A DNA stretch of 64,000 nucleotides. It comes from Rhizobium sp. Q54 (lineage in GTDB: Bacteria; Pseudomonadota; Alphaproteobacteria; Micropepsales; Micropepsaceae). This document shows positions 1-64,000 of this stretch, piece after piece. A program made the translations under genes and the position numbers. Numbering within the stretch: the stretch's first letter is position 1; each line of letters opens with the position of its first letter. The notes under the pieces were generated by a model that did not search any database, was not told where the DNA came from, and saw only the letters and a program-made list of their open reading frames with translations. The stretch is taken from contig CAMAPL010000011.1 in the NCBI GenBank assembly GCA_945860165.1, positions 1 to 64,000 on the forward strand, given 5' to 3'.

Positions 1-126
1 GAGCTACAACGCATCAAATTCTGATGTAGTTTAATCATAGCGAAACTCCCTAAATTTTTTTAATTAATGGCATTTTTGTTAGGTATAATCTCTTACATAA
101 AATATAGATTTAGTAGTTTAATTTTC

Positions 127-277
127 TCTCGCCAGATAAATTATCTCATCTGGTGAGAGGTATCGACTAGTGAGAGGTATCGACTAGTGAGATGTATCGA
201 CTAGTGAGAGGTCTCGTCTAGTGAGAGGTCTCGTCTAGTGAGAGGTCTCGTCTAGTGAGAGGTCTCGTCTAGTGAAA
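127..277. repeat. Tandem array of ~9 units, 17-bp period (15-bp dyad TCTCR-N5-TGAGA plus 2-bp spacer)
   Basis: Unit starts at 127 (degenerate), 144, 161, 178, 195, 212, 229, 246, 263; e.g. TCTCATCTGGTGAGA (144-158), TATCGACTAGTGAGA (x3), TCTCGTCTAGTGAGA (x3), TCTCGTCTAGTGAAA (263-277). Confidence 0.95.
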
Positions 278-443
278 GAAGTTTTTGGGTCAAGACTTAT
301 AAAGATACTTCCAGCTTCGGCTAATAAAAGCCCTCTTCGTTGAAACCGCCACGTTAAAAATATAATGACCTGAAAGCGCTTTTGCGCTATTTACTAGTGC
401 GTAACATTACTATTAGTTTAGTGAAAATTTCTGGGAGACCGCG

Positions 444-1799
444 ATGAATCGTAAAGCACTGTTTGCATCTGCGTGGATAGTAGCGCTTGCGGCCTTCGTG
501 ACCGGAGCACAAGGCCAAGGGGAAAAGTATAATCTCGATGCGGGTGGGAAACCCTGCGCGGGCATCCTAGATCATGAGAAAAACTGCCTTGACCCGTCGA
601 TCACGCGCAACACGCTCGATCGCCCCTATCGAGGATCGTTGTACGATCCTAAGACATACAAGCCCAGCCAGATGCCGAATTTCGTGCGCAAGGGTCGAGA
701 TCTGATTTATATTGCAACGCCAGGCGGTGAATCTGACCAGCCCAAAATCTCTCACGGCGAGGGGATCATAGTTCTGGACCCCTCTACAAATTACGGCTTC
801 GTCAAGCGCATTCCGCTACAGGGCCTCCCGGCCTCAATGAAGCCGGAAGAGGTTAGCGCAATGATGGTCTCGCCAGTGACCAACTACGCTTACATCTCAA
901 CTCGCGGTCGCTTGATTGCTCTCGACCTGGCCACAGACAAAATAGTCTGGAGCAGGACGTACGATCCGATTAATACGTGCTGCGAACGCGGTGCAGTGAC
1001 GCCCGATGGACTTACACTGGTTGTGGGCTCAAACCTGCAGAATTTTCATCGCGTAATTGACGCCTGGACCGGTGAAGTGAAAGGCATAATTCCAACACCG
1101 CAGAGCCCCAATAATCATAATATGGTTATGTCGCCAGACGGAAAGACGGTATTCGCTGCGCCGAACGGAGTGACCCTCACGGTGGCGACGATGGAAACCA
1201 TGAAGCCGATAAAAACTATCACCTTCAGTGACCATGTAAGGCCGCTTGTGATTAATTGGGATGCAAGCCGTATCTATGCAATCCTGAACAATCTGTTGGG
1301 CTTTGAGATTGCAGATGTAAATTCTGGTAAGGTAATTAAGCGAGTAGAAGTGCCTGGTGAAATGTGGAAGGCGAAATGGGCCGATCCCAATCAGAATTTT
1401 CCCGGTGGTCACGGTGCGCCGTCGCACGCCATCGGTATGACACCTGACGAAAGCGAGCTTTGGATCGGCGACGCGATCAACACACAGCTTCTAGTGTTTG
1501 ACAATGAAGGCAAGGACAACTGGAAACTCAACATGACCAAATCCTTGAAGCTTGATCATGTTCCAGCCTGGATCACGATGGGCCTAGACGGCAAGCTCGC
1601 CTACCTGTCGTCCGGTGACGTAGTGGACGTGAAGACGCACAAAGTTGTGGGAAAATTACGCGACGAGTTTGGCCGTCTAATCTACAGCGAGAAGATTCTG
1701 CATATCCAGTTCAACGACAAGGGGCACGTGACCAGGGTAGTGGACCAGTTTGCCAATGGCATTCCGGAACTTGTCAAACGGAGAATGCTCTCTAAATAA
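444..1799 (+). CDS. Exported YVTN/NHL-type beta-propeller protein
   Basis: Signal peptide MNRKALFASAWIVALAAFVTGAQG; repeated propeller-like blades (TPDGLTLVVGS, SPDGKTVFAAP, TPDESELWIGD). Confidence 0.65.
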   Translation: MNRKALFASAWIVALAAFVTGAQGQGEKYNLDAGGKPCAGILDHEKNCLDPSITRNTLDRPYRGSLYDPKTYKPSQMPNFVRKGRDLIYIATPGGESDQPKISHGEGIIVLDPSTNYGFVKRIPLQGLPASMKPEEVSAMMVSPVTNYAYISTRGRLIALDLATDKIVWSRTYDPINTCCERGAVTPDGLTLVVGSNLQNFHRVIDAWTGEVKGIIPTPQSPNNHNMVMSPDGKTVFAAPNGVTLTVATMETMKPIKTITFSDHVRPLVINWDASRIYAILNNLLGFEIADVNSGKVIKRVEVPGEMWKAKWADPNQNFPGGHGAPSHAIGMTPDESELWIGDAINTQLLVFDNEGKDNWKLNMTKSLKLDHVPAWITMGLDGKLAYLSSGDVVDVKTHKVVGKLRDEFGRLIYSEKILHIQFNDKGHVTRVVDQFANGIPELVKRRMLSK

Positions 1800-2370
1800 G
1801 AGATATAATGCCATCATTAGCATTCTCCGCGTCCACCTTCAGGGAAGATTGACGGCAGAACATCTGTTAAGGTCCTGATTTTCTGGATTACCGGTAGTTC
1901 TATTTCTAAACGGGATTAAGGCAGATATTTGTCAGATGGTTGAACAGGATTAATTAGAATACACTAAGCTAAGTTGCCTCTGCATTGATGGCAGGAAAGG
2001 CGCGGATGATGCATTAGCTGGCCTGCTCTAAGATGTTAGAGTACAACGGCAATGTTCAGGCGGGGCGAAAAATTCTGGAGGCGATCCATCTCGGTCGTAG
2101 CCAGCAGTACTATGTGAATCCCTAGGTTCGACCTGTATTGCTGGGACAGTCTGAGGCGCCTCGACCTAGATGCAAGTATATCTTTCCTCGCGCCACGCTG
2201 TAGCGACGAAAATCCTACACCTAGCCAACCAAGCGGTGATTTTTAAATCTGGCCTGATCCATAAGACAGATGATTTCGAATTTAGGGCCGGCTATGCAAA
2301 CAAGCGCATCAAAGTCTTTTCTCTATACGGGGAATATAGCGCCGGCACCTGCGTTTGAAATTGAGGGAAG

Positions 2371-2880
2371 ATGACTAGGATTATTTATCGAACTTTTGCC
2401 CTAGTTGGCCTAGCTTTCTATCTAGTCGCCTCAAGTTTCGTTTCTGCTCAAGGTGCGCCCGGAGACTTGGAAGTGATCACCAAGGCTTCCGACCTGGACC
2501 CCGATATGGCCAACGCGCGGGCCGTGGCCACGGTCTGCACCTCCTGTCATTCCTCCTCGCTATTTTTGACTGCCGCGCGACCATATCTTAGGTGGGAGGA
2601 GACGATCCAAAATATGCTGGATCGGGGCGCGGTAGCGACAGACGAACAGCTGAACCGCATTCTTACCTATCTAGTCAGAAATATTACCATAGTTAATGTA
2701 AATAGCTCGCCGGCCGATCAGTTGGCCATGACACTGCAAATTTCTGCCGCCGCGGCTCAGGAGATTGTCACACGGCGATCTGGACGTACTTTTACTAATA
2801 TCGATCAGCTAAAAGCCATAAAAGGTATCAACACGGACGTACTACAAAAGCTGGGTACTAAAAACCTCCTTCAATTCTGA
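2371..2880 (+). CDS. Exported c-type cytochrome with C-terminal helix-hairpin-helix (ComEA-like) domain
   Basis: Signal peptide; CTSCH heme motif; C-term NVNSSPADQLAMTLQISAAAAQEIVTRRSGRTFTNIDQLKAIKGI resembles an HhH repeat. Confidence 0.65.
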   Translation: MTRIIYRTFALVGLAFYLVASSFVSAQGAPGDLEVITKASDLDPDMANARAVATVCTSCHSSSLFLTAARPYLRWEETIQNMLDRGAVATDEQLNRILTYLVRNITIVNVNSSPADQLAMTLQISAAAAQEIVTRRSGRTFTNIDQLKAIKGINTDVLQKLGTKNLLQF

Positions 2881-3140
2881 CGTTGCTTAGCCACGCCGGT
2901 TCGCGATGCGACTGGAAAAAAAAGGCCGCAATCAGCGTTTCAAGTGCAGCACATTACTTGGATAATGAGCGCTTGCAGTCCCTGACCAAGGATGTTCGCC
3001 GGATCGCCGAACTGATCAGCCGCGAACTGGAATGGGAAGGCCAGCTTGCCTCTGTTCGAAAGACTGTCCCGAAGACTGCACAGGCGGCTACGCCGCCCTT
3101 CCTCTCGGTATTTCCGTCCCCGTGCTGGTGGTTTTTCCGG

Positions 3141-4166
3141 TTACGTCGCCACCAGATATGACTTGAGATAGGTGCTCAGCGCCAACCGTATTTGCGCCTT
3201 GTGCGCCTCGGTGATCTCCCCGCCGCGGCGGCGGCTACCGCCGGCGGGCTGGCCGGGCACCGGCGGATTGACGCGCATGATCGCGTCTTCCGCGAAAACG
3301 CCGCGCGCCTTCATGACATACTGATTTGCATGCGGCAGAGAATTAAACGCCAGGAAGCGGCCAAAGGTGTCATAAGCTGCCTGCTTACGGTTTGCACGGT
3401 AGGAATTGAAGCAAACCTGAAGAAGATCCGCCATTCCGGTATAGGGCATTGTCCCCAAAAATCCGAGTTCCAGCTCGGCGAAGAATGTCATGCCACCCAT
3501 GCCAGAAAAATCTGTGAGTTTCCCTCCAGATTTCTGCAGCAGCCTCGTGACACGCTCCAGTGGCTCTTCGTCCGTTTCGTCTTTTACCGCCACGACTGCC
3601 GGGACCGCTTCTGCCAGCGCGACAAGACTATCCACACTGATATCTCCAACAGCCTGAACCATGATTGGCAATCCGCTCGCATCCGACAGCGCCTTGAAAT
3701 ATGCGACTACTTCGGAATTACTCGCGCCCGGAGGCGTCAGTGAAATGATCGCGTCGGCATTTAGGCTTTTCGCCTTCCTGGCATAGGCTTGGGAAGCGGC
3801 CGTGTTGAAGCCGATGGTCTGCACCCCCAGCATCAGCGCCGTATCACCCTTTACAGAGGCTAGTGCTTCCGCGCCGGCATGCCATTCTGCCTGCGTAAGG
3901 CTCTGCCAACCACTGGCATTCTGGGGCCAAGCCATCCCGGCGACTTTGCCCCGGTTCAGAAACTGCTGCTGCTTTACCATCGCATCGACATCAAAACTGT
4001 TGTCCGCCCTGCACGGCGTCCAGCCGATCGGAAATACGCCGGCCAGCGGCTTGCCATTCGGTGACTTTATGGCACTTGCAGCGGCGAGCGCCCCGCCACC
4101 GTTGACAGCGAGAAGACCTAGCGCTGCGCCCGTGTGCTGCAGAAATTTCCGGCGATTACCTGTCAT
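3141..4166 (-). CDS. Tat-exported dihydrodipicolinate synthase (DHDPS/NAL) family protein
   Basis: Tat-like MTGNRRKFLQHTGAALGLLAVNG; class I aldolase lysine context VVAVKDET. Confidence 0.75.
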   Translation of the reverse strand: MTGNRRKFLQHTGAALGLLAVNGGGALAAASAIKSPNGKPLAGVFPIGWTPCRADNSFDVDAMVKQQQFLNRGKVAGMAWPQNASGWQSLTQAEWHAGAEALASVKGDTALMLGVQTIGFNTAASQAYARKAKSLNADAIISLTPPGASNSEVVAYFKALSDASGLPIMVQAVGDISVDSLVALAEAVPAVVAVKDETDEEPLERVTRLLQKSGGKLTDFSGMGGMTFFAELELGFLGTMPYTGMADLLQVCFNSYRANRKQAAYDTFGRFLAFNSLPHANQYVMKARGVFAEDAIMRVNPPVPGQPAGGSRRRGGEITEAHKAQIRLALSTYLKSYLVAT

Positions 4167-4228
4167 ACAACTGTCCTTTCGATGTTTCCCGTCCGGGGAC
4201 TTAAGGACCCAGACATTTGCGGCCCAGT

Positions 4229-4262
4229 AAAAAAAAACCCCGTCGATTTCTACTCGACGGGG
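4229..4262 (-). terminator. Rho-independent terminator downstream of TonB receptor
   Basis: CCCCGTCGA / TCGACGGGG stem; on the minus strand followed by a T-run (A-run 4229-4237 on plus). Confidence 0.8.
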
Positions 4263-4306
4263 CCAATCCGGTAAGCAGAGAGCTTACTTGGAATTTTATT
4301 ATGCAA

Positions 4307-7219
4307 TCAGAATTGCTTGCGCAGGCTCATCACGGTGTAGCGTCCCAACGTCGATCCGCTCGCAACGATATAGGCGCCACCATTGCTCGCCTTAGCAGCA
4401 CCGCCCGAGAGATAGATCGGCGGGCTGGCGTCGGCAATGTTGTTCATCGTGACGCTGAATTCCGTATCGCTCAGCCACGGGGCCAAGTCGGCCAAGTTAT
4501 AGCTGACATGCATGTTGACCGGGCGGAATGATTCGATGCGCGCCTGCTTATACAGGGACAAGGCCTGGTTAAGGACGGGCGAAACGTTGAAGCCCGGGCT
4601 ATAATTCATCGTCACCCGGCCTGTCACAGGACCGACATTGGCCGCCAGGAACATGGTGGCGGCCGAGAGCGGAACGCTATACTTCACGAGATTGATGGGT
4701 TTTATGCCCGGGGCAGGCGTATTGTTGTTGGTCGAGTTGAAGGTGCCCGAAAATCCGCCCGACAGGGTGCCAAAATCTTCGATATCCGTCACGTAATTCA
4801 ACGCGATGTCCAGACCCTCGATCAACGCCTCGCCGAGATTGTTGCGACGCAGGTCATAGAGAATATAGGGCTGGTTTACGCCCGACGTATTGAAGGCCGA
4901 GGACAGATCCGGTCCAGGGAACCCGGTGGTAGCGACTTTTGCAGTTCCGTCCGCATTAAAATTAGTCGGATAGCGGGCCTGGACCTGGGCCAGGGTGGGG
5001 TTGAGCATAAAATACTGATTGTAGGCCCCACTGAACAGAACACTGGGGTTATTGAGGATCAGGCCCTGCTGACGTTGGAACTTGGTATGGAAAGCGGTGA
5101 CGCTGATTTCGAGGCCGGTCAGGTTTATGCCCAACTCGGTGGTGGGATGGAAATCGCCGCCGATCGACCAGGTCCTGCCGGTTTCTGGCCCCAGGAGCGG
5201 ATTTCCGCCCGGGGTGGCGATGGTGGGGCGCAGCGCGTCGGCAGCCGACGTGCCTAACGGCACGTTGGTGTTCGCACTGGTACGCTGGGCGCCATAGGAG
5301 AAACGCGTATCCGGCGCCGAGGTGTCGGCAAGGCTGGGCGCGACATACGAAGTACCATTGGTGGCACGGATGGTCAGAGCCGCGATGGGTTCATAGGTGA
5401 TACCCACTTTGTAGTTTGCGGTGTTGCCGAAGTCGCTGTAGTTGTCGAGGCGGCCCGAGACATTGAGGGTTAGGGCGCGCACCAACGGCAGTTCATTGTC
5501 CTTACCAACAATCGGGATGTTCACCTCGGCAAAGCCCGAATTGATAATGCGGTGCGGCCTGGCGATCGCCATCTGAGCGCCGGGCGGCGCACGCCCCGCT
5601 TCCGTACCGATCGGCCAGTTGGTGTTCCAATTGGCGACATAGTCTTCAAATCCCGACTGGCCGCCGATAGCGGCCTTCACCGCGCCGCCGGGCAGTTCGA
5701 ACAGCGTACCGGTTGCCGACCCACCCCACTGGGTCTGATGCTGAATGGCCTTCCCGTAATTCCCGGTATTCAGAATATTGTCGATAAGCAGAGAATTGCC
5801 AGCATTGAGATTGTAGGGGTTCACCGCATTGCCGGCGAGACCCGCGCTGGCGACCAGCTCGGGCGTCAGAACGCCGGCGACGGTCACCCGGCGCATCGAT
5901 TGAGACAACAGCGCCGTATTGATCCCTCTGTTGAAACCGGTGGTGTTGCTGCGGCCATAGTTTAAGGTCGCAGTTGCCTCCCAGTCACCGAACGGTAGGT
6001 CCACCGTCAGTTTGGGCGTGATCTGAAACACCTGGATGTTGTTGCGATCGGTGAGGCTGTTGCTGCCCCAGAAAGGACTGAAGTCAAAGGAAGCGTTATG
6101 GGTGGTTTCACCGTTAATGGACTGAAAATATGGATTGGTGGTGTCGATCGCGATATTTGTGGCGCTCACCATAGGGTTCACAGCCGAATTCAGGCGCGTG
6201 GACCAGAGAAGCTTGGTCGAAAAATCGACGCCCGGCATGATGCGCTGGTGGAACTGGCCGAAGAACGAATTCTGTTCTTCCCTGGGGAAAAGCGACATGG
6301 CGGAATTGGTGTCGCAACGATTGAGCGAACCCGCATTGGTTATGGAATTCAAACCGCCAAACGGACCCGCGGCAGCAGCCTTCAGCGAACCTGGCGTGAG
6401 GGACACCGTATTGCTGGTCAGGGCGTAGTTCTGGCCGCCGGCAGAGATGTTCGCCAGACCGCACGAGGTGCCGCGCGAGTCGCGGCCGCCGATGTCGGTC
6501 TTGTCCATCTTGGTATAGGGCCGGTTCCTGGCCATCAGGAAGGTATTTTCCTTGTGTTCGAACGCCAAATAGGCGCCGCCGCTACCCCAATCGGTACCGG
6601 CCATCATGGCGCCGTTGAAGGCGCTGTAGCCGTCGGCCGTGCCGACCGAGACATTGGCCCGGAAGCCCTGATAGGTATCGAGCGTCACGAAATTGATGAC
6701 GCCGGCGATCGCATTGGCGCCATAGATCGACGAGGCGCCGTCGGGGAGCACGTCCACTTGGCGCAGCACGATCGTCGGAATGACACCCGCGTCCGGCGTG
6801 GTCGCCAACCCGCTGACGCCCACCATGTTATGCCCGTCCAGCAGGAGCAGTGTCGATGAACCGCCGAGGATGGTCTGGGCAGGGTTATAACGGATCGAAG
6901 GCCGCACGCCGCCGATATTGATCGCGGTGGGCGAGACAGTCTGGGTGTTAAAGGTATTGGCAAGCTGGGGAATCTGGCCAAGGATTTCTTCCGTCGTGAT
7001 CGCGCCGGTGGACCTGATGGTGTTGGCGTCAACCGTAATCAGGTTCGTACCGCCCGGGGCGATACCCTTAATCGACGTGCCAGTGGCGGTTACGGTGACT
7101 TCTTCCGTCGCCGCGACCTGAGCCTGCGCTTGTCCCGCGAGTACTGTTGCCAGGGCGCCCAACGACGCGCCACACAAAAGTCTCTTGATGAAATGCACAT
7201 TGGCAGCGTTGAAATTCAT
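4307..7219 (-). CDS. TonB-dependent receptor
   Basis: Signal peptide ending AQAQ, TonB-box-like EEVTVTATG, plug motif, C-term aromatic-rich strand ending RKQF; start at MNFNAANVHF (7219) preceded by AAGGGGGA SD. Confidence 0.85.
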   Translation of the reverse strand: MNFNAANVHFIKRLLCGASLGALATVLAGQAQAQVAATEEVTVTATGTSIKGIAPGGTNLITVDANTIRSTGAITTEEILGQIPQLANTFNTQTVSPTAINIGGVRPSIRYNPAQTILGGSSTLLLLDGHNMVGVSGLATTPDAGVIPTIVLRQVDVLPDGASSIYGANAIAGVINFVTLDTYQGFRANVSVGTADGYSAFNGAMMAGTDWGSGGAYLAFEHKENTFLMARNRPYTKMDKTDIGGRDSRGTSCGLANISAGGQNYALTSNTVSLTPGSLKAAAAGPFGGLNSITNAGSLNRCDTNSAMSLFPREEQNSFFGQFHQRIMPGVDFSTKLLWSTRLNSAVNPMVSATNIAIDTTNPYFQSINGETTHNASFDFSPFWGSNSLTDRNNIQVFQITPKLTVDLPFGDWEATATLNYGRSNTTGFNRGINTALLSQSMRRVTVAGVLTPELVASAGLAGNAVNPYNLNAGNSLLIDNILNTGNYGKAIQHQTQWGGSATGTLFELPGGAVKAAIGGQSGFEDYVANWNTNWPIGTEAGRAPPGAQMAIARPHRIINSGFAEVNIPIVGKDNELPLVRALTLNVSGRLDNYSDFGNTANYKVGITYEPIAALTIRATNGTSYVAPSLADTSAPDTRFSYGAQRTSANTNVPLGTSAADALRPTIATPGGNPLLGPETGRTWSIGGDFHPTTELGINLTGLEISVTAFHTKFQRQQGLILNNPSVLFSGAYNQYFMLNPTLAQVQARYPTNFNADGTAKVATTGFPGPDLSSAFNTSGVNQPYILYDLRRNNLGEALIEGLDIALNYVTDIEDFGTLSGGFSGTFNSTNNNTPAPGIKPINLVKYSVPLSAATMFLAANVGPVTGRVTMNYSPGFNVSPVLNQALSLYKQARIESFRPVNMHVSYNLADLAPWLSDTEFSVTMNNIADASPPIYLSGGAAKASNGGAYIVASGSTLGRYTVMSLRKQF

Positions 7220-7241
7220 GGCGTCCCCCTTAAATTTTAAT

Positions 7242-7270
7242 AAGGTTTCGCACACGAAGTGCGAAACCTT
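7242..7270. repeat. Perfect 12-bp inverted repeat in the 5' leader of the TonB receptor gene
   Basis: AAGGTTTCGCAC-acgaa-GTGCGAAACCTT. Confidence 0.9.
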
Positions 7271-7330
7271 ACCTAGCTATGAAGGGATGCTAGAAATTCT
7301 CAAATCTGTCAAAAGTCTCGGGGGGGGGTA

Positions 7331-7345
7331 TCTCATAGAGTGAGA
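7331..7345. promoter_or_regulatory. Operator-like dyad TCTCA-TAGAG-TGAGA upstream of TonB receptor
   Basis: Exact TCTCA-N5-TGAGA, 112 bp upstream of ATG 7219; matches array at 127-277. Confidence 0.75.
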
Positions 7346-7386
7346 GATTACCCCCCCCCCCGAGCCTGTGACATGAGCCCCAAATA

Positions 7387-8421
7387 TTAAGAAAGTCCTG
7401 GCTGCTCTGGCGCTCGCTTGATCCACTTGTACGCGGCGACGGAATTTTTCCAAAAATACTTCTCGGCCGCCGCACGGCTTTTTCCGGAAAAATACTCCCG
7501 GACAAGGACAACAGTGTCGGGTACTTCTGAAACACCCACGGCGTTCGGCCAATCGCTGCCGAACACAACGCGATCTTCACCAAAATAGGTCATCAACATG
7601 TCCAGGCGCTCGCGATGGGCCGCCAGACCCCGGACAATCACGGGGGGCGCGGTCGGGAGCCTGGGCTGTGAGGACTGCTCCGCGGCAGGTGTGGGCCTTA
7701 CGGAGCCGGGCGGACGAACGGGATGCACGATCTGGGACAATTTCGCCCAGATGTTCTTGCGCTGCGAAATCTCTTTCAGGATCGCCTCGAACTCGGCCTG
7801 GTTTTCCGGCGAAGGATCGAACGCCGGCAAGTGATCCAGCACAATGCGCAATTCGGGAACCTTGTCGTTCACCCGGACAGCGGCCTGCAGCAGCGCGATA
7901 TTCTGGTTTGCCGTCTCCAGCACCAGGTCGTGCTGGGCCAGCAGCTTGAGGTTGTCGATGACCAGGACATTATCCGTCTGCTTGGGCAGGTCATAGGTCC
8001 AGAGATTGCCGTAGCGAATGCCGCGATACAGGGGGTTTCTGGCGAACCGCTCGAGATATTCGCCAAATTCCGGTTTTTCTGGCCTCAGATTGCCGACCGT
8101 ACCGACCATGATGGGTTCGGGCTGGATGGTCTCCAGCACCCAAAGATTGTCTTCTAGCCAGGGACTGGCATCGACTTCGATTACCCCCACGATCCCAAGC
8201 GGTTTGGCGATCTTGGCGTACATAGAGGGCAAGGCGACGCCCCCGGCAAAACCGCGACCGCCCTTGTAGGGAGCCCCCTGCGGACGATTGGCATCGAACA
8301 GATGGATGTGACAGTCGATGATAGGAATATCGTCAATCGTCGCGGCGCACGCAGGCGCGGCTGCCGCAGCAAACGCGGTTGCGGTCGTTCCGGCAAGAAA
8401 TTTTCTGCGACTGCAAGTCAT
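7387..8421 (-). CDS. Tat-exported amidohydrolase_2 family protein
   Basis: MTCSRRKFLAGTTATAFAAAAAPACA; metal-binding IIDCHIHLFD; C-term VVFGSDWPN. Confidence 0.8.
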   Translation of the reverse strand: MTCSRRKFLAGTTATAFAAAAAPACAATIDDIPIIDCHIHLFDANRPQGAPYKGGRGFAGGVALPSMYAKIAKPLGIVGVIEVDASPWLEDNLWVLETIQPEPIMVGTVGNLRPEKPEFGEYLERFARNPLYRGIRYGNLWTYDLPKQTDNVLVIDNLKLLAQHDLVLETANQNIALLQAAVRVNDKVPELRIVLDHLPAFDPSPENQAEFEAILKEISQRKNIWAKLSQIVHPVRPPGSVRPTPAAEQSSQPRLPTAPPVIVRGLAAHRERLDMLMTYFGEDRVVFGSDWPNAVGVSEVPDTVVLVREYFSGKSRAAAEKYFWKNSVAAYKWIKRAPEQPGLS

Positions 8422-8522
8422 TGCGGGCCATCACGATTCTTCAGGCGAGCACGGAATGCGCCAACCGCTTTGAAGCGTTCCCAGTACGTCCCTGCCTGTC
8501 AATGCAAATCGCAGATGCCGCC

Positions 8523-8537
8523 CCTCATATACTGAGA
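8523..8537. promoter_or_regulatory. Operator-like dyad CCTCA-TATAC-TGAGA upstream of amidohydrolase
   Basis: One mismatch to TCTCA-N5-TGAGA; 102 bp upstream of ATG 8421, in the intergenic gap. Confidence 0.6.
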
Positions 8538-8569
8538 GGGCCGCGCAAAGAATCCTCGCCGACGTTGCT

Positions 8570-10480
8570 TTATTCACCACCCGCTTGGAATGCCGCGGGA
8601 CTTTCACCACGTCGGGCCCGCGCCTGCATTTCGAGATAGGCAGCTTCAATGCCGCCGACAAGCCTGTCCATGTCAAACAAGGTTCCGCGGGCGCTTGCCA
8701 GTCGCCGGCGTATGTCAGACAGCCGGCTGCGATCCCGGGCCAGCGACAAAGCGATGTTTTCGTATTCCCCGGCTGTTGAAGCGACCAGCTCATCCAGTCC
8801 GGCATTTGCCAGAAGTCCAGCCGACACTCGGGAGACGAAACTTTGTCCCCTCAGCGTGAGAAGGGGAAGCCCGGCCCACAAGGCATCGCTGGCCGTGGCA
8901 TGGGCGTTGTAGGGATGGGTATCCAGAAACAGATCGGCCTGCGCCTGACGCCCCAGATGACGGGCAAAACTTTCCATCCGCCCTGCGAAATGAATGCGAT
9001 GCGCATCGATACCCCGCGCCGCCGCCTCGTTGCGGAATCGCGCATTCATGGCCGGCATGCCGTCGCGAAGCCAAAGAACGCTGCCGGGAACAGACCGCAA
9101 CACTCGCGCCCAGACATCGAACATCTGCGGTCTTATCTTGTGATTAGAATTAAAGCAGCAAAATACAAAGGCATCGGCTGGAAGCCCCACCTCTGCGCGA
9201 CTTACCCCCTCCGGTTCCGGAAGCACGGTGTCGCTCGGCCAGAAGGAGCCGGGCAACTGAACAATCTTTTCCGTAATTGCCGGCCCCAGCTCGAAAGGGG
9301 TCACATGGGCATCCCCGATAATGTAATCGACGAACCCGGCGCCGGTGGTTCCGGCATATCCCAGATAGGTCGCGATGACCGGGGCGGGACGAAACTTCAG
9401 GATCGCCGGGCGCCATCCCATCGTCTGTCCATTGAGGTCAACCAGTATGTCTATCTCAGCTTTATGGATCAGCGCTGCGGCGTCGCGGCTGCCAATGTGA
9501 CCAATATTGAAAAACCTGTCGCAGGCCTTGACAATACGCCGATGCATTGCGCTGTCGTCCCCTCGTCCGGTGGACAGGCCGATGACCTCAAAACGCGCCC
9601 GGTCATGGCGTTCCAGCAATCCCACTACCTGGGCGGCAACCGGATGGTCGCGGAAATCCGACGACAGATAGCCGATCCGGATCTTGTCGTGCTGATAGGC
9701 CCTGATTGCCATGGGCGCGATAACAGCGTCGCCCAATTCGGTATCAGCCAGGCTGCGCCGGGTGGTGAGTTCCGCGCACCGCCTCTGCAGCAAAGGATCG
9801 TCGCTCAGGGCCAACAGCGTCAACGGCGGAACCGTGGCCGAGCCGTCCTGAATGGCCAAAAACAGCCGGGGAAGAAGCCGCTCAACCGTTTCCCAATTGC
9901 AGGCGCGCAAGGCCGCCGTTGCCAGGCACCCCAGGATATCGCCATGGTTCGGATCGATCTTCAACGCCCTGGCCAGGATCTGCTCTGCCTCATCAAAGCG
10001 CTTCAGCGCCAACAGCATGATGCCGGCATTGTAGAGTGCCCGCGGATCGGAAGGCCGCAATTGCAGCACCCGCATGGTATTGTCCAGCGCCTCTTCGCTT
10101 CGCCCCAAAGCCTGCAAAACTCCTGCGCGGTTGTTCCAGGCGTCCGCCATTGTGGGAAATTTCGCGACGATGCAATTTAGAGCCGCCAGGGCATCCTGCC
10201 AGCGCTGCAATTGCGCAAGTGCGGTCGCCTGATTGTACAGAGCCGGGGCATGGCCGGGTTCGAATGCCAGGCAACGCGCATAGGATTCGACCGCCTCGTC
10301 CAGCCGGCGCAGCATGGCCAGTGCATTGCCGCGGCCATAGTGAACGGCGGCAACGTGCGGCGTCGTCAGCAGCGAAACATCAAAGGCGGCCAACGCGCCG
10401 GCAAAGTCTCCAGCTTCGTGCAGACTCGTGCCCTTGCGATAACTGTCTTCCGCGGCGCTCATCATCTCAGGTGCAAGCAC
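8570..10480 (-). CDS. TPR / SPINDLY-type O-linked N-acetylglucosamine transferase family protein
   Basis: N-terminal TPR repeats, then GYLSSDFRDHPVAAQVVGLLERHDR, FLDTHPYNAHATASDALWAGLPLLT (OGT catalytic motifs). Confidence 0.85.
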   Translation of the reverse strand: MLAPEMMSAAEDSYRKGTSLHEAGDFAGALAAFDVSLLTTPHVAAVHYGRGNALAMLRRLDEAVESYARCLAFEPGHAPALYNQATALAQLQRWQDALAALNCIVAKFPTMADAWNNRAGVLQALGRSEEALDNTMRVLQLRPSDPRALYNAGIMLLALKRFDEAEQILARALKIDPNHGDILGCLATAALRACNWETVERLLPRLFLAIQDGSATVPPLTLLALSDDPLLQRRCAELTTRRSLADTELGDAVIAPMAIRAYQHDKIRIGYLSSDFRDHPVAAQVVGLLERHDRARFEVIGLSTGRGDDSAMHRRIVKACDRFFNIGHIGSRDAAALIHKAEIDILVDLNGQTMGWRPAILKFRPAPVIATYLGYAGTTGAGFVDYIIGDAHVTPFELGPAITEKIVQLPGSFWPSDTVLPEPEGVSRAEVGLPADAFVFCCFNSNHKIRPQMFDVWARVLRSVPGSVLWLRDGMPAMNARFRNEAAARGIDAHRIHFAGRMESFARHLGRQAQADLFLDTHPYNAHATASDALWAGLPLLTLRGQSFVSRVSAGLLANAGLDELVASTAGEYENIALSLARDRSRLSDIRRRLASARGTLFDMDRLVGGIEAAYLEMQARARRGESPAAFQAGGE

Positions 10481-10646
10481 TTAAAGCTGGGCTTTCCATG
10501 CAAGGTCATTCCTATACCGAAGCGTTGAACTTCCCAACATTCCTCTAGACCGGATCTTTGCCGCATGGCCTAATGGGGTGGGCAACCAGCCGCTGCATAT
10601 GGAAGGTGCCCCGAGCACGTATGTAGAATTTCCCGATGGAGCCAAA

Positions 10647-11210
10647 ATGAAAAGGTCTGTTGCATGCGCCGTGCTGGGCGGCGTCCTTTTGATCCAGCCG
10701 GCATTTGGCGATACGCGGGACGACGTTTATGCAGCAGCGCAGCGATGCCGCATTCTCCAGGATGACCGTGGGTGGCTAGAATGCATCTACGGAGCCCAGC
10801 AGCCGATGCGCGCAAAATTGGGGCTGCCCCCTGCAACGGAAATTCAGCAACGCCTTGTTCCGCTCGCCGGTTTGTCACCGGCCATGGCAGCCGCTCCGCA
10901 AAGAATTCCGCCTTCTTCGCAACCCCAGCCTTCGGTGCAACCCCATCGCCGGGCGAGCTTGATGCAAATCCTTACCGGCAGCGCGCCCCCTGTGGCGGTC
11001 TCTGCCCTTGCATCCGTGCAATACAACAGCCAGGAGGCCTTTGTCGCCACCCTGCAGAACGGTCAGGTCTGGCGTCAGGTCAACGCGCTCGGCGAAAGAG
11101 CCCCGCTGAAGGTCGGAGCCAGGGTAACCATCACGCCGGGCGCCTTAGGCAGTTACAATCTGAAAGCGGACGGCGCGTCCCACACCTACAAGGTTGAGCT
11201 GAGATCGTAA
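10647..11210 (+). CDS. Small exported protein, paralogue of 37814-38368
   Basis: Signal peptide MKRSVACAVLGGVLLIQPAFG; CRILQDDRGWLECIYGAQQPMRAKLGLPP and NGQVWRQ shared with the paralogue. Confidence 0.6.
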   Translation: MKRSVACAVLGGVLLIQPAFGDTRDDVYAAAQRCRILQDDRGWLECIYGAQQPMRAKLGLPPATEIQQRLVPLAGLSPAMAAAPQRIPPSSQPQPSVQPHRRASLMQILTGSAPPVAVSALASVQYNSQEAFVATLQNGQVWRQVNALGERAPLKVGARVTITPGALGSYNLKADGASHTYKVELRS

Positions 11211-11387
11211 GCCTATGGATTGGCGTCAGTCTCAATGTCGATAAGTAAGCTCTAAAGAAATATCGCGCGCCTAATTTCGAGAGACGGGGCGCACTTGGCA
11301 TTTCTCCCGTCTAGCGAGAAATCCATGGTGAGATCTAGGGACGGCCAATGGGATGAAGAAGATCGGACAGAGTATGGTTGGCATCTT

Positions 11388-11702
11388 TTACAACCACATT
11401 ACCCGGAACTGCTCTAGCCGGTGGTTACTGTGGAGGGCTGGATCAGGGGAGGAAGGGTAGTCTTCCCACCCTTGGATACTACAAGACCTATAACTGCAAC
11501 CAACCCCCACTGCGAGCACACTGAGAAAAATAGTATTGTCACCCGCTTGAGCTTGCTTCACGCCGGTAGAAGTGCCGGCCAGCAGTGGGCCCAAGTCCCC
11601 AGCCAGAGCGGCTGAGATAGATGCTGAGTTAGATAAGGCCAACGCTACAAAGGTCGAAATAATAAGCATCTGCCATGTCCCCTTGCTGGTTTTGACCATC
11701 AA
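11388..11702 (-). CDS. Hypothetical small protein (weak)
   Basis: ORF with possible signal sequence only. Confidence 0.2.
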   Translation of the reverse strand: MMVKTSKGTWQMLIISTFVALALSNSASISAALAGDLGPLLAGTSTGVKQAQAGDNTIFLSVLAVGVGCSYRSCSIQGWEDYPSSPDPALHSNHRLEQFRVMWL

Positions 11703-11813
11703 TTCATGGCGATTTAAAAACGACCCTAACTAGGTACAGGTGCAGTTTGACACAGCTGAGCGGCACTCGCGTCCTGAATTTACGGACGGGAATGCGCATC
11801 CTGCAAAATAGTT

Positions 11814-12266
11814 TCAGGGCGTCATTGGAATCATCGCCGGCGGCTGTGGCGAAGTGAATGCGGTCATAAGCCAGTGGCTGTAGTTTGGGTTCGGTTTCCA
11901 TCCCGGCCTGCAGTCGCAGTCTGCCAAGAATTTCCAGAGAGTTTCTTGGGACCTCGATCTGACTTGACTATCCGTGACGCGTTTGGCGTCGCGATCTACC
12001 GCAAGCGCCCGCATCTCCGCCGCATATACTTCAAACGCATCCATCTTCGTCAAGTTGATAATCTTGGCAAAGCCGCTTTCGGCAGTCAATTGGCATGCTT
12101 GCCACTCGGAATAGGTCTTAAATTCTTTTGCGATCCATCTGGTTTTACAGGCGACAGTCTCCTGCTGCAGTCCGGCGGCAGCCATTGGCATGACGGATTT
12201 GTCGTAGCCGTCCGCGCAGCTTGCAAGCATCAACGCGAAAATGGTGATGGTCAGGATACGTCTCAT
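11814..12266 (-). CDS. Hypothetical lipoprotein
   Basis: MRRILTITIFALMLASCADG lipobox LASC. Confidence 0.5.
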   Translation of the reverse strand: MRRILTITIFALMLASCADGYDKSVMPMAAAGLQQETVACKTRWIAKEFKTYSEWQACQLTAESGFAKIINLTKMDAFEVYAAEMRALAVDRDAKRVTDSQVRSRSQETLWKFLADCDCRPGWKPNPNYSHWLMTAFTSPQPPAMIPMTP

Positions 12267-12411
12267 GCCTATGCCTCCCATTCTACGAGCAGGTTCACTA
12301 TATTGCCAATGTCCCAAAGCCGTTCTCAAAGATGCGCGGCGATAGCGAGCGAGATGCGAACACTGCTGTTGATGCGGCCGAAATTATACCAGCAAGCGCA
12401 AAGGCTGTCAT

Positions 12412-12600
12412 ATGGACATGATTATCAATGTTCTTGAAATGAACGGCCATCCGTTGGGCAAATCGCTTAAAGTGCTGGCGCATGATCCGGTTATGCTTTT
12501 CAACATAGCTGCTCCAAACCAAGGCTTCGCGCGGCTTTCCCAGGCCGAGTTCTCATATCCGTTGAAGCTGGGCTTGAGGGACCTTGAGATGAAGGCAGGA
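12412..12600 (-). pseudogene. Degenerate IS1-family-like transposase C-terminal remnant
   Basis: SYVEKHNRIMRQHFKRFAQRMAVHFKNIDNHVH resembles the SYVERxNLxxRxxxRRxxRxxxxFSKKLENH transposase motif; no intact ORF. Confidence 0.45.
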
Positions 12601-12646
12601 TTAGCTTAACCGAGCTTCATCCGAACCGGGTGCAAGCCAACCGGCC

Positions 12647-12661
12647 TCTCAATAGGTGAGA
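12647..12661. promoter_or_regulatory. Operator-like dyad TCTCA-ATAGG-TGAGA upstream of enolase-superfamily gene
   Basis: Exact TCTCA-N5-TGAGA, extended by one more pair (C...G); 80 bp upstream of ATG 12742. Confidence 0.75.
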
Positions 12662-12741
12662 GACTGGCGCGCGGCGCAGGTTAGTGTTCGGTTACGCGCT
12701 ATTTAAGATCACGCTGTAGCACCACAAATCCGAGCAAACTC

Positions 12742-14025
12742 ATGATCATCGACAAGACGGATCGTCGCCGCGTGATGGCAGCCCTTTCCGCCGGCGGCGC
12801 GCTTCTGGTCGGCGGCGCTGCAGAAGCCAAAACCGCTATGACAGAGCCCCTCAGAAAGCTCAAAGGCGAAGCGCAGAAAATTGTCGTCAAAAGCGTGACC
12901 ACGTTTGACGTGCTGGTTCCCCCAACAGGTGCCGCGCCCCCCACCCGAACCGGCGGACCGCCGGGGCGCACCAATGTCACATGCGTGGAAACGGCGAATG
13001 GTGTGAAGGGCTATTCGTTTCTTGGCTCGACAGCGCAGCAGATTTCCGCCGCCCAGCCGGTGCTGGTGGGCCAAGATCTTTTCGAAATTGAAAACCATCT
13101 GAAGAACGGCCTTATTCGATGGGGCGGAATCGAAGAGGCGATGTGGGACGCGATTGGAAAGATCGCAGGAACATCCGTCGCCCATCTTCTGGGAGGCAGC
13201 GCGCCCGATCAGCCGGTCTATGTCACCTATGTCTGGCCCGGAACAAACGGTCAGGAGACCATCACGCCCAAGCAGCAGGCGGAGCAGGCCAAGCTCCTCA
13301 GAGCGGCGGGCTTCCGGGCTATGAAGATCCAGGTGTTCCGGCGGAACTCTCAGGTGGACGCCGATGCCTGCGCCGAAATCCTTTCCGTAGGCGGGCCGGA
13401 CTTCCGGGTCATGGTCGATCGCACCGCAGACCGCTCACCCAATGGTCTTTGGAGCTATGACCAGGCGCTAGCCGCAGCGCATGCGCTGGAAAAGGCGGGT
13501 TGTTATTGGCTGGAAGAGCCTCTAGCACGCGACGATTATGAAGGGCCCGCGCGCTTGCGCCGCGAAAGCGGGATCATCATTGCAGGCGGCGAAGGTTATC
13601 ACGGACTGGAACCCTACAAGCAGTGCCTGATTCACGGCACATACGAAATTCTCCAACCCGAACTGCGCCTGATAGCCGGCATCTGGACCGCGAGAAAGGT
13701 AGGTGTGCTGGCTGAAGCCTGGGGACTTAAGACGGCACCGCACGGGATCTCGGGATTGGCCTGGGCCGGCCGCCTGCAAGTCGCGGCGGCGATGGGTTCG
13801 GTATACCAGGAAATAGCAGTTTTGAATCCGCCGTGGCTGCCGGAAGACTATTGCAGGCCCTACCTGCCACTGCTGTACGGCGAGCAACCTTTCAAGTTTG
13901 AAGGTGGCAGGTGCCGTGTACCACCATATCCCGGGCTGGGATTGAACGTCGACGAGAAGGCGTTGGCGCATTATCGCGTCGAAGGTCTACAGGGCATTGG
14001 CCCTCCCGCCCCTCCGCCCCCCTGA
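12742..14025 (+). CDS. Mandelate racemase/muconate lactonizing enzyme (enolase superfamily), probably exported
   Basis: DRRRVMAALSAGGALLVGGAAEA Tat-like N-term; AMKIQVF, WLEEPLARDDYEG, IIAGGEG, ILQPELR motifs. Confidence 0.8.
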   Translation: MIIDKTDRRRVMAALSAGGALLVGGAAEAKTAMTEPLRKLKGEAQKIVVKSVTTFDVLVPPTGAAPPTRTGGPPGRTNVTCVETANGVKGYSFLGSTAQQISAAQPVLVGQDLFEIENHLKNGLIRWGGIEEAMWDAIGKIAGTSVAHLLGGSAPDQPVYVTYVWPGTNGQETITPKQQAEQAKLLRAAGFRAMKIQVFRRNSQVDADACAEILSVGGPDFRVMVDRTADRSPNGLWSYDQALAAAHALEKAGCYWLEEPLARDDYEGPARLRRESGIIIAGGEGYHGLEPYKQCLIHGTYEILQPELRLIAGIWTARKVGVLAEAWGLKTAPHGISGLAWAGRLQVAAAMGSVYQEIAVLNPPWLPEDYCRPYLPLLYGEQPFKFEGGRCRVPPYPGLGLNVDEKALAHYRVEGLQGIGPPAPPPP

Positions 14026-14095
14026 CATCCTGAGCATCATAGAACTGATGCCTGCCCGTCATTTTTCAGATATAAAAGAACATCCGTCAGAATAG

Positions 14096-14740
14096 ATGGC
14101 AAACAGAGGACCGGACGAAATGCCAATTGTTTCTCACGAAGTTTATCCGCTTTTTGTCGAACCCTATTTTCGGGCGAACGTCGCCGGGACCATCACGCCT
14201 AAGCAGATCGCCTTCATCAAGAACCTGAAGATGGTCAACAATATGGAGAATCTGATTTCGGAGAATCTCTATATTTTCGAGGAGCCAGAACTCAGGAGCA
14301 TCAAGGACGCCGTGCAGGACGTACTTGACATCTATGCCCGCGAAGTGATGTGCATTCCCCAGAAGCTCTATGTTACCCAATCATGGTCACTGACCTGCAA
14401 TTCCCAAGTCGGCATGCACGGCCATTCGCATTCCAACTCGGTACTGTCGGGATCGCTGTATTATTGTGAGCTGCCTTCGCCGACCGCGAGCATGATATTT
14501 ACCCGCCATTTAAGCTATCAGCAGATAGACTTGGCTCCCGATGCCAGCAAGCGCAACGTATACAACACTCCGATAAACAGGATCATACCAAAACAGGACG
14601 ACATCATTCTTTTTTCTTCGCGCCTGACCCATCTGGTTGAGCAGAACGCATCGAGCGTTCCCCGTCACTCGATCGCGTTCAATAGCTTCGTAAAAGGAAG
14701 ATTGGGAAATTATCGCGATGTGTCGGAACTCGTACTTTAA
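14096..14740 (+). CDS. Putative 2OG-Fe(II) oxygenase
   Basis: GMHGHSHSNSVLSGSLYYCELP (HxH..NSxxSGxxY) and distal H/R in SSRLTHLVEQN...PRHSIAFN. Confidence 0.7.
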   Translation: MANRGPDEMPIVSHEVYPLFVEPYFRANVAGTITPKQIAFIKNLKMVNNMENLISENLYIFEEPELRSIKDAVQDVLDIYAREVMCIPQKLYVTQSWSLTCNSQVGMHGHSHSNSVLSGSLYYCELPSPTASMIFTRHLSYQQIDLAPDASKRNVYNTPINRIIPKQDDIILFSSRLTHLVEQNASSVPRHSIAFNSFVKGRLGNYRDVSELVL

Positions 14741-14788
14741 TTTTGATCGGGCGGATGCCGCATTTTCCTGCCCGTATGCCCGTAAAAG

Positions 14789-17287
14789 GTGAATAAGTTC
14801 ATGGCTGCCTCGAGTATAAAAACACTAATCGTCGCCGGTATCGTCGTTGCAGGGCTCGGATCTGCGGCCTGGATAAATGCTATTGCGCAAAACGCGCCTC
14901 GCGCGGCGGCGCCCCTCTCTGCCGCCGATGAGGTCAGCGCGCTTCAGCAGATCAACGCCACCTGCGCCGGCTGTCACGGCCAGAATGCTGCGGGGGGCGA
15001 TCGCGCGCCTTCGCTGATCGATTCCACATCCTTGCGCAAAATGGATGCCGCGCAGATAGCGGCGATCATAACCGGTGGAACACCGCGCGGTATGCCGCCT
15101 TTCACCAACCTTCCCACCGCACAGGTCGCCAATATTGCGGCCTGGATACATTCCAAGAACCTGACTAACGCCGTCCAGGGTACGCCCGAACAGGTCGCAG
15201 CTGGCGAGACGTTTTTCTTCGGAGAAGGAAATTGTGCCGGCTGCCATATGGTGCGCGGCAAGGGCGGATCGAACGGCCCGGATCTTTCGGCGCTGGCTGC
15301 CAATCTGACACCGACCGAAATCACTGGATACCTGGACAATCCAACCGATCGCATGGGTACTAAGCGGACCGCTGCTTGTCCGGGCTGGGCTTTCTGCCCT
15401 GATATGCAGTGGACGGTTATCAATGTGCGCATGCGCGACGGCACAAGCCTGCGGGGTTTTGCGCGCGCCGAGGCCGAGCACAGTCTGGCGGTACAAAGCT
15501 TTGATGGAAAAACCCATCTTCTGACCGCCAAAGATTATGAAGGTTATGCGCGCGAGACCCAGTCCTACATGCCTTCGTTGAAAGCGACGCCGGCCCAGCG
15601 CAGCGCCCTGGTGGCCTATCTCGGGAGCTTGCGCGGTGTGCCGCTTGGCCCGTTGGCCCGTGCTGCGGGTTTCAGCGCCGCAGACATGGATGCGGCCGTG
15701 CGGCCCAAAAAAGGGGAATGGCCTTCTTATAATGGCGGCCCTGACGGCAATCGCTACAGCGCGCTCGACCAGATCAACGGGGGCAATGTCTCGCGGTTGA
15801 AGGCGGCCTGGCTGTTTTCACCGGGCGGCCTGGGGCTGGAAACGACCCCGGTCGTCATGGACGGCATCATGTACGTCACAGGCGCACAGCAGGTTTGCGC
15901 TCTGGATGCACGCACGGGCCTTCGAATCTGGTGTGCGCCGCGCGTGTCGGGCCAATCCGTCCGTGCCGGCGGCGCACCCATTGCGCGCCCTGGCGCCGGC
16001 GCCGCGGCGTCCGCCTCGCCTGCCGCGGCATCGCGACCGTTTGGCGGCGTCGCCAGCGGCGTGGGTCCCAATCGCGGTGTCGCGGTGCTGGGTGACCGGG
16101 TCTTTTTCGAGACGGATGATTCCTATCTGGTCAGCGTGAACCGGCGCACCGGCGGGGTTGTTTGGGTGGTACCGCTGACAGACCCCAAATTCCCGGGGCT
16201 TTATTACTCGACCGTTGCACCGATGATCGTGGGGGATCTGGTCGTGGCTGGTGCTTCGGGCGGAGGGCCCGGCCCTCGCGGATTCCTTGTCGCTTTCAAG
16301 GCTTCCACCGGCGAGCTTGCCTGGCGGTTCTGGACCATCCCGACGCCGGACGAACCGAACGCGAAAACCTGGAAAGGCAATGCGCTGCGTATCGGCGGCA
16401 CAGGTGGCGCGGGCACCTGGATGACCGGCTCCTACGATCCGGACGCCAAAATCCTCTATTGGGGAACCGCCAATCCTTTGCCTTCCAACGATGGCGATGA
16501 ACGTCAGGGACGAAATCTGTATGCCAACACCATTCTCGCGCTCGATCCGAAGACCGGAAAGCTGAAATGGTTCTACCAACCCACGCCGCACGATCTGCAT
16601 GACTGGGATGCGACGGCGCCGCTGGCGCTGGTTGATGCCAACTATCAGGGCCGGCCGCGCAAGCTTCTGATTCAGGCCAATCGCAACGGTTTCCTGTATG
16701 TGCTGGACCGCATCACCGGTCAGCTGCTTTTCGCCAAGCCCTTCGTCAAGAAAATGAACTGGGCAAGTCATATTGGCGCCGACGGCATGCCTGTGCTTCT
16801 GCCGGACTATGCTCCAACCGACGAAGGCCATGTGAAGTGTCCGGCGGTGCGCGGGGCGACCAACTGGTTTTCCACATCCTACAATCCTGGCACAGACCTG
16901 TACTATGTCATGGTCGCCGAAGATTGCGGCTATTACCGCAAGACTGGACGGCAATATGGCCCCAACCCCGACCTGAAAGACCCCGGCAAGCGTTTCCTGC
17001 GCGCCCTGAATATCCATGACGGATCACTGGTGTGGGAAAAGCCCTTATCGGGCTCGCATGAGGCCAACTATTCCGGCGTGCTTTCGACGGCGGGTGGTCT
17101 AGTATTCGGCGGAGAAACTGCGGGCGGTTTTGCGGCTGTCGATGCCAGGACCGGCAAGACGCTGTGGAGTTTCCCCACCAACGACTCCTGGCGGTCATCA
17201 CCCATGACCTACATGCTGGACGGCGAGCAGTATGTCGCTGCCGCGGCAGGCGGCAACATCATCTCGTTCAAGCTGGGTGAAAGATAG
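14789..17287 (+). CDS. PQQ-dependent dehydrogenase with two N-terminal cytochrome c domains
   Basis: CAGCHGQN and CAGCHMVRG heme sites before PQQ propeller repeats (WPSYNGGPDGNRYSALDQIN, HDLHDWDATAPLALVD); GTG start or ATG 14801. Confidence 0.85.
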   Translation: MNKFMAASSIKTLIVAGIVVAGLGSAAWINAIAQNAPRAAAPLSAADEVSALQQINATCAGCHGQNAAGGDRAPSLIDSTSLRKMDAAQIAAIITGGTPRGMPPFTNLPTAQVANIAAWIHSKNLTNAVQGTPEQVAAGETFFFGEGNCAGCHMVRGKGGSNGPDLSALAANLTPTEITGYLDNPTDRMGTKRTAACPGWAFCPDMQWTVINVRMRDGTSLRGFARAEAEHSLAVQSFDGKTHLLTAKDYEGYARETQSYMPSLKATPAQRSALVAYLGSLRGVPLGPLARAAGFSAADMDAAVRPKKGEWPSYNGGPDGNRYSALDQINGGNVSRLKAAWLFSPGGLGLETTPVVMDGIMYVTGAQQVCALDARTGLRIWCAPRVSGQSVRAGGAPIARPGAGAAASASPAAASRPFGGVASGVGPNRGVAVLGDRVFFETDDSYLVSVNRRTGGVVWVVPLTDPKFPGLYYSTVAPMIVGDLVVAGASGGGPGPRGFLVAFKASTGELAWRFWTIPTPDEPNAKTWKGNALRIGGTGGAGTWMTGSYDPDAKILYWGTANPLPSNDGDERQGRNLYANTILALDPKTGKLKWFYQPTPHDLHDWDATAPLALVDANYQGRPRKLLIQANRNGFLYVLDRITGQLLFAKPFVKKMNWASHIGADGMPVLLPDYAPTDEGHVKCPAVRGATNWFSTSYNPGTDLYYVMVAEDCGYYRKTGRQYGPNPDLKDPGKRFLRALNIHDGSLVWEKPLSGSHEANYSGVLSTAGGLVFGGETAGGFAAVDARTGKTLWSFPTNDSWRSSPMTYMLDGEQYVAAAAGGNIISFKLGER

Positions 17288-17317
17288 GCGGGCCGCGCCA
17301 GGAAAACCTGCGTGTCA

Positions 17318-17340
17318 CCGCTTCCCTTGCCGGGAAGCGG
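17318..17340. terminator. Intergenic hairpin between convergent genes
   Basis: CCGCTTCCC / GGGAAGCGG followed by GC-rich second hairpin; no clear U-run. Confidence 0.4.
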
Positions 17341-17375
17341 TCGGCGGCGGCTATCGCCGCCGCCTTCGCAAATCA

Positions 17376-18305
17376 TCAGGCCGACATGCGGAAGCGGAAC
17401 ATCCAGCCCGCATCGTCGCAGTTGTACATATGGCCGTTCCACAGTTTTGCGCCGTGGATGACCGGGGAATCCGACGGCAGTTGCAGCCGCTCAGATATCT
17501 GGCCGGTGGTGGCGTCGTGTAGGAAGAAGGCATTCAGGTCAGAATCCGAGGCCCAGAAGTGGGTCTTGGCATCGTTGGTCCAGGTCATGTCATGCGGACG
17601 GCTGCCAGCCGTCTGGATCAAGTTCTGAACAACCCATGTGTTCTTGTCGATGACGAAGATCATCCGGGCGGGCGGCACGGCCACATAGAGCAAATTGCCC
17701 TTGACCAGGATGCAGTGCGCGCCGGTGCCTACGGGGCCGGCTTGGACACTGTCGTCCTGAAGGCCCGCCCCTCGGCGACCGCCCGAACTCAGGGTGCCGG
17801 CGACCGGCGGCGGGGGCTTCGGCGGTTCGGGATAGGCGGGTTTCAAGTTGGTACGGCGGCCCGGCACGTCGGAAACGACCTTGTAAATCTGGCCAGCGCC
17901 CGGGGTCGAGTATTTGCCTTTCAGCTTGCCGGTGCGCTCATCAACCGCGATGATCAAGCGGTTGTATGTCGAGCCGACCCAGACCGTGTCGCCGTCGACG
18001 GCAATGCCCGAGGCCGAACGAACGCCCTCGCACACATACTCGCGGATCAGGACGCCGTTTTGCGGATTGATCAGGGAGGCATAGTTTTCTGGGCCCTGGT
18101 CCATGATCCACATGCCCTCGCTCGTGACGTCCAAACCGTTTGGCTTGGTGTGCGGGGTCTTGTAGATGACCTCGATGGCGCTGGAGGCGATGTTGCGGGT
18201 GCGAATGCCCGACAGGTTCGGCAGGGCCGCAGAAGCCAGTTGCGGGAAAGCCGCAATCGCTGGCGCAGATGCCGCCATTGCCAGAATTCGCCGACGATCG
18301 ATCAT
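17376..18305 (-). CDS. Exported beta-propeller (SMP-30/NHL-like) protein
   Basis: MIDRRRILAMAASAPAIAAFPQLASA signal; GIAVDGDTVWVGSTYNRLIIAVDERTGKL propeller motif. Confidence 0.65.
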   Translation of the reverse strand: MIDRRRILAMAASAPAIAAFPQLASAALPNLSGIRTRNIASSAIEVIYKTPHTKPNGLDVTSEGMWIMDQGPENYASLINPQNGVLIREYVCEGVRSASGIAVDGDTVWVGSTYNRLIIAVDERTGKLKGKYSTPGAGQIYKVVSDVPGRRTNLKPAYPEPPKPPPPVAGTLSSGGRRGAGLQDDSVQAGPVGTGAHCILVKGNLLYVAVPPARMIFVIDKNTWVVQNLIQTAGSRPHDMTWTNDAKTHFWASDSDLNAFFLHDATTGQISERLQLPSDSPVIHGAKLWNGHMYNCDDAGWMFRFRMSA

Positions 18306-18416
18306 GGTGTTTCCTCTTATATTATTGCTTGTTAAACGAACAAAACCCGTATTGCGGGTATGGTAGACGCGAGCCATTTGAGCGTCAACGAAGCCGGGAG
18401 ATGGCGGCGCCCCATC

Positions 18417-18431
18417 TTTCACCAGATGAGA
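18417..18431. promoter_or_regulatory. Operator-like dyad TTTCA-CCAGA-TGAGA upstream of 17376-18305
   Basis: Reverse complement TCTCATCTGGTGAAA differs by one base from array unit 144-158; 112 bp upstream of ATG 18305. Confidence 0.7.
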
Positions 18432-18611
18432 TAAAGACGTGCCTGTGTGGAGCGCAAATGTCCCGAAATATGGTGTGACGCGAGCCTGAGTTCGGCGCTG
18501 CCTTCATACTAACTTGCCCGGTGCATAAGCGTCGGGTATTTTTTCTTGCCGTAACGGCACCAGCGCGGCGGGAACTATAGCAGCTTTATTCATGAACCAA
18601 CCGCCAGGCGA

Positions 18612-19817
18612 ATGGTCCCCATCTTGATTTCGTTCTTACGACTGAAAAGTGGGTTTTTCGCCGCAGCCCTCCTTCTGCCGGGGCCAGCAAGCGCGGCGAG
18701 CGCGTATATCGGCAGTTATACGCCCGAGCCAACAGCGCGCGGCGTCAATCACGGCGAAGGCATCTATCTGGCGGACGTTGATCCGGCGACCGGCGCACCT
18801 GGCAATGTGCGATTGGTTACCAAAACCCTATCGCCTTCCTGGCTGGCATTGTCGGCCGATAACAAGATCCTCTATGCCAACAGCGAAGTCCTGTTGTTCG
18901 GGGGCGAGCGCAATGGCTCGGTTGCTGCCTACGCCATCGCCCCCGACGGTACGCTGAAGGAATTAAATCGAATCGGTTCGGCCGGCGCGGGGCCGGCCTA
19001 TATCAGTCTGCATCCATCGGGGAAATTCCTGCTGCTGGCAAATTATTATGGCGGCAGCTCCCCCAAGGGCGGCAGCTTCGCGGTGATACGGATCAAGCCG
19101 GACGGCAGCTTGGGCGAGGTAACCGACATGGTGCGTCCAACAGGCCCGCGCCAGCCCGACACCGCCAGCGATTCCGTTCCAGGACAATTGTCTCCCAGCA
19201 ATCATGAGACATCGCGTGGCCACATGATCGCGGCCGATCCGTCAGGACATTATGTCATCGGCGACGATGCCGGTTTGGACCAGATCTTCGTCTGGACGCT
19301 GGATGGGAACAGCGGAAAGCTGAAGCAAGTGTCCAGCACTCTATCGTTGCCCGGCTCGGCGCCGCGTCATTTCGTGTTCGCGCCGGACGGCAGGCGCATG
19401 TACCAGCTGCAGGAACAGGATTCGCGCGTGGCAGTATATGATTTCGCAGCCGGGACGCTGGCTCAGGTTGGCCAAACCGTCTCCATCCTGCCAGATGGCT
19501 ATGCCGGCAGCACCACGGCATCGGAATTGCTGATCTCACGCGACGGCCGATATCTCTACGCCGCCAATCGCACGCAGGATTCCATCGCGGTGCTGCAGAC
19601 TGGCGTGCAGGGTGTAAAAAGAATCGCCAATGTTCCGACCCAGGCCAATCATCCGCGCAGCCTGACCATCGATCCGTCCGGCCGCTTCCTTTATTCGCTT
19701 AACCAGCGCGGCGACAATATCACGACCTTCCGTATCGGGGACAATGGTATCCCGCACTTCACCGGCCACTTCATGCCGCTGGGCAGCCCAACCATGATGC
19801 TGTTCCGGCCTGAGTAA
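18612..19817 (+). CDS. Lactonase family (6-phosphogluconolactonase-like beta-propeller), exported
   Basis: Signal peptide; AYIGSYTPEP..GIYLADVDPATG, SPSWLALSADNKILYANSE, PRSLTIDPSGRFLYSLNQ. Confidence 0.8.
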   Translation: MVPILISFLRLKSGFFAAALLLPGPASAASAYIGSYTPEPTARGVNHGEGIYLADVDPATGAPGNVRLVTKTLSPSWLALSADNKILYANSEVLLFGGERNGSVAAYAIAPDGTLKELNRIGSAGAGPAYISLHPSGKFLLLANYYGGSSPKGGSFAVIRIKPDGSLGEVTDMVRPTGPRQPDTASDSVPGQLSPSNHETSRGHMIAADPSGHYVIGDDAGLDQIFVWTLDGNSGKLKQVSSTLSLPGSAPRHFVFAPDGRRMYQLQEQDSRVAVYDFAAGTLAQVGQTVSILPDGYAGSTTASELLISRDGRYLYAANRTQDSIAVLQTGVQGVKRIANVPTQANHPRSLTIDPSGRFLYSLNQRGDNITTFRIGDNGIPHFTGHFMPLGSPTMMLFRPE

Positions 19818-20012
19818 CGCACGCTGGTGACGATCGCTTCATAATCAACACACTAAGAGATTTTTGACATTAACCATTCGGCAAATTTATTAACTATCTG
19901 TTGACTATAGTGCCAGACAGAAACGCCGAATTTCGGCAACCACAGGTGCAAGTGCTGGGTCTGAACGGGTGCCGACCGGGAAGCGAAAACTTTCATTCGA
20001 AAGGATGTGGTT

Positions 20013-20345
20013 ATGCCTTCCACGATAGCAAATACGGTGCTCACAAAAATCGGTGCGCTGGTTTCAAGCTCATACCCGCAGCGTGAACAATCCGATCTCC
20101 AACAGAACAGTCACCTGGAAACACCCACGCTTAATGTGGGGCTGGCCCTGCTTGTGGCTGAGCATGCCGATCTTGATGTTGCGATTTCCGTACTTCTGGA
20201 GGCCGGCAAGTGCGATGACCTCCTGATCTCGCGGCTGAAGAAGCGCAAGTTGCAGATCAAGGATGAGATCGCGAGCATCACGCCGCCATCAAACGACCAT
20301 GATAGCGCCGGGATGCCGCAAGGGATGATTTCTTGCGTGGCCTAG
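20013..20345 (+). CDS. YdcH/DUF465-like small protein
   Basis: AEHADLDVAISVLLEAGKCDDLLISRLKKRKLQIKDEIASI. Confidence 0.6.
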   Translation: MPSTIANTVLTKIGALVSSSYPQREQSDLQQNSHLETPTLNVGLALLVAEHADLDVAISVLLEAGKCDDLLISRLKKRKLQIKDEIASITPPSNDHDSAGMPQGMISCVA

Positions 20346-20524
20346 GCATTCGAACAGCCGGATTTCAACTCAACGGGAGGGCTAATGGCCGAGACCCCAC
20401 CTATGATCAAAGCGTCGCGCCCCCGCGACGCGAAGTAGGGTGCCCGATCTTTGTGCGATCAAGCTTGATGTAAGTGAACCGCGGAGCGGGGTCCGCCACA
20501 TGCGCACAAGGATGAAGGAGAAAA

Positions 20525-20600
<76 letters not shown>

Positions 20601-20670
20601 ACAGGGGCGCCGCACGCAGGCGGGACGGGCTTATTAGGCGATGGTCCCTGCCCTGTCCAGCACCCTTCGC

Positions 20671-20850
20671 TTAATCCTCGTCCGCGTCCTTTTCCGAATG
20701 GTTTGAAGGGCTTGCCGGGTCCACCGGAGGGCCGGGAATTGCATAACCCCCTTTAAGCCACTGGCCCAGATCGAGGTCCGCGCAGCGCCGGGAACAGAAG
20801 GGCTTGAAGCGATCGGCGGTGGGCTTGCCGCAAAGCGGGCACTTAGCCAT
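20671..20850 (-). CDS. yacG: DNA gyrase inhibitor YacG (59 aa, missed by ORF track)
   Basis: MAKCPLCGKPTADRFKPFCSRRCADLDLGQWLKGGYAIPGPPVDPASPSNHSEKDADED; CxxC..CxxxC zinc site; adjacent to maf. Confidence 0.9.
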   Translation of the reverse strand: MAKCPLCGKPTADRFKPFCSRRCADLDLGQWLKGGYAIPGPPVDPASPSNHSEKDADED

Positions 20851-21412
20851 GCCCGGCCCCCGCCAGCAGCGACAAGGTCAGCGCCAGCGGCAGCCCGACC
20901 ACATTGGAATAGCTGCCGGAAATGTCCTTGATGAAGCCTTCGGCGCGGCCCTGGATGGCATAGCCCCCTGCCTTGCCCTCCCCCTCGCGGCTTTCGACAT
21001 AGCCCGCAATCTGCGCGTCTGTCAGGCGCAGCATCGAGACCCGCGTTAGCGCCAGGCGCGTTCGTAGCTTTCCGTCGGGCGCGATCAGCGCCACAGCCGT
21101 CATCACCTGATGGCGGCGGCCCGCCAACAGTTTGAGGCAGGCGCGCACCTGGGCCTCGTTCTCGGCCTTGGGCAAAATGCGACGTCCGGCCACCACCAAC
21201 GTGTCGGCGGCGAGAATGAAGGCCGGCGCGCCGGTCCATTTTTGCCGTGCGGCGCGTGCTTTTTCGGTCGCCAGCCGCAAGGCATGGATACGCGGCGCCT
21301 CGCCCTTGCGGACCGTCTCATCAATGGCGGCGGGAAGAATATGATCGGGAACGATGCCCACCTGCGCCAGCAGCGCGGCGCGGCGTGGACTTTCGCTGGC
21401 AAGGACCAGCAA
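20843..21412 (-). CDS. maf: Maf family nucleotide pyrophosphatase
   Basis: LASESPRRAALLAQVGI, ADTLVV, GYAIQGRAEGFIKDISGSYSNVVGLPL. Confidence 0.9.
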   Translation of the reverse strand: MLVLASESPRRAALLAQVGIVPDHILPAAIDETVRKGEAPRIHALRLATEKARAARQKWTGAPAFILAADTLVVAGRRILPKAENEAQVRACLKLLAGRRHQVMTAVALIAPDGKLRTRLALTRVSMLRLTDAQIAGYVESREGEGKAGGYAIQGRAEGFIKDISGSYSNVVGLPLALTLSLLAGAGHG

Positions 21413-21416
21413 CGTC

Positions 21417-21638
21417 TTAGCGGAAGCGATAGGTGATGCGGCCCTTGGTCAGGTCGTAGGGCGTCATCTCGATCATCACCTTGTCGCCGGTCAGCACGCG
21501 GATGCGGTTCTTGCGCATCTTGCCAGCGGTATGGGCGATGATGATGTGCTCATTGGCGATCAGCTTCACGCGGAAGGTCGCATTGGGCAGCAACTCCTCG
21601 ACGATGCCCTCGAACTCCAGCAATTCTTCTTTGGCCAA
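21417..21638 (-). CDS. infA: Translation initiation factor IF-1
   Basis: [26 protein letters not shown]...[35 protein letters not shown]. Confidence 0.97.
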
Positions 21639-21717
21639 TGGGTCCTCTTAAGTCTGCAGCGGTTGCGTCAGATAGGGGGGAAAAGCCCGAAAAGCAAGGC
21701 GTTTCAGTGCCTTTTCC

Positions 21718-22155
21718 TCAAGTATGAGACGCCGAAGGGACCGAAAAACGCTGTTTCAGGCGCTCCAGAAGCTGATCGCGCACCGCCCGGTAGGCGGCCA
21801 GGCGCTGTTCGCGCGATCCCTCCACCGCCGTGGGGTCAATGGTGGGCCAGTATTCGACCCTAGAGGCTTTAGTGCGGGTCAGCTCCATCGCCTTGTGCTG
21901 GGCTTCCGGCGACAGGGTAATAACAAGGTCGAAACTGCCGTCTTCCAGGTCCTCAAAACGCCGGGGCTTGTGCTGGCCGATTTCCAATCCGACCTCCTCC
22001 ATCGTCTCCACCGCCAGGGGATCGAGGGCGCCGACGCGCACCCCCGCCGATTCCACATAGATGCCCTTGCTGGTGAGGCGGCGCATCAGGGCCGCCGCCA
22101 TGGGCGAGCGCACGGCATTCATGGCGCAGGCGAACAGGACCGCAGACGGGAGCAT
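21718..22155 (-). CDS. Low-molecular-weight protein tyrosine phosphatase/arsenate reductase-like
   Basis: VLFACAMNAVRSPMAAALMR P-loop; start MLPSAVLF. Confidence 0.8.
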   Translation of the reverse strand: MLPSAVLFACAMNAVRSPMAAALMRRLTSKGIYVESAGVRVGALDPLAVETMEEVGLEIGQHKPRRFEDLEDGSFDLVITLSPEAQHKAMELTRTKASRVEYWPTIDPTAVEGSREQRLAAYRAVRDQLLERLKQRFSVPSASHT

Positions 22156-22156
22156 G

Positions 22157-22630
22157 TCAGTCCCGCATCTGCAGCACGCAGAGCAGCGTGAACAGCCGGC
22201 GTGCAGTATCGAAATCGATTTCGACCTTGCCGTCCAGCCGCTTGCGCAGCTCGGTGGCACCCGCGTCGTGCAAGGTCTTGCGTGCCATGTCCAAAGCTTC
22301 GATCTGATACGGTGGCGCGGTGCGGATCGCCTTGTAATAACTTTCGTAGATCAGGAAATAATCCTTCACCACCTTGCGCAGCGGCGTCAGCGACAGCAGT
22401 GCCCGGCCATGCGGCGCGCCGTCTTCCAGGCGCACCTCCATCACCAGGCGATTTTCCTCCAGTCCCAGGGTCAGCTGATAGGGACCGCCCTGCGAATCCT
22501 GCAGGCGGAAGCTGTTCTTCTCCAGCAGATCATAAATCGCGACTTCGCGTTCCTGGTCGATGGCGCGGCTGCGATGCACGACACTGGCTTCGTCGAGGGT
22601 GATCGCCGACAGCCGGAAATCCAAGGTCAA
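22157..22630 (-). CDS. UPF0262 family protein
   Basis: MTLDFRLSAITLDEASVVHRSRAIDQEREVAIYDLLE...; between hisD and phosphatase. Confidence 0.85.
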   Translation of the reverse strand: MTLDFRLSAITLDEASVVHRSRAIDQEREVAIYDLLEKNSFRLQDSQGGPYQLTLGLEENRLVMEVRLEDGAPHGRALLSLTPLRKVVKDYFLIYESYYKAIRTAPPYQIEALDMARKTLHDAGATELRKRLDGKVEIDFDTARRLFTLLCVLQMRD

Positions 22631-23937
22631 TCCTTGCGGTTCAGGCGTGCCGCGATGGAGCGGGCATGCGCCTCCAGCCCCTCCGACTCCGCCAGGGTCA
22701 GGGCATCGGGACCGATCGCTGCCATACTTTTGGCGTCCAACCTCAAGATGGTGGTGCGCTTCATGTAATCCAGAACCGACAGGCCCGAGGAAAACCGCGC
22801 CGTGCGCGAGGTCGGCAGCACATGGTTGGGACCGGCGATGTAATCGCCTATCGCTTCAGGCGTGTGGCTCCCCAGGAAGATCGCGCCGGCGTGACGCACC
22901 TTCTGCGAAAAATCTTCCGGATCGGCGGTGGCGATTTCTAGATGCTCAGGTGCGATGGCGTCCACCAGCGCCGCGGCATCATCCAGATTCGTCACCGTGA
23001 TGATGGCACCATTGTCGTTCCAGCTTTTGGCCGCGATGTCCTTGCGCGGCAGGATTGCTATCTGGCGCATCACCGCTTCGGCAACTTGTTGCGCAAACGC
23101 GGCATCGTCGGTGATCAGGATGCTTTGCGAAGAGACGTCATGCTCGGCCTGGCTGAGCAGGTCGGCCGCGATCCATTCCGGATTATTTTGGCCATCGGCG
23201 ACGACAAGAATTTCCGACGGACCGGCAATGGAGTCTATTCCGACCTGCCCGAACACTTCGCGCTTTGCGGCGGCGACATAGGCGTTGCCGGGGCCGACGA
23301 TTTTGTCCACGGGCTTGATAGTCTTTGTGCCATAGGCCAGCGCCGCCACCGCCTGCGCCCCGCCGATGCGATAGATTTCGGTGATGCCGGCGCGCCGCGC
23401 CGCCGCCAGAACCAGCGGACTGATGGTGCCGCCGCTGGCGGGGGTGACCATCACGATGCGCTTCACGCCCGCCACCTGCGCGGGAATAGCGTTCATCAGA
23501 ACGGAACTGGGATAGGAGGCGGTGCCGCCCGGCACATACAGGCCGACGCTGTCCACGCTGGTCCAGCGCCAGCCCAACAATGCGCCGGTTTCATCCGTGA
23601 AGCGCTCATCGGCGGGAAGTTGGCGCTTGTGATAGACCTCGATCCGCTTTGCTGCGGTTTCAATCGCTTCCAGCTGCGCCTTGCTGACCTTGGCCAGCGC
23701 GGCGTCGATTTCCGCTTCCTGCAGTTTCAGCGTTTCGAGGGTGACACCGGCGCGATCGAATTTGTTGGTCAGTTCGATCAGGGCCCCATCACCACGCGCC
23801 CGGACGTCGGCGATGATGGCCTTGACCACCTGCGCCACATCTTCCTCATCCTCGCGGGTGGTGAAAAGCAGTTTCTGAAAATCAGCCCCGAAATTCGCGT
23901 CAGCGGCATCTAACCTACGGACCATCGCTGGCTCCAT
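22627..23937 (-). CDS. hisD: Histidinol dehydrogenase
   Basis: YVPGGTASYPSSVLMNAIPAQVAGV, GPGNAYVAAAKREVFGQVGIDSIAGPSEILVVAD. Confidence 0.97.
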   Translation of the reverse strand: MEPAMVRRLDAADANFGADFQKLLFTTREDEEDVAQVVKAIIADVRARGDGALIELTNKFDRAGVTLETLKLQEAEIDAALAKVSKAQLEAIETAAKRIEVYHKRQLPADERFTDETGALLGWRWTSVDSVGLYVPGGTASYPSSVLMNAIPAQVAGVKRIVMVTPASGGTISPLVLAAARRAGITEIYRIGGAQAVAALAYGTKTIKPVDKIVGPGNAYVAAAKREVFGQVGIDSIAGPSEILVVADGQNNPEWIAADLLSQAEHDVSSQSILITDDAAFAQQVAEAVMRQIAILPRKDIAAKSWNDNGAIITVTNLDDAAALVDAIAPEHLEIATADPEDFSQKVRHAGAIFLGSHTPEAIGDYIAGPNHVLPTSRTARFSSGLSVLDYMKRTTILRLDAKSMAAIGPDALTLAESEGLEAHARSIAARLNRKD

Positions 23938-24349
23938 GGTCGGGCATGGCCCGCGCCGCCCAGGGGCCGGTCATATCAGCAAGTTCGGCGTCGATGCATT
24001 CGACCGTCAGGCGGATAGCCCCGCCGCCCGCCAGCGTGATTTCAATCGTTCCGCCGGGATTTTCTCCGCCCGCCGGCTCAAAGCGCAGCGCCAGCAGCGA
24101 GACCACCGCATCGCTGGCACCCAGCTTGACCTGCTGCGACTGTACTTTCAGCACGCCGTCGAAATGCAACCCGGCCCGCACCCGCGTCTTGCCGCCTTCT
24201 TCCCATTGCAGCCGGTTCACCACCACCGCGAAGCGTCGCTTTTTCGGCAGCCAGGTAAAATTCTTCAATTGCCCCACGGCGTCCTGCAACCGCGCCGACA
24301 GGATTTCCAGATCCTCGGCATCGGCAGCCGCCAGCTTCAGCCTGTTCAT
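23915..24349 (-). CDS. DUF2948 family protein
   Basis: [50 protein letters not shown]. Confidence 0.8.
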
Positions 24350-25626
24350 TCGCTAACTCGCGCGATGTCGGCGCCGACGCGGGAGAGCTTCTCCTCCAGC
24401 CGGTCAAAGCCGCGGTCCAGATGATAAATCCGGCTCACCACGGTCTCGCCTTCGGCAGCCAGGCCAGCCAGCACCAGGCTGACCGAGGCGCGAAGATCGG
24501 TGGCCATCACCTGGGCGCCTGTCAGCTTTTCCACACCGCGCACCGTGGCGGTATCGCCGTCAATGCGCACCTGCGCCCCCATGCGCGCCAGTTCCGGCAC
24601 ATGCATGAAGCGGTTCTCGAAAATCTTTTCCTTGATCACCGAGGTACCGTCGGCCACCGCCATCAGCGCCATCATCTGGGCCTGCAGATCGGTGGGAAAA
24701 CCCGGATAAGGCGCGGTGGTGATATCGGACGCGTGCGGCCGGGGGCCATTCATCTTCACCTTCATGCCACGCGGCGTGGCGGTAACTTCGGCGCCGCTCT
24801 TGACCAGAAGCGCATTCAGCGATGCGATGGTGTCGGGCGCAGCCCCGATCAGTTCGACTTCGCCGCCGGCAATGGCGACGGCGATGGCATAGGTACCGGT
24901 CTCGATGCGGTCAGGCATCACGCGATGGACCGCGCTGTGCAATTTCTCGACGCCCTGGATGGTGATCTCGCTGGAGCCCAGGCCCCAGATTTCCGCACCC
25001 ATGGCGATGAGGCAATTGCCCAGGTCTATAATTTCCGGCTCGCGCGCCGCGTTGACGATCTTGGTGGTGCCCTTGGCCAGGGTCGCACCCATCATCGCGG
25101 TTTCGGTGGCGCCGACCGAGACAAAGGGAAACACGATCTCCGCGCCCTTGAGCTCGCACTTTGCCGTGGCGGTGACATAGCCTTCCGCCAGGTCGATTTT
25201 GGCGCCCATCGCCTCGAGGGCGTTGAGGTGCAGTTCAACGGGGCGCGCGCCGATTGCGCAGCCGCCCGGCAGCGAAACCTTGGCCGCGCCCTCGCGCGCC
25301 ACCAGGGGCGCCAGCACCTGGAAGCTTGCCCGCATCTTGCGGACCATGTCGTAGGAGGCAAAGGCGCTGGTGATGGTGGTGGCTTCCAGCCGCATGGTGT
25401 CGCCTTCGCCGAAATTGCCCGACAGGGTCACCTGAATCTTGACGCCGAAACTCGCCAGCAATTCGGCCATGGCACGCACATCCGCCAGCCGCGGCACATT
25501 GGTCAGGGTCAGGGGTTCGGCGGTCAGCAGCGCCACCGCCATCAGTTTCAGGGCCGCATTCTTGGCGCCGCTGATGGGGATTTCCCCCTGCAGGCGGTTG
25601 CCCCCTCGGATACGAATTCTGTCCAT
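24346..25626 (-). CDS. murA: UDP-N-acetylglucosamine 1-carboxyvinyltransferase
   Basis: [59 protein letters not shown]. Confidence 0.97.
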
Positions 25627-25711
25627 GTCTCTACTCTAATGTCGGCCCCGTGGGCCGAGGGCCCTTGTAGCCCGCTCCGGCGGGGGAGGGAAAGCCGGGC
25701 AAAAGGCAGGG

Positions 25712-25912
25712 CTAGGCTGATTTTTTGGTGGGCCTGTCAGGCCCCTTGGCCGGGGCCGGGGCGGCCGGTTCCGCAGGCTTGGCCGCCATTTCCGGGGCGC
25801 GCTTGGGCGCACGCCCGTTCTTCGGACCTTTCAGGTCCGTCGAACCCCTTTTGCGGCGCAGGAGGTTGGCGCGCAGCGCCGCAGCAAGCTTTTCGGGCGA
25901 TGATTTTGCCAT
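25712..25912 (-). CDS. Small hypothetical basic protein
   Basis: MAKSSPEKLAAALRANLLRRKRGSTDLKGPKN. Confidence 0.5.
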   Translation of the reverse strand: MAKSSPEKLAAALRANLLRRKRGSTDLKGPKNGRAPKRAPEMAAKPAEPAAPAPAKGPDRPTKKSA

Positions 25913-26028
25913 GTCCCCTATCTCCGCCGGGCGGCTTTCCTTTGGAGAATCCTTACGTTATAGCAGCGCTCCCTCAACGCAATTTTGGGTTAAGGGTTCG
26001 GCGCTAAGGTGCCGAAATTACCACGGAT

Positions 26029-26103
26029 GCCGTAGTAGCGTAGTGGTAGCGCAATCCCTTGGTAAGGGATAGGTCGTGAGTTCGATTCTCACCTACGGCA
26101 CCA
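26029..26103 (+). tRNA. tRNA-Thr (anticodon GGT), CCA encoded
   Basis: GCCGTAGTAGCGTAGTGGTAGCGCAATCCCTTGGTAAGGGATAGGTCGTGAGTTCGATTCTCACCTACGGCACCA. Confidence 0.95.
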
Positions 26104-26341
26104 CTCATCTGACAGCGGCAGCAAGCAGATGATTGACAAGCCCGCGCGACAGTGGCTTGAGGGCGGGTGCGTCAGTCGAAAACGCCGGGACTTTTACTGC
26201 ACCGCAACAATTTGCAAAAAACTCCTCTCCCGGCCCGTGCCTACCTCGGAACAAGTCTGTTAGGCTTGCACGCACTGTCGGGTTTTCCGCGCGCGAAACC
26301 GCGCCGAGTTCACGGCCAAAACAAAAAACAGGGAGACGACC

Positions 26342-27850
26342 ATGACTCTCACCACCACCATTGATCGTGTGCCAGCGCCCCTGCGCGACTGGCTGTCCAA
26401 GCCGCGCCCCATGCTGATCGACGGCAAATGGGTTCAGGCCAAGTCGGGCAAGGTCTTCGACGTACAGGACCCCGCCACCGAAATGCTGCTGGCGCGGGTG
26501 GCAGAAGGCGACGCGGCCGATATCGACGCGGCGGTGAAGGCTGCGCGCAAGGCGCTGGAACACGGCCCCTGGAGCCGCATGAGCCCTTCCGCGCGCGGGC
26601 GCATTATTCACAAGATCGGCGACCTGATCCTGGAAAACCTGGATGAACTGGCGCAGCTGGAAAGTCTCGACAACGGCAAGCCTTTCAGTGTGGCACGCGT
26701 CGCCGACGTGCCGCTGTCCGCCGACATGTTTCATTACATGTCCGGCTGGGCCACCAAGATCGAGGGCAAGTATATCCCGCTCTCGGCCCTGGCCGCGTCG
26801 GGCCAGTTCCTGTCCTTCACCCGCCCCGAGCCGGTCGGCGTGGTCGGCCAGATCATTCCATGGAATTTTCCGCTGCTCATGGCAGCCTGGAAGCTGGCGC
26901 CCGCGCTGGCAACCGGCTGCACCGTCGTCCTGAAAGTGGCGGAGGAAACCCCGCTATCGGCGCTGCGGCTGGGCGAACTGCTGATGGAAGCCGGACTTCC
27001 CGACGGCGTGGTCAACATCATTCCAGGTTTCGGCGAGACCGCGGGCGCGGCATTGGCCGCCCATCCCGATGTCGACAAGATCGCCTTCACCGGCTCTACC
27101 GAGGTCGGCAAGCTGATCGTGCAGGCCGCCTCGCGCGACCTGCGCAAAGTCAGCCTAGAGCTAGGCGGAAAATCACCCAACATCATCCTGGGCGATGCCG
27201 ATATCGATGAAGCTATCGCCGGCGCCACCGCCGGCATCTTCTTCAACCATGGCCAGTGCTGCAACGCCGGCTCGCGACTGTTCGTACAGGAAAAAATCTT
27301 CGACAAGGTCACCGCCGGCATCGCCGCCAATGCCGAAAAGATCCGGCTGGGCGTCGGCATGGACCCGGAAACCGAGATGGGACCGCTGGTATCCCCCGTT
27401 CAGCATGGCCGGGTTACGGGCTATCTCAAGGCGGGCCTGGAGGAAGGTGCGCGCGCCCTGACCGGCGGTGCGCCGCTCAATGCCCCGGGCTTTTTCATCA
27501 AGCCGACCGTGCTGGTCGACACCCACCCCAATATGAAAGTGGTGCGGGAAGAAATCTTCGGGCCGGTGCTGGTCGCCACCCCCTTCAAGGAAGCCGATGA
27601 CAGCCTGATCGACGCCGCCAACGACACTGTCTATGGCCTAGCCGCCGGCGTCTGGTCGCGCGACCTGGCCAAGGCGCAGCATATCGCCAACCGGATCAAG
27701 GCGGGTACGGTCTGGATCAATTGCTATCACGTGTTCGACTCCGCCCTGCCATTCGGCGGCTACAAACAGTCGGGCTGGGGCCGGGAAATGGGCCAGGCGG
27801 TGCTGTCGAACTATCTGGAAACCAAGGCGGTCACCACGCGGATCGCCTAG
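26342..27850 (+). CDS. Aldehyde dehydrogenase family protein
   Basis: IIPWNFPLLMAAWKLAPALATGCTVVLK, FTGSTEVGK, LELGGKSPNII, FNHGQCCNAGSRLFVQ. Confidence 0.95.
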   Translation: MTLTTTIDRVPAPLRDWLSKPRPMLIDGKWVQAKSGKVFDVQDPATEMLLARVAEGDAADIDAAVKAARKALEHGPWSRMSPSARGRIIHKIGDLILENLDELAQLESLDNGKPFSVARVADVPLSADMFHYMSGWATKIEGKYIPLSALAASGQFLSFTRPEPVGVVGQIIPWNFPLLMAAWKLAPALATGCTVVLKVAEETPLSALRLGELLMEAGLPDGVVNIIPGFGETAGAALAAHPDVDKIAFTGSTEVGKLIVQAASRDLRKVSLELGGKSPNIILGDADIDEAIAGATAGIFFNHGQCCNAGSRLFVQEKIFDKVTAGIAANAEKIRLGVGMDPETEMGPLVSPVQHGRVTGYLKAGLEEGARALTGGAPLNAPGFFIKPTVLVDTHPNMKVVREEIFGPVLVATPFKEADDSLIDAANDTVYGLAAGVWSRDLAKAQHIANRIKAGTVWINCYHVFDSALPFGGYKQSGWGREMGQAVLSNYLETKAVTTRIA

Positions 27851-27863
27851 CGCCGCGAAGCCG

Positions 27864-27989
27864 CTATTTCATAAAGCCCTTGGCCGACATTTTGGCCTGA
27901 GCGTAAGCCGTGGGCGCAGCCGAACCCTTGGTGGCCTTGTCCTGCTTGGGCTTCTTTTTCTCGCGGTTGCTTTTCTGCTCTTTGCTCAT
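27864..27989 (-). CDS. 41-aa basic hypothetical protein (below track cutoff)
   Basis: MSKEQKSNREKKKPKQDKATKGSAAPTAYAQAKMSAKGFMK in an otherwise unoccupied gap. Confidence 0.5.
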   Translation of the reverse strand: MSKEQKSNREKKKPKQDKATKGSAAPTAYAQAKMSAKGFMK

Positions 27990-28016
27990 GTCATTTCCTT
28001 TGCGCCGATGGCGTCA

Positions 28017-28241
28017 CTAGTGAAGGCTCGGACTTTCGATCAGAAGGTCGATACGCATTTTCGCGCGCTTTATGGTTTCTTCTTCGTCCCAACCGCGGAC
28101 GATCTGTTTCTCGATTGCAAGCTGCGGCCGGCCCGTCAGCACGGTGGCGATCATCACCTGCCATTGCGGCTCGGCATAGGTCACGAGCAGGGAATAGCCG
28201 CGGTATTCGACCATGTCGCGGCGAATGCTGGTTTCTGTCAT
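28017..28241 (-). CDS. Conserved hypothetical protein
   Basis: MTETSIRRDMVEYRGYSLLVTYAEPQWQVMIATVLTGRPQLAIEKQIVRGWDEEETIKRAK. Confidence 0.55.
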   Translation of the reverse strand: MTETSIRRDMVEYRGYSLLVTYAEPQWQVMIATVLTGRPQLAIEKQIVRGWDEEETIKRAKMRIDLLIESPSLH

Positions 28242-28316
28242 GCACTAGGATAGCACCCTGCCGCAACAAAATGCACCTCAATTGACACAAGTCTTGCATA
28301 AGAAGACCGTCGAGCG

Positions 28317-28475
28317 ATGACAGACAAGACCGCCACGCAAGTGCAGGCAGAGTGGGTTACGCACGGCAATATCGCGCGGTTTCAGGCACAGCTGGGCCGT
28401 GAACCCAACGAAAGCAAGCGCAAAGCCCTGGAAGAACTGCTGGTCGAGCAGCGCAAGCTGATTCTGCCGGACTAG
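28317..28475 (+). CDS. 52-aa hypothetical protein (below track cutoff)
   Basis: MTDKTATQVQAEWVTHGNIARFQAQLGREPNESKRKALEELLVEQRKLILPD. Confidence 0.55.
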   Translation: MTDKTATQVQAEWVTHGNIARFQAQLGREPNESKRKALEELLVEQRKLILPD

Positions 28476-28915
28476 CGCGGCCGGACCGTCAGCCGCGAGC
28501 CGCCGACATGAGTGACGATGACCCGGGCGCCATAGGCAAGCGATCCGCCGCCTTCCAGTTCGGCCGCCCATTCTTGGCCGTCGACCAGCACACGGCCGCT
28601 GCCGGCCTGGAATTCCTCCGCCGCCACGCCTTCACTCCCCGCCAGCCGCGAGGTCGTGTCGTTGATGTCGCCGCCCGCGGCAGAGGTTCGCGGAAAAAAA
28701 CGCCGGCCCGCCAGGGTCGTGCCCATGGTCAGCAAGGCAAACACCACCAGCTGCATCTGCAGATCGAAATGAAAAACCAGGGTAGCCACACCGGTCGCCG
28801 CCGCTGAACCGGCCGGCCACAACAGCCAGCCCGAACCCGTACCAACCTCGAAAGCCAGCAGCGCGGCCGCGATCACCAGCCAGAACGCGAGCGGATTTTG
28901 CAGCAGCCAGTCCAT
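28472..28915 (-). CDS. NfeD family protein
   Basis: Two TM segments plus OB-like C-term; overlaps the SPFH gene neighbourhood. Confidence 0.8.
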   Translation of the reverse strand: MDWLLQNPLAFWLVIAAALLAFEVGTGSGWLLWPAGSAAATGVATLVFHFDLQMQLVVFALLTMGTTLAGRRFFPRTSAAGGDINDTTSRLAGSEGVAAEEFQAGSGRVLVDGQEWAAELEGGGSLAYGARVIVTHVGGSRLTVRPR

Positions 28916-28916
28916 C

Positions 28917-29879
28917 TCAGCCCCCGGCGACGGGAACGGAAGTACCGCGGCGCGGCGGCGGCGTGGGTTTGGGATCATCCCTCCCGATGGTCTTGATCAG
29001 TTCGCCAATGCCCGCGATGGAACCGGTGATCCCCGCCATGTCGGCCGGAATGATGACGGTCTTCTGCTGCGGGCTGCGGGCCAACTCGGCGAAGGCGGCG
29101 ACATATTTTTGGGCGACGAAGTAATTGATGGCGTTGACGTCGCCCTTGGCGATGGCGTCGGACACCATGGCGGTCGCCTTGGCTTCGGCTTCCGCCTCGC
29201 GTTCGCGCGCTTCGGCATCGCGATAGGCGGCTTCGCGTCGGCCCTCGGCTTCCAGGATGGCGGCCTGCTTGGCGCCTTCGGCCCGGGTGATCGCCGCCTG
29301 CTTCTCGCCATCAGCTTCCAGCAGCACGGCGCGGCGTTCGCGCTCGGCCTTCATCTGTCGCGCCATGGCGTTAGTGATGTCGGGCGGCGGCACTAGATCC
29401 TTGATCTCGATGCGCGTCACCTTCACGCCCCAGGGATTGGTGGCATGGTCGATGGTCGACAGCAGCCGGGTGTTGATCTGGTCGCGCTGAGACAACACTT
29501 CGTCCAGGTCCATCGAGCCGACCACGGTACGCAGGTTGGTCTGTGACAATTGCGTGATGGCGTAGGTCAGATTGTCCACGCGATACGCCGCCTGGGAGGC
29601 ATCCATCACCTGGATAAAGACAATGCCATCGACCCGTACCGAGACGTTATCCTTGGTTATGACGTCCTGCTGGGGCACATCCAGCACCTGCTCCATCATG
29701 TTGACGCGGCGCCCAACGACTTCGACGAAGGGCGTGAGGAAGGCGATGCCGGGCTTAAGGGTGCGAGTGTATCGGCCGAACCGCTCTACGGTAAATTCCC
29801 GGCCCTGCGGCACGATCTTGATCGCCCGGAACAGGATAATCGCGGCCAGAACGACCAGAACAAGCGCGACAATATTCAT
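28917..29879 (-). CDS. SPFH/band 7 (stomatin-like, QmcA-type) protein
   Basis: IKIVPQGREFTVERFGRYTRTLKPGIAFLTPFVE; QAAILEAEGRREAAYRDAEARERE. Confidence 0.9.
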   Translation of the reverse strand: MNIVALVLVVLAAIILFRAIKIVPQGREFTVERFGRYTRTLKPGIAFLTPFVEVVGRRVNMMEQVLDVPQQDVITKDNVSVRVDGIVFIQVMDASQAAYRVDNLTYAITQLSQTNLRTVVGSMDLDEVLSQRDQINTRLLSTIDHATNPWGVKVTRIEIKDLVPPPDITNAMARQMKAERERRAVLLEADGEKQAAITRAEGAKQAAILEAEGRREAAYRDAEAREREAEAEAKATAMVSDAIAKGDVNAINYFVAQKYVAAFAELARSPQQKTVIIPADMAGITGSIAGIGELIKTIGRDDPKPTPPPRRGTSVPVAGG

Positions 29880-29916
29880 ACCGATTCCTTCTGCTGTACG
29901 GAGCAACTCTAGCAGG

Positions 29917-30799
29917 TCAGGCACCGGTATCCAGCCCGGCAACCGCCTTGACAGCAGCGCGCCAATTATCATTCAGGGGCATGAATTCCAGCCCTATCTT
30001 GCCTTTATAGCCCAGGGCGCGGATCGCGCGGATGAGATTGGCGTGGTTGACCTCGCCCGTGCCCGGTTCGTGCCGTCCCGGCACATCGCCGATCTGCACA
30101 TAGGCCATCTGGTCCCAGCCCGCCTTGAATTTCTGGATCAGGTCGCCGTCTTCCAGCTGCATATGATAAAAATCCCAGAGCAGCTTCACGCGCGGCGAAT
30201 TCACCGCCTTGACCATGGCGTAAGCGGGCCGTGACCCGTTCAGCAGATGATTGAGGTGATTGACGGTATTGAACGACTCCACCAGTGCAGTGATCCCGGC
30301 GGCCTCCAGCAGCGGCGCAATGCGCATCAGGCCCGTGGCGTAGCCCGCCAGCATCGCTTCGCGCGTCATGCCCTCGACATTGTGATGGCCGGTCAGGGTG
30401 AACTGCGTACAGCCCAGGATGCGGGAATCGGTGATGGTGCTCTCGATCATCTTCACCGGTTCGCCGTGACGGGCGGGATCGGAGAACCAAGGCGCTTCGG
30501 GCGCATACTGGACGGTCAACAGCCCATTTTCATCCGCGAGGCGGCGGATCGCGGTGGCGTCCAGCCCTGGCGCGCGCGCCGCTTTCCAGAATTCGATGGT
30601 CTTGAAACCAGCCTCCCGCGCCAGCGCAAAGCGCCGCTCGAACGGCACATCGCGAAACCAGCAATCCAGATTGACGGCATAGCCAGATAGATCGCCTTGC
30701 GGACGAGTGGCGGCGCTGGCGCCGGTCAGGTTGGCGGCGCCCGCCATGGCGGCGCCCCCCTGTGGCGATCAGGACATTCCTGCGGCTGAGCTGGACCAT
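29917..30799 (-). pseudogene. Xylose-isomerase-like TIM-barrel (hydroxypyruvate isomerase-like); Tat signal separated by a frameshift
   Basis: Body VNLDCWFRDVPFERRFALAREAGFKTIEFW...; signal MVQLSRRNVLIATGG in another frame, reunited by removing one G of the G6 tract (30755-30760). Confidence 0.65.
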
Positions 30800-30845
30800 C
30801 GGCGCCTCTTCCCTGTCTTCTTGTTGCCGACAGCTTAGCCACGGA

Positions 30846-32330
30846 TCAAGGCGTCTGAAAGGCAGGCCCCAGAGGCCGCAGCCGCATACCCGGCGCCAAG
30901 CGCGTCCACAGGAAATCGGCCGGGTCGGCCCGCAGCGGCCCCGGCGCCTTGGCCACCAGAATGGCCTCAGCGATCGGCTGAAAATCGGCGCGGAAATGCA
31001 CCGAGCTTTTGTTGACCAGGATTTTCATCTGCTCCGGCTGCACACCTGCCATGCGGTAGAGATTGCGGTCCAGCATCTGGTCCTTCCAGGTGCTGACCAC
31101 TATCTGCACCCCGCCAAGCGACAGCCGAGCCGACGGCCCGGCATCGGTCAGCTTGCCGTTCATCATCGGCCCGTCATAGCGGCAGCGGCCGTCCGAGAGT
31201 TGCTCCACCCGGAAGGTGGCGTGCAACGGCGGGTCGCCGCCCGACTGTCCGCCCAGGGCGATGGTGATGTCATGGCCCGCGCCGGCATCATGCGCCGCCT
31301 TCGCCGCCGCGCCGTCCACCATCAGGCCGATGGCGGCACCCTGCGCGTCGCAATGCACCAGCGCCCGCAGCATGCCCGTGGTGTTGGAATCGCCGCCGCC
31401 GCCGGGATTGTCCTGGGTATCGGCGATCACCACCGGCCGCGTCGCATGGGCCGCGATCCGCTGCGCCTCACGCACCGCCTCTTCGGGTGCCAGGAACGGC
31501 ACCATCCACTCGCTTTCCCGGCTTACGATGTGATCGGTCAGGCCGGCCACCACGCCGTCGATCCGTGCATCCTCGCCATAACCCCAGACCACGCCGCCAC
31601 ATTCGGGGAAATCGGCGGCGGGAAACCCCGGCGCGAAGGATAGCGCGGCATTGTGCATGGCTTCCGCGCCAGCCAACGCCCGATAGGTGCCCTGCGCCGG
31701 CTCGACCATGGTGCACATGCCGTTGATCGGAATCAGGAACGGCAGGCGGCTGGCGGCGCGATGCAGCCGCGCGCCCCGCGTCAGCAGGCGCATCATCAGG
31801 CCGCTCGCGCGCTCGCCTGCCTCGGCCATGTCTTCATGGGGATAAGTGCGATAGGCCACTAGTGCATCGGCGACCTCGAGCATGCGCCGCGTGACATTGG
31901 CATGCAGGTCCAGGCTGGCGACGATCGGCACGCGCGGGCCCACCACTGCGCGCAGCCGCGCCAGAAGTTCTCCCTCGCCGTCATCGTCATGTTCGCAGAC
32001 CATGGCGCCATGCAGATCGAGATAGATGCCGTCGAAATCCTGTGCCCCCGCCGCCGCCACAATTTCCCCAGCGATGCGTTCAAAGGCGGCCTTTTCGACA
32101 TGCGCCGCTGGCGTTGCCCCGGCCCAGATCACCGGCACCAGTTCGGTGCGCGGCCCCTCCATGGCCCGGATAAAGCCGCCGATGGGAATGTTGACGTCCC
32201 GCAGCCCCAGTATATCGGCGCCCCATGCCATGGCCGGAAAAGCCCCGCCCCGCACAAAGTCGTCATACGCCGTTTTGGACGGTGCAAAGGTGTTGGTCTC
32301 GTGCTGGAAGCCGGCGATCAGGATGCGCAT
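30846..32330 (-). CDS. M81 family metallopeptidase (MlrC-like)
   Basis: MRILIAGFQHETNTFAPSKT; DLHANVT; ADTQDNPGGGGDSNTTGMLRAL. Confidence 0.9.
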   Translation of the reverse strand: MRILIAGFQHETNTFAPSKTAYDDFVRGGAFPAMAWGADILGLRDVNIPIGGFIRAMEGPRTELVPVIWAGATPAAHVEKAAFERIAGEIVAAAGAQDFDGIYLDLHGAMVCEHDDDGEGELLARLRAVVGPRVPIVASLDLHANVTRRMLEVADALVAYRTYPHEDMAEAGERASGLMMRLLTRGARLHRAASRLPFLIPINGMCTMVEPAQGTYRALAGAEAMHNAALSFAPGFPAADFPECGGVVWGYGEDARIDGVVAGLTDHIVSRESEWMVPFLAPEEAVREAQRIAAHATRPVVIADTQDNPGGGGDSNTTGMLRALVHCDAQGAAIGLMVDGAAAKAAHDAGAGHDITIALGGQSGGDPPLHATFRVEQLSDGRCRYDGPMMNGKLTDAGPSARLSLGGVQIVVSTWKDQMLDRNLYRMAGVQPEQMKILVNKSSVHFRADFQPIAEAILVAKAPGPLRADPADFLWTRLAPGMRLRPLGPAFQTP

Positions 32331-32363
32331 GGCCGCCAAACTGGCATGGCAACGGACGCGCCG

Positions 32364-33137
32364 CTACAGGCTCGCGGCTGAAAATGTATCGCATGCCGCG
32401 ACATCGCCGCCGTTCAACCCGCGCCGAAACCAGCGGATGCGCTGGGCGCTGGAGCCGTGGGTGAATGAGTCAGGAACGACATAGCCTTGGGCTTGCTTCT
32501 GCAACGTGTCGTCGTCCACCGCCGAAGCCGCCTGCATCCCGCTTTCGACATCGCCGCTTTCCAGCATGTTGAAGGCACAGACTCCGGCATAGCAGTCGGC
32601 CTGAAGTTCAACGCGGACGGCAACGCTGTCAGCCCCAAGCTCCGGTCCACCGCGACCGTCCAGGGTCCCCAGCAGGTTCTGGGCGTGGTGACCATACTCA
32701 TAGGCGATAACATAGGCACGGGAGAACTGGCCCGGAGCCCAGAAGCGTTGGCCAAGCTAATTGAAGAAAGTGAGATCGAGATAAATGCCTCTGTCGCTGG
32801 GGCAATAAAGGGGCCCGGCCTAAGCCTGGCCAGTGCCACAGCCAGTGGGCGTGACCTAGCCGTAAGACCTGAAGGTGGCAGGTACAAAGCGCGCGCCGCG
32901 TTCCTGCATCAAGGGTGACTAGATATCTTCGGCGGAGCCGATGATCCGCCGGGCAAACTCGCAGTCTTGATCATTCGCGCAGGTGCCGACATTGCGTTCG
33001 CTGCGCTGAACAGGCACCGGGCCGACGTCTTCCAGCAACTGCCTTGGATCGACAACGAATATCAGCGAGATCGCCAGGACCGCGACCAGCCCCAGCCCGC
33101 CACCGCCAAAGGCCAATCGGGGGCCAAAACCGCCCAC
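32364..33137 (-). pseudogene. Neutral zinc metallopeptidase (YpfJ-like) with four in-frame TAG codons and a mutated HExxH
   Basis: Single frame reads ...ARRIIGSAEDI*SPLMQERGARFVPATFRSYG*VTPTGCGTGQA*AGPLYCPSDRGIYLDLTFFN*LGQRFWAPGQFSRAYVIAYEYGHHAQNLLGTL...AQGYVVPDSFTHGSSAQRIRWF... Confidence 0.8.
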
Positions 33138-33222
33138 AATCCTGGCGCGCGTTCCAAAAAATCCCTATATTAAAGTACCTTAAAACTACGCATCGCAAAA
33201 CAACGCCGAAAGCGGAGACAGG

Positions 33223-35034
33223 ATGACATCGGGACATTGGCAGGGGTTCATTTTGGCCGGCGCCATCGCGGCTCTGGCCTGCGGCGCGGCCGTGGCGCAG
33301 AATCAGGCTGCCGCGCCTACTCCACCGGGCGGCGTCACCCTTGCCCCGCATCCCCTCACTGAATATCAGCCGGTCACCGACGCGGTGCTGCGCAATCCCG
33401 ATCCTTCCGACTGGATCATGATGCGGGGCAATTACCAGGGCTGGGGGTTCAGCGCCCTTGACCAGATCAATAAGACGAATGTGAAGGGCCTGCAGCTGAT
33501 CTGGTCGCGGCTGATGGAAAGCGGCGTCAATGAAGCCACGCCCATCGTGTATAAAGGCGTCATGTTCCTGGGCAATCCGGGTGACGTGATCCAGGCGCTG
33601 GATGCAGCGAGCGGTGAGCTGCTCTGGCAGTATCGCCGCACATTGGCCCCGCGCGATCCGGCGCGCAGCCATTGGGGCCAGCGCAAGCGCAGCGTCTTCC
33701 TGTATGAAGACAAGATTTACACCCTGACCTGGGACAATTCCATCGTGGCGCTGGACGCCAAGACCGGAAAAGTCGCCTGGGAAACCAGCCGCGGCGAGGA
33801 CGGCTTTGTCACCAACACCACCGGCCCGATCGTGGTGGATGGCGTGGTGATTGCCGGCTCCACCTGCCAGGAAGCGCCGTTCGGCTGTTACGTCACCGGC
33901 CATGACGCGCGCACCGGCAAGGAATTGTGGCGCAACATGCTGATCCCCAAAAAGGGCGAGCCGGGCGACGAGACCTGGGGCGGCATGCCGTACGATCAAC
34001 GCTGGATGACAGGCGTGTGGGGCCCGATCACCTACGACCCCGACCTGAACATGGCATTCTACGGCTCCAGCGGCGTGGGCCCTGCGGCGGACGTGCAACG
34101 TGGGGTCAAGGGCAATGCCAGCCTAGCGGGCAGCAACACCCGCTACGCGATTGAGCCACGCTCCGGAAAAATCATCTGGAAACACCAGGTCCTGCCCCAG
34201 GACAATTGGGACCAGGAGTGCACTTTTGAAATGATGTCCGTCACCACGCCGGTCCATCCCGATCCCAAAGCCGACGGCATGATGGCGGTCGGACGCCGCG
34301 CGGCCGCGCCCAGCCGCAAGATCCTGATCGGCGCGCCCTGCAAGAACTCGATTGTCTGGAGCTTCGACCGCGCCAATGGCGATTTCCTCTGGGCCAAGAC
34401 CACCGGGGTCCAGAACATCGTCAAGAGCATCGATACCAGGGGCAAGGTCACGGTCAATCCCGAACTGGTGATGAACGACCTCAAAAAGACCTATCACCAA
34501 TGCCCCACCCATGCGGGGGGCCGCGACTGGCCTTTCTCGGCCTATAGTCCGCAGACCAATGCCCTGTTTGTCCAGATGCAAAATCTCTGCGCCAACTATC
34601 GCGTGCGCGCCGACAATATCCCCTCCAAGCCGCGCGACCAGTACAACAAGGTCGGTCCGGTGGTGTTCGCCGACGGCCATGACAAGGCAGGACGGCTGGA
34701 CGCGGTCTCGGTGGAAACTGGCAAGACGCTGTGGAGCTGGGAAACAATGGCGTCGAACTATTCGCCGGTGCTGGCCACCGCCGGCGGGCTGCTGTTCAAC
34801 GGCGGCATGGACCGCTATCTGCGCGCCTTCGACCAGACGAATGGCAAGGTTCTGTGGCAGACGCGGCTGGGCTCGCAGGTGTTCGGCGCCACCACCACAT
34901 TCCGCATCGATGGGCGTCAGTATATCGCGGTGGCAGCGGGCGGCGGCTACAATCCCCACCCGCTTGGCCTGACCCAGGGCATCGACCAACCTCCCGGCGG
35001 CAACATGGTCTATGTCTTTGCGCTGCCGGAATGA
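33223..35034 (+). CDS. PQQ-dependent dehydrogenase (methanol/ethanol-type), exported
   Basis: Signal peptide; DWIMMRGNYQGWGFSALDQINKTNVKGLQLIWSR; WSWETMASNYSPVLATAGGLLFNGGMDRYLRAFD. Confidence 0.85.
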   Translation: MTSGHWQGFILAGAIAALACGAAVAQNQAAAPTPPGGVTLAPHPLTEYQPVTDAVLRNPDPSDWIMMRGNYQGWGFSALDQINKTNVKGLQLIWSRLMESGVNEATPIVYKGVMFLGNPGDVIQALDAASGELLWQYRRTLAPRDPARSHWGQRKRSVFLYEDKIYTLTWDNSIVALDAKTGKVAWETSRGEDGFVTNTTGPIVVDGVVIAGSTCQEAPFGCYVTGHDARTGKELWRNMLIPKKGEPGDETWGGMPYDQRWMTGVWGPITYDPDLNMAFYGSSGVGPAADVQRGVKGNASLAGSNTRYAIEPRSGKIIWKHQVLPQDNWDQECTFEMMSVTTPVHPDPKADGMMAVGRRAAAPSRKILIGAPCKNSIVWSFDRANGDFLWAKTTGVQNIVKSIDTRGKVTVNPELVMNDLKKTYHQCPTHAGGRDWPFSAYSPQTNALFVQMQNLCANYRVRADNIPSKPRDQYNKVGPVVFADGHDKAGRLDAVSVETGKTLWSWETMASNYSPVLATAGGLLFNGGMDRYLRAFDQTNGKVLWQTRLGSQVFGATTTFRIDGRQYIAVAAGGGYNPHPLGLTQGIDQPPGGNMVYVFALPE

Positions 35035-35050
35035 CCCGTAAGGCAAAGAA

Positions 35051-35081
35051 AAAGCCCCCGCGCTTTTGGCGCGGGGGCTTT
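35051..35081. terminator. Bidirectional terminator between convergent genes
   Basis: AAAGCCCCCGCGC-ttttg-GCGCGGGGGCTTT. Confidence 0.85.
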
Positions 35082-35095
35082 CTTGCTCATTCAGA

Positions 35096-36112
35096 TCAGA
35101 ACGGGTCGGTGCGCTTGGTGAACTTGCGGCCCATATCCGCCGCCGGCGAGTCGCCGCCGGTGCAGATCATGGTGCCGTCCTTTATCATGTTGATCACATA
35201 GCTGTCGCTCTTGGGATCATCGCTGCAGGAATTTAGGAACATGGTCTTGGACGCTTTGGTGGCGGCCAGGACACGCGAACGCACCGCCTGCATCGCTTCC
35301 ACGCCGACGCCGCCCTTATAGGTGCCCGGGCGGCCCAGGATAAAGAAGCCGTGATCGCCAGGACCCCATTCCGCGAAGGAAATGCCCGGAACGCGAACCG
35401 AAGCTTCGACATTGGCGTCGGCGCGCGGATTCTCGATCTTCAGGCCAAACAGCAGCTCGCCATCCGGATTCATCGGCCACGGCTCGGCGATGCGCAGATA
35501 TTCCTGCGCTGTCACGCCCCACATGCGCGAAGCATAACCCTGCGAGCCATTGCCGCGGGTGCCCTGGGCCAGACCGTCAACGCGCGGCGCAAACGGATAG
35601 CGCGAGGCTTCGATCATCAGGCGGGCCGCTTCCGGGCTTTCCGCATTGCACAGCAGGATGCCGTGCACGCCGGCGGCCAGGGTCTGCTGGATCATCCAGG
35701 CATTGGCGCGCACCGCATCGGTGGTACCCGAGATCGGCAGGGTGACGATCACCGCCGGAGTCTTGTGACCGGTACGGGTCGGGCCGGCTTCGACCAGGCC
35801 GCGCATGAACTCCTGCAGTTCCTTGAAATCGAGCGGGCCGTGTTCCATTTCATAGGTGATGTAGTCGGCCTTTGTAGCCGCCATCTCCTTACCCTTTTCA
35901 TAGCCGCCGCCGCTGATCTGTGCGTAATAGACGGGCTGGCCCTTCATCCACATATCGATGATGCGATTGACATGCTTGCCGTTGCGGGTGGTCTGGTTGG
36001 GCATTTCCGGTATCGTCGCGTTCGGCGGCTGTGACGGCTGCTGCGCGCTGGCTGACAGGCCGGTCAGCAAGGCCGCCGCCATGCCTGCCAGAAAAATGGT
36101 TTTCATCTTCAT
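35096..36112 (-). CDS. HpcH/HpaI aldolase family protein with Sec signal peptide
   Basis: MKMKTIFLAGMAAALLTGLSASA; ADYITYEMEHGPLDF; LFGLKIENPRA; SFAEWGPGDHGF. Confidence 0.8.
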   Translation of the reverse strand: MKMKTIFLAGMAAALLTGLSASAQQPSQPPNATIPEMPNQTTRNGKHVNRIIDMWMKGQPVYYAQISGGGYEKGKEMAATKADYITYEMEHGPLDFKELQEFMRGLVEAGPTRTGHKTPAVIVTLPISGTTDAVRANAWMIQQTLAAGVHGILLCNAESPEAARLMIEASRYPFAPRVDGLAQGTRGNGSQGYASRMWGVTAQEYLRIAEPWPMNPDGELLFGLKIENPRADANVEASVRVPGISFAEWGPGDHGFFILGRPGTYKGGVGVEAMQAVRSRVLAATKASKTMFLNSCSDDPKSDSYVINMIKDGTMICTGGDSPAADMGRKFTKRTDPF

Positions 36113-36229
36113 GAATCTTCCCCGTGGTCTTGGTTTGGTCGGCTGACGACATTGTGTCTTCCTAGTGATCGCAGGTTGCTATTAAAAACGCGGCATGAAA
36201 AGCCCGTAATGGCGCAGTCGGTGTGTTTT

Positions 36230-37392
36230 TCAGCCGGTTATCGTGGCCCGGACGGCATTCTTCTGTGCTAGGATCGACAATTCCGTCGCCAGCAGGCACT
36301 GGGCCTGACCCTGCGCCGCATGTGTGCGCCGCACAATATCGGCAACGAATTGCGGCCCGAACGGCAACGGCCCGTTGGCGAAATCGATAACGCGTGCGCT
36401 TTTGCCATCCACCACAAAGAGATTGTTGCCGCGCCTGGCGACGGCGACGTCGATATATTTGCGGATTTCGATATAGCCGTCGGTTCCCAGCACGAAGATT
36501 CGGCCTTCGCCCCAGGTACCCAGCCCGGCGGGTGTGAACCAGCCGAGGCGAACATAGCCGAACCCTTTATCGCCGCGCAGCATCATGTCGCCGAAGTCCT
36601 GAAAATGCGGACGGTCCGGATGGCGCAGATTGGCGACCTTCGATGCCACTACCTCCGCGCAGGTCGAACCGGTGTAATAAAGGAACTGCTCGACCTGATG
36701 CGAGCCGATGTCGTATAGGATGCCGCCGAGCTGGACGTCGTTCCAGAACCAGTCCGGCTGTCCGCTGCCGCCGCCGGCAAGCCCGCCATTCTGCACAACC
36801 TGGTGCGGCGCGATGTTGATGGCCTGGATCACCTTGCCGATGACGCCCTGCCTGATCAGTTCGCCGGCATGGACGGCGGCCCGCACTTCCAGCCGCTCGG
36901 AATAGAGGATGCCGTAGATCCACCCCGTATCGGCGATGGTCTTTCGCACCAGCGCCAGATCCTCAAGCGTGGTGATGCCGGGCTTATTGGCGAGGAAGTC
37001 CTTGCCCGCATTTCTGGCCTTGACCCCGATCCCGGCGCGCTCGTTGGCGATGTGGGATGACAGTATCAGCCGTATGTTGGTCCGGTTGATGATCTAGTCC
37101 TGGGTGGCGGCGATCTATCACATCGGGATAGAGGCGGCGGAACACCGCCAGTCTGTCCGGCTCCAGGCCCCATCCCACCACCAACTCCCCACCGCCGCGC
37201 ACGCTGGCTTCGATCTTGCCATGGATGTGATCGTGACTGATGCCGCAGACCGCGAAACGGACGTGATGCTGTGGCTTCACCTCCGGCGCCGGAGCCAGCG
37301 TTTCCGCCCTTACATCGCCGGTCGCAAAAGGCAAGCGCGGCGGAACTGAGCCCTGCCGCCACAAGGAAATCGCGCCTGTCATTCTTGCTCAT
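36230..37392 (-). pseudogene. Gfo/Idh/MocA-type oxidoreductase, frameshifted plus in-frame TAG
   Basis: Split over frames: MSKNDRRDFLVAAGLSSAALAF / VRFAVCGISHDHIHGKIEA..RRLYPDV / IINRTNIRLILSSHIANERAGIGVKARNAGKDFLANKPGIT; TAG at 37094-37096. Confidence 0.75.
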
Positions 37393-37544
37393 GCGGATTG
37401 GCCTAGTTGTTTCGTACCCCACGCTAGCGTTAACGCCATGGCGGACGGAAGGCCTGCCGGGCCGCCATTTACCCTAATCGCGGCCTTGGCTCGCGGCACG
37501 CGGCCGGCTGCGCCTTTTTGGAACGGCTAAACCGGGACTAGGCC

Positions 37545-37817
37545 ATGAAGAAACTCGCCACCGCGATCTGCCTTGCCGTGCTACTGCCGGTGGGCGCCTG
37601 CACCGTATATGGTCCCGGCCCTGCCGCGAATGGCGCCTGGGCGAATTACGACTTCACCTATGACTATGGCCATAAGGGCTATAACAGGCCAGTATTTTAC
37701 GGAAATTACGGTCCCTCCGCCTATTACGGCGGTGGGAATGGCGGCGGTTACGGCGGCTATAGCGCCGGTTACGGCGATGAAGGCGACCTCGGCTCCTATT
37801 ACAATTACGGCTACTAA
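37545..37817 (+). CDS. Gly/Tyr-rich lipoprotein
   Basis: MKKLATAICLAVLLPVGAC lipobox; YYGGGNGGGYGGYSAGYGDEGDLGSYYNYGY. Confidence 0.6.
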   Translation: MKKLATAICLAVLLPVGACTVYGPGPAANGAWANYDFTYDYGHKGYNRPVFYGNYGPSAYYGGGNGGGYGGYSAGYGDEGDLGSYYNYGY

Positions 37818-38368
37818 CGCCGGGCCATCACGCGGCGCATCCGGTAGATGGTGCCCTTTTCGCCGTTCACCTTCAGGTCGAACGTATCTCCCAAGCCCGA
37901 TGCGACGGTGACGCGGTAAGTGCCCGCGGGCTTGTTCCATCTGGCGCGGACCAGATCGGATTCCAGCTGCCGCCACATCTGGCCGTCCGCCAGGGTCACG
38001 GTCACCGCGCCGCTGCGGTCGAAATCATACTTCGTCATCGCCATGTTGGACGATTCCGGCTTGGTCGAGCCGATAACGTCGGCCCAGAAGCCTCCGGACC
38101 TTTCCGGCTGCGGGCGCGCACTGGCGACACGGCGCGGTTCGGCACCGCGCGGCGGCACCAGCCGCACCTGGGCCGGATTGGCGGGCGGAAGGTTCAGCAC
38201 CGACCGCATCGGCTGGGCCGAACCATAGAAACAATCCAGCCAGACGCGATTGTCGGCAATGCCGTCGCACCTTTCCGCCCCCGCCATCACTTCGTCGCGA
38301 GTCGGCTCGGCCAGCGCCGGCAGCGCGGCCAGAGCCATCAATCCTGAAATCACAAAAACGCGGCGCAT
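37814..38368 (-). CDS. Small exported protein, paralogue of 10647-11210
   Basis: MRRVFVISGLMALAALPALAEPTRDEV...CDGIADNRVWLDCFYGSAQPMRSVLNLPP; DGQMWRQ. Confidence 0.65.
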   Translation of the reverse strand: MRRVFVISGLMALAALPALAEPTRDEVMAGAERCDGIADNRVWLDCFYGSAQPMRSVLNLPPANPAQVRLVPPRGAEPRRVASARPQPERSGGFWADVIGSTKPESSNMAMTKYDFDRSGAVTVTLADGQMWRQLESDLVRARWNKPAGTYRVTVASGLGDTFDLKVNGEKGTIYRMRRVMARR

Positions 38369-38376
38369 GACGCCTC

Positions 38377-39279
38377 CTACCAGTTCAGCAGCTTTTGCAG
38401 ATTGCCGCCCTTGACCTTAGCGATATCGGCCACCGAATAGCCCTTCATGTGAATATCGACGATGCGGTGCGAACCGCCGCCCCACACCATCCGGTCGGGG
38501 CCGAATTCCCGGATCAGCCGGGAGGTGAACGGCAGCACGCTCTGGAAATAGGGCTTATCGGCGGCGATATAGTCGACGCCCGACAGCTTCATATAGACGT
38601 TGGGCAGCTTGGCCATCTCAAGAACATCGGCGAACTCATAGGGATTGCCCAGCTTGGGTTCGGCCATATGGTCGATCAACACCTTGCAGCCGGGAAAGGC
38701 GCGGATGGCAGCGGCGGCCTGGCGCGCATAATTTGGGCCGATATGCAGCTCCATGATCACGCCCAGATCGGCGGCCTGCTTCCACAGCGCCCGGACATAG
38801 GGTGCAGCAAAGGATTCGATATATATTTCCTTGCCGCGATGGGCGTGAATGCGGGTGGCGACAATGCGCGGCTCTTTCTTGACCAGCGCCGCCAGCTTTT
38901 TGGGCGCCTGGGGGTCCTTGGGATAGAACAGGCTGGTGGCTTTCAGCTGGGACGCCGGCGCGCGGCGCAGGCAGTCCAGCACCAGGCTGTGATCGTCGCC
39001 ATAAGGCTCGGGCTGGACCACAACCGCCTTGTCGATGCCGAATTCTTTCAAATGGCGCTGGTAAGGCGCCAGCGGATCAACCGGAAATGTGCCGGCATCG
39101 GGCTTGTAGGTCGACTTAGCGTGGAATGGAAAGCGCGCCGTATTGGAACTGAACATATGCGCATTCCATTCGACCACCGGGGTGGACTGTGCCAAGGCGG
39201 GCGTGGCGGCCGCAACAGCCGCGCCGCCCATGAGGGCAAAGATGTCCCGACGGCTGGTCTTTTCCATGTCCATCCCCAT
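38377..39279 (-). CDS. Tat-exported amidohydrolase family protein
   Basis: MEKTSRRDIFALMGGAAVAAATPALA; GCKVLIDHMAEP; RMVWGGGSHR. Confidence 0.75.
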   Translation of the reverse strand: MGMDMEKTSRRDIFALMGGAAVAAATPALAQSTPVVEWNAHMFSSNTARFPFHAKSTYKPDAGTFPVDPLAPYQRHLKEFGIDKAVVVQPEPYGDDHSLVLDCLRRAPASQLKATSLFYPKDPQAPKKLAALVKKEPRIVATRIHAHRGKEIYIESFAAPYVRALWKQAADLGVIMELHIGPNYARQAAAAIRAFPGCKVLIDHMAEPKLGNPYEFADVLEMAKLPNVYMKLSGVDYIAADKPYFQSVLPFTSRLIREFGPDRMVWGGGSHRIVDIHMKGYSVADIAKVKGGNLQKLLNW

Positions 39280-39390
39280 TGTTCTTGTGACACGGGCCAA
39301 GAGATACCACGCCCAAAAGCCGCGGCAAATACGGCTTAACCTTTGCTCTGTCAGCAGCGATACTACCATCCGGGGACGGCAAAGCGGTTC

Positions 39391-41508
39391 ATGAATACGC
39401 AGACCTTGATCGACCAGGCGGTGACGCTGCATCGCAGCGGCAACCTGCCGGACGCCGAACGGCTTTACCGCCAGGTGCTGGCTGCGGACCCGCGCGATTT
39501 CACGGCGCGCCATCTGCTGGGCGTGGCGATGGCCCAGCAGGGGCGTGGGGACGACGCCCTCAAAGAGATCGCCGCCGCGCTGGACCTTCGTCCGGGCGAC
39601 GCCGACGCACTGCTCAACCATGCCAATATCCTCAAGACCTTAGGCCGCACCGATGAGGCCTTAACCGGCTTCACCCGCGCCCTGGATGGACGGCCCGGCT
39701 GGCCACAAGCGCTGAATAATCGCGGTACCGTGCTGCAGAGCCTGGGACGGTTCGACGAGGGGTTGGCCGATTACGACGCGGCGCTGGCCGCCACCCCGGA
39801 CTATGTCGAGGCGCTGAACAATCGCGGCAGCGTGCTGCAGGACCTCAAACGGCCGGCGGAGGCGCTGGCAGCATATGACCGCGCCTTGCAGCTGGCGCCG
39901 CAATATTCGAGCGCCTTCAACAATCGCGGCAGCGCCCTGCTCGATCTTCGGCGCTTCGCCGATGCGCTGGGCTGCTTCGACCGCGCACTTGCCTTGCGGC
40001 CTGATGATGCGGAGGCCTTCAACAATCGCGGCAACGCATTGCAGGGCCTGATGCGCTATGACGAAGCGGTCACCAGCTATAACCGGGCGCTGGCGCTGCG
40101 CCCCGATTATCCTGAAGCCCAGAGCAATCGCGGCGGCTCCCTGCAGCAGCTCAAGCGCCACGAAGAAGCGCTGGCCAGCTTCGAGCAGGCGGGCGGCCAG
40201 CCGCACGCCTTTGCCGGCGCGGCGATGGCGGCGCTGAACCTGTGCGACTGGAAACGCGCCGCTGTGATCGGCGCGCAGATGCCGGCCCGGATCGCGGCCG
40301 GTGAAGCCGTGCCCCCATGGGTGCTGCTGGGCTATAGCAGCGAAGAGGCCCTGCAGCTCCAATGCGCGCGCAACGTGATCCAGTCCCGCTTTGCGAATTT
40401 TCCGCTCGCGATGGCGAAAGGCGGTTACAGGCATGACAGGCTCCGCCTTGCCTATATTTCCTCGGATTTTGTCCATCATCCGGTGGCGGCCCAGATCGCA
40501 CAACTGATCGAGACCCATGACCGCGAACGGTTCGAGGTGCTGGGCATTTCCACCGGCCCCGATGACGGCAGCGCTCAACGCCGGCGGCTGACATCGGCGT
40601 TCGACCAGTTCCACGATGTGAAAGATTATCCGTCCCGCGCCGTGGCGGTAATGGTGCGCGGGCTGGAAGTCGATGTGCTGGTGGACCTTAACGGCCATAC
40701 CCAGGGCGACAATTTCGATATTCTCAGCCACCGTCCGGCGCCGGTGCAGGCGACCTGGCTGGGCTATGCCGGAACCACCGGCGCGCCGTTCATTGACTGT
40801 CTGATCGCGGACCGCGTGGTGGCGCCCAACGCCGAAGCCTTTTCGGAAAAGCTGGCTTATCTGCCCAACTGTTTTTTCCCCACCGACACCAGCAATGCCA
40901 TCGGCACGCCCCCCTCGCGCGCCAAGGCGGGCTTGCCGGAGAATGGATTCGTTTTCTGCTCCTTCAACAACAACTGGAAGTTCACCGCGCCGGTCTTTGC
41001 CGTATGGATGCGGCTTCTGGAACAGGTGCCGGGCAGCGTCTTGTGGCTGAAGAAGCCCGGTGATGCGGCGGCGGAAAATCTTCGGCGCGCGGCGCACGAA
41101 CAGGGCATCGATTCACAGCGCCTGGTGTTCGCGGCAGTCGCGCCGCTGGACGTGCATTTCGCCCGTCACGCCCTTGCCGACCTGTTCCTCGACACCCTGC
41201 CCTACAATGCCCATGCCACCGCCTGCGACGCGCTGTGGGCGGGCCTGCCGGTCCTGACCTGCAAGGGAACGGCCTATGCCGGACGGGTCGCGGCCAGCAT
41301 GTTGCACGCGGCGGGCCTGCCGGAACTGGTGACGGAAAATGCGCAAGATTATGAAAATCTGGCGCTGGAACTGGCGCAAGATCCGGCGCGATTGAAATCT
41401 TTGCGGGAGAAGCTGGCGGGCCGGAATTCAGCACTGTTCGACACGCCGCGCTTCGCCCGCGACATCGAAGCGCTCTTCAGTGGGATGCTGGCTGCAAAGA
41501 CTTCCTGA
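39391..41508 (+). CDS. TPR / SPINDLY-type O-GlcNAc transferase family protein
   Basis: Seven or more TPR repeats; LAYISSDFVHHPVAAQIAQLIETHDRERFEVLGIS; FLDTLPYNAHATACDALWAGLPVLT. Confidence 0.88.
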   Translation: MNTQTLIDQAVTLHRSGNLPDAERLYRQVLAADPRDFTARHLLGVAMAQQGRGDDALKEIAAALDLRPGDADALLNHANILKTLGRTDEALTGFTRALDGRPGWPQALNNRGTVLQSLGRFDEGLADYDAALAATPDYVEALNNRGSVLQDLKRPAEALAAYDRALQLAPQYSSAFNNRGSALLDLRRFADALGCFDRALALRPDDAEAFNNRGNALQGLMRYDEAVTSYNRALALRPDYPEAQSNRGGSLQQLKRHEEALASFEQAGGQPHAFAGAAMAALNLCDWKRAAVIGAQMPARIAAGEAVPPWVLLGYSSEEALQLQCARNVIQSRFANFPLAMAKGGYRHDRLRLAYISSDFVHHPVAAQIAQLIETHDRERFEVLGISTGPDDGSAQRRRLTSAFDQFHDVKDYPSRAVAVMVRGLEVDVLVDLNGHTQGDNFDILSHRPAPVQATWLGYAGTTGAPFIDCLIADRVVAPNAEAFSEKLAYLPNCFFPTDTSNAIGTPPSRAKAGLPENGFVFCSFNNNWKFTAPVFAVWMRLLEQVPGSVLWLKKPGDAAAENLRRAAHEQGIDSQRLVFAAVAPLDVHFARHALADLFLDTLPYNAHATACDALWAGLPVLTCKGTAYAGRVAASMLHAAGLPELVTENAQDYENLALELAQDPARLKSLREKLAGRNSALFDTPRFARDIEALFSGMLAAKTS

Positions 41509-42667
41509 TCTTCGCCACAGTATCGGCGGAAACAGCGGGCGCGCGATTACCCCAATTGTTGCGAATGTAAGTCAGGACATTGGCGACCTGTGCGTCGTTC
41601 AGCTTCCAGGCAAAACTGGGCATACCGGGACCGGTCGGCGCGGCGGGCGTCGCCACCGCCTTTGAGCCGGCCAGCACCACTCGCGCCAAGGTCTCGGCGC
41701 TGCTCTGGCGCACCAGCGCGTTGCCCGCCAGCGGCGGGAACAGGACATTGTCGCCCCGGCCATTGAAGCTGTGACAGGCGGCGCAATTCATCCGAAACAC
41801 GCCTGCGCCCGATTTCATCTGGGCCTCCACACCCGATGCGCCGCCGCCATTGCCGTCCGATGCCGGCAGATCCTTCAGATAGACCGCAACCGCCCGGAGA
41901 TCGGCATCGTTCATCTGCGCGGTGGAATGCTCGACCACTTCCGACATGGGACCCGATGCGATGGAATGTGTATTCCGGCCGGTCTTGAGATACTCCACCA
42001 CCTGCGCGGCGCTCCAGCCGCCCAGGCCCGCATTGCGGTCGCCAGTGAGATCGGGGGCGAACCAGCCCTGCAGCGATGCGCCCGACAGCGCCATACCCTT
42101 GTCGGAACCCATCATGGTCTTGGCCGTGTGGCAGGTGCCGCAATGGGCCGGGCCGTTGGCAATGTAAGCGCCGCGATTCCAGGCCGCGCCCTTGCCCGCA
42201 TTGTGGGCGTACAGCGCGGGGCGGAAAAACAGCATGTTCCAGCCGCGCATCATAAAGCGCAGATTGAAGGGAAATCGCAGCTGATTGACATCCACAGCAC
42301 GGCGCACCGGTTTCACGGTTTGTAGATAGGCCCAGAGCGACGCGACATCGGCATCGCTCATCTTCGCATAGGCCGGATAGGGCATGGCGGGATAAAGCCG
42401 CTTGCCACCTGGCCCGATGCCGGCCTTCATCGCCAGGCGGAAATCCTCCCCCGAATAATTTCCGATGCCGGTTTGCTTGTCCGGCGTGATGTTGGGCGCC
42501 ACCAGCTTTCCGAACGGTGTCATCAATTCGACCCCGCCCGCCAGATTCTTGCCGTGACAGCCTTCGCAGTCTCCCAGCACCGACTGGTAACGGCCGGCAT
42601 CCACGCCAGCGGCGCTGGCGGCGGAGGACACAGCTGCAAGGGCGGCAGCGAGAAAAAGCTTCCTCAT
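41477..42667 (-). CDS. Three-heme cytochrome c (alcohol/gluconate dehydrogenase cytochrome subunit-like)
   Basis: Signal peptide; CEGCH, CGTCH, CAACH motifs. Confidence 0.88.
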   Translation of the reverse strand: MRKLFLAAALAAVSSAASAAGVDAGRYQSVLGDCEGCHGKNLAGGVELMTPFGKLVAPNITPDKQTGIGNYSGEDFRLAMKAGIGPGGKRLYPAMPYPAYAKMSDADVASLWAYLQTVKPVRRAVDVNQLRFPFNLRFMMRGWNMLFFRPALYAHNAGKGAAWNRGAYIANGPAHCGTCHTAKTMMGSDKGMALSGASLQGWFAPDLTGDRNAGLGGWSAAQVVEYLKTGRNTHSIASGPMSEVVEHSTAQMNDADLRAVAVYLKDLPASDGNGGGASGVEAQMKSGAGVFRMNCAACHSFNGRGDNVLFPPLAGNALVRQSSAETLARVVLAGSKAVATPAAPTGPGMPSFAWKLNDAQVANVLTYIRNNWGNRAPAVSADTVAKIRKSLQPASH

Positions 42668-44427
42668 GCCCGCACCAGCTTGCCGGGGCTTTTTATGTAT
42701 TTGGTGGTGATGGCTTGCGCCGCCCAGAAGGCCAGCGCCCCTACCGTGCCGGTGGGATTCATGCCGGCATTGTGGGCGAAGGCAGATGCGCCGATGACAA
42801 AGACATTGGGCACGTCCCAGCTCTGCAGATATTTGTTCACCGCGCTGGTCTTGGGATCGCCGCCCATGATAGCGCCGCCAGTATTGTGGGTGCTCTGATA
42901 CGGCACCGCGTCCCAGCCCTTTTTGGCCCGCGACACGGTGGTGACCTTGGCGCCGAACGGCTTGGAGATTTTTTCCAGCTGGTCCGACATGAAGTGCGAC
43001 ATGCGAATGTCGTTGTCGGGGAAATCAAAGGTAATGCGCAGCAGCGGCCGGCCGTGCCGGTCGGTATAGGTGGGATCGAGGTCGAGATAATTCTCCCGCA
43101 CCGGATAGGACGAGCCCTGGGCCGAGAAACCCATCGAGCTATTGTAGCCCTCTATCGTCGCTTTCTTCCAACCCGCACCCCAGCGCGGGCTGCCCGGCGC
43201 GGTGGGCCGGTTGCTGATAGGCCGCCCATTGGTGACCACACAGTTGATGCCGCCGCCGCCCAGGAAATCCAGCGGCCCATGATCGAAGGCGTCGCCGTTG
43301 AAATCGTCCATCGTCTGGCCCAGCGTGCCGGCGCCGATGAAGGGATTGAAGTGCTTGCCCTCGAAGAACATGCGGGCACCGCTACCGGTCTGGTAGCAGT
43401 AATTGCGGCCCACCGTGCCCTGGCCCGTCACCGGGTCATACTGTGCGCCGATCTTCGACAGCAGCATCATGCGCACATTCATCAACGCGTAGGCACAGAT
43501 CACCACAATGTCGCCGGGCTGTTCATACTCCACACCCTTGGCATCGATATAGGTGACGCTTTTGGCCATCTTGCCGTCCGGCGCCAGATTGACCTTCAGC
43601 ACCTCGCATTCGGTGCGCAGTTCGAAGTTGGGCTTTTTCATCAGCACCGGCAGGATGGTGGTCTGGGCGCTGGCCTTGGAATAGTTGCCGCAGGCGAAGC
43701 GTTCGCAGAAACCGCAATAGGTGCATTGCCCCATCCGCACACCCAGCGGATTGACATACGCCGTCGAAAGATTCGCTGACGGCGTTGGAAACGGATGATA
43801 GCCCTGCTCTTTCACCATCTGGGCAAAGAGCGTGGGCGCATAGCTCATTTTCATCGGCGGCGTGGGATAGTCGCGGCTACGCGCGCTTTCAAAGGGATTG
43901 CCGCCCGGCACGACCCGGCCCTTGAGATTGCCGGCCTTGCCGGAAATGCCACAAAGATATTCGAACTTGTCGAAGCTGGGCTCGATCTCGTTCCAGGTGA
44001 CGCCCCAGTCCTGCAGCATCAGCCCGTTCATCCTAGCGGCGCCATAACGCTGCGCCAGATGGCTGCGGATCGAAAAATCGCTGCTCCAGAAGCGCCATGT
44101 TTGGCCGTTCCAGTGCACGCCGGCACCGCCAACCCCGTCGCCGGGCAGGAAAGAGCCGTAATCGCGCATCGGCATCGCGGTCTGGGCGACGGTGTTGCGC
44201 ATGGTCATGGCTTCGACGCTGGGCTTTAGGAACAGCTCCTTGCGGATGGCGTAGCGCAGCTCGTCCTGCATATAGGCGACATTGAAATCGGTGGGGGTGT
44301 CGCGCCACGGCCCGCGCTCTATGGCGACGACATTCAGCCCCGCCTCGGTCAGTTGCTGCGCCAGGATAGCGCCGGTCCAGCCCAGGCCGATGATAACCGC
44401 GTCACGCTTGGGAAGCAGCTTGGCCAT
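42664..44427 (-). CDS. GMC family oxidoreductase (gluconate-2-dehydrogenase large-subunit type)
   Basis: AVIIGLGWTGAILAQQLTEAGLNVVAIERG; C-term THNTGGAIMGGDPKTSAVNKYLQSWDVPNVFVIGASAFAHNAGMNPTGTVGAL. Confidence 0.9.
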   Translation of the reverse strand: MAKLLPKRDAVIIGLGWTGAILAQQLTEAGLNVVAIERGPWRDTPTDFNVAYMQDELRYAIRKELFLKPSVEAMTMRNTVAQTAMPMRDYGSFLPGDGVGGAGVHWNGQTWRFWSSDFSIRSHLAQRYGAARMNGLMLQDWGVTWNEIEPSFDKFEYLCGISGKAGNLKGRVVPGGNPFESARSRDYPTPPMKMSYAPTLFAQMVKEQGYHPFPTPSANLSTAYVNPLGVRMGQCTYCGFCERFACGNYSKASAQTTILPVLMKKPNFELRTECEVLKVNLAPDGKMAKSVTYIDAKGVEYEQPGDIVVICAYALMNVRMMLLSKIGAQYDPVTGQGTVGRNYCYQTGSGARMFFEGKHFNPFIGAGTLGQTMDDFNGDAFDHGPLDFLGGGGINCVVTNGRPISNRPTAPGSPRWGAGWKKATIEGYNSSMGFSAQGSSYPVRENYLDLDPTYTDRHGRPLLRITFDFPDNDIRMSHFMSDQLEKISKPFGAKVTTVSRAKKGWDAVPYQSTHNTGGAIMGGDPKTSAVNKYLQSWDVPNVFVIGASAFAHNAGMNPTGTVGALAFWAAQAITTKYIKSPGKLVRA

Positions 44428-44431
44428 GCCG

Positions 44432-45163
44432 TTAGCCCTCCGCCGAATAGATGGAAACTGGCGGACGGGGATAAGGCACGTTGTGCTTGTCGATATGGTC
44501 GCGATAGTCATAGCGCGCGCCAGGAAAGCCGATCATCTTCCACGAGGCCATGTTGCGGTTACCGCCATAAAGGGGATCGGCGAAGAAGCCCTCCATCGAG
44601 TTCTGCAGCATCATCTCGAAAAATTCCTTGGTGCTGAAACCGGGCTTGAGCCTGAGCGCGATCTTGCCGCCATCCATGCCGGCCAGCACCGCATCCTGCT
44701 GCGCCGGTGCAAGCTGCGCGAAGCCGCGCTTGTGGGTGGCGTGGGCGTAGTCGTTCAGGGCGCGAAGGCCCAGGCGATAGCGCCCGGCGGGCGTCAGATC
44801 GCCCTGGTAACCCTGGCTCGGCAGGCCGGGCATGAAAGGCCCTTTCATGTAAAGGCGCTGCGCCTGGCCGAATGCACCCGCCAGCTGGCGATCGATATAA
44901 ACGGCGCAGCCGCTGGCCTTGCCGCCGGGGGAAAGATTATCGGCGGGGATCAGCCGGTTCACCACCGCCTCAATGGTGACGACCTCGTCCGGGGTGAAGA
45001 AATACCAGCCCAGCGGATTGACCGGCTTGGGCGGCTCGCCCGCAAACGGCGACCAGGGCATGGTGCCGGATATGCTTGCGCCATCGGCAGTGGCAGCCAA
45101 GATCGGTAGCGCCGCAACCGATGCAAGCAACCGGCGGCGGCTCAGCGCGCGCTGTTCTGACAT
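44432..45163 (-). CDS. Gluconate 2-dehydrogenase subunit 3 family protein, Tat signal
   Basis: MSEQRALSRRRLLASVAALPILAATADGA; FFTPDEVVTIEAVVNRLIPADNLSPGG. Confidence 0.85.
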   Translation of the reverse strand: MSEQRALSRRRLLASVAALPILAATADGASISGTMPWSPFAGEPPKPVNPLGWYFFTPDEVVTIEAVVNRLIPADNLSPGGKASGCAVYIDRQLAGAFGQAQRLYMKGPFMPGLPSQGYQGDLTPAGRYRLGLRALNDYAHATHKRGFAQLAPAQQDAVLAGMDGGKIALRLKPGFSTKEFFEMMLQNSMEGFFADPLYGGNRNMASWKMIGFPGARYDYRDHIDKHNVPYPRPPVSIYSAEG

Positions 45164-45470
45164 TCCCGATTCCCCAACCGCGATTCTTGTTTTTGTTGCG
45201 ATCATCCTATGCGCGAGTTCCGCCCAGGGCAAAGACCCTCCCCCATGTGCGCAGCACGAATGGTGGAGGTGGCGTAGCTTGCCCCGGCCAGCGAAGCCGG
45301 AGGGGGCCGGTATAGGTTTTGCAGCCGCGAAACAAGGCAGGCTGCGTAATTGCGCAAAGTTCGCAGCGAAACCAGGAAACCCAGGGAATTATGGATTTTA
45401 TCAGGAACGAAGGTCGGCGGGCTGGGTTCAGTAAGGGCGGCTGGGATAACCTTTTGGAGGACAAACCGTA

Positions 45471-45653
45471 ATGGCGAATAACCAGAATCAGAATGACCAG
45501 ACCAAAGGTCAGCAGAAGCACCAGAACCAGCCGCAGTCGGGCCACCAGTCCGGCCAGCAGCAGCGCAAGCAGGACCAGAAGTCGGACAATGACGACAAGT
45601 CCTCGAGCGGCCAGCAAAACAAGTCGAACGACCAGCAGAACAAGCAGCGCTAA
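45471..45653 (+). CDS. 60-aa Gln/Asn/Lys/Ser-rich, predicted fully disordered protein
   Basis: MANNQNQNDQTKGQQKHQNQPQSGHQSGQQQRKQDQKSDNDDKSSSGQQNKSNDQQNKQR; SD TTGGAGG; own terminator. Confidence 0.65.
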   Translation: MANNQNQNDQTKGQQKHQNQPQSGHQSGQQQRKQDQKSDNDDKSSSGQQNKSNDQQNKQR

Positions 45654-45673
45654 CCACGCCGCTTAAAAACAAG

Positions 45674-45722
45674 AAGGCCCGGTGGGAGTTGGCTAGCGCC
45701 ACCTTACCACCGGGCCTTTTTC
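45674..45722 (+). terminator. Rho-independent terminator
   Basis: AAGGCCCGGTGG ... CCACCGGGCCTT then TTTT. Confidence 0.8.
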
Positions 45723-45767
45723 CTTTGTATTGTTGTATTTTAGGGCACGAAAGACCAAATTGACAGG

Positions 45768-46640
45768 ATGGCCGTCAAACAAGCTCCCAGCCGCCTGCAA
45801 GGCGAACTGGCGCGCCGCATCCTGCGCGCGCTGAAAGCGCAGAACGCGCCCATCGGCTACCGCCTGGTGGAACTGGACCTGTGTGCCGCCTTTGATGTCT
45901 CGCGCACACCCGTTCGCGGCGCGCTGCAATTGCTGGCGGCGGGTGGCGTGATCACCGCGCGGGAGGGGCGCGGTTACGTGCTGGCCAAAACCATCCAGGA
46001 CGCACCCGAAGACGCCAACGGCGAGGACGAGAAAGACGATCGCCTGTTCGCTGGCCTGGCCGAGGCGCGCGCCAGGGGAAAGCTTGCCGACCAGTTCACC
46101 CAGCAGGAAGTCGTGCGCGCCTTTGATGCGCGGCTGTCCAGCGTGATGCGGGTGCTGCGGCTGCTGGCCGAACTGGGACTTGTCGAGCGCCGACCCGGCA
46201 ATGGCTGGGCCTTCATCGCCGATGCCGCACGGGTTCTGAACGAAAGTTATGCCTTCCGCCGCGCGCTGGAGCCGCAGATGCTGCTGCAACAGGGCTTCCG
46301 GCTGGATCGCACCTGGGCGGAAAAAGCCCGCGCCAGCCACGAAAAATTGCGCAAGAAGCCCTGGCGGGCCGGCGACGGCGCCGATTTCCACGACATCAAC
46401 GCCGATTTTCACGAGCAGTTGGCGCGCTGTTCGGGCAATCGCGCCATGCTGAGGGCTGTGCAAAATCAGATCCAGTTGCGCCGTTTTCTCAGCGGTCAGT
46501 GGGACTATCCGGTGGATCAGGTGCACAGCGCCATCGACGACCATCTGGAAATCCTAGCGGCGCTGGAAGCGGGATATGCCGATAAGGCCGCGGCGCTCAT
46601 GCTGCATCACCTGACCACCAGCGCATCACAGGCGCACTGA
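45768..46640 (+). CDS. GntR family transcriptional regulator
   Basis: N-term wHTH (LDLCAAFDVSRTPVRGALQLLAAGGVITAREGRGYVL) and FCD-like C-term (FHEQLARCSGNRAM...HLEILAALEAGYADKAAALMLHHL). Confidence 0.85.
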   Translation: MAVKQAPSRLQGELARRILRALKAQNAPIGYRLVELDLCAAFDVSRTPVRGALQLLAAGGVITAREGRGYVLAKTIQDAPEDANGEDEKDDRLFAGLAEARARGKLADQFTQQEVVRAFDARLSSVMRVLRLLAELGLVERRPGNGWAFIADAARVLNESYAFRRALEPQMLLQQGFRLDRTWAEKARASHEKLRKKPWRAGDGADFHDINADFHEQLARCSGNRAMLRAVQNQIQLRRFLSGQWDYPVDQVHSAIDDHLEILAALEAGYADKAAALMLHHLTTSASQAH

Positions 46641-46643
46641 CCG

Positions 46644-48068
46644 TCAATAGATGTCGCGCCGATACAAGCCGTCCTGCGTCATCTGGTCGAGCTTTCCCTC
46701 TCCGACAAGGGCGACCAGCGCATCCTGCACGCCCGCCGCCATCTGAAGGCCGCCGCAGACCAGGACCGATGCCCCGGCTTCGATCCAGCTGCGGATCTCT
46801 TCGCCCTGCTCCGTCACCAGGTTCTGGACATAGCGTTTGGGAGAAACATCGCGCGAAAATACCAGATCGGTTTTCGCCAGCGTGCCGTCGGCCTGCCATG
46901 CGCGTATGTCATCGGCATAATACAGATCGGTCTTTTCACCGCGCTCACCGAACAGCAGCCAGCCGCCAGCCAGCTTCATGGCCTGCCGGTATTGGAGATG
47001 GGCGCGCAGCCCCGCCATGCCGGTGCCTGCACCGATCAAAATCTGGGAACCATCACTAGGGGGCTGAAAGTTGGGGTTGGGCCGCAGGCGCAACTTTACC
47101 ACGCCGCCCACCTCGGCGGTCTGGGTCAGCCAGCCCGAGCCCAGACCCAGGCTGCCATCATCCTTGACCGCCTTGCGCACCAGAAGCTCCATGCGCCCAC
47201 TTTGCGGCAGCGAGGCGATGGAATATTCGCGGGGCGGGAAAGATTCCAGCCGTTCCACCAGCCACTCCAGCGCAATGCCTTCGACCTCGTGCGGGCGCGG
47301 CAAGCGGCTATGGGCGATGATGTCGCGCAGGAATGTCCAGTGGCCATGCCAGCGGAAGCTCAACTCCCCGTTCAGCCTGTGATAGCGCAAAAAGCTTTCC
47401 ACCGCCGCTTCGCTGTTGCGCGGCCAGATCTCCGCAATGTCGCCGGCGGTCCAGACCATCTGTGACAGCTCGCGTGGCGTCAGCGCGATATGCCAGGTTT
47501 CGCCGCCCGCGCTGCCCGGATTCAGTAACCGGCGCTCGGCCAGAATCCAGCCCTGCGGCGGTCCGGGCATCAGCTGCTCGACGCTGGTGGTGGCGCCCAG
47601 CCGGGTGAGCTGCTCGCACCATTTGCTCATCGCTGCGATATCATCATCGCCGTCGACGCAGATGATATCGAACAGGCGGCGCGCTTTGCTAGCCGCCAAC
47701 CAGCGATCCACACTTTGGCCGAAGCCGCAAAACGTGGCGTCGTATTTCCTGTCGCCGCGCGCCAGCACGGCATAATTCAGCCCCTTGAGAGCAGCCTGCT
47801 GGGCCATCTGCTTGCGCTCGAAGGCTCGCGCCGAATCGGGCGCCTCACCCGCGCCATAGGTGCTGGTCACGACCAGAAGCGTACCGGCCTCCGCCATCTC
47901 AGACGCAGTCAGGCTGCCCAGAGCGGCGACCCGCACCAGGCTTGCCCCGGCCAGGGCATTGGCGCTGCGCCAGGCAATGGTTTCGGCAGCCCCCGTCTGG
48001 CTGGCGAAGGCGACCAGAATCTTGCCGCCGGGCTTGGGGGCGCTTCTGAACAGGGAACCGAAGACCAT
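46644..48068 (-). CDS. Flavodoxin/FAD-NAD(P) reductase (sulfite reductase flavoprotein-like)
   Basis: ILVAFASQTGAAETIAWRSA, TSTYGAGEAPDSA, REYSIASLPQSG, ILIGAGTGMAGLRAHLQYR. Confidence 0.85.
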   Translation of the reverse strand: MVFGSLFRSAPKPGGKILVAFASQTGAAETIAWRSANALAGASLVRVAALGSLTASEMAEAGTLLVVTSTYGAGEAPDSARAFERKQMAQQAALKGLNYAVLARGDRKYDATFCGFGQSVDRWLAASKARRLFDIICVDGDDDIAAMSKWCEQLTRLGATTSVEQLMPGPPQGWILAERRLLNPGSAGGETWHIALTPRELSQMVWTAGDIAEIWPRNSEAAVESFLRYHRLNGELSFRWHGHWTFLRDIIAHSRLPRPHEVEGIALEWLVERLESFPPREYSIASLPQSGRMELLVRKAVKDDGSLGLGSGWLTQTAEVGGVVKLRLRPNPNFQPPSDGSQILIGAGTGMAGLRAHLQYRQAMKLAGGWLLFGERGEKTDLYYADDIRAWQADGTLAKTDLVFSRDVSPKRYVQNLVTEQGEEIRSWIEAGASVLVCGGLQMAAGVQDALVALVGEGKLDQMTQDGLYRRDIY

Positions 48069-48208
48069 GGCGCGCACTAACACAGGGGCGGGCAGCCGCG
48101 CAAACCGTGGTTTTCTCACGATTTTTGCGGAAGGTGGAACTTTTACTACCACCGGCGACCGCCTCGCGCGTTCCCTATGTCCAAGACCAACTGGCCGCGA
48201 GGGCCTGC

Positions 48209-48373
48209 ATGTCCGCCAATATCATCGTGATCCAGCCGCTGGTCGCGCTGCTTTTCGGAATCCTGATTCTGATCCTGCCGCGTCTGCTGAATTATCTGAT
48301 CTCGATCTATTTGATCTTTATCGGGCTGAGCGGGCTACTCCCCCAACTCTTCACTTTCACCACCACGACGTAG
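48209..48373 (+). CDS. DUF3096-like small membrane protein
   Basis: MSANIIVIQPLVALLFGILILILPRLLNYLISIYLIFIGLSGLLPQ. Confidence 0.75.
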   Translation: MSANIIVIQPLVALLFGILILILPRLLNYLISIYLIFIGLSGLLPQLFTFTTTT

Positions 48374-48417
48374 GCGCGTCAGCGAAAGCCGAAGCGACCA
48401 AAACAAGGAGCGATGTC

Positions 48418-48687
48418 ATGACCAAGGCCGAAAAACTCAAGCCCCATGAAGAAATGCCGGAGCATCGCAGCACCGACAAGCAGCCCGTGACCAAGGAATA
48501 AAAGATCGACGCCCAGATGGAAGTTTCCTTCCCGGCCAGCGATCCGCCATCCTTCTCGGGCGGCAATCACATCATCGGCGCGCCGACGGATCGCGAAAGC
48601 GAGTCTCCGACGGCTGAAGCGCCGGAGGTTGTCGCTGCCGAAAAGAAAACCAACCCCGGCGACGCCAAGAAGCCGCACACATACTGA
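48418..48687 (+). pseudogene. Small SFPASDPPS-motif protein interrupted by TAA at 48499-48501
   Basis: MTKAEKLKPHEEMPEHRSTDKQPVTKE*KIDAQMEVSFPASDPPSFSGGNHIIGAPTDRESES...KKPHTY, one frame. Confidence 0.6.
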
Positions 48688-48801
48688 CTTTTGCAACCGG
48701 CAGTTCCACGCGTGCCGTCAAAACGCCTCCATTGCATGCCCCCCCCTTAACCGCGCGGAGCCTAGGCTTTGCGCGGGGGCGCACTCAGGAGTGAGCCGCT
48801 T

Positions 48802-49068
48802 ATGAGAGAAAAAAAACACGGCACGCATGTAATCGGACCGGATGGCTCGGTGCTGACGAGAGCGAACCTGCCGCCCGCCAATCTGAAGCGCTGGGTGGCG
48901 CGCCGCAAAGCCGAAGTCATCGCCGCGGTCAAAGGCGGGCTGCTGACCATGCCGCAGGCCTGCGCCCGCTATTCCATTTCCACTGAGGAATTCCTGTAAT
49001 GGGAACGCCATTATGAAAGCGAAGGCCTGGAAAGCCTGCGCGGCGACCTCGGCACGCTACAGCACTAG
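48802..49068 (+). pseudogene. DUF1153 / SciP-like (CtrA inhibitor family) protein interrupted by TAA at 48997-48999
   Basis: GTHVIGPDGSVLTRANLPPANLKRWVARRKAEVIAAVKGGLLTMPQACARYSISTEEFL*WERHYESEGLESLRGDLGTLQH. Confidence 0.75.
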
Positions 49069-51095
49069 CTTTCCAGCGCCGCCAGGACACCGGCCTCGGT
49101 GAGAATCTGGGGCAGGATTTTCGGCGCGGCTCCGCCCGGGGCGTAATACAGATATAGCGGCACGCCCGAACGGCCATATTCTTTAAGCAGCGCAGTGATT
49201 TCGGGATTCTGGTTGGTCCAGTCCGCCACCATGTAAACCACATTCTTCTGCGCGAAGGCGCTTTGGACGGGCTGCTTGTTCAGCACCGCTTCCTCATTCA
49301 CCAGACAGGTGATGCACCAGGCTGCGGTGGCATCCACAAACACAGCACGGCCCTGGGCGCGATAAGACGCCAGCTTGGCGGTGCTGTAGGATTCGCCGCG
49401 CGTAGTCTGGGTCGCCGGCACGGGCACTGCGCCGCGCAACTGATTGACACCCCACAAGGCCCCCAGCAGCACCAGCAGCGCCGCAACGGTGCCGAGGATG
49501 CGGCCGCGCGCCGTCATGTCGCGCGTCACGCTCCACAGCCATGCGGCCATCGCCACGAAAATCATCGCCGCCGAGACGATGGCGACACCGCGCGGGCCGG
49601 CCTGCTGCGCCAGCACCCAGACCAACCAGGCGGCGGCCATGTACATGGGAAACGCCAGGAATTGCTTCAGCCGCAGCATCCAGGGACCAGGTCTAGGCAG
49701 GAAAGACAGCGCCCGCGGCCACAGGCCCAGCAGGATGAAGGGAAGCGCAAAGCCGACCCCCAGCGCCACAAAAACTGCCAAGGCCGCGGCTACGCCTTGC
49801 GACAGTGCAAAGCCCAGTGCTGCGGCCATAAAAGGCGCGGTGCAGGGCGCGGCCACCGCGACGGCGAGCACGCCGGTGAAGAAAGCGCCAAGCGAACCGT
49901 TCTTGCGCGTCAGCCCCTCGCCAGCGGTGATGCTGCCGACCTCGAACAGGCCGGAAAGATTGAGGCCCACCGCAAACACCAGCAGCGCGAAGCCCGCCAC
50001 CACCATGGGCGACTGCAACTGAAAGCCCCAGCCGATGGTCGCGCCGCCCTGGCGCAGCAAAAGGACCAGCAATCCCAGCGCCGCGAAGCTGACAATCGCG
50101 CCCAGCGCATAGGAGAAGCTTTCGCGGCGGCCTTCGGTGCCGTGCTGCGCCAGCGCCAGCGCCTTCATCGCCAGGATCGGCAGCACGCAGGGCATCATGT
50201 TGAGGATCAGCCCGCCCAACAGTGCGAACAGGATCGCCAGCCACAAAGTGAGATCACCCTCGGCGGCAACTTGCGTGAATTCCGCGGCCGGCACCGGTCC
50301 AGGCTGGGCATTCACTTCCAGCGCCTGGACCGACCCATCGGACGAGGTAAGAACCAGCAGGCCTTCCAGCAGCGCGCTGACTTTGGCGCCAGGCGTCAGG
50401 CGCAGCACCAACCCATCCTTGGCATAGCCGACAAGCTGGGGCGCGGGATTCTTGATCAGTCCGGAACGCGCCGGAAAGAAATCTGCACCTTTGGGACGCG
50501 CCGACACCAAGTTAGGCGCAGCAACATACAGGTCGAGCACATTGCCCAGCGCATAGGTGATCTTCCAGGGTGACACCACAGGCAGCAGCGCGCGCGCCGC
50601 CGCGAAGTCCTTGGCCTCCGCCGGATCGGGCGCCTGGGCGCCGATCGGGACGGTGATACTCAGCGATCGTTCTTCGGGAATGCAGATATTCTTGCACACC
50701 AGCCAGCTGGCGGACGCCTTGATCGTCACCGTCTCGCCAGCCTTTGCGTCAGCGGGCGCAGTGATTTTGCTCAGCAGCCAGAGCTTGCCTTCATAGCCGT
50801 AATCCATCAGCGGCCCGACCGGCACGCGCATGGGGCGCGGCCACTGGATGGCATCAGCCTTCCAGCCCGGCGGCAATGTCCATTCAATGATGGTGGGCGC
50901 ACCGGCATCGCCGGGATTCTTCCAATAGGTGTGCCATTCGGGCGCGATCTGTTCTTCCAGCGCGACGGTGATGCTACCGCTGGGAGCGACGGCCTTGCCC
51001 TCGGCGATCAGCCGGGCCTGGACCTTGGGCTGGGAGTCCTGCGCCATGGCGGGCGCGGCCATGAACAGGGCCAGAAAGAGAAGTATGTGCTTCAT
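49065..51095 (-). CDS. DsbD-like thiol:disulfide interchange protein
   Basis: N-term DsbD-like domain, 8 TM core with PCVLPILAMKAL, C-term thioredoxin ATAAWCITCLVNEEAVL. Confidence 0.88.
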   Translation of the reverse strand: MKHILLFLALFMAAPAMAQDSQPKVQARLIAEGKAVAPSGSITVALEEQIAPEWHTYWKNPGDAGAPTIIEWTLPPGWKADAIQWPRPMRVPVGPLMDYGYEGKLWLLSKITAPADAKAGETVTIKASASWLVCKNICIPEERSLSITVPIGAQAPDPAEAKDFAAARALLPVVSPWKITYALGNVLDLYVAAPNLVSARPKGADFFPARSGLIKNPAPQLVGYAKDGLVLRLTPGAKVSALLEGLLVLTSSDGSVQALEVNAQPGPVPAAEFTQVAAEGDLTLWLAILFALLGGLILNMMPCVLPILAMKALALAQHGTEGRRESFSYALGAIVSFAALGLLVLLLRQGGATIGWGFQLQSPMVVAGFALLVFAVGLNLSGLFEVGSITAGEGLTRKNGSLGAFFTGVLAVAVAAPCTAPFMAAALGFALSQGVAAALAVFVALGVGFALPFILLGLWPRALSFLPRPGPWMLRLKQFLAFPMYMAAAWLVWVLAQQAGPRGVAIVSAAMIFVAMAAWLWSVTRDMTARGRILGTVAALLVLLGALWGVNQLRGAVPVPATQTTRGESYSTAKLASYRAQGRAVFVDATAAWCITCLVNEEAVLNKQPVQSAFAQKNVVYMVADWTNQNPEITALLKEYGRSGVPLYLYYAPGGAAPKILPQILTEAGVLAALES

Positions 51096-51159
51096 GCCCC
51101 TGCCCTATACCGGTTCGCCATGCTATTCGCCAGTAACGGCAAACGGTTACAGGCAGGGT

Positions 51160-51729
51160 ATGCGGATCACGGGCGGAAAACTGGGCGGACGGCGGCTGAT
51201 TGTGCCCGAGGATGTCAGTGTGCGCCCCACCAGCGACCGCTCCCGCCAGGCGATCTTTAATATCCTGCGGCACAAGGATTTCGGTATCGGCTTTGCGCTG
51301 GAAGACGCGGCGGTCGCCGATCTGTTCGCCGGCACCGGCGCGCTGGGCATTGAGGCTTTGTCACAAGGGGCGCGCTGGTGCCTTTTGGTGGACGACAACG
51401 CCGACAGCCGCGCCATCCAGCGCGAGAATATCGAAGCCCTGGGCCTGACCGGCGTCACCCGCATCTGGCGGCGCGATGCCTGCGATCTGGGTCCGCTGGG
51501 GCCCAGCGCGGGCGGGCCGTTCAACCTGGTGTTCATGGATCCGCCCTATCGCAAGAACCTGATCCCGCCCGCACTCAAGAGCCTGAAGGACGGTGGCTGG
51601 CTGGCCGACAAAGCCCTGATCGTGGCCGAGACCAACGCCAGCGAAGAGGTTGATCTCGCGGGTTTCACGCTGCTCGACGAACGCGATTATGGCGAGACGC
51701 GGATGCGATTTTTAACGCCAACTCCCTAA
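51160..51729 (+). CDS. rsmD: 16S rRNA (guanine966-N2)-methyltransferase RsmD
   Basis: MRITGGKLGGRRLIVPEDVSVRPTSDRSRQAIFNIL; FMDPPYRKNL. Confidence 0.93.
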   Translation: MRITGGKLGGRRLIVPEDVSVRPTSDRSRQAIFNILRHKDFGIGFALEDAAVADLFAGTGALGIEALSQGARWCLLVDDNADSRAIQRENIEALGLTGVTRIWRRDACDLGPLGPSAGGPFNLVFMDPPYRKNLIPPALKSLKDGGWLADKALIVAETNASEEVDLAGFTLLDERDYGETRMRFLTPTP

Positions 51730-51731
51730 TT

Positions 51732-51766
51732 CACCATGGCCGGGTTTAACCCGGCCATCCATGGTG
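51732..51766. repeat. Inverted repeat between convergent rsmD and mutL
   Basis: CACCATGGCCGGGTT / AACCCGGCCATCCATGGTG. Confidence 0.6.
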
Positions 51767-51859
51767 ACCCTTGCTCTGGATGGGCGGGTCGTGAAGTTTA
51801 CCCTCCGGCCGCGCTTTGCGCGGGCCGGAGAGCCCGCGCATGGTGAGTGAGAAGCTTGG

Positions 51860-53650
51860 CTATCTTCGCCCAAATAGCTTTTCGATATCGGCCAGTTTGA
51901 GTTCGACATAGGTCGGGCGGCCGTGATTGCACTGGCCGGAATGTGGTGTGGCTTCCATCTCGCGCAGCAGGGCGTTCATCTCCTCGGCATTGAGGCGGCG
52001 GCCCGCCCGCACACTCATATGGCAGGCCAACGTGCCCGATACTTCTTCCAGCCGTTCCTTCAGCGAAAGCGCGTTGCCGGTTTCGGCGATCTCATCCGCC
52101 AGGTCGCGCACCAGGCCTTTCACATCCAGCTTGCCCAGCATGGCGGGGACTTCGCGCACCACCACCGCATCGGGGCCGAAGGCTTCGATCACCAGCCCCA
52201 GCTCGGCCAGTTCGGCGGCGCGGCCGGCAACGCGCGCCACTTCGCTGGGATCGAGGTCCACCACTTCGGGGATCAGCAGGGGCTGGCGCGCGATGCCGCC
52301 ATTGGCCAGCGCCTTTTTCATCCGCTCATAGACCAGCCGCTCATGGGCGGCGTGCTGATCGACAATGACAATGCCGTCGGCGGTCTGGGCCACGACATAG
52401 GTTTCATGCAGCTGGGCCCTTGCAACGCCTAAAGGGGCCACACCCAGCGGCGTGTTCGCCGCGGCTTCCATCGGCGCCTCTTCCATCCGCACCGACATCG
52501 GCAAGGATGCGGCATAGGACGGTGCCGCCTCCCGCACAGCGGAAAAAATGTTCGGCGACTGGAACGGCGACGGCGCCTGACGCTGGAAGGCAGCCAACGC
52601 ACTGCCCGCAACGGTGGTCGAGGCGCGATGGCCGGCATCGGCCAGTGCGTGTTTCAGCGCCCCCACGATCAGCCCGCGCACCAGTCCGGCATCGCGGAAG
52701 CGCACTTCGGTCTTGGCGGGATGGACATTCACATCGACGAAATCGGGATCGCAGTCCAGAAACAGTGCCAGCGCGGGATGACGATCACGGGCCAGGAAAT
52801 CGGCATAGGCGCCGCGCACCGCCCCCACCAGCAGCTTGTCGCGCACCGGGCGGCCATTAACGAACAGGAACTGCATCGCGGCATTGGCGCGGTTGTAGGT
52901 GGGAAGACCGGCATAACCGCTCAGCCTGACGCCTTCACGCACTGCCTCCACGCCGGCGGCATTGTCGCCGAACTCGCGGCCCATGATCCGGGCGAGGCGC
53001 GGCAGGCGCCCGTCCATCAGGTCGGGCTCGGCCGCCATATCGAGCGCCTTGCGCCCGTCCAAGATTAGCATGAAAGCGATGTCGGGCCGCGCCATCGCCA
53101 GCCGCTTGACGATATCGATGATCGCCAGGTCTTCCGAGCGCGACGATTTCAGGAATTTCAGCCGTGCCGGGGTGGCATAGAACAACTCGCGCACTTCGGC
53201 GCGGGTGCCGTGCTGGCCGGGTGCGCGAAAGCCGACAGGCATCGGACCCTGGACGCGGCCGCCATCGATCCTGATTTCCGAAGCTTCGCCCTCCCTGGTC
53301 CGGCTGGCGATGGAAAGCCGCGCCACCGCGCCGATGGACGGCAGTGCCTCGCCACGAAAGCCCATGGTCACAATATGCGAAAGATCGTCTTCGCCGCCCG
53401 CCAGCGGCAGCTTGGAGGTGGCGTGGCGCTGGATCGCAAGCCTGAGATCGTCGGCACTCATGCCGATGCCATCATCTTCCACCAGCAGCAGGTCGGCGCC
53501 GCCATTGGAGGCAGCAATGTCGATGCGGGTGGCGCCCGCATCCATCGCATTTTCCACCAGTTCCTTGATCGCCGCCGCCGGGCGCTCGACCACCTCGCCC
53601 GCCGCGATGCGGTTGACGGTACCTTCCGAAAGTTGGCGGATTCTGCTCAT
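51860..53650 (-). CDS. mutL: DNA mismatch repair protein MutL
   Basis: [57 protein letters not shown]-term [40 protein letters not shown]. Confidence 0.96.
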
Positions 53651-53711
53651 GCGCCCAAGCCTAGCAGCCGCCGGCCCAGAGGCGGCGCGCTCCTCACGTC
53701 CATCAACAGTT

Positions 53712-55145
53712 TCAGGGTTTTTTGACGGTTTGGGGCGTCGTCACCGGCCCGGCCAAAGGCTTCTCAGCCGACTGGGTGGCCGGGATGGACGCAGGCGGAG
53801 TGGCCGGCGGTCGCACCGGCGGACGGGCTACCATTGGCGCGGGGCGGCCATCAGACGGCGTGCCGGCGATCACCACCGTCAGCTTGGCCGGATCGTAAAG
53901 CCGTTTGGCCACCCGCCGCACATCGGCCAGGGTCACGGCCTGGATCAGCGCATTGCGCCGCGCGACATAACCGATATCCAGATTCTGGCGCTGGAAGGCG
54001 CCGAGCTGCGAGGCCGTGCCGCCATTAGAGGCAAAGGCCATCGGGAAAGATCCGGTAAGATAGGTCTTGGCATCATCCAGCTCGGTCTGGGTGGGGCCGT
54101 CCTTGGCGAAAGTGGCCATCGTGTCCTTGACCACCTGCACGGTCTGGGTGATCGCATTGGCGCGGGTGGCGACTGATCCCATCATCACGCTGGCCTTGCT
54201 ATAGGCGGTCAGCGAGGTGGAGACGCCATAGGTCAGCCCGCGCTTGACGCGGACTTCGTCGGTCAGGCGCGAGGAAAAGCCGCCGCCGCCCAGGATATAA
54301 TTGGCAACATAACCGGGAATGAAATCGGGATCGGCGCGCATGATTCCGGGCAGCCCGAAAACAGCGGTGGGCTGCGGCACCGGCAGCGGCACGATCAGCA
54401 CCCCCGGCCGGCCCAGCCGCCCGATATTGGGCAGCGCCGGCACGGCATGGTTGGAGACCGGCTTGAAGGTGGCGGCCAGCAATTTGGTGAGCGCCGGCTT
54501 GGTGATGTCGCCGGCCACCGCCACTTTCAGTCCATTGGTCACCCAATGTTTGCGGGCAAAGGCCCGCAGATCGGCGGCGGTGATGCTGGAAATGGCGCCG
54601 AACTCGCCGATACTGGCATGGCCATAGGGATGGACGCCGAAAAAGGCGCTGGTAAAGGCACGGCCCGCCACCCGGGGCGGCTCGGCCTGGTCCTGTTGCA
54701 GCACCTGGATGATCTGGGTGCGCACCCGCGCCAAGGCATCGGCCTCGAAGCGCGGCTTGGTCAGCGCCATCTGCAGCAGGCGCATCGCCTCGGGCACATT
54801 TTCCTTGAGCGTGGTGATGGAAATCACCAGATGGTCGCGGTCGGCCCGCGCCGAAAAACCGATGGCGCGGTTGGCCACGGCTTCGTGGAACGCCTTGGAG
54901 CTGAGATTGCCCGCGCCTTCGTCCATCATCGAGGCGGCAAAGGAGGCAAGCCCCGCCTTGCCGGCTGGATCATAGGCCGAACCCGCCGGCAGCGAGATAC
55001 TGAAGGCAATTACGGGAACGGTGTGGTCTTCAGCGAACCAGACCGTCGCGTTTTTGCCCAGATCGATATTCTCGATCGTGGCGGCTCGCACAGGAGCAGC
55101 GGTAAGAAACGCAAAAGCGAAAGCGCAAAGAACGCGGCGGATCAT
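53712..55145 (-). CDS. M16 family peptidase (non-catalytic-type partner)
   Basis: Signal peptide; [30 protein letters not shown] lacks HxxEH. Confidence 0.85.
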
Positions 55146-56533
55146 TTCGCGCCTCCCGGCAGCAGGTAGGCTGTCACCGCCTGGTTGCGCGAAAGGCTCT
55201 GTGCCGCGCGGCGCACATTCTCGGCAGAGACGGCACGGATGCGCGCCGGCCATTCATTGACGTCGTCCACCGTCAATCCGATCGACAGCGCCTGGCCATA
55301 GGCCATGGCCAGCGCCATCTGGCTGTCGCGGCGATAGGTAACGCTGGCCACCAGGCCGGTCTTGGCGCGGGTCAGATCGGCACCCTCTGGCAGATTGCTG
55401 CGGGTCGATTGCAAGACCTGGTCGACCGCCTTTTCCAGCGCCTGCAGGCTGACGCCCGGGCGCGGCACGGCATAGACCGAGAACAAGCCCGCATCGCGGT
55501 TGTTGCCATCATAGCCGGCGCCCGCATCGCTGGCGAGTTTCTTCTGTTCCACCAGCACGCGATACAAGGTCGATGTCTGGCCACCGCCCAGGAGCTGGCC
55601 ATAAGTTTCCAGTGCTTGGGCCTGGCCTGGGCGACCCTGCGCATAGGACGGCACGCGATAGATCCGCGAGAAGATCGGCACCCGTGCATCGGCGCGGGTG
55701 ATGGTCATGCGGGTTTCCGCCAGGCGCGGCGGCTCGGCAGCTTCGGCGCGGGGCTCAAGGTTGCGCGCCGGCAGCTTGCCATAGGCGTCCTGCGCCATCT
55801 TGCGCACGTCTTCGGGCGTGACATCGCCCGCCACCACCAGGATGGCGTTGTTGGGCGCATAGTGCGCATTGTAGAAACGCTGCGCCGAGACGCGGTCGAT
55901 GCGGCGGATCTCTTCGGCCCAGCCGATCACCGGCCGGCCATAAGGATGGGTGAGGTGCAGCGCGGCGCGCATCTGTTCGTTCATCAGTGACTGGGGATCG
56001 CTCTCCACCCGCATGCGGCGCTCTTCCAGCACCACGTCGCGCTCCGGACCCACGCTGGCATCGGTCAGGATCAGGTTGGTAAGACGGTCGGCTTCCAGCC
56101 GCATCACCAGCGGCAGCCGGTCCTTGGCGATCTGCTCGTAATAGGCGGTGTAGTCATGGCTGGTGAAGGCGTTGAGCTCGCCGCCATTCTTGGCGACGGT
56201 CTGCGAGAAAAGATCGCCGGGCACCGACTTGGTACCCCGGAACATCATATGCTCGAAGAAATGCGCGATGCCCGAGATGCCGGGCGGATCGTCCACGCCA
56301 CCGACCCGAAACCACAACATCTGAGTCACAACCGGCGCACGATGATCGGGGATCACCAGCACCTGCATGCCGTTCTGCAGGGCGAACTGGAAAGTGTTGT
56401 TACCGGTCTGGCGCGGATTGACCGGCGCCAGCGCCGACAATTTGCTGCGGTCTTGCGACTGCGCCAAAGCCGCGAAGGGCGCGGCGGCAATCAGACAGGC
56501 GGCGGCAAAGGTCGCGAGTCTAGAACCAGTCAA
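55142..56533 (-). CDS. M16 family zinc peptidase
   Basis: ISGIAHFFEHMMFRGT (HxxEH); likely TTG start overlapping the upstream stop. Confidence 0.88.
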   Translation of the reverse strand: MTGSRLATFAAACLIAAAPFAALAQSQDRSKLSALAPVNPRQTGNNTFQFALQNGMQVLVIPDHRAPVVTQMLWFRVGGVDDPPGISGIAHFFEHMMFRGTKSVPGDLFSQTVAKNGGELNAFTSHDYTAYYEQIAKDRLPLVMRLEADRLTNLILTDASVGPERDVVLEERRMRVESDPQSLMNEQMRAALHLTHPYGRPVIGWAEEIRRIDRVSAQRFYNAHYAPNNAILVVAGDVTPEDVRKMAQDAYGKLPARNLEPRAEAAEPPRLAETRMTITRADARVPIFSRIYRVPSYAQGRPGQAQALETYGQLLGGGQTSTLYRVLVEQKKLASDAGAGYDGNNRDAGLFSVYAVPRPGVSLQALEKAVDQVLQSTRSNLPEGADLTRAKTGLVASVTYRRDSQMALAMAYGQALSIGLTVDDVNEWPARIRAVSAENVRRAAQSLSRNQAVTAYLLPGGAK

Positions 56534-57068
56534 ACCAGCCGCCGCTCTCTTCTTTTTTAGGTGCTGCGGTCGCGGTGGTTCTGCGTCCGCTGCGCGTGGT
56601 GGTGGTGAAGGCCGCGTCGGCATTGACCGGCTGGCCGGTGTCGCGCGTGGCGTTGGTGCGCAGGATGCGGTCGGTGAAGCTGCGGTCGGCATTCTGCCGG
56701 GCGCGTTCCTCGGCGCCCAGGCGGGCGCGCACCGCCGGATCGCTGTTCTGCGACCCGGCATTGGCCAGCAGCAGCTTTTCGGAGAGCGAATAATTGCCGC
56801 GCATGCCATTGGCCACGGTCTGGGGATCGGAATTGTTGAACAGCGCCTGCTGGGCGTTGCTAGACGGGTCCAGCGTATTGGCCGGCGGCGCGCCGGGCAA
56901 CGGCGGACGCAGGTTGAAGTCGGGCGGAATCACCAGCGGCGCCTTGGTGCTGACGGCGAACTCATCGGGCGATTTCTTTTGCAGACCCGCCAGGTCGCGC
57001 ATGGCGCTACAACCGGCCAAGACAAATCCGCACAAAGCCACGGCCAGCGCCGCGTTCAAACGTCTCAT
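56520..57068 (-). CDS. DUF3035 family lipoprotein
   Basis: MRRLNAALAVALCGFVLAGCSAMRDLAGLQKKSPDEFAVSTKAPLVIPPDFNLRPPLPG. Confidence 0.8.
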   Translation of the reverse strand: MRRLNAALAVALCGFVLAGCSAMRDLAGLQKKSPDEFAVSTKAPLVIPPDFNLRPPLPGAPPANTLDPSSNAQQALFNNSDPQTVANGMRGNYSLSEKLLLANAGSQNSDPAVRARLGAEERARQNADRSFTDRILRTNATRDTGQPVNADAAFTTTTRSGRRTTATAAPKKEESGGWFDWF

Positions 57069-57076
57069 TTCAAACC

Positions 57077-57583
57077 TCATGGACCATGCTCCGGCGGCGT
57101 TTCGGGCTTGACCACATCATAGATGATGGCCCCGGCGCCCAGTGTAATCGCCAGATCGGCTATATTGAAAACATACCAGTCATAGCCGAAGCCGTAAAAG
57201 TGGAAAAAATCCGCCACCTTGCCGTAGATGACCCGGTCCACCAGATTGTTCCCCAGCGCCCCCCCGATAATCAGCCCATAGCCGATGGCCAGGGACCGGC
57301 TGGTGGCGCTCCACAAAAGCCAGCTCAGCACGGCCACGGCGACCACCGACAGGCCGATCAGCAGGAAAGTTCCCAGCCGCCCCGAAGCCGGAAACAGGCC
57401 GTAGGAAATGCCCGGGTTCCACACCATTACAAGGTCGAAAAATGGCAAAATCGGGACGTTCTCGCCCGGCCCCATCTGGGCGAAGCCCAGGCCATAGAGC
57501 ATCAGCAGCTTGGTACCCTGGTCAGCGGCCAGGGCCAGTGCGGCGGCAATCAGGCCCGCCTCGCGCGGCTGGAGCGCGGTCAT
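57077..57583 (-). CDS. lspA: Lipoprotein signal peptidase
   Basis: AADQGTKLLM; GGALGNNLVDRVIYGKVADFFHF; VFNIADLAITLGA. Confidence 0.95.
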   Translation of the reverse strand: MTALQPREAGLIAAALALAADQGTKLLMLYGLGFAQMGPGENVPILPFFDLVMVWNPGISYGLFPASGRLGTFLLIGLSVVAVAVLSWLLWSATSRSLAIGYGLIIGGALGNNLVDRVIYGKVADFFHFYGFGYDWYVFNIADLAITLGAGAIIYDVVKPETPPEHGP

Positions 57584-60498
57584 GCCGGCACCGTATTGCT
57601 GGCGGCCACCGCAGCTGTGCAGCGGTGGCAGAGATGTGTCTGGGGGTGGGTCTCTTCCAGCACCATCCAGCAGCGGGCGCATTTTTCACCCGAGGCATTA
57701 GCAAAATATGCCTGAACTCCCGGCACGCCTTGGACAAAGAACATTTCTTTATCTTCAATAACCTTGGCAAGATCTTGAAGTAGCCCAACTGTAACAGCAG
57801 ACGTTATGGCGATCTCAGCCATATCAATTTGTTCGAAAAGCTCTTGGTCGCTTGCTTCGGTCAGGCACAAAATAGGAGCAGCTTCTAGGCTCGAACCGAT
57901 TTCTTTTTTAGCACGAGCAACCTCCAGCACGCCGGTGACGACACGGCGAAGTTCGCGAATGCGGGTCCACTTCTTGACCAGATCGGGATTGGCCCACTTC
58001 TTCGGCGCGGGAAGGAAATCGTTCAGGTGAACGCTTGCGCCCATACCGAAACGCAGGGTCCAGGCTTCTTCCATGGTGAAGCAGAGGATAGGCGCGAACC
58101 AGGTGACGATACGGCGGAAGATTTCGTCGGTGACGGTGCGGGTACTTCGGCGGCGCACGCCGTCCTTGGGATCGCAATAGAGCGTATCCTTGCGGATATC
58201 GAAATAGAAGGCCGACAGGTCGTTGGTGCAGAAATTGAACAGGGTGGAGTTCACCAGCCCGAAATCGAATGCCTCATAGGCTTTGCGGACCGTGGCATCG
58301 AGCTCGGCCAGTCGCGCCAGCATGAAGCGTTCCAGCTCTGGCATCTGGGAATGATCGATGCGTTCCTTCTCGTCAAAACCCGCCAGATTGGCCAGCATGA
58401 AACGGATGGTATTGCGCAAGCGGCGATAGGCATCGACATTGGCCTTGATGATGTCATCGCCGATGCGCAGGTCTTCGGTGAAATCGGAACTGGCCGCCCA
58501 CAGCCGCAAAATCTCCGCGCCATTCTTTTCCGCGATTACCTGCGGCGCCAGAGTATTGCCCAGCGACTTGGACATTTTGCGGCCATCCTTGTCGAGGACG
58601 AAGCCGTGGGTCAGCACGCCGCGATAGGGCGCATGGCCGCTGGTGCCGACGCTTTCCAGCAGCGACGACTGGAACCAGCCGCGATGCTGGTCCGAGCCTT
58701 CCAGATACAGATCGGCGCGCTCGGCCCTGGGCCAATTCGGGTCGATGGGATTTTCCACCACAAAAACATGGGTCGAACCAGAATCGAACCAGACATCCAG
58801 GATGTCGGTCACCTGCTCGTAATCGTCGGGGTTGCGCCCTTCGCCCAGGAAGCGCGCGGGCGGCGAGGTGAACCAGGCATCGGCGCCTTCGGCCTCAAAC
58901 GCCTGTTCGATGCGGCGGAAGACATCCTTGTCGTTCAACACCACGCCCGACTTCTTTTCGACAAAGATCGCCAGCGGCACGCCCCAGGCGCGCTGGCGCG
59001 ATAGAACCCAGTCGGGCCGGCTTTCCACCATCGAGCCGATACGGTTCTGACCGCGCGGCGGATACCATTGGGTTTCGCCAATGGCTTTCAGCGCCAGCTC
59101 ACGCAGCGTCTTGCCGTCATGAAAAACCTTGTCGATGGCGACGAACCATTGCGGCGTGGCGCGGAAGATCACCGGCGCCTTGGACCGCCAGCTATGTGGA
59201 TAGGAATGGCGCAATGTGCCCTTGGCCAGCAGCTTGCCATGGGCGATCAGTTCCTTGATCACCGCACCATTGGCGTCGCCGTCCTTGCCTTCCGGCGTCA
59301 GGATGCGCTTGCCCGCGAACACCGGTACATGCGGCGCATAGGAACCGTCGGGCTGTATCATGCTGAAGGCTTCGGGATTCTTGCGCGGATAGTCGCGGTG
59401 GGCGCCCACCAGCAATTCGAAATCGTCTTCGCCGTGGCCCGGCGCGTTGTGCACAAAGCCGGTGCCGGTATCGGCGGTGACAAAACCGGCCGGCAGCACC
59501 GGCACTTCGAACGTATAGCCGACACTGCGCAGCGGATGCGCCGCCACCAGCGACTTGAGTTCATCCGCCGGCACGGTGCGCACGCGGCTCAGCATCATCT
59601 TGGCGTTCTTCGCCACCTGCTCGGCCAGGGTATCGGCCAGCAGCAAATGCTCGCTGGGCCGGGCCAGGGAACCGTCGCTGGCGTCCGCGACCTCATAAAG
59701 GCCGTAGGAAATCTCCGGCGAGAAGGCGATGGCGCGATTGCCCGGGATGGTCCAGGGCGTGGTGGTCCAGATCACAATGAAGCTGCGCGCCAGTTCTGGC
59801 GAGGACTTCACCAGCGGGAATTTCACATAAATCGTGGGCGACTGTTTCTCGTGATACTCGACCTCGGCATCGGCCAGCGCGGTCTTCTCCACCGGCGACC
59901 ACATCACCGGGCGGAAGCCGCGATACAGAAGACCATTTTCCACGAACTTCATCGCCTCGCGCGCGATCGCCGCCTCGGCCTTGAAGTTCATGGTGGTGTA
60001 GGGATGGGCGAAATCGCCGATCTGGCCCAGCCGCTGGATCTGTTCGCGCTGCACATTCAGCCAGTGGCCGGCGAATTTGCGGCATTCGTGGCGCAGCTCG
60101 TCCTTGGGGATCTCGTCCTTGTTGCGGCCCTGGGCGCGAAACGCCTCCTCGACCTTCCATTCGATGGGAAGGCCGTGACAGTCCCAGCCCGGAACATAGG
60201 GCGCGTCCTTGCCCAACATTCCCTGACTGCGGACGACGAAATCCTTCAGGATGTGGTTCAGGCCAGTGCCCGAATGAATGTCGCCATTGGCGTAGATCGG
60301 GCCGTCATGCAGCACGAAAAGCGGGCGGCCCTTGGCCCGTGCCCGAAGCTTTGCGTACAGGTCCATTTCCGCCCAGCGCGCCAGCCATCTGGGCTCGGCC
60401 TCAGGCAGACCCGCCTTCATGGGAAAATCGGTGGCGGGCAGGAATAGAGTCGCCCGGTAATCGTGGGATTCAGCGGGTTTTTCAGGAGTTTCAGACAT
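57580..60498 (-). CDS. ileS: Isoleucyl-tRNA synthetase
   Basis: HDGPIYANGDIHSGTGLNHILKDFV; GRKMSKSLGN; C-term CARCWMVLEETHPQTHLCHRC. Confidence 0.98.
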   Translation of the reverse strand: MSETPEKPAESHDYRATLFLPATDFPMKAGLPEAEPRWLARWAEMDLYAKLRARAKGRPLFVLHDGPIYANGDIHSGTGLNHILKDFVVRSQGMLGKDAPYVPGWDCHGLPIEWKVEEAFRAQGRNKDEIPKDELRHECRKFAGHWLNVQREQIQRLGQIGDFAHPYTTMNFKAEAAIAREAMKFVENGLLYRGFRPVMWSPVEKTALADAEVEYHEKQSPTIYVKFPLVKSSPELARSFIVIWTTTPWTIPGNRAIAFSPEISYGLYEVADASDGSLARPSEHLLLADTLAEQVAKNAKMMLSRVRTVPADELKSLVAAHPLRSVGYTFEVPVLPAGFVTADTGTGFVHNAPGHGEDDFELLVGAHRDYPRKNPEAFSMIQPDGSYAPHVPVFAGKRILTPEGKDGDANGAVIKELIAHGKLLAKGTLRHSYPHSWRSKAPVIFRATPQWFVAIDKVFHDGKTLRELALKAIGETQWYPPRGQNRIGSMVESRPDWVLSRQRAWGVPLAIFVEKKSGVVLNDKDVFRRIEQAFEAEGADAWFTSPPARFLGEGRNPDDYEQVTDILDVWFDSGSTHVFVVENPIDPNWPRAERADLYLEGSDQHRGWFQSSLLESVGTSGHAPYRGVLTHGFVLDKDGRKMSKSLGNTLAPQVIAEKNGAEILRLWAASSDFTEDLRIGDDIIKANVDAYRRLRNTIRFMLANLAGFDEKERIDHSQMPELERFMLARLAELDATVRKAYEAFDFGLVNSTLFNFCTNDLSAFYFDIRKDTLYCDPKDGVRRRSTRTVTDEIFRRIVTWFAPILCFTMEEAWTLRFGMGASVHLNDFLPAPKKWANPDLVKKWTRIRELRRVVTGVLEVARAKKEIGSSLEAAPILCLTEASDQELFEQIDMAEIAITSAVTVGLLQDLAKVIEDKEMFFVQGVPGVQAYFANASGEKCARCWMVLEETHPQTHLCHRCTAAVAASNTVPA

Positions 60499-60537
60499 GG
60501 GTGACCGCTTCTAACAGGGGTACCCGGAACCGTCCAG

Positions 60538-61485
60538 TTAAGGCGTTTTGGCGAGGATTTCCCGCGCCTTGGCGGCATCGGCACCGATCTGGGCGATCAG
60601 CGCCTCGAGGCTGGGGAATTTCGCCTCGGCGCGGATCCAGCTCACCAGCTCGACCGAGAGGTATTTGCCGTACAGGTCGCCATCGAAATCGAACAGATGG
60701 GTTTCCATCAGCGGCACGTTCACCTGGTACATCGGTCGGATGCCGAAATTGGCGACGCCGTCATGGCGCGACACCACCCTGTCATTGTCCAGGATACTCA
60801 CCCGCACCGCATAGACGCCGAAGGCCGGCGCCAGGCAGTGACCCAGATGCATGTTGGCGGTGGGAAAGCCCATGGTGCGGCCCCGCGCATCGCCATGCTC
60901 GACCCGCGCTTCCACCGCCCACCAGTGACCCAGCAGCCGCGCCGCCTCTTCCGGCTTGGCCGCCTTCAGCAGCTGGCGAATCAGGGTGGAGGAAATTTTC
61001 TCGGCGCCGGACGCCGTGACGGTGTCGAAAGCGGTGAGGGTGAAGCCCTCCATCTCGCCCATGTAGGACAGCGCCGCCAGGTTTCCGGCGCGGCCCTTGC
61101 CGAATTCAAAATCATGGCCCACCACCACGCCGCTGAGGCTCAGGCCGTCGAGCAACACAGTCTGCACGAAATCCTGCGGGCTGCGGCTTGCCATCTCGCC
61201 GTCGAAGTTGAGCGCGAACAGCGCGTCCACGCCCAGATCGGCCAGCAGCCGTGCCTTGGCGCGCAGCGGCGTGAGGCGAAAACTTTCAGGGCTGGGGCGG
61301 AAATATTCCTGCGGATGCGGCTCGAAGGACAGCACCGCCAGCGGCGCCTTGCGCGCTTCGGCCTGCACCTTAGCTTCCGCGATCAGGGCGCGGTGACCGC
61401 GATGGACCCCGTCGAAATTTCCGACCGCCACCACCGCGCCGCGCAGCCCGGCGGGAACACCCTCGAAATGCCGGAAAATCCGCAA
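60538..61485 (-). CDS. ribF: Bifunctional riboflavin kinase/FAD synthetase
   Basis: VAVGNFDGVHRGHRALI; GRTMGFPTANMHLG; HLFDFDGDLYGKYLSVELVSWIRAEAKF. Confidence 0.95.
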   Translation of the reverse strand: MRIFRHFEGVPAGLRGAVVAVGNFDGVHRGHRALIAEAKVQAEARKAPLAVLSFEPHPQEYFRPSPESFRLTPLRAKARLLADLGVDALFALNFDGEMASRSPQDFVQTVLLDGLSLSGVVVGHDFEFGKGRAGNLAALSYMGEMEGFTLTAFDTVTASGAEKISSTLIRQLLKAAKPEEAARLLGHWWAVEARVEHGDARGRTMGFPTANMHLGHCLAPAFGVYAVRVSILDNDRVVSRHDGVANFGIRPMYQVNVPLMETHLFDFDGDLYGKYLSVELVSWIRAEAKFPSLEALIAQIGADAAKAREILAKTP

Positions 61486-61487
61486 TG

Positions 61488-61910
61488 CTATTCCTTCGCG
61501 GGACGCCGGGGCGCCAGCACATGCGCCACGGATTCCAGCACCGGCCGGTCATCCACCTTGCAGACACAGTCCAGCACCACAGCACGGCCGTTGACCTCGC
61601 GCACCGTGACCGAGGTGGTCACCGTATCGCCGATACGGACAGGACTTTTGAACACGATGCTGGCGGACACGAAAATCGAACCGGCGCCCGGAAGCTGGGT
61701 CCCGATCACGCCGGAGAGATAGCCAATCGACAGCGCGCCATGCGCCACCCGCCCGCGAAAGATAGTCTTGCGGGCGAAGTCTTCGTCGAAATGCACCGGA
61801 TTCAAGTCGCCGGTGGCTTCGCCGAACATCTGGATGTCGTGCTCGGTGACGGTGCGCAAGATCTGCGCCGACAGGCCGGGCTTGAGTTCATCGAGATAGA
61901 CACTGGTCAT
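61488..61910 (-). CDS. MaoC family dehydratase
   Basis: FGEATGDLNPVHFDEDFARKTIFRGRVAHGALSIGYLSGVIG. Confidence 0.9.
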   Translation of the reverse strand: MTSVYLDELKPGLSAQILRTVTEHDIQMFGEATGDLNPVHFDEDFARKTIFRGRVAHGALSIGYLSGVIGTQLPGAGSIFVSASIVFKSPVRIGDTVTTSVTVREVNGRAVVLDCVCKVDDRPVLESVAHVLAPRRPAKE

Positions 61911-61914
61911 GGCG

Positions 61915-62790
61915 TTACCATTTCAGGGCACGCGTCGCGGAGCCGGCATGGGCTCCGAAGCGTGCGAACAAGGCGGCAAGATGTTCGGCAGTATAGGTGG
62001 CGACGTCCTCGCCATGAATCCCATCGGCGATGAATAGGACATCCAGCCCCGCGGCATTGGCGCCCCGTATGTCGGTGACCAGCCCGTCGCCCACCGCCAG
62101 CGGCTTTTTGGGAAGTATTAAATTTCCCGCTCCCTGACCGATCGCGGCGGCTGCCGCGGCCAAGGCGGCAGCATAAACTGGCAGGTGCGGCTTGCCGTAA
62201 TAGATGACTGCCCCGCCCAGCGCTTCATACGCCTGGGCCAGGGAGCCGGCGCAATAGAGCAGCCGCGACCCGCGATGCACCACCAGGTCGGGATTGGCGC
62301 AGAGCATAGCCTGCCCCCGCGCCTTCATCGTCGCCAGGATGTCGGCATAGTCGGCGGGCGTCTCGGCCATGTCATCCACCAGCCCGATGCAAAGGACCAG
62401 CTCAGCCTCTTCGAGGCCGGTGCGGCGGATATCCAGTCCGTGGATCATCGGCAGGTCGCGCTCGGGACCGATATAATAAAGAGCTAAAGTTTTGTCGGCA
62501 CTGCGGCGACCCAGTTCGTCACGGGCGGCGCCGCCCGAACTGACAATGGCGTCATAACAGCCGGGCGGTAGGCCGTAGCTGGCGCACTGGGCGGCGACCT
62601 CTTCGGGCACGCGCGGGGCATTGGTCAGCAGCACCACAGGCCCGTGTTTTTCCTTGAAGCGGAACAAGGCGTCGGCGGCGGCGGGGTGGTGGCGCACGCC
62701 ATCATGGATCACGCCCCAGACATCGCAGATCAGCGCGTCATGGCCGGAAGCTATCTCGGAAAGGCCGGAAATCAGGCGGGGAAGGGACAT
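61915..62790 (-). CDS. HAD-superfamily hydrolase (TIGR01459-type)
   Basis: ALICDVWGVIHDGVRHHPAAADAL; YYGKPHLPVY; AVGDGLVTDIRGANAAGLDVLFIADGIHG. Confidence 0.88.
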   Translation of the reverse strand: MSLPRLISGLSEIASGHDALICDVWGVIHDGVRHHPAAADALFRFKEKHGPVVLLTNAPRVPEEVAAQCASYGLPPGCYDAIVSSGGAARDELGRRSADKTLALYYIGPERDLPMIHGLDIRRTGLEEAELVLCIGLVDDMAETPADYADILATMKARGQAMLCANPDLVVHRGSRLLYCAGSLAQAYEALGGAVIYYGKPHLPVYAAALAAAAAAIGQGAGNLILPKKPLAVGDGLVTDIRGANAAGLDVLFIADGIHGEDVATYTAEHLAALFARFGAHAGSATRALKW

Positions 62791-62845
62791 AACAGGCCAA
62801 GCGGTATGCCGCTCTGCCCGCCGGGTCAATGCGGCATCGCGGTGA

Positions 62846-63393
62846 TCAGCCGGCTTTTCTAAATGGCAGGATCGCGGCGGGTTCCAGCGCACTGATCGGC
62901 TTAAGCGAATCCTCGCGCACGGCGCGCGGCTCGCCGAACAGATAGCCCTGGGCATAGTCCACGGCATAGTCCAGCAGCTGCACCACGGTTTTCTCGTCCT
63001 CGACCCGCTCGGCGATCAGGTTGAGGCCATGACGGGTCAGCAGCTTCTTGAAATCTTCCGCCGCGACATAGGCACCGGCGCCGTTCATGCCGCGCGTCAG
63101 GGTGGAAGAGCGCACCTTGAGGTGCCGGAAGCCGATGGCTTTGAGACGCAGGAAATCCAGCTTCAGGGTTTCGACATGGTCCATGCTGAGGGCAAAGCCC
63201 ATCGTGGCCAACGAGGTGAGGTTCTTTTCGCCTTCGATGCCGGCCTGCAGCACCGCATCCTGGCTGAATTCGAAAATGATCTGACCGGCCAGGTCACGGT
63301 TGGTCTGCATATAATCAATGAATTGCGGGAAGAATTCCTTGTCGGCCAGGGTCTCGCCCGAGATGTTGCAGAAGATGCCGATGCCGCGAGGGG
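62846..63393 (-). pseudogene. 5'-truncated EAL-domain-like protein
   Basis: APRGIGIFCNISGETLADKEFFPQFIDYMQTNRDLAGQIIFEFSQDAV...LIAERVEDEKTVVQLLDYAVDYAQGYLFGEPR; frame closes at TGA ~63393, no N-terminal domain before groES. Confidence 0.7.
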
Positions 63394-63499
63394 CTCAAAA
63401 ACCTCAAAAATTACCACCCAACCCGGCCTGCCTGGCGCCTCAGTAACCCGCCCGGCCTTGACCGCCGCCCCCAGCCTTCCTAAATATTGGTCGCTACCG

Positions 63500-63526
63500 C
63501 TGGCACTCAGAGAGTGCGAGTGCTGC
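63500..63526. promoter_or_regulatory. CIRCE element (HrcA operator) upstream of groESL
   Basis: CTGGCACTC-N9-GAGTGCTGC versus consensus TTAGCACTC-N9-GAGTGCTAA. Confidence 0.9.
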
Positions 63527-63575
63527 GTTTTGTAAATAATCCAATAAATTCAAATTCTTAAGAAAGAGGATCCCC

Positions 63576-63884
63576 ATGAAATTCCGTCCGCTTGGCGACC
63601 GCGTTGTGGTCCGCCGTATCAAGGAAGATCAGAAAACCGCTGGCGGCATCATCATTCCCGACACCGTCGCGGAGAAACCCCAGGAAGGCCAAATCATCTC
63701 GGTCGGCCCCGGCGCCATCGACGAGAAGACCGGCAAGCGCACCCCGCTGGAAGTGAAGGCTGGCGACTATGTGCTGTTCGGCAAGTGGTCGGGCACCGAG
63801 GTCAAGCTTGATGGCGAGGAGCTCCTGATCATGAAGGAGAGCGACGTCATGGGCGTGCTCGAAGGCAAGAAGGCCAAGAAGTAA
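63576..63884 (+). CDS. groES: Co-chaperonin GroES
   Basis: [46 protein letters not shown]. Confidence 0.98.
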
Positions 63885-63941
63885 GCCGCGCAAGCGCTGA
63901 CTTCCCAACAATCCAAAAACAGAATTCAGGAGACTAAGACA

Positions 63942-64000
63942 ATGGCAGCCAAGGACGTGAAATTCGGCGCCGACGCCCGCGAGAAGATGCTTCGCGGCAT
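63942..64000 (+). CDS. groEL: Chaperonin GroEL (5' end only)
   Basis: MAAKDVKFGADAREKMLRG, cut by the window edge. Confidence 0.95.
   Translation, partial: MAAKDVKFGADAREKMLRG

Follow-up and report, generated by a model that had tools for sequence, protein, structure and literature searches.

The window, a 64,000-nucleotide stretch from the 2.48-Mb genome of a freshwater bacterium, carries genes for a TonB-dependent receptor, exported enzymes and exported beta-propeller proteins, and in front of several of these genes the palindrome TCTCA-N5-TGAGA (in its fuller form TCTCAYN3RTGAGA) is found (Table 1). The first-pass annotation had reported the motif at five places. All five were present at the given positions, and the distances to the start codons proved right: 112 bp for the TonB receptor (in-frame ATG), 102 bp for the amidohydrolase, 80 bp for the enolase-superfamily gene and 112 bp for the ATG of the second propeller gene. 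That ATG, at 18305, is the more likely start, although the open reading frame opens at GTG 18422. The array before the first propeller gene had been placed at 127-277; it exists but begins at 144, and positions 127-141 hold merely one more half-site. The eight-unit array was missing from 68 other genomes of the genus, indicating a lineage-specific expansion. The DHDPS-family gene comes after the TonB-receptor gene on the same strand, and the two are likely co-transcribed. Curated matches of the amidohydrolase, enolase-superfamily and DHDPS-like proteins were all far below the cut-offs.

Table 1. Operators, promoter elements and genes of the putative regulon (window coordinates unless a contig is named)
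Feature	Position	Strand	Score or basis	Remarks
Tandem array, eight 17-bp units	144-277	+	matrix scores	before propeller gene 444-1799
Array unit 1, canonical operator	144-158	+	25.6 bits	no mismatch
Array units 2-8, weaker variants TATCGACTAGTGAGA, TCTCGTCTAGTGAGA/AAA		+	9.4-15.0 bits	copies 212, 229 and 246 with one mismatch
Exported beta-propeller protein	444-1799	+		followed by cytochrome c/HHH gene 2371-2880
DHDPS-family (KDG/KdgD-like) protein	3141-4166	-		Tat-type signal NRRKFLQ
TonB-dependent receptor	4307-7255	-	Pfam	Plug and barrel domains
-35-like TTGACA	7307-7312	-		18 bp downstream of operator 7331
Operator TCTCACTCTATGAGA of TonB-receptor gene	7331-7345	-	24.0 bits	no mismatch
Amidohydrolase_2 protein	7387-8421	-		Tat-type signal SRRKFLAG; weakly similar to L-fucono-1,5-lactonase
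-35-like TTGACA	8497-8502	-		20 bp downstream of operator 8523
Operator TCTCAGTATATGAGG of amidohydrolase gene	8523-8537	-	14.7 bits	one mismatch
Operator TCTCAATAGGTGAGA of enolase-superfamily gene and genes behind	12647-12661	+	24.8 bits	no mismatch
Enolase-superfamily (MR/MLE, sugar-acid dehydratase-like) protein	12742-14025	+		Tat-type signal DRRRVMAAL
2OG-Fe(II) oxygenase-like gene	14096-14740			after enolase-superfamily gene
Cytochrome-c/PQQ propeller gene	14789-17287			after enolase-superfamily gene
Exported beta-propeller protein	17376-18305	-		Tat-type signal DRRRILAM
-35-like TTGACG	18383-18388	-		28 bp downstream of operator 18417; TACCAT 17 bp further
Operator TCTCATCTGGTGAAA of propeller gene 17376-18305	18417-18431	-	24.2 bits	one mismatch
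GntR (FCD) protein	45768-46640	+		rejected as regulator; outside the system
IclR-family protein	C3, 176041-176871			last gene of its operon; outside the window

Ten fixed bases should occur 0.06 times by chance in 64 kb, an earlier estimate that was confirmed, and three exact sites were seen. The whole genome contained only four, compared with none for the reversed pattern. With one mismatch allowed, 18 sites were found genome-wide vs 7 for the reversed pattern; at two mismatches the motif was not enriched (19 seen, 15 expected), so that weight can be given only to sites with no more than one mismatch. One-mismatch matches on contigs C1, C2, C10, C15, C20, C27 and C31 were discarded as background, lying in or at coding ORFs or having a low matrix score. 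The scoring matrix was built exclusively from the genomes of relatives and then applied to the window. The five sites outscored all else there: sites 144, 12647, 18417 and 7331 reached 24.0-25.6 bits, the top match outside the named sites 10.4 bits and the best match in the reversed window 8.5 bits. Between 20 and 64 kb nothing scored above 8.3 bits, indicating that the housekeeping part is really free of the motif; the first-pass annotation, whose look at the window was not exhaustive, had noticed none there. A sequence-only covariance model was too weak for a full list and returned four rows in this genome, two palindromic sites appearing once per strand. No record of the literal motif, or of an IclR protein with TCTCA, was found in the literature.

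Besides the three exact sites of the window, the genome has one that heads an operon encoding acetaldehyde dehydrogenase, 4-hydroxy-2-oxovalerate aldolase and, as its last gene product, an IclR-family protein (DmpFG-IclR). Another site, with one mismatch, stands between the IclR gene and a PQQ dehydrogenase gene. The regulon reaches beyond the window, to at least three more promoters (C3:178934, C3:175874 and C17:5541). Family membership was judged by HTH_IclR and IclR_C domains above curated cut-offs in a protein of about 250 residues; the C3 protein has 276 aa and scored 143.4 bits for PF01614 (cut-off 24) and 25.5 for PF09339 (cut-off 22). Its closest solved structure was 1mkm. The PcaR/PcaU/PobR subfamily (TIGR02431) was its top curated NCBIfam match, and assignment to that subfamily was rejected at 136.5 bits, far short of the cut-off of 284.75. 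The operator stands before the protein's own operon here and in relatives, as in an autoregulated local regulon.

Loci of relatives, 354 kb in all, were picked solely for encoding relatives of the C3 IclR protein. They contained 38 motif sites vs 0 control sites, mostly before IclR/DmpFG operons, and where the contig included the promoter of an IclR or DmpFG operon, the motif almost always preceded that operon. The homologues of Novosphingobium humi (37-40% identity) had an exact site in a divergent IclR/DmpFG promoter; homologue L056 (35%) also had an exact site and L054 (38%) a site with one mismatch, while the IclR relatives of Sphingobium AntQ-1, Sphingopyxis terrae and Thermus were without the motif. 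Among 69 genomes of the genus, 51 exact sites occurred in the 16 IclR-positive ones vs 32 in the 53 IclR-negative ones. The mean was 3.1 exact sites per genome with IclR (query genome excluded) vs 0.6 without, a difference with a Mann-Whitney p of about 3e-8, which is optimistic because the relatives are not independent. The matrix model matched 5 of 6 IclR-positive and 0 of 8 IclR-negative genomes.

Conservation was also seen at orthologous promoters. The TonB-receptor operator was kept at L058:11067 and L057:14182, DHDPS-family orthologues in L053, L057 and L058 were preceded by the operator, and so were the propeller genes of L041 and L042. Four amidohydrolase orthologues had the operator or a variant, the spacer being 3 bp instead of 5 bp at two amidohydrolase promoters. 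Close amidohydrolase orthologues occurred in nine genomes, all of them IclR-positive, with the operator kept (p 2e-7, again optimistic for non-independent relatives). The pair of propeller and cytochrome c/HHH genes also adjoined IclR genes in L040, L053, L057 and L058. The first-pass annotation had read the shared operator as defining a regulon of exported catabolic genes, and had set a genome-wide scan and conservation at orthologous promoters beforehand as refuting checks; both were run, and the regulon reading, now for exported or uptake catabolic genes, survived with strong support. From this comparative evidence, TCTCAYN3RTGAGA is very probably the operator of the C3 IclR protein.

The GntR protein encoded in the window had been put forward as the regulator. 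Although GntR proteins bind short palindromes, IclR-positive, GntR-negative genomes had 1-6 sites and GntR-positive, IclR-negative relatives 0, 0, 0 and 1. The matrix scan of the window placed no site near the GntR gene, and the GntR-carrying genomes G041, G035, G068 and G020 had no matrix match. Binding of the motif by this or any other regulator in place of IclR is highly improbable. A regulon split between IclR paralogues, the second of them sharing or owning the operator, also appears unlikely. In L053, L057 and L058 a paralogous IclR (48% identity) adjoins the orthologous TonB/DHDPS/amidohydrolase cluster, and some of the sites there may belong to it, wholly or jointly. The window's genome, however, encodes only two IclR_C proteins, and the second (C9:9814) had no motif at its locus or on its contig and was not recovered in a search with the first protein at E 1e-20, which leaves one protein in this genome.

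Could the palindromes be transcript hairpins, terminators or mobile repeat elements? Site 7331 does form part of a long inverted repeat (G9/C11), and the array amounts to a minisatellite. But the central bases vary, the distance of the sites to TTGACA is fixed, and the site counts follow a transcription factor. Moreover, in an alignment of 14 IclR/DmpFG promoters the half-sites were near-invariant and the flanks were not, as also between orthologues; these readings were dropped since flanks are not conserved, and we give them very little credence.

TTGACA, a -35-like hexamer, occurred ten times; nine of these copies followed the operator downstream at a distance of 18-20 bp, in every case on the side of the target gene. 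This puts the operator centre near -62, an activator's position. No -10 element was conserved among the operator promoters. On this spacing, activation is moderately favoured over repression as the predicted mode of IclR action. The same IclR protein acting at the same operator as a repressor released by inducer is the less likely course. Repressors are common in the IclR family (PMC8222616; PheR, PMC13273656), the distance from site to start codon is 76-112 bp, and at 18-20 bp no -35 was found for the array or the DHDPS promoters of relatives, and no clear one for the enolase gene. Autoregulation is compatible with either mode. Against repression, the fixed spacing means that the site falls upstream of the polymerase and not on the promoter.

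Overall, the best explanation is that one IclR-family factor runs the regulon, probably as an activator, and we consider this likely. An IclR dimer would occupy each 15-bp palindrome and would control at least eight promoters in this genome. Predicted targets are its own operon, the PQQ dehydrogenase gene, two TonB receptors, the Tat-exported amidohydrolase, the Tat-exported enolase-superfamily operon (with its cytochrome/PQQ propeller gene) and two exported propellers. With inducer present, IclR would most likely activate transcription from upstream, since many targets have a -35 hexamer 18-20 bp past the operator. The target set would serve to take up an organic acid, a sugar acid or an aromatic compound, convert it in the periplasm and finally cleave it.

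More speculatively, and with a rather low probability, an IclR activator once local to the acetaldehyde dehydrogenase/aldolase genes may have been rewired in this lineage to a mostly periplasmic, Tat-exported catabolic route. This route would comprise a lactonase-like amidohydrolase, sugar-acid dehydratase-like and DHDPS-like enzymes, quinoprotein-type oxidoreductases and TonB importers. Promoter strength might then be tuned by the recent tandem expansion of the operator (8 copies) and by C-tracts between operator and -35, which can slip. The one-factor regulon ties TonB receptors and exported enzymes to one regulator and a concrete metabolic end point, the cleavage of a 4-hydroxy-2-oxo acid to pyruvate and acetyl-CoA. 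Substrate and inducer become open to testing in a group whose assemblies, as analysed here, are for the most part fragmented and incomplete.

The regulon itself is new, and its kind (IclR) is already known. The first-pass annotation could match the motif to no operator it could name, yet the motif comes close to the layout of IclR-family group 1, with one base changed (consensus GKTYCRYW3-4RYGRAMC; Suvorova and Gelfand 2021, PMC8222616). Set against the group-1 pattern KTYCRY-W3-RYGRAM, it agrees in the 15-bp palindrome, the 6-3-6 layout, 5 of 6 half-site positions, a site before the regulator's own operon and several sites at some promoters. It differs in half-site base 2, which in nearly all sites is C (TCTCAY) instead of the consensus T, and in its three central bases, which are not restricted to A and T. 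This fixed T-to-C change would extend the IclR operator code and can be compared with the recognition helix. IclR tandem operators have a centre spacing of 18-22 bp (PMC8222616); one site pair in L057 is spaced 22 bp, within this range, and the array, with a period of 17 bp, falls outside it and was rejected as three-box sites.

The operator of IphR from Comamonas sp. E6, GTCTCATCAGAC (Kamimura et al. 2012, as listed in PMC8222616), contains TCTCAT, and IphR is an IclR regulator of an aromatic catabolic pathway; in the listed form its site has another length and another right half, and it serves an isophthalate regulon. The published operator of the PcaR/PcaU/PobR subfamily also differs. PheR of Sphingobium sp. 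SHPJ-2, which controls a phenanthrene pathway (PMC13273656), resembles the present system in its IclR-family control over uptake and catabolism, but is a repressor with a GCAACG core. IclR genes beside those for acetaldehyde dehydrogenase and 4-hydroxy-2-oxovalerate aldolase occur in Sphingobium AntQ-1, R. wittichii RW1, Novosphingobium humi and Thermus thermophilus JL-18 plasmids, and N. humi also has the same operator. In those systems IclR is found among ordinary aromatic-cleavage genes, whereas here the regulon has spread to TonB receptors and exported enzymes.

All the operator sites listed in the first-pass annotation were found at their assigned positions in the window. When a position matrix trained solely on sites from other genomes was applied to the window, these sites ranked at the top and therefore do not reflect reader bias; the next-best match, at 11305, scored 10.4 bits and the maximum of the reversed-window control was 8.5 bits. 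The weak operator-like sequence at 11305 was similar to an array unit. From 20 to 64 kb the best match reached only 8.3 bits, so the motif is absent from the housekeeping part of the window. A two-mismatch search of the window gave no excess (19 vs 15).

Operator sites and related features of the window
Feature	Position	Motif match	Score (bits)	Remark
Operator site	144	exact	25.6
Tandem array	144-277	three further units with one mismatch	9.4-15.0 (weaker units)	17-bp period; only unit 1 canonical
DHDPS-like gene	3141-4166			Tat-type signal
TonB promoter tracts	7307-7365
Operator site	7331	exact	24.0
Amidohydrolase gene	7387-8421			Tat-type signal
Operator site	8523	one mismatch	14.7
Operator-like sequence	11305-11319		10.4	TCCCGTCTAGCGAGA; between ORF 10578-11210 and 11814
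Operator site	12647	exact	24.8
Enolase-superfamily gene	12742-14025			Tat-type signal
Propeller gene	17376-18305			Tat-type signal
Operator site	18417	one mismatch	24.2

A genome-wide pattern scan covered 2.48 Mb and yielded four exact copies of TCTCA-N5-TGAGA, three in the window and one at C3:178934, vs none of the reversed pattern; with one mismatch allowed, the counts were 18 and 7. The exact site on contig C3 heads an operon for acetaldehyde dehydrogenase, 4-hydroxy-2-oxovalerate aldolase (together DmpFG) and an IclR-family regulator. A further site in this region, with one mismatch, separates the IclR gene from a PQQ dehydrogenase gene. Another site, at C17:5541, lies 121 bp upstream of a TonB receptor gene. 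Other one-mismatch matches outside the window were background-like.

The query genome encodes only two IclR_C proteins. The one encoded with DmpFG is an IclR-family member scoring below the cut-offs for PcaR/PcaU/PobR and other curated subfamilies; the second was not matched when the first was the query, and its locus lacked the motif. Relatives of the first IclR were sought in 120 genomes, and the surrounding DNA, chosen irrespective of the motif (354 kb), contained 38 matches vs 0 for the reversed control (36 when contig G039:C38, counted twice as L040 and L060, is entered once by removing L060). Among loci whose promoter was intact, nearly all had a site upstream of IclR or the DmpFG-IclR operon, and alignment of 14 such promoters revealed near-invariant half-sites and variable flanks. 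The motif also occurred at loci of the homologues L056 (35% identity) and L054 (38%), and on Novosphingobium humi plasmids (homologues of 37-40%) an exact site lay within the divergent IclR/DmpFG promoter. Among 69 genus genomes, 51 exact sites were found in the 16 with IclR and 32 in the 53 without (control 2 and 12; Mann-Whitney p ~3e-8, a significance inflated by kinship), or 3.1 vs 0.6 per genome with the query genome excluded. A sequence model of the motif matched 5 of 6 IclR-positive and 0 of 8 IclR-negative genomes. At the level of sequence, these comparisons establish the motif as a predicted operator tied to the IclR-family protein.

The GntR protein encoded in the window had been suggested as one candidate regulator. 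It was present in 14 genus genomes, four of them without IclR; these four had 1, 0, 0 and 0 sites, and the six genomes with IclR and without GntR had 1-6. No site was found in the neighbourhood of the GntR gene. Since site counts track IclR, GntR was rejected as cognate regulator.

In three relatives (L053, L057 and L058), orthologues of the TonB receptor, DHDPS-like, propeller 444 and cytochrome/HHH genes were clustered beside an IclR paralogue (48% identity), in part with amidohydrolase, PQQ-cytochrome, enolase, 2OG and TPR genes. In the nearest relative, G039 (Alphaproteobacteria MAG RH-27jun17-417), part of the cluster adjoins the IclR-DmpFG operon itself. Operators were retained at the promoters of TonB, amidohydrolase, PQQ, DmpF and propeller orthologues, so the conservation on which the regulon had been staked was found for the predicted operator. 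Close amidohydrolase orthologues occurred in nine genomes, all IclR-positive (9/9, p 2e-7); two of their promoters (L090, L092) had a 3-bp spacer, TCTCA-N3-TGAGA, instead of the usual 5 bp, with TTGACA still shortly downstream. Further exact sites in IclR genomes were often upstream of TonB receptor genes (L066, L072, L073, L081), and several were inside ORFs. The TonB/amidohydrolase divergent promoter L057:14182-14218 carried two TCTCG-N5-TGAGA sites 22 bp apart, a distance compatible with the published spacing of tandem IclR sites (18-22 bp). In L072 (relative G051), exact sites were located at 4960 and 7599. One precedes a TonB receptor gene that has aldose-1-epimerase and SMP-30/gluconolactonase-like genes nearby; the second falls at the start of this lactonase gene, with a divergent JmjC-domain gene as neighbour. 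Sugar lactone functions may belong to the regulon.

TTGACA was searched for within 75 bp of 74 examined sites. It occurred ten times, and 9 of 10 occurrences were 18-20 bp downstream of the operator, always on the target-gene side (binomial p ~5e-10); TTGA peaked likewise. This fixes, as a sequence feature, the spacing between the predicted operator and the -35-like hexamer. At the propeller 17376 promoter, TTGACG lies 28 bp downstream of the operator, roughly one turn beyond the common spacing. Assuming the usual promoter layout, the operator centre would be near -62, a class-I activator position, and the lack of a conserved -10 at the promoters examined fits a promoter needing help. This spacing and position led us to an upstream-activation model, in which inducer-bound IclR dimers would activate transcription from the upstream position. 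We infer IclR binding and activation, as well as an inducer and a substrate.

In the array before propeller 444, non-canonical units (9-15 bits) had G instead of A at half-site position 5, and the tandem pattern was found in 0 of 68 other genus genomes. Each unit spans 1.6 helical turns, which would place adjacent dimers on different helix faces; the array may therefore be a local expansion of modest effect or none. The TonB promoter has a C9 tract separating the operator from the -35 hexamer; a long G/C tract flanks the operator's other side, and the two form a long inverted repeat. Slippage in these tracts could alter the operator to -35 spacing and give phase-variable TonB expression; the arrangement was absent from the orthologous TonB promoters in L057 and L058.

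The Tat-type twin-arginine signals of four proteins, read by eye, suggest folded cofactor or metal enzymes acting in the periplasm. Curated matches for the pathway proteins were weak and all far below cut-offs (lactonase, sugar-acid dehydratase and keto-deoxy-acid enzymes), and it is purely a hypothesis that an aldonate-like route in the periplasm feeds DmpFG. At L063:5776-6858 (relative G056), an alpha-L-fucosidase domain adjoins enolase-superfamily and 2OG orthologues, a hint of deoxy-sugar acids as substrate.

IclR group-1 operators have been defined as GKTYCRYW3-4RYGRAMC (Suvorova and Gelfand, PMC8222616). The motif written as TCTCAYN3RTGAGA shares their 6-3-6 geometry and matches 5 of 6 half-site positions, differing at position 2, which is C here and T in the consensus. 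The type of system is already known; the novelty is the regulon and the operator variant.

Follow-up and report, generated by a model that had tools for sequence, protein, structure and literature searches.

A graded array of eight operator-like dyads, predicted to be read by an IclR-family regulator, between divergent receptor and propeller genes

Regulators that bind short dyads in repeated copies are familiar from the met boxes of MetJ and from the ArgR boxes, which serve other protein families than the one considered here and have their own repeat pitch. In the IclR family, which includes repressors, activators, and dual regulators, tandem sites have their centers 18–22 bp apart, mainly 19–21 bp (about two turns), consistent with dimers bound on the same face of the helix (PMC8222616). 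For group 1 of this family the consensus is YCRY-N3-RYGR, and the outer bases of the published subgroups are TGT, GTT, WTT, or NGT with the mirror image (PMC8222616). A further arrangement, the three-box sites of PcaU, PobR, and HmgR, combines a palindrome with extra half-sites nearby; a direct half-site repeat outside the palindrome serves there as the third box and is required for PcaU binding (PMC8222616).

The array that we describe resembles the tandem IclR-family operators of the comparative study PMC8222616, for which TtgV is the solved model, in its palindrome, whose core follows YCRY-N3-RYGR strictly in part of the sites, and in the adjacent placement of repeated sites, and its likely regulator is related to the PcaR/PcaU/PobR type. 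In contrast to the known tandem pairs, with 18–22 bp between sites on the same face, it comprises eight units whose 17-bp pitch carries them around the helix, and its outer bases, TCT..AGA, differ from those of the published subgroups (PMC8222616). Because the 17-bp pitch lies outside the 18–22 bp range, an ordinary cooperative tetramer across neighboring units is not expected. The likeness to the three-box sites extends to the palindrome with additional half-sites close by, whereas in the array whole dyads repeat, with half-site centers 7 bp apart between neighboring units and 10 bp apart within a unit. An operator with an IclR-family regulator, and tandem pairs of such operators, are already known; what sets the present case apart is that a single lineage has eight copies, graded in strength and pitched at 17 bp.

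Eight dyads of unequal strength at a 17-bp period

The DNA analyzed here (the window) covers the opening 64 kb of contig C11, which belongs to a genome of 2.48 Mb in 42 contigs, and the named relatives matched by its first gene are uncultured Alphaproteobacteria. An array of eight 15-bp dyads with a strict 17-bp period occupies positions 144–277 (no strand assigned), as delimited by Tandem Repeats Finder and a mismatch scan. Tandem Repeats Finder reported positions 144–275 with a period of 17, 7.8 copies, 93% matches, and no indels, in agreement with the strict period that an initial sequence-only reading had claimed. When the window was scanned for TCTCGTCTAGTGAGA with up to three mismatches, 12 matches were returned, against 0.42 expected from shuffles, the largest of which gave 3. 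Full units start at 144, 161, 178, 195, 212, 229, 246, and 263, in the order TCTCATCTGGTGAGA (unit 1, 144–158), TATCGACTAGTGAGA three times (units 2–4, 161–209), TCTCGTCTAGTGAGA three times (units 5–7, 212–260), and TCTCGTCTAGTGAAA (unit 8, 263–277); the blocks that had been described initially, three units followed by three plus one variant, match the unit sequences over 161–277. The original count of about nine copies has to be lowered to eight because the element at 127–141 (TCTCGCCAGATAAAT) has a left half-site only, with no right half-site, and scores 7.0 bits, which is at noise level. It pairs mainly with unit 1, as an inverted repeat whose arms lie at 126–137 and 148–159. The right half-site TGAGA is kept in seven of the eight units. 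A 17-bp pitch turns each unit by about 223 degrees relative to its neighbor, which bears out the statement that neighbors lie on different helical faces; the best helical phase is found between units five apart (85 bp, 34 degrees).

Site strength was estimated with a symmetrical matrix built from 22 sites of other species, none of them from this genome. Unit 1, a perfect TCTCA-N5-TGAGA palindrome, was the top-scoring operator of the 64 kb at 25.4 bits, followed by three dispersed sites at 7331 (22.6 bits), 12647 (22.3 bits), and 18417 (21.0 bits). This ranking by a relatives-only matrix upholds the proposal that the array is operator-like and tied to dispersed single sites, and the near identity asserted between unit 1 and positions 18417–18431 amounts to 14 of 15 bases, on the minus strand. 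Units 5–7, at 16.4 bits, are intermediate: they exceed the best of ten shuffles (14.3 bits) and come close to the 16.2 bits of the lone site at the corresponding place in the nearest relative. Units 2–4, in which the left half-site is degraded (9.1–12.0 bits), and unit 8 (11.1 bits) are weak and within noise, which makes four of the eight. Since the matrix scores differ between units, the array is graded, with one strong, three intermediate, and four weak sites, and the notion of equal sites was not sustained. A dispersed match at 11305 (TCCCGTCTAGCGAGA), which scored 6.5 bits, was rejected as noise.

To the left of the array is the start of a divergent TonB-dependent receptor gene (1–38, minus strand) that continues on contig C3 (G000:C3:183354-186398), and downstream of it is a beta-propeller gene (444–1799, plus strand) with a weak resemblance to TIGR03866 (PQQ-catabolism-associated propellers), far below the cut-off. 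The last 149 bases of C3 (G000:C3:186346-186494) are identical to positions 1–149 of the window. On the strength of these identical terminal bases, the two contigs very probably adjoin, which would place an iclR gene about 10 kb from the array and make the catabolic cluster continuous across both contigs. The junction falls inside unit 1, and because the assembly breaks inside the array the number of eight copies is provisional; the break fits copy-number variation, and a branch beyond the shared stretch would look identical.

The dispersed motif and its candidate regulator

Four perfect copies of TCTCA-N5-TGAGA were found in the genome (C3:178934; C11:144, which is unit 1; C11:7331; and C11:12647) versus none for the reversed control, and among nine relatives there were 35 perfect sites versus one for the control. 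With one mismatch allowed, the genome gave 18 matches, including C3:175874, C11:8523, and C11:18417, versus 7 for the control; since chance matches are common at this level, only those in the promoters of this cluster were used. The sites precede genes for a TonB-dependent receptor, an amidohydrolase, an enolase-superfamily dehydratase, a propeller-like protein, and a PQQ-type dehydrogenase, as well as the dmpF-dmpG-iclR operon. Within the window, TCTCATAGAGTGAGA (7331–7345) lies upstream of the TonB-dependent receptor gene (4307–7255, minus strand), with TTGACA 18 bp downstream of the operator, and a one-mismatch operator (8523–8537) lies upstream of the amidohydrolase gene (7387–8421, minus strand), with TTGACA 20 bp downstream. 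Further along, TCTCAATAGGTGAGA (12647–12661) lies upstream of the enolase-superfamily dehydratase gene (12742–14025, plus strand) and TCTCATCTGGTGAAA (18417–18431, minus strand) upstream of the propeller-like gene (17376–18422, minus strand; likely start near 18305). Dehydratase-type and amidohydrolase-type genes likewise have an upstream site in G039 (locus L140), which indicates that part of the regulon is conserved. Judged by these sequence comparisons, the dyad is predicted to be, and very probably is, a genuine regulatory site. A literature search for the TCTCA/TGAGA motif with IclR and for natural operator arrays returned nothing relevant.

Several features accompany the dispersed sites. 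A long G-run/C-run hairpin (7317–7364; DNA fold -18.9 kcal/mol, z -5.8) between the amidohydrolase and TonB-dependent receptor genes has the operator at 7331 in its loop. A second inverted element of the GATGAC...GTCA type occurs between operator and promoter at L049:12935, L136:7141, L133:6421, and L143:9582; the operator beside this element precedes dmpF or, in L133 and L143, iclR. The catabolic gene set, seen at L049:7624-12870 and at 3141–19817 of the window, comprises PQQ-type dehydrogenases, TonB-dependent receptors, a KdgD-like protein, an enolase-superfamily dehydratase, lactonase-like proteins, and DmpF/DmpG.

The IclR-family regulator gene (G000:C3:176044-176871) is the last gene of the dmpF-dmpG-iclR operon. 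Its product scored above the cut-offs of PF09339 (IclR HTH) and PF01614 (IclR C-terminal domain) and reached 136.5 bits against TIGR02431; since the cut-off of that model is 284.75, we regard the protein as a relative, not a member, of the PcaR/PcaU/PobR family. Genomes of the genus with an IclR orthologue had a mean of 2.9 perfect sites and those without had 0.64 (Mann–Whitney p = 4e-5; the p-values in this work treat genomes and sites as independent, which related species are not). Of 12 genomes with a close iclR orthologue, this one included, 10 have a perfect site about 0.16 or 2.1 kb from it (among the relatives, 9 of 11), against an expectation of about 0.1; in G008 and G015 the orthologue is present with no perfect site on the same contig, which counts against the link. 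Eight orthologues share the same segment, PEASGYR, in the recognition-helix region, and only the orthologue at 48% departs from it. The group 1 core YCRY-N3-RYGR is matched strictly by 17 of 28 dispersed sites, the other 11 not being strict matches, and on reading the array it is matched by units 1 and 5–8 and missed at one position by units 2–4. The outer bases of the site, TCT...AGA, place it outside the published IclR subgroups (PMC8222616); the IclR-like assignment is therefore made from the core and the gene linkage, and the site is not filed in a published subgroup. The PcaR/PobR-like IclR protein is the most likely reader of TCTCA-N5-TGAGA.

The position of the operator relative to promoters was analyzed for 27 dispersed operators read toward their genes, with at least 5 of 6 matches defining a TTGACA-like box. 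Ten of the 21 boxes fell in 3 of the 70 offsets, 18–20 bp downstream of the operator, and 10 of the 27 sites have a box there, relative to predicted transcription starts; the associated p-value of 5e-9 is optimistic because the offsets were chosen after the sequences had been seen. With TTGACA taken as the -35 box, the operator at these sites is centered near -62. Class I activator sites are classically centered near -61.5, upstream of the -35 box. Since the operator lies upstream of the -35 box, where one is recognizable, and not over the promoter, activation appears more likely than repression. Most dispersed sites are within about 20–160 bp of the start codon. At the promoters of the array itself, no TTGACA-like box was seen by reading at 18–20 bp from either outer unit.

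Relatives and the origin of the array

The nearest relative, G056 (the same sequence as L007), whose propeller protein is 84% identical, has one site, TCTCGAATAGTGAGA (16.2 bits), in the same divergent intergenic region between receptor and propeller genes. Compared with L007, the intergenic region has gained 101 bp in length here, about as much as six 17-bp units. MAFFT aligned unit 8 with the single site of L007, and the distances to the propeller ATG are 166 bp for unit 8 and 163 bp for the L007 site. Immediately upstream of the gene, no such site is present in more distant homologues (about 60%). Searches of other genomes ruled out an array common to relatives: none was found with a loose 17-bp pattern in 99 other genomes, with any spacing of 0–25 bp in 289 other genomes (290 searched), where only two-site matches were returned, or with up to three mismatches in 95 other genomes of the family. 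The last search gave one match, in G040, which looks like a three-mismatch chance match because reversed controls give as many.

Two-copy operators were observed in two other genomes. TCTCATCTAATGAGA occurs twice, in identical copies 18 bp apart, in L128 (G017:C370, 115–147, at 115 and 133), and TCTCGCTTYGTGAGA occurs twice, 22 bp apart, in L141 (G030:C9, 12183–12219 of the locus, at G030:C9:264182 and 264204). They share with the array the same palindrome in tandem and differ from it in having two copies only, at other genes, and no array. Their occurrence in G017, where the duplication is independent of the array, and in G030, another species, indicates that duplication of the operator recurs in the genus.

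The single site of the nearest relative, together with the lack of an array elsewhere in the 290 genomes, makes the expansion look recent and local. A comparison of copy number with relatives had been among the checks suggested initially, and it favors local duplication, with one site at the same place in the nearest relative. Slippage is inferred as the mechanism from the blocks of identical neighboring units, which likewise point to a young array and are no demonstration of selection. That a functional operator was expanded is well supported.

Possible roles of the array

The explanation that we favor, with moderate confidence, starts from a functional IclR-family operator, which slippage in this lineage would have expanded into the array by duplicating 17 bp again and again. 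Its TCTCA-N5-TGAGA sites would be read by the PcaR/PobR-like IclR protein, whose gene is about 10 kb away and which would probably be an activator, the site at many dispersed targets being centered about 62 bp before the predicted transcription start. The array, placed between the divergent TonB-dependent receptor and beta-propeller genes, would influence both promoters. Unit 1, the nearest to the receptor gene, would be the strong site and do most of the specific work; units 5–7, keeping the strength of the relative's single site, would be bound less than unit 1, and units 2–4 and 8 would be weak. It is likely that the regulator binds unit 1 and, less so, units 5–7, and influences both divergent promoters, and the likeliest effect would be more regulator held near both of them. 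Cooperativity, and the wrapping, coating, or titration suggested in the initial reading, are hypothetical effects for which the analysis gave no support. A bolder version likens the graded array to a multi-copy upstream activating sequence in a bacterial setting, with a copy number that varies by slippage and so tunes two divergent promoters within a population; it is speculative and, in our judgment, rather improbable.

The strongest rival, to which we give a little under an even chance, shares the operator identity with the favored explanation and holds that neutral slippage accidentally multiplied a single working site, either unit 1 or the ancestral site, the extra copies having no measurable effect. 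Blocks of near-identical units are what fresh slippage would produce; units 2–4 have lost left half-site bases (9–12 bits) and unit 8 scores 11 bits; no relative searched has an array; and the assembly breaks inside it, as an unstable copy number could cause. Retention of TGAGA in seven of eight units and of the relative's score in units 5–7 would speak for function, yet both are compatible with neutrality in a young array. In another alternative the regulator is a repressor, and the array, through looping or coating, makes it repress both divergent genes more tightly. Repressors and dual regulators are found in the IclR family (PMC8222616), and most dispersed sites are about 20–160 bp from a start codon, but the recognizable -35 boxes have the operator 18–20 bp upstream, an activator position, and we consider this alternative unlikely.

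The array, counting all units, makes up roughly half of the near-consensus sites of the genome, and it could act as a sink in which eight sites titrate the IclR protein and set the threshold of the regulon's other promoters; however, half of its units are weak and relatives with the same regulon have nothing comparable, and we hold such a role to be very unlikely. The strict short period and near-identical units would also suit a structural or plasmid-type element (iterons, a partition site, or a CRISPR-like repeat) unrelated to transcription. Against this, unit 1 ranks first with a matrix derived from promoter sites in other species, the orthologous intergenic region of the relative holds a single site, spacers are absent, and the neighbors scanned include no replication or partition gene, so that this origin has hardly any probability.

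The comparison outlines an IclR regulon of TonB-dependent receptors, PQQ-type dehydrogenases, an enolase-superfamily dehydratase, a lactonase-like amidohydrolase, and DmpF/DmpG, whose operator and promoter layout was not found in the literature searched. With a bacterial operator that appears to have multiplied recently, a relative that has a single site, and a likely regulator in hand, the effect of operator copy number on a natural promoter becomes directly testable, and the regulon supplies built-in single-site controls. If it is true that copy number tunes expression, the finding would be of greater interest.
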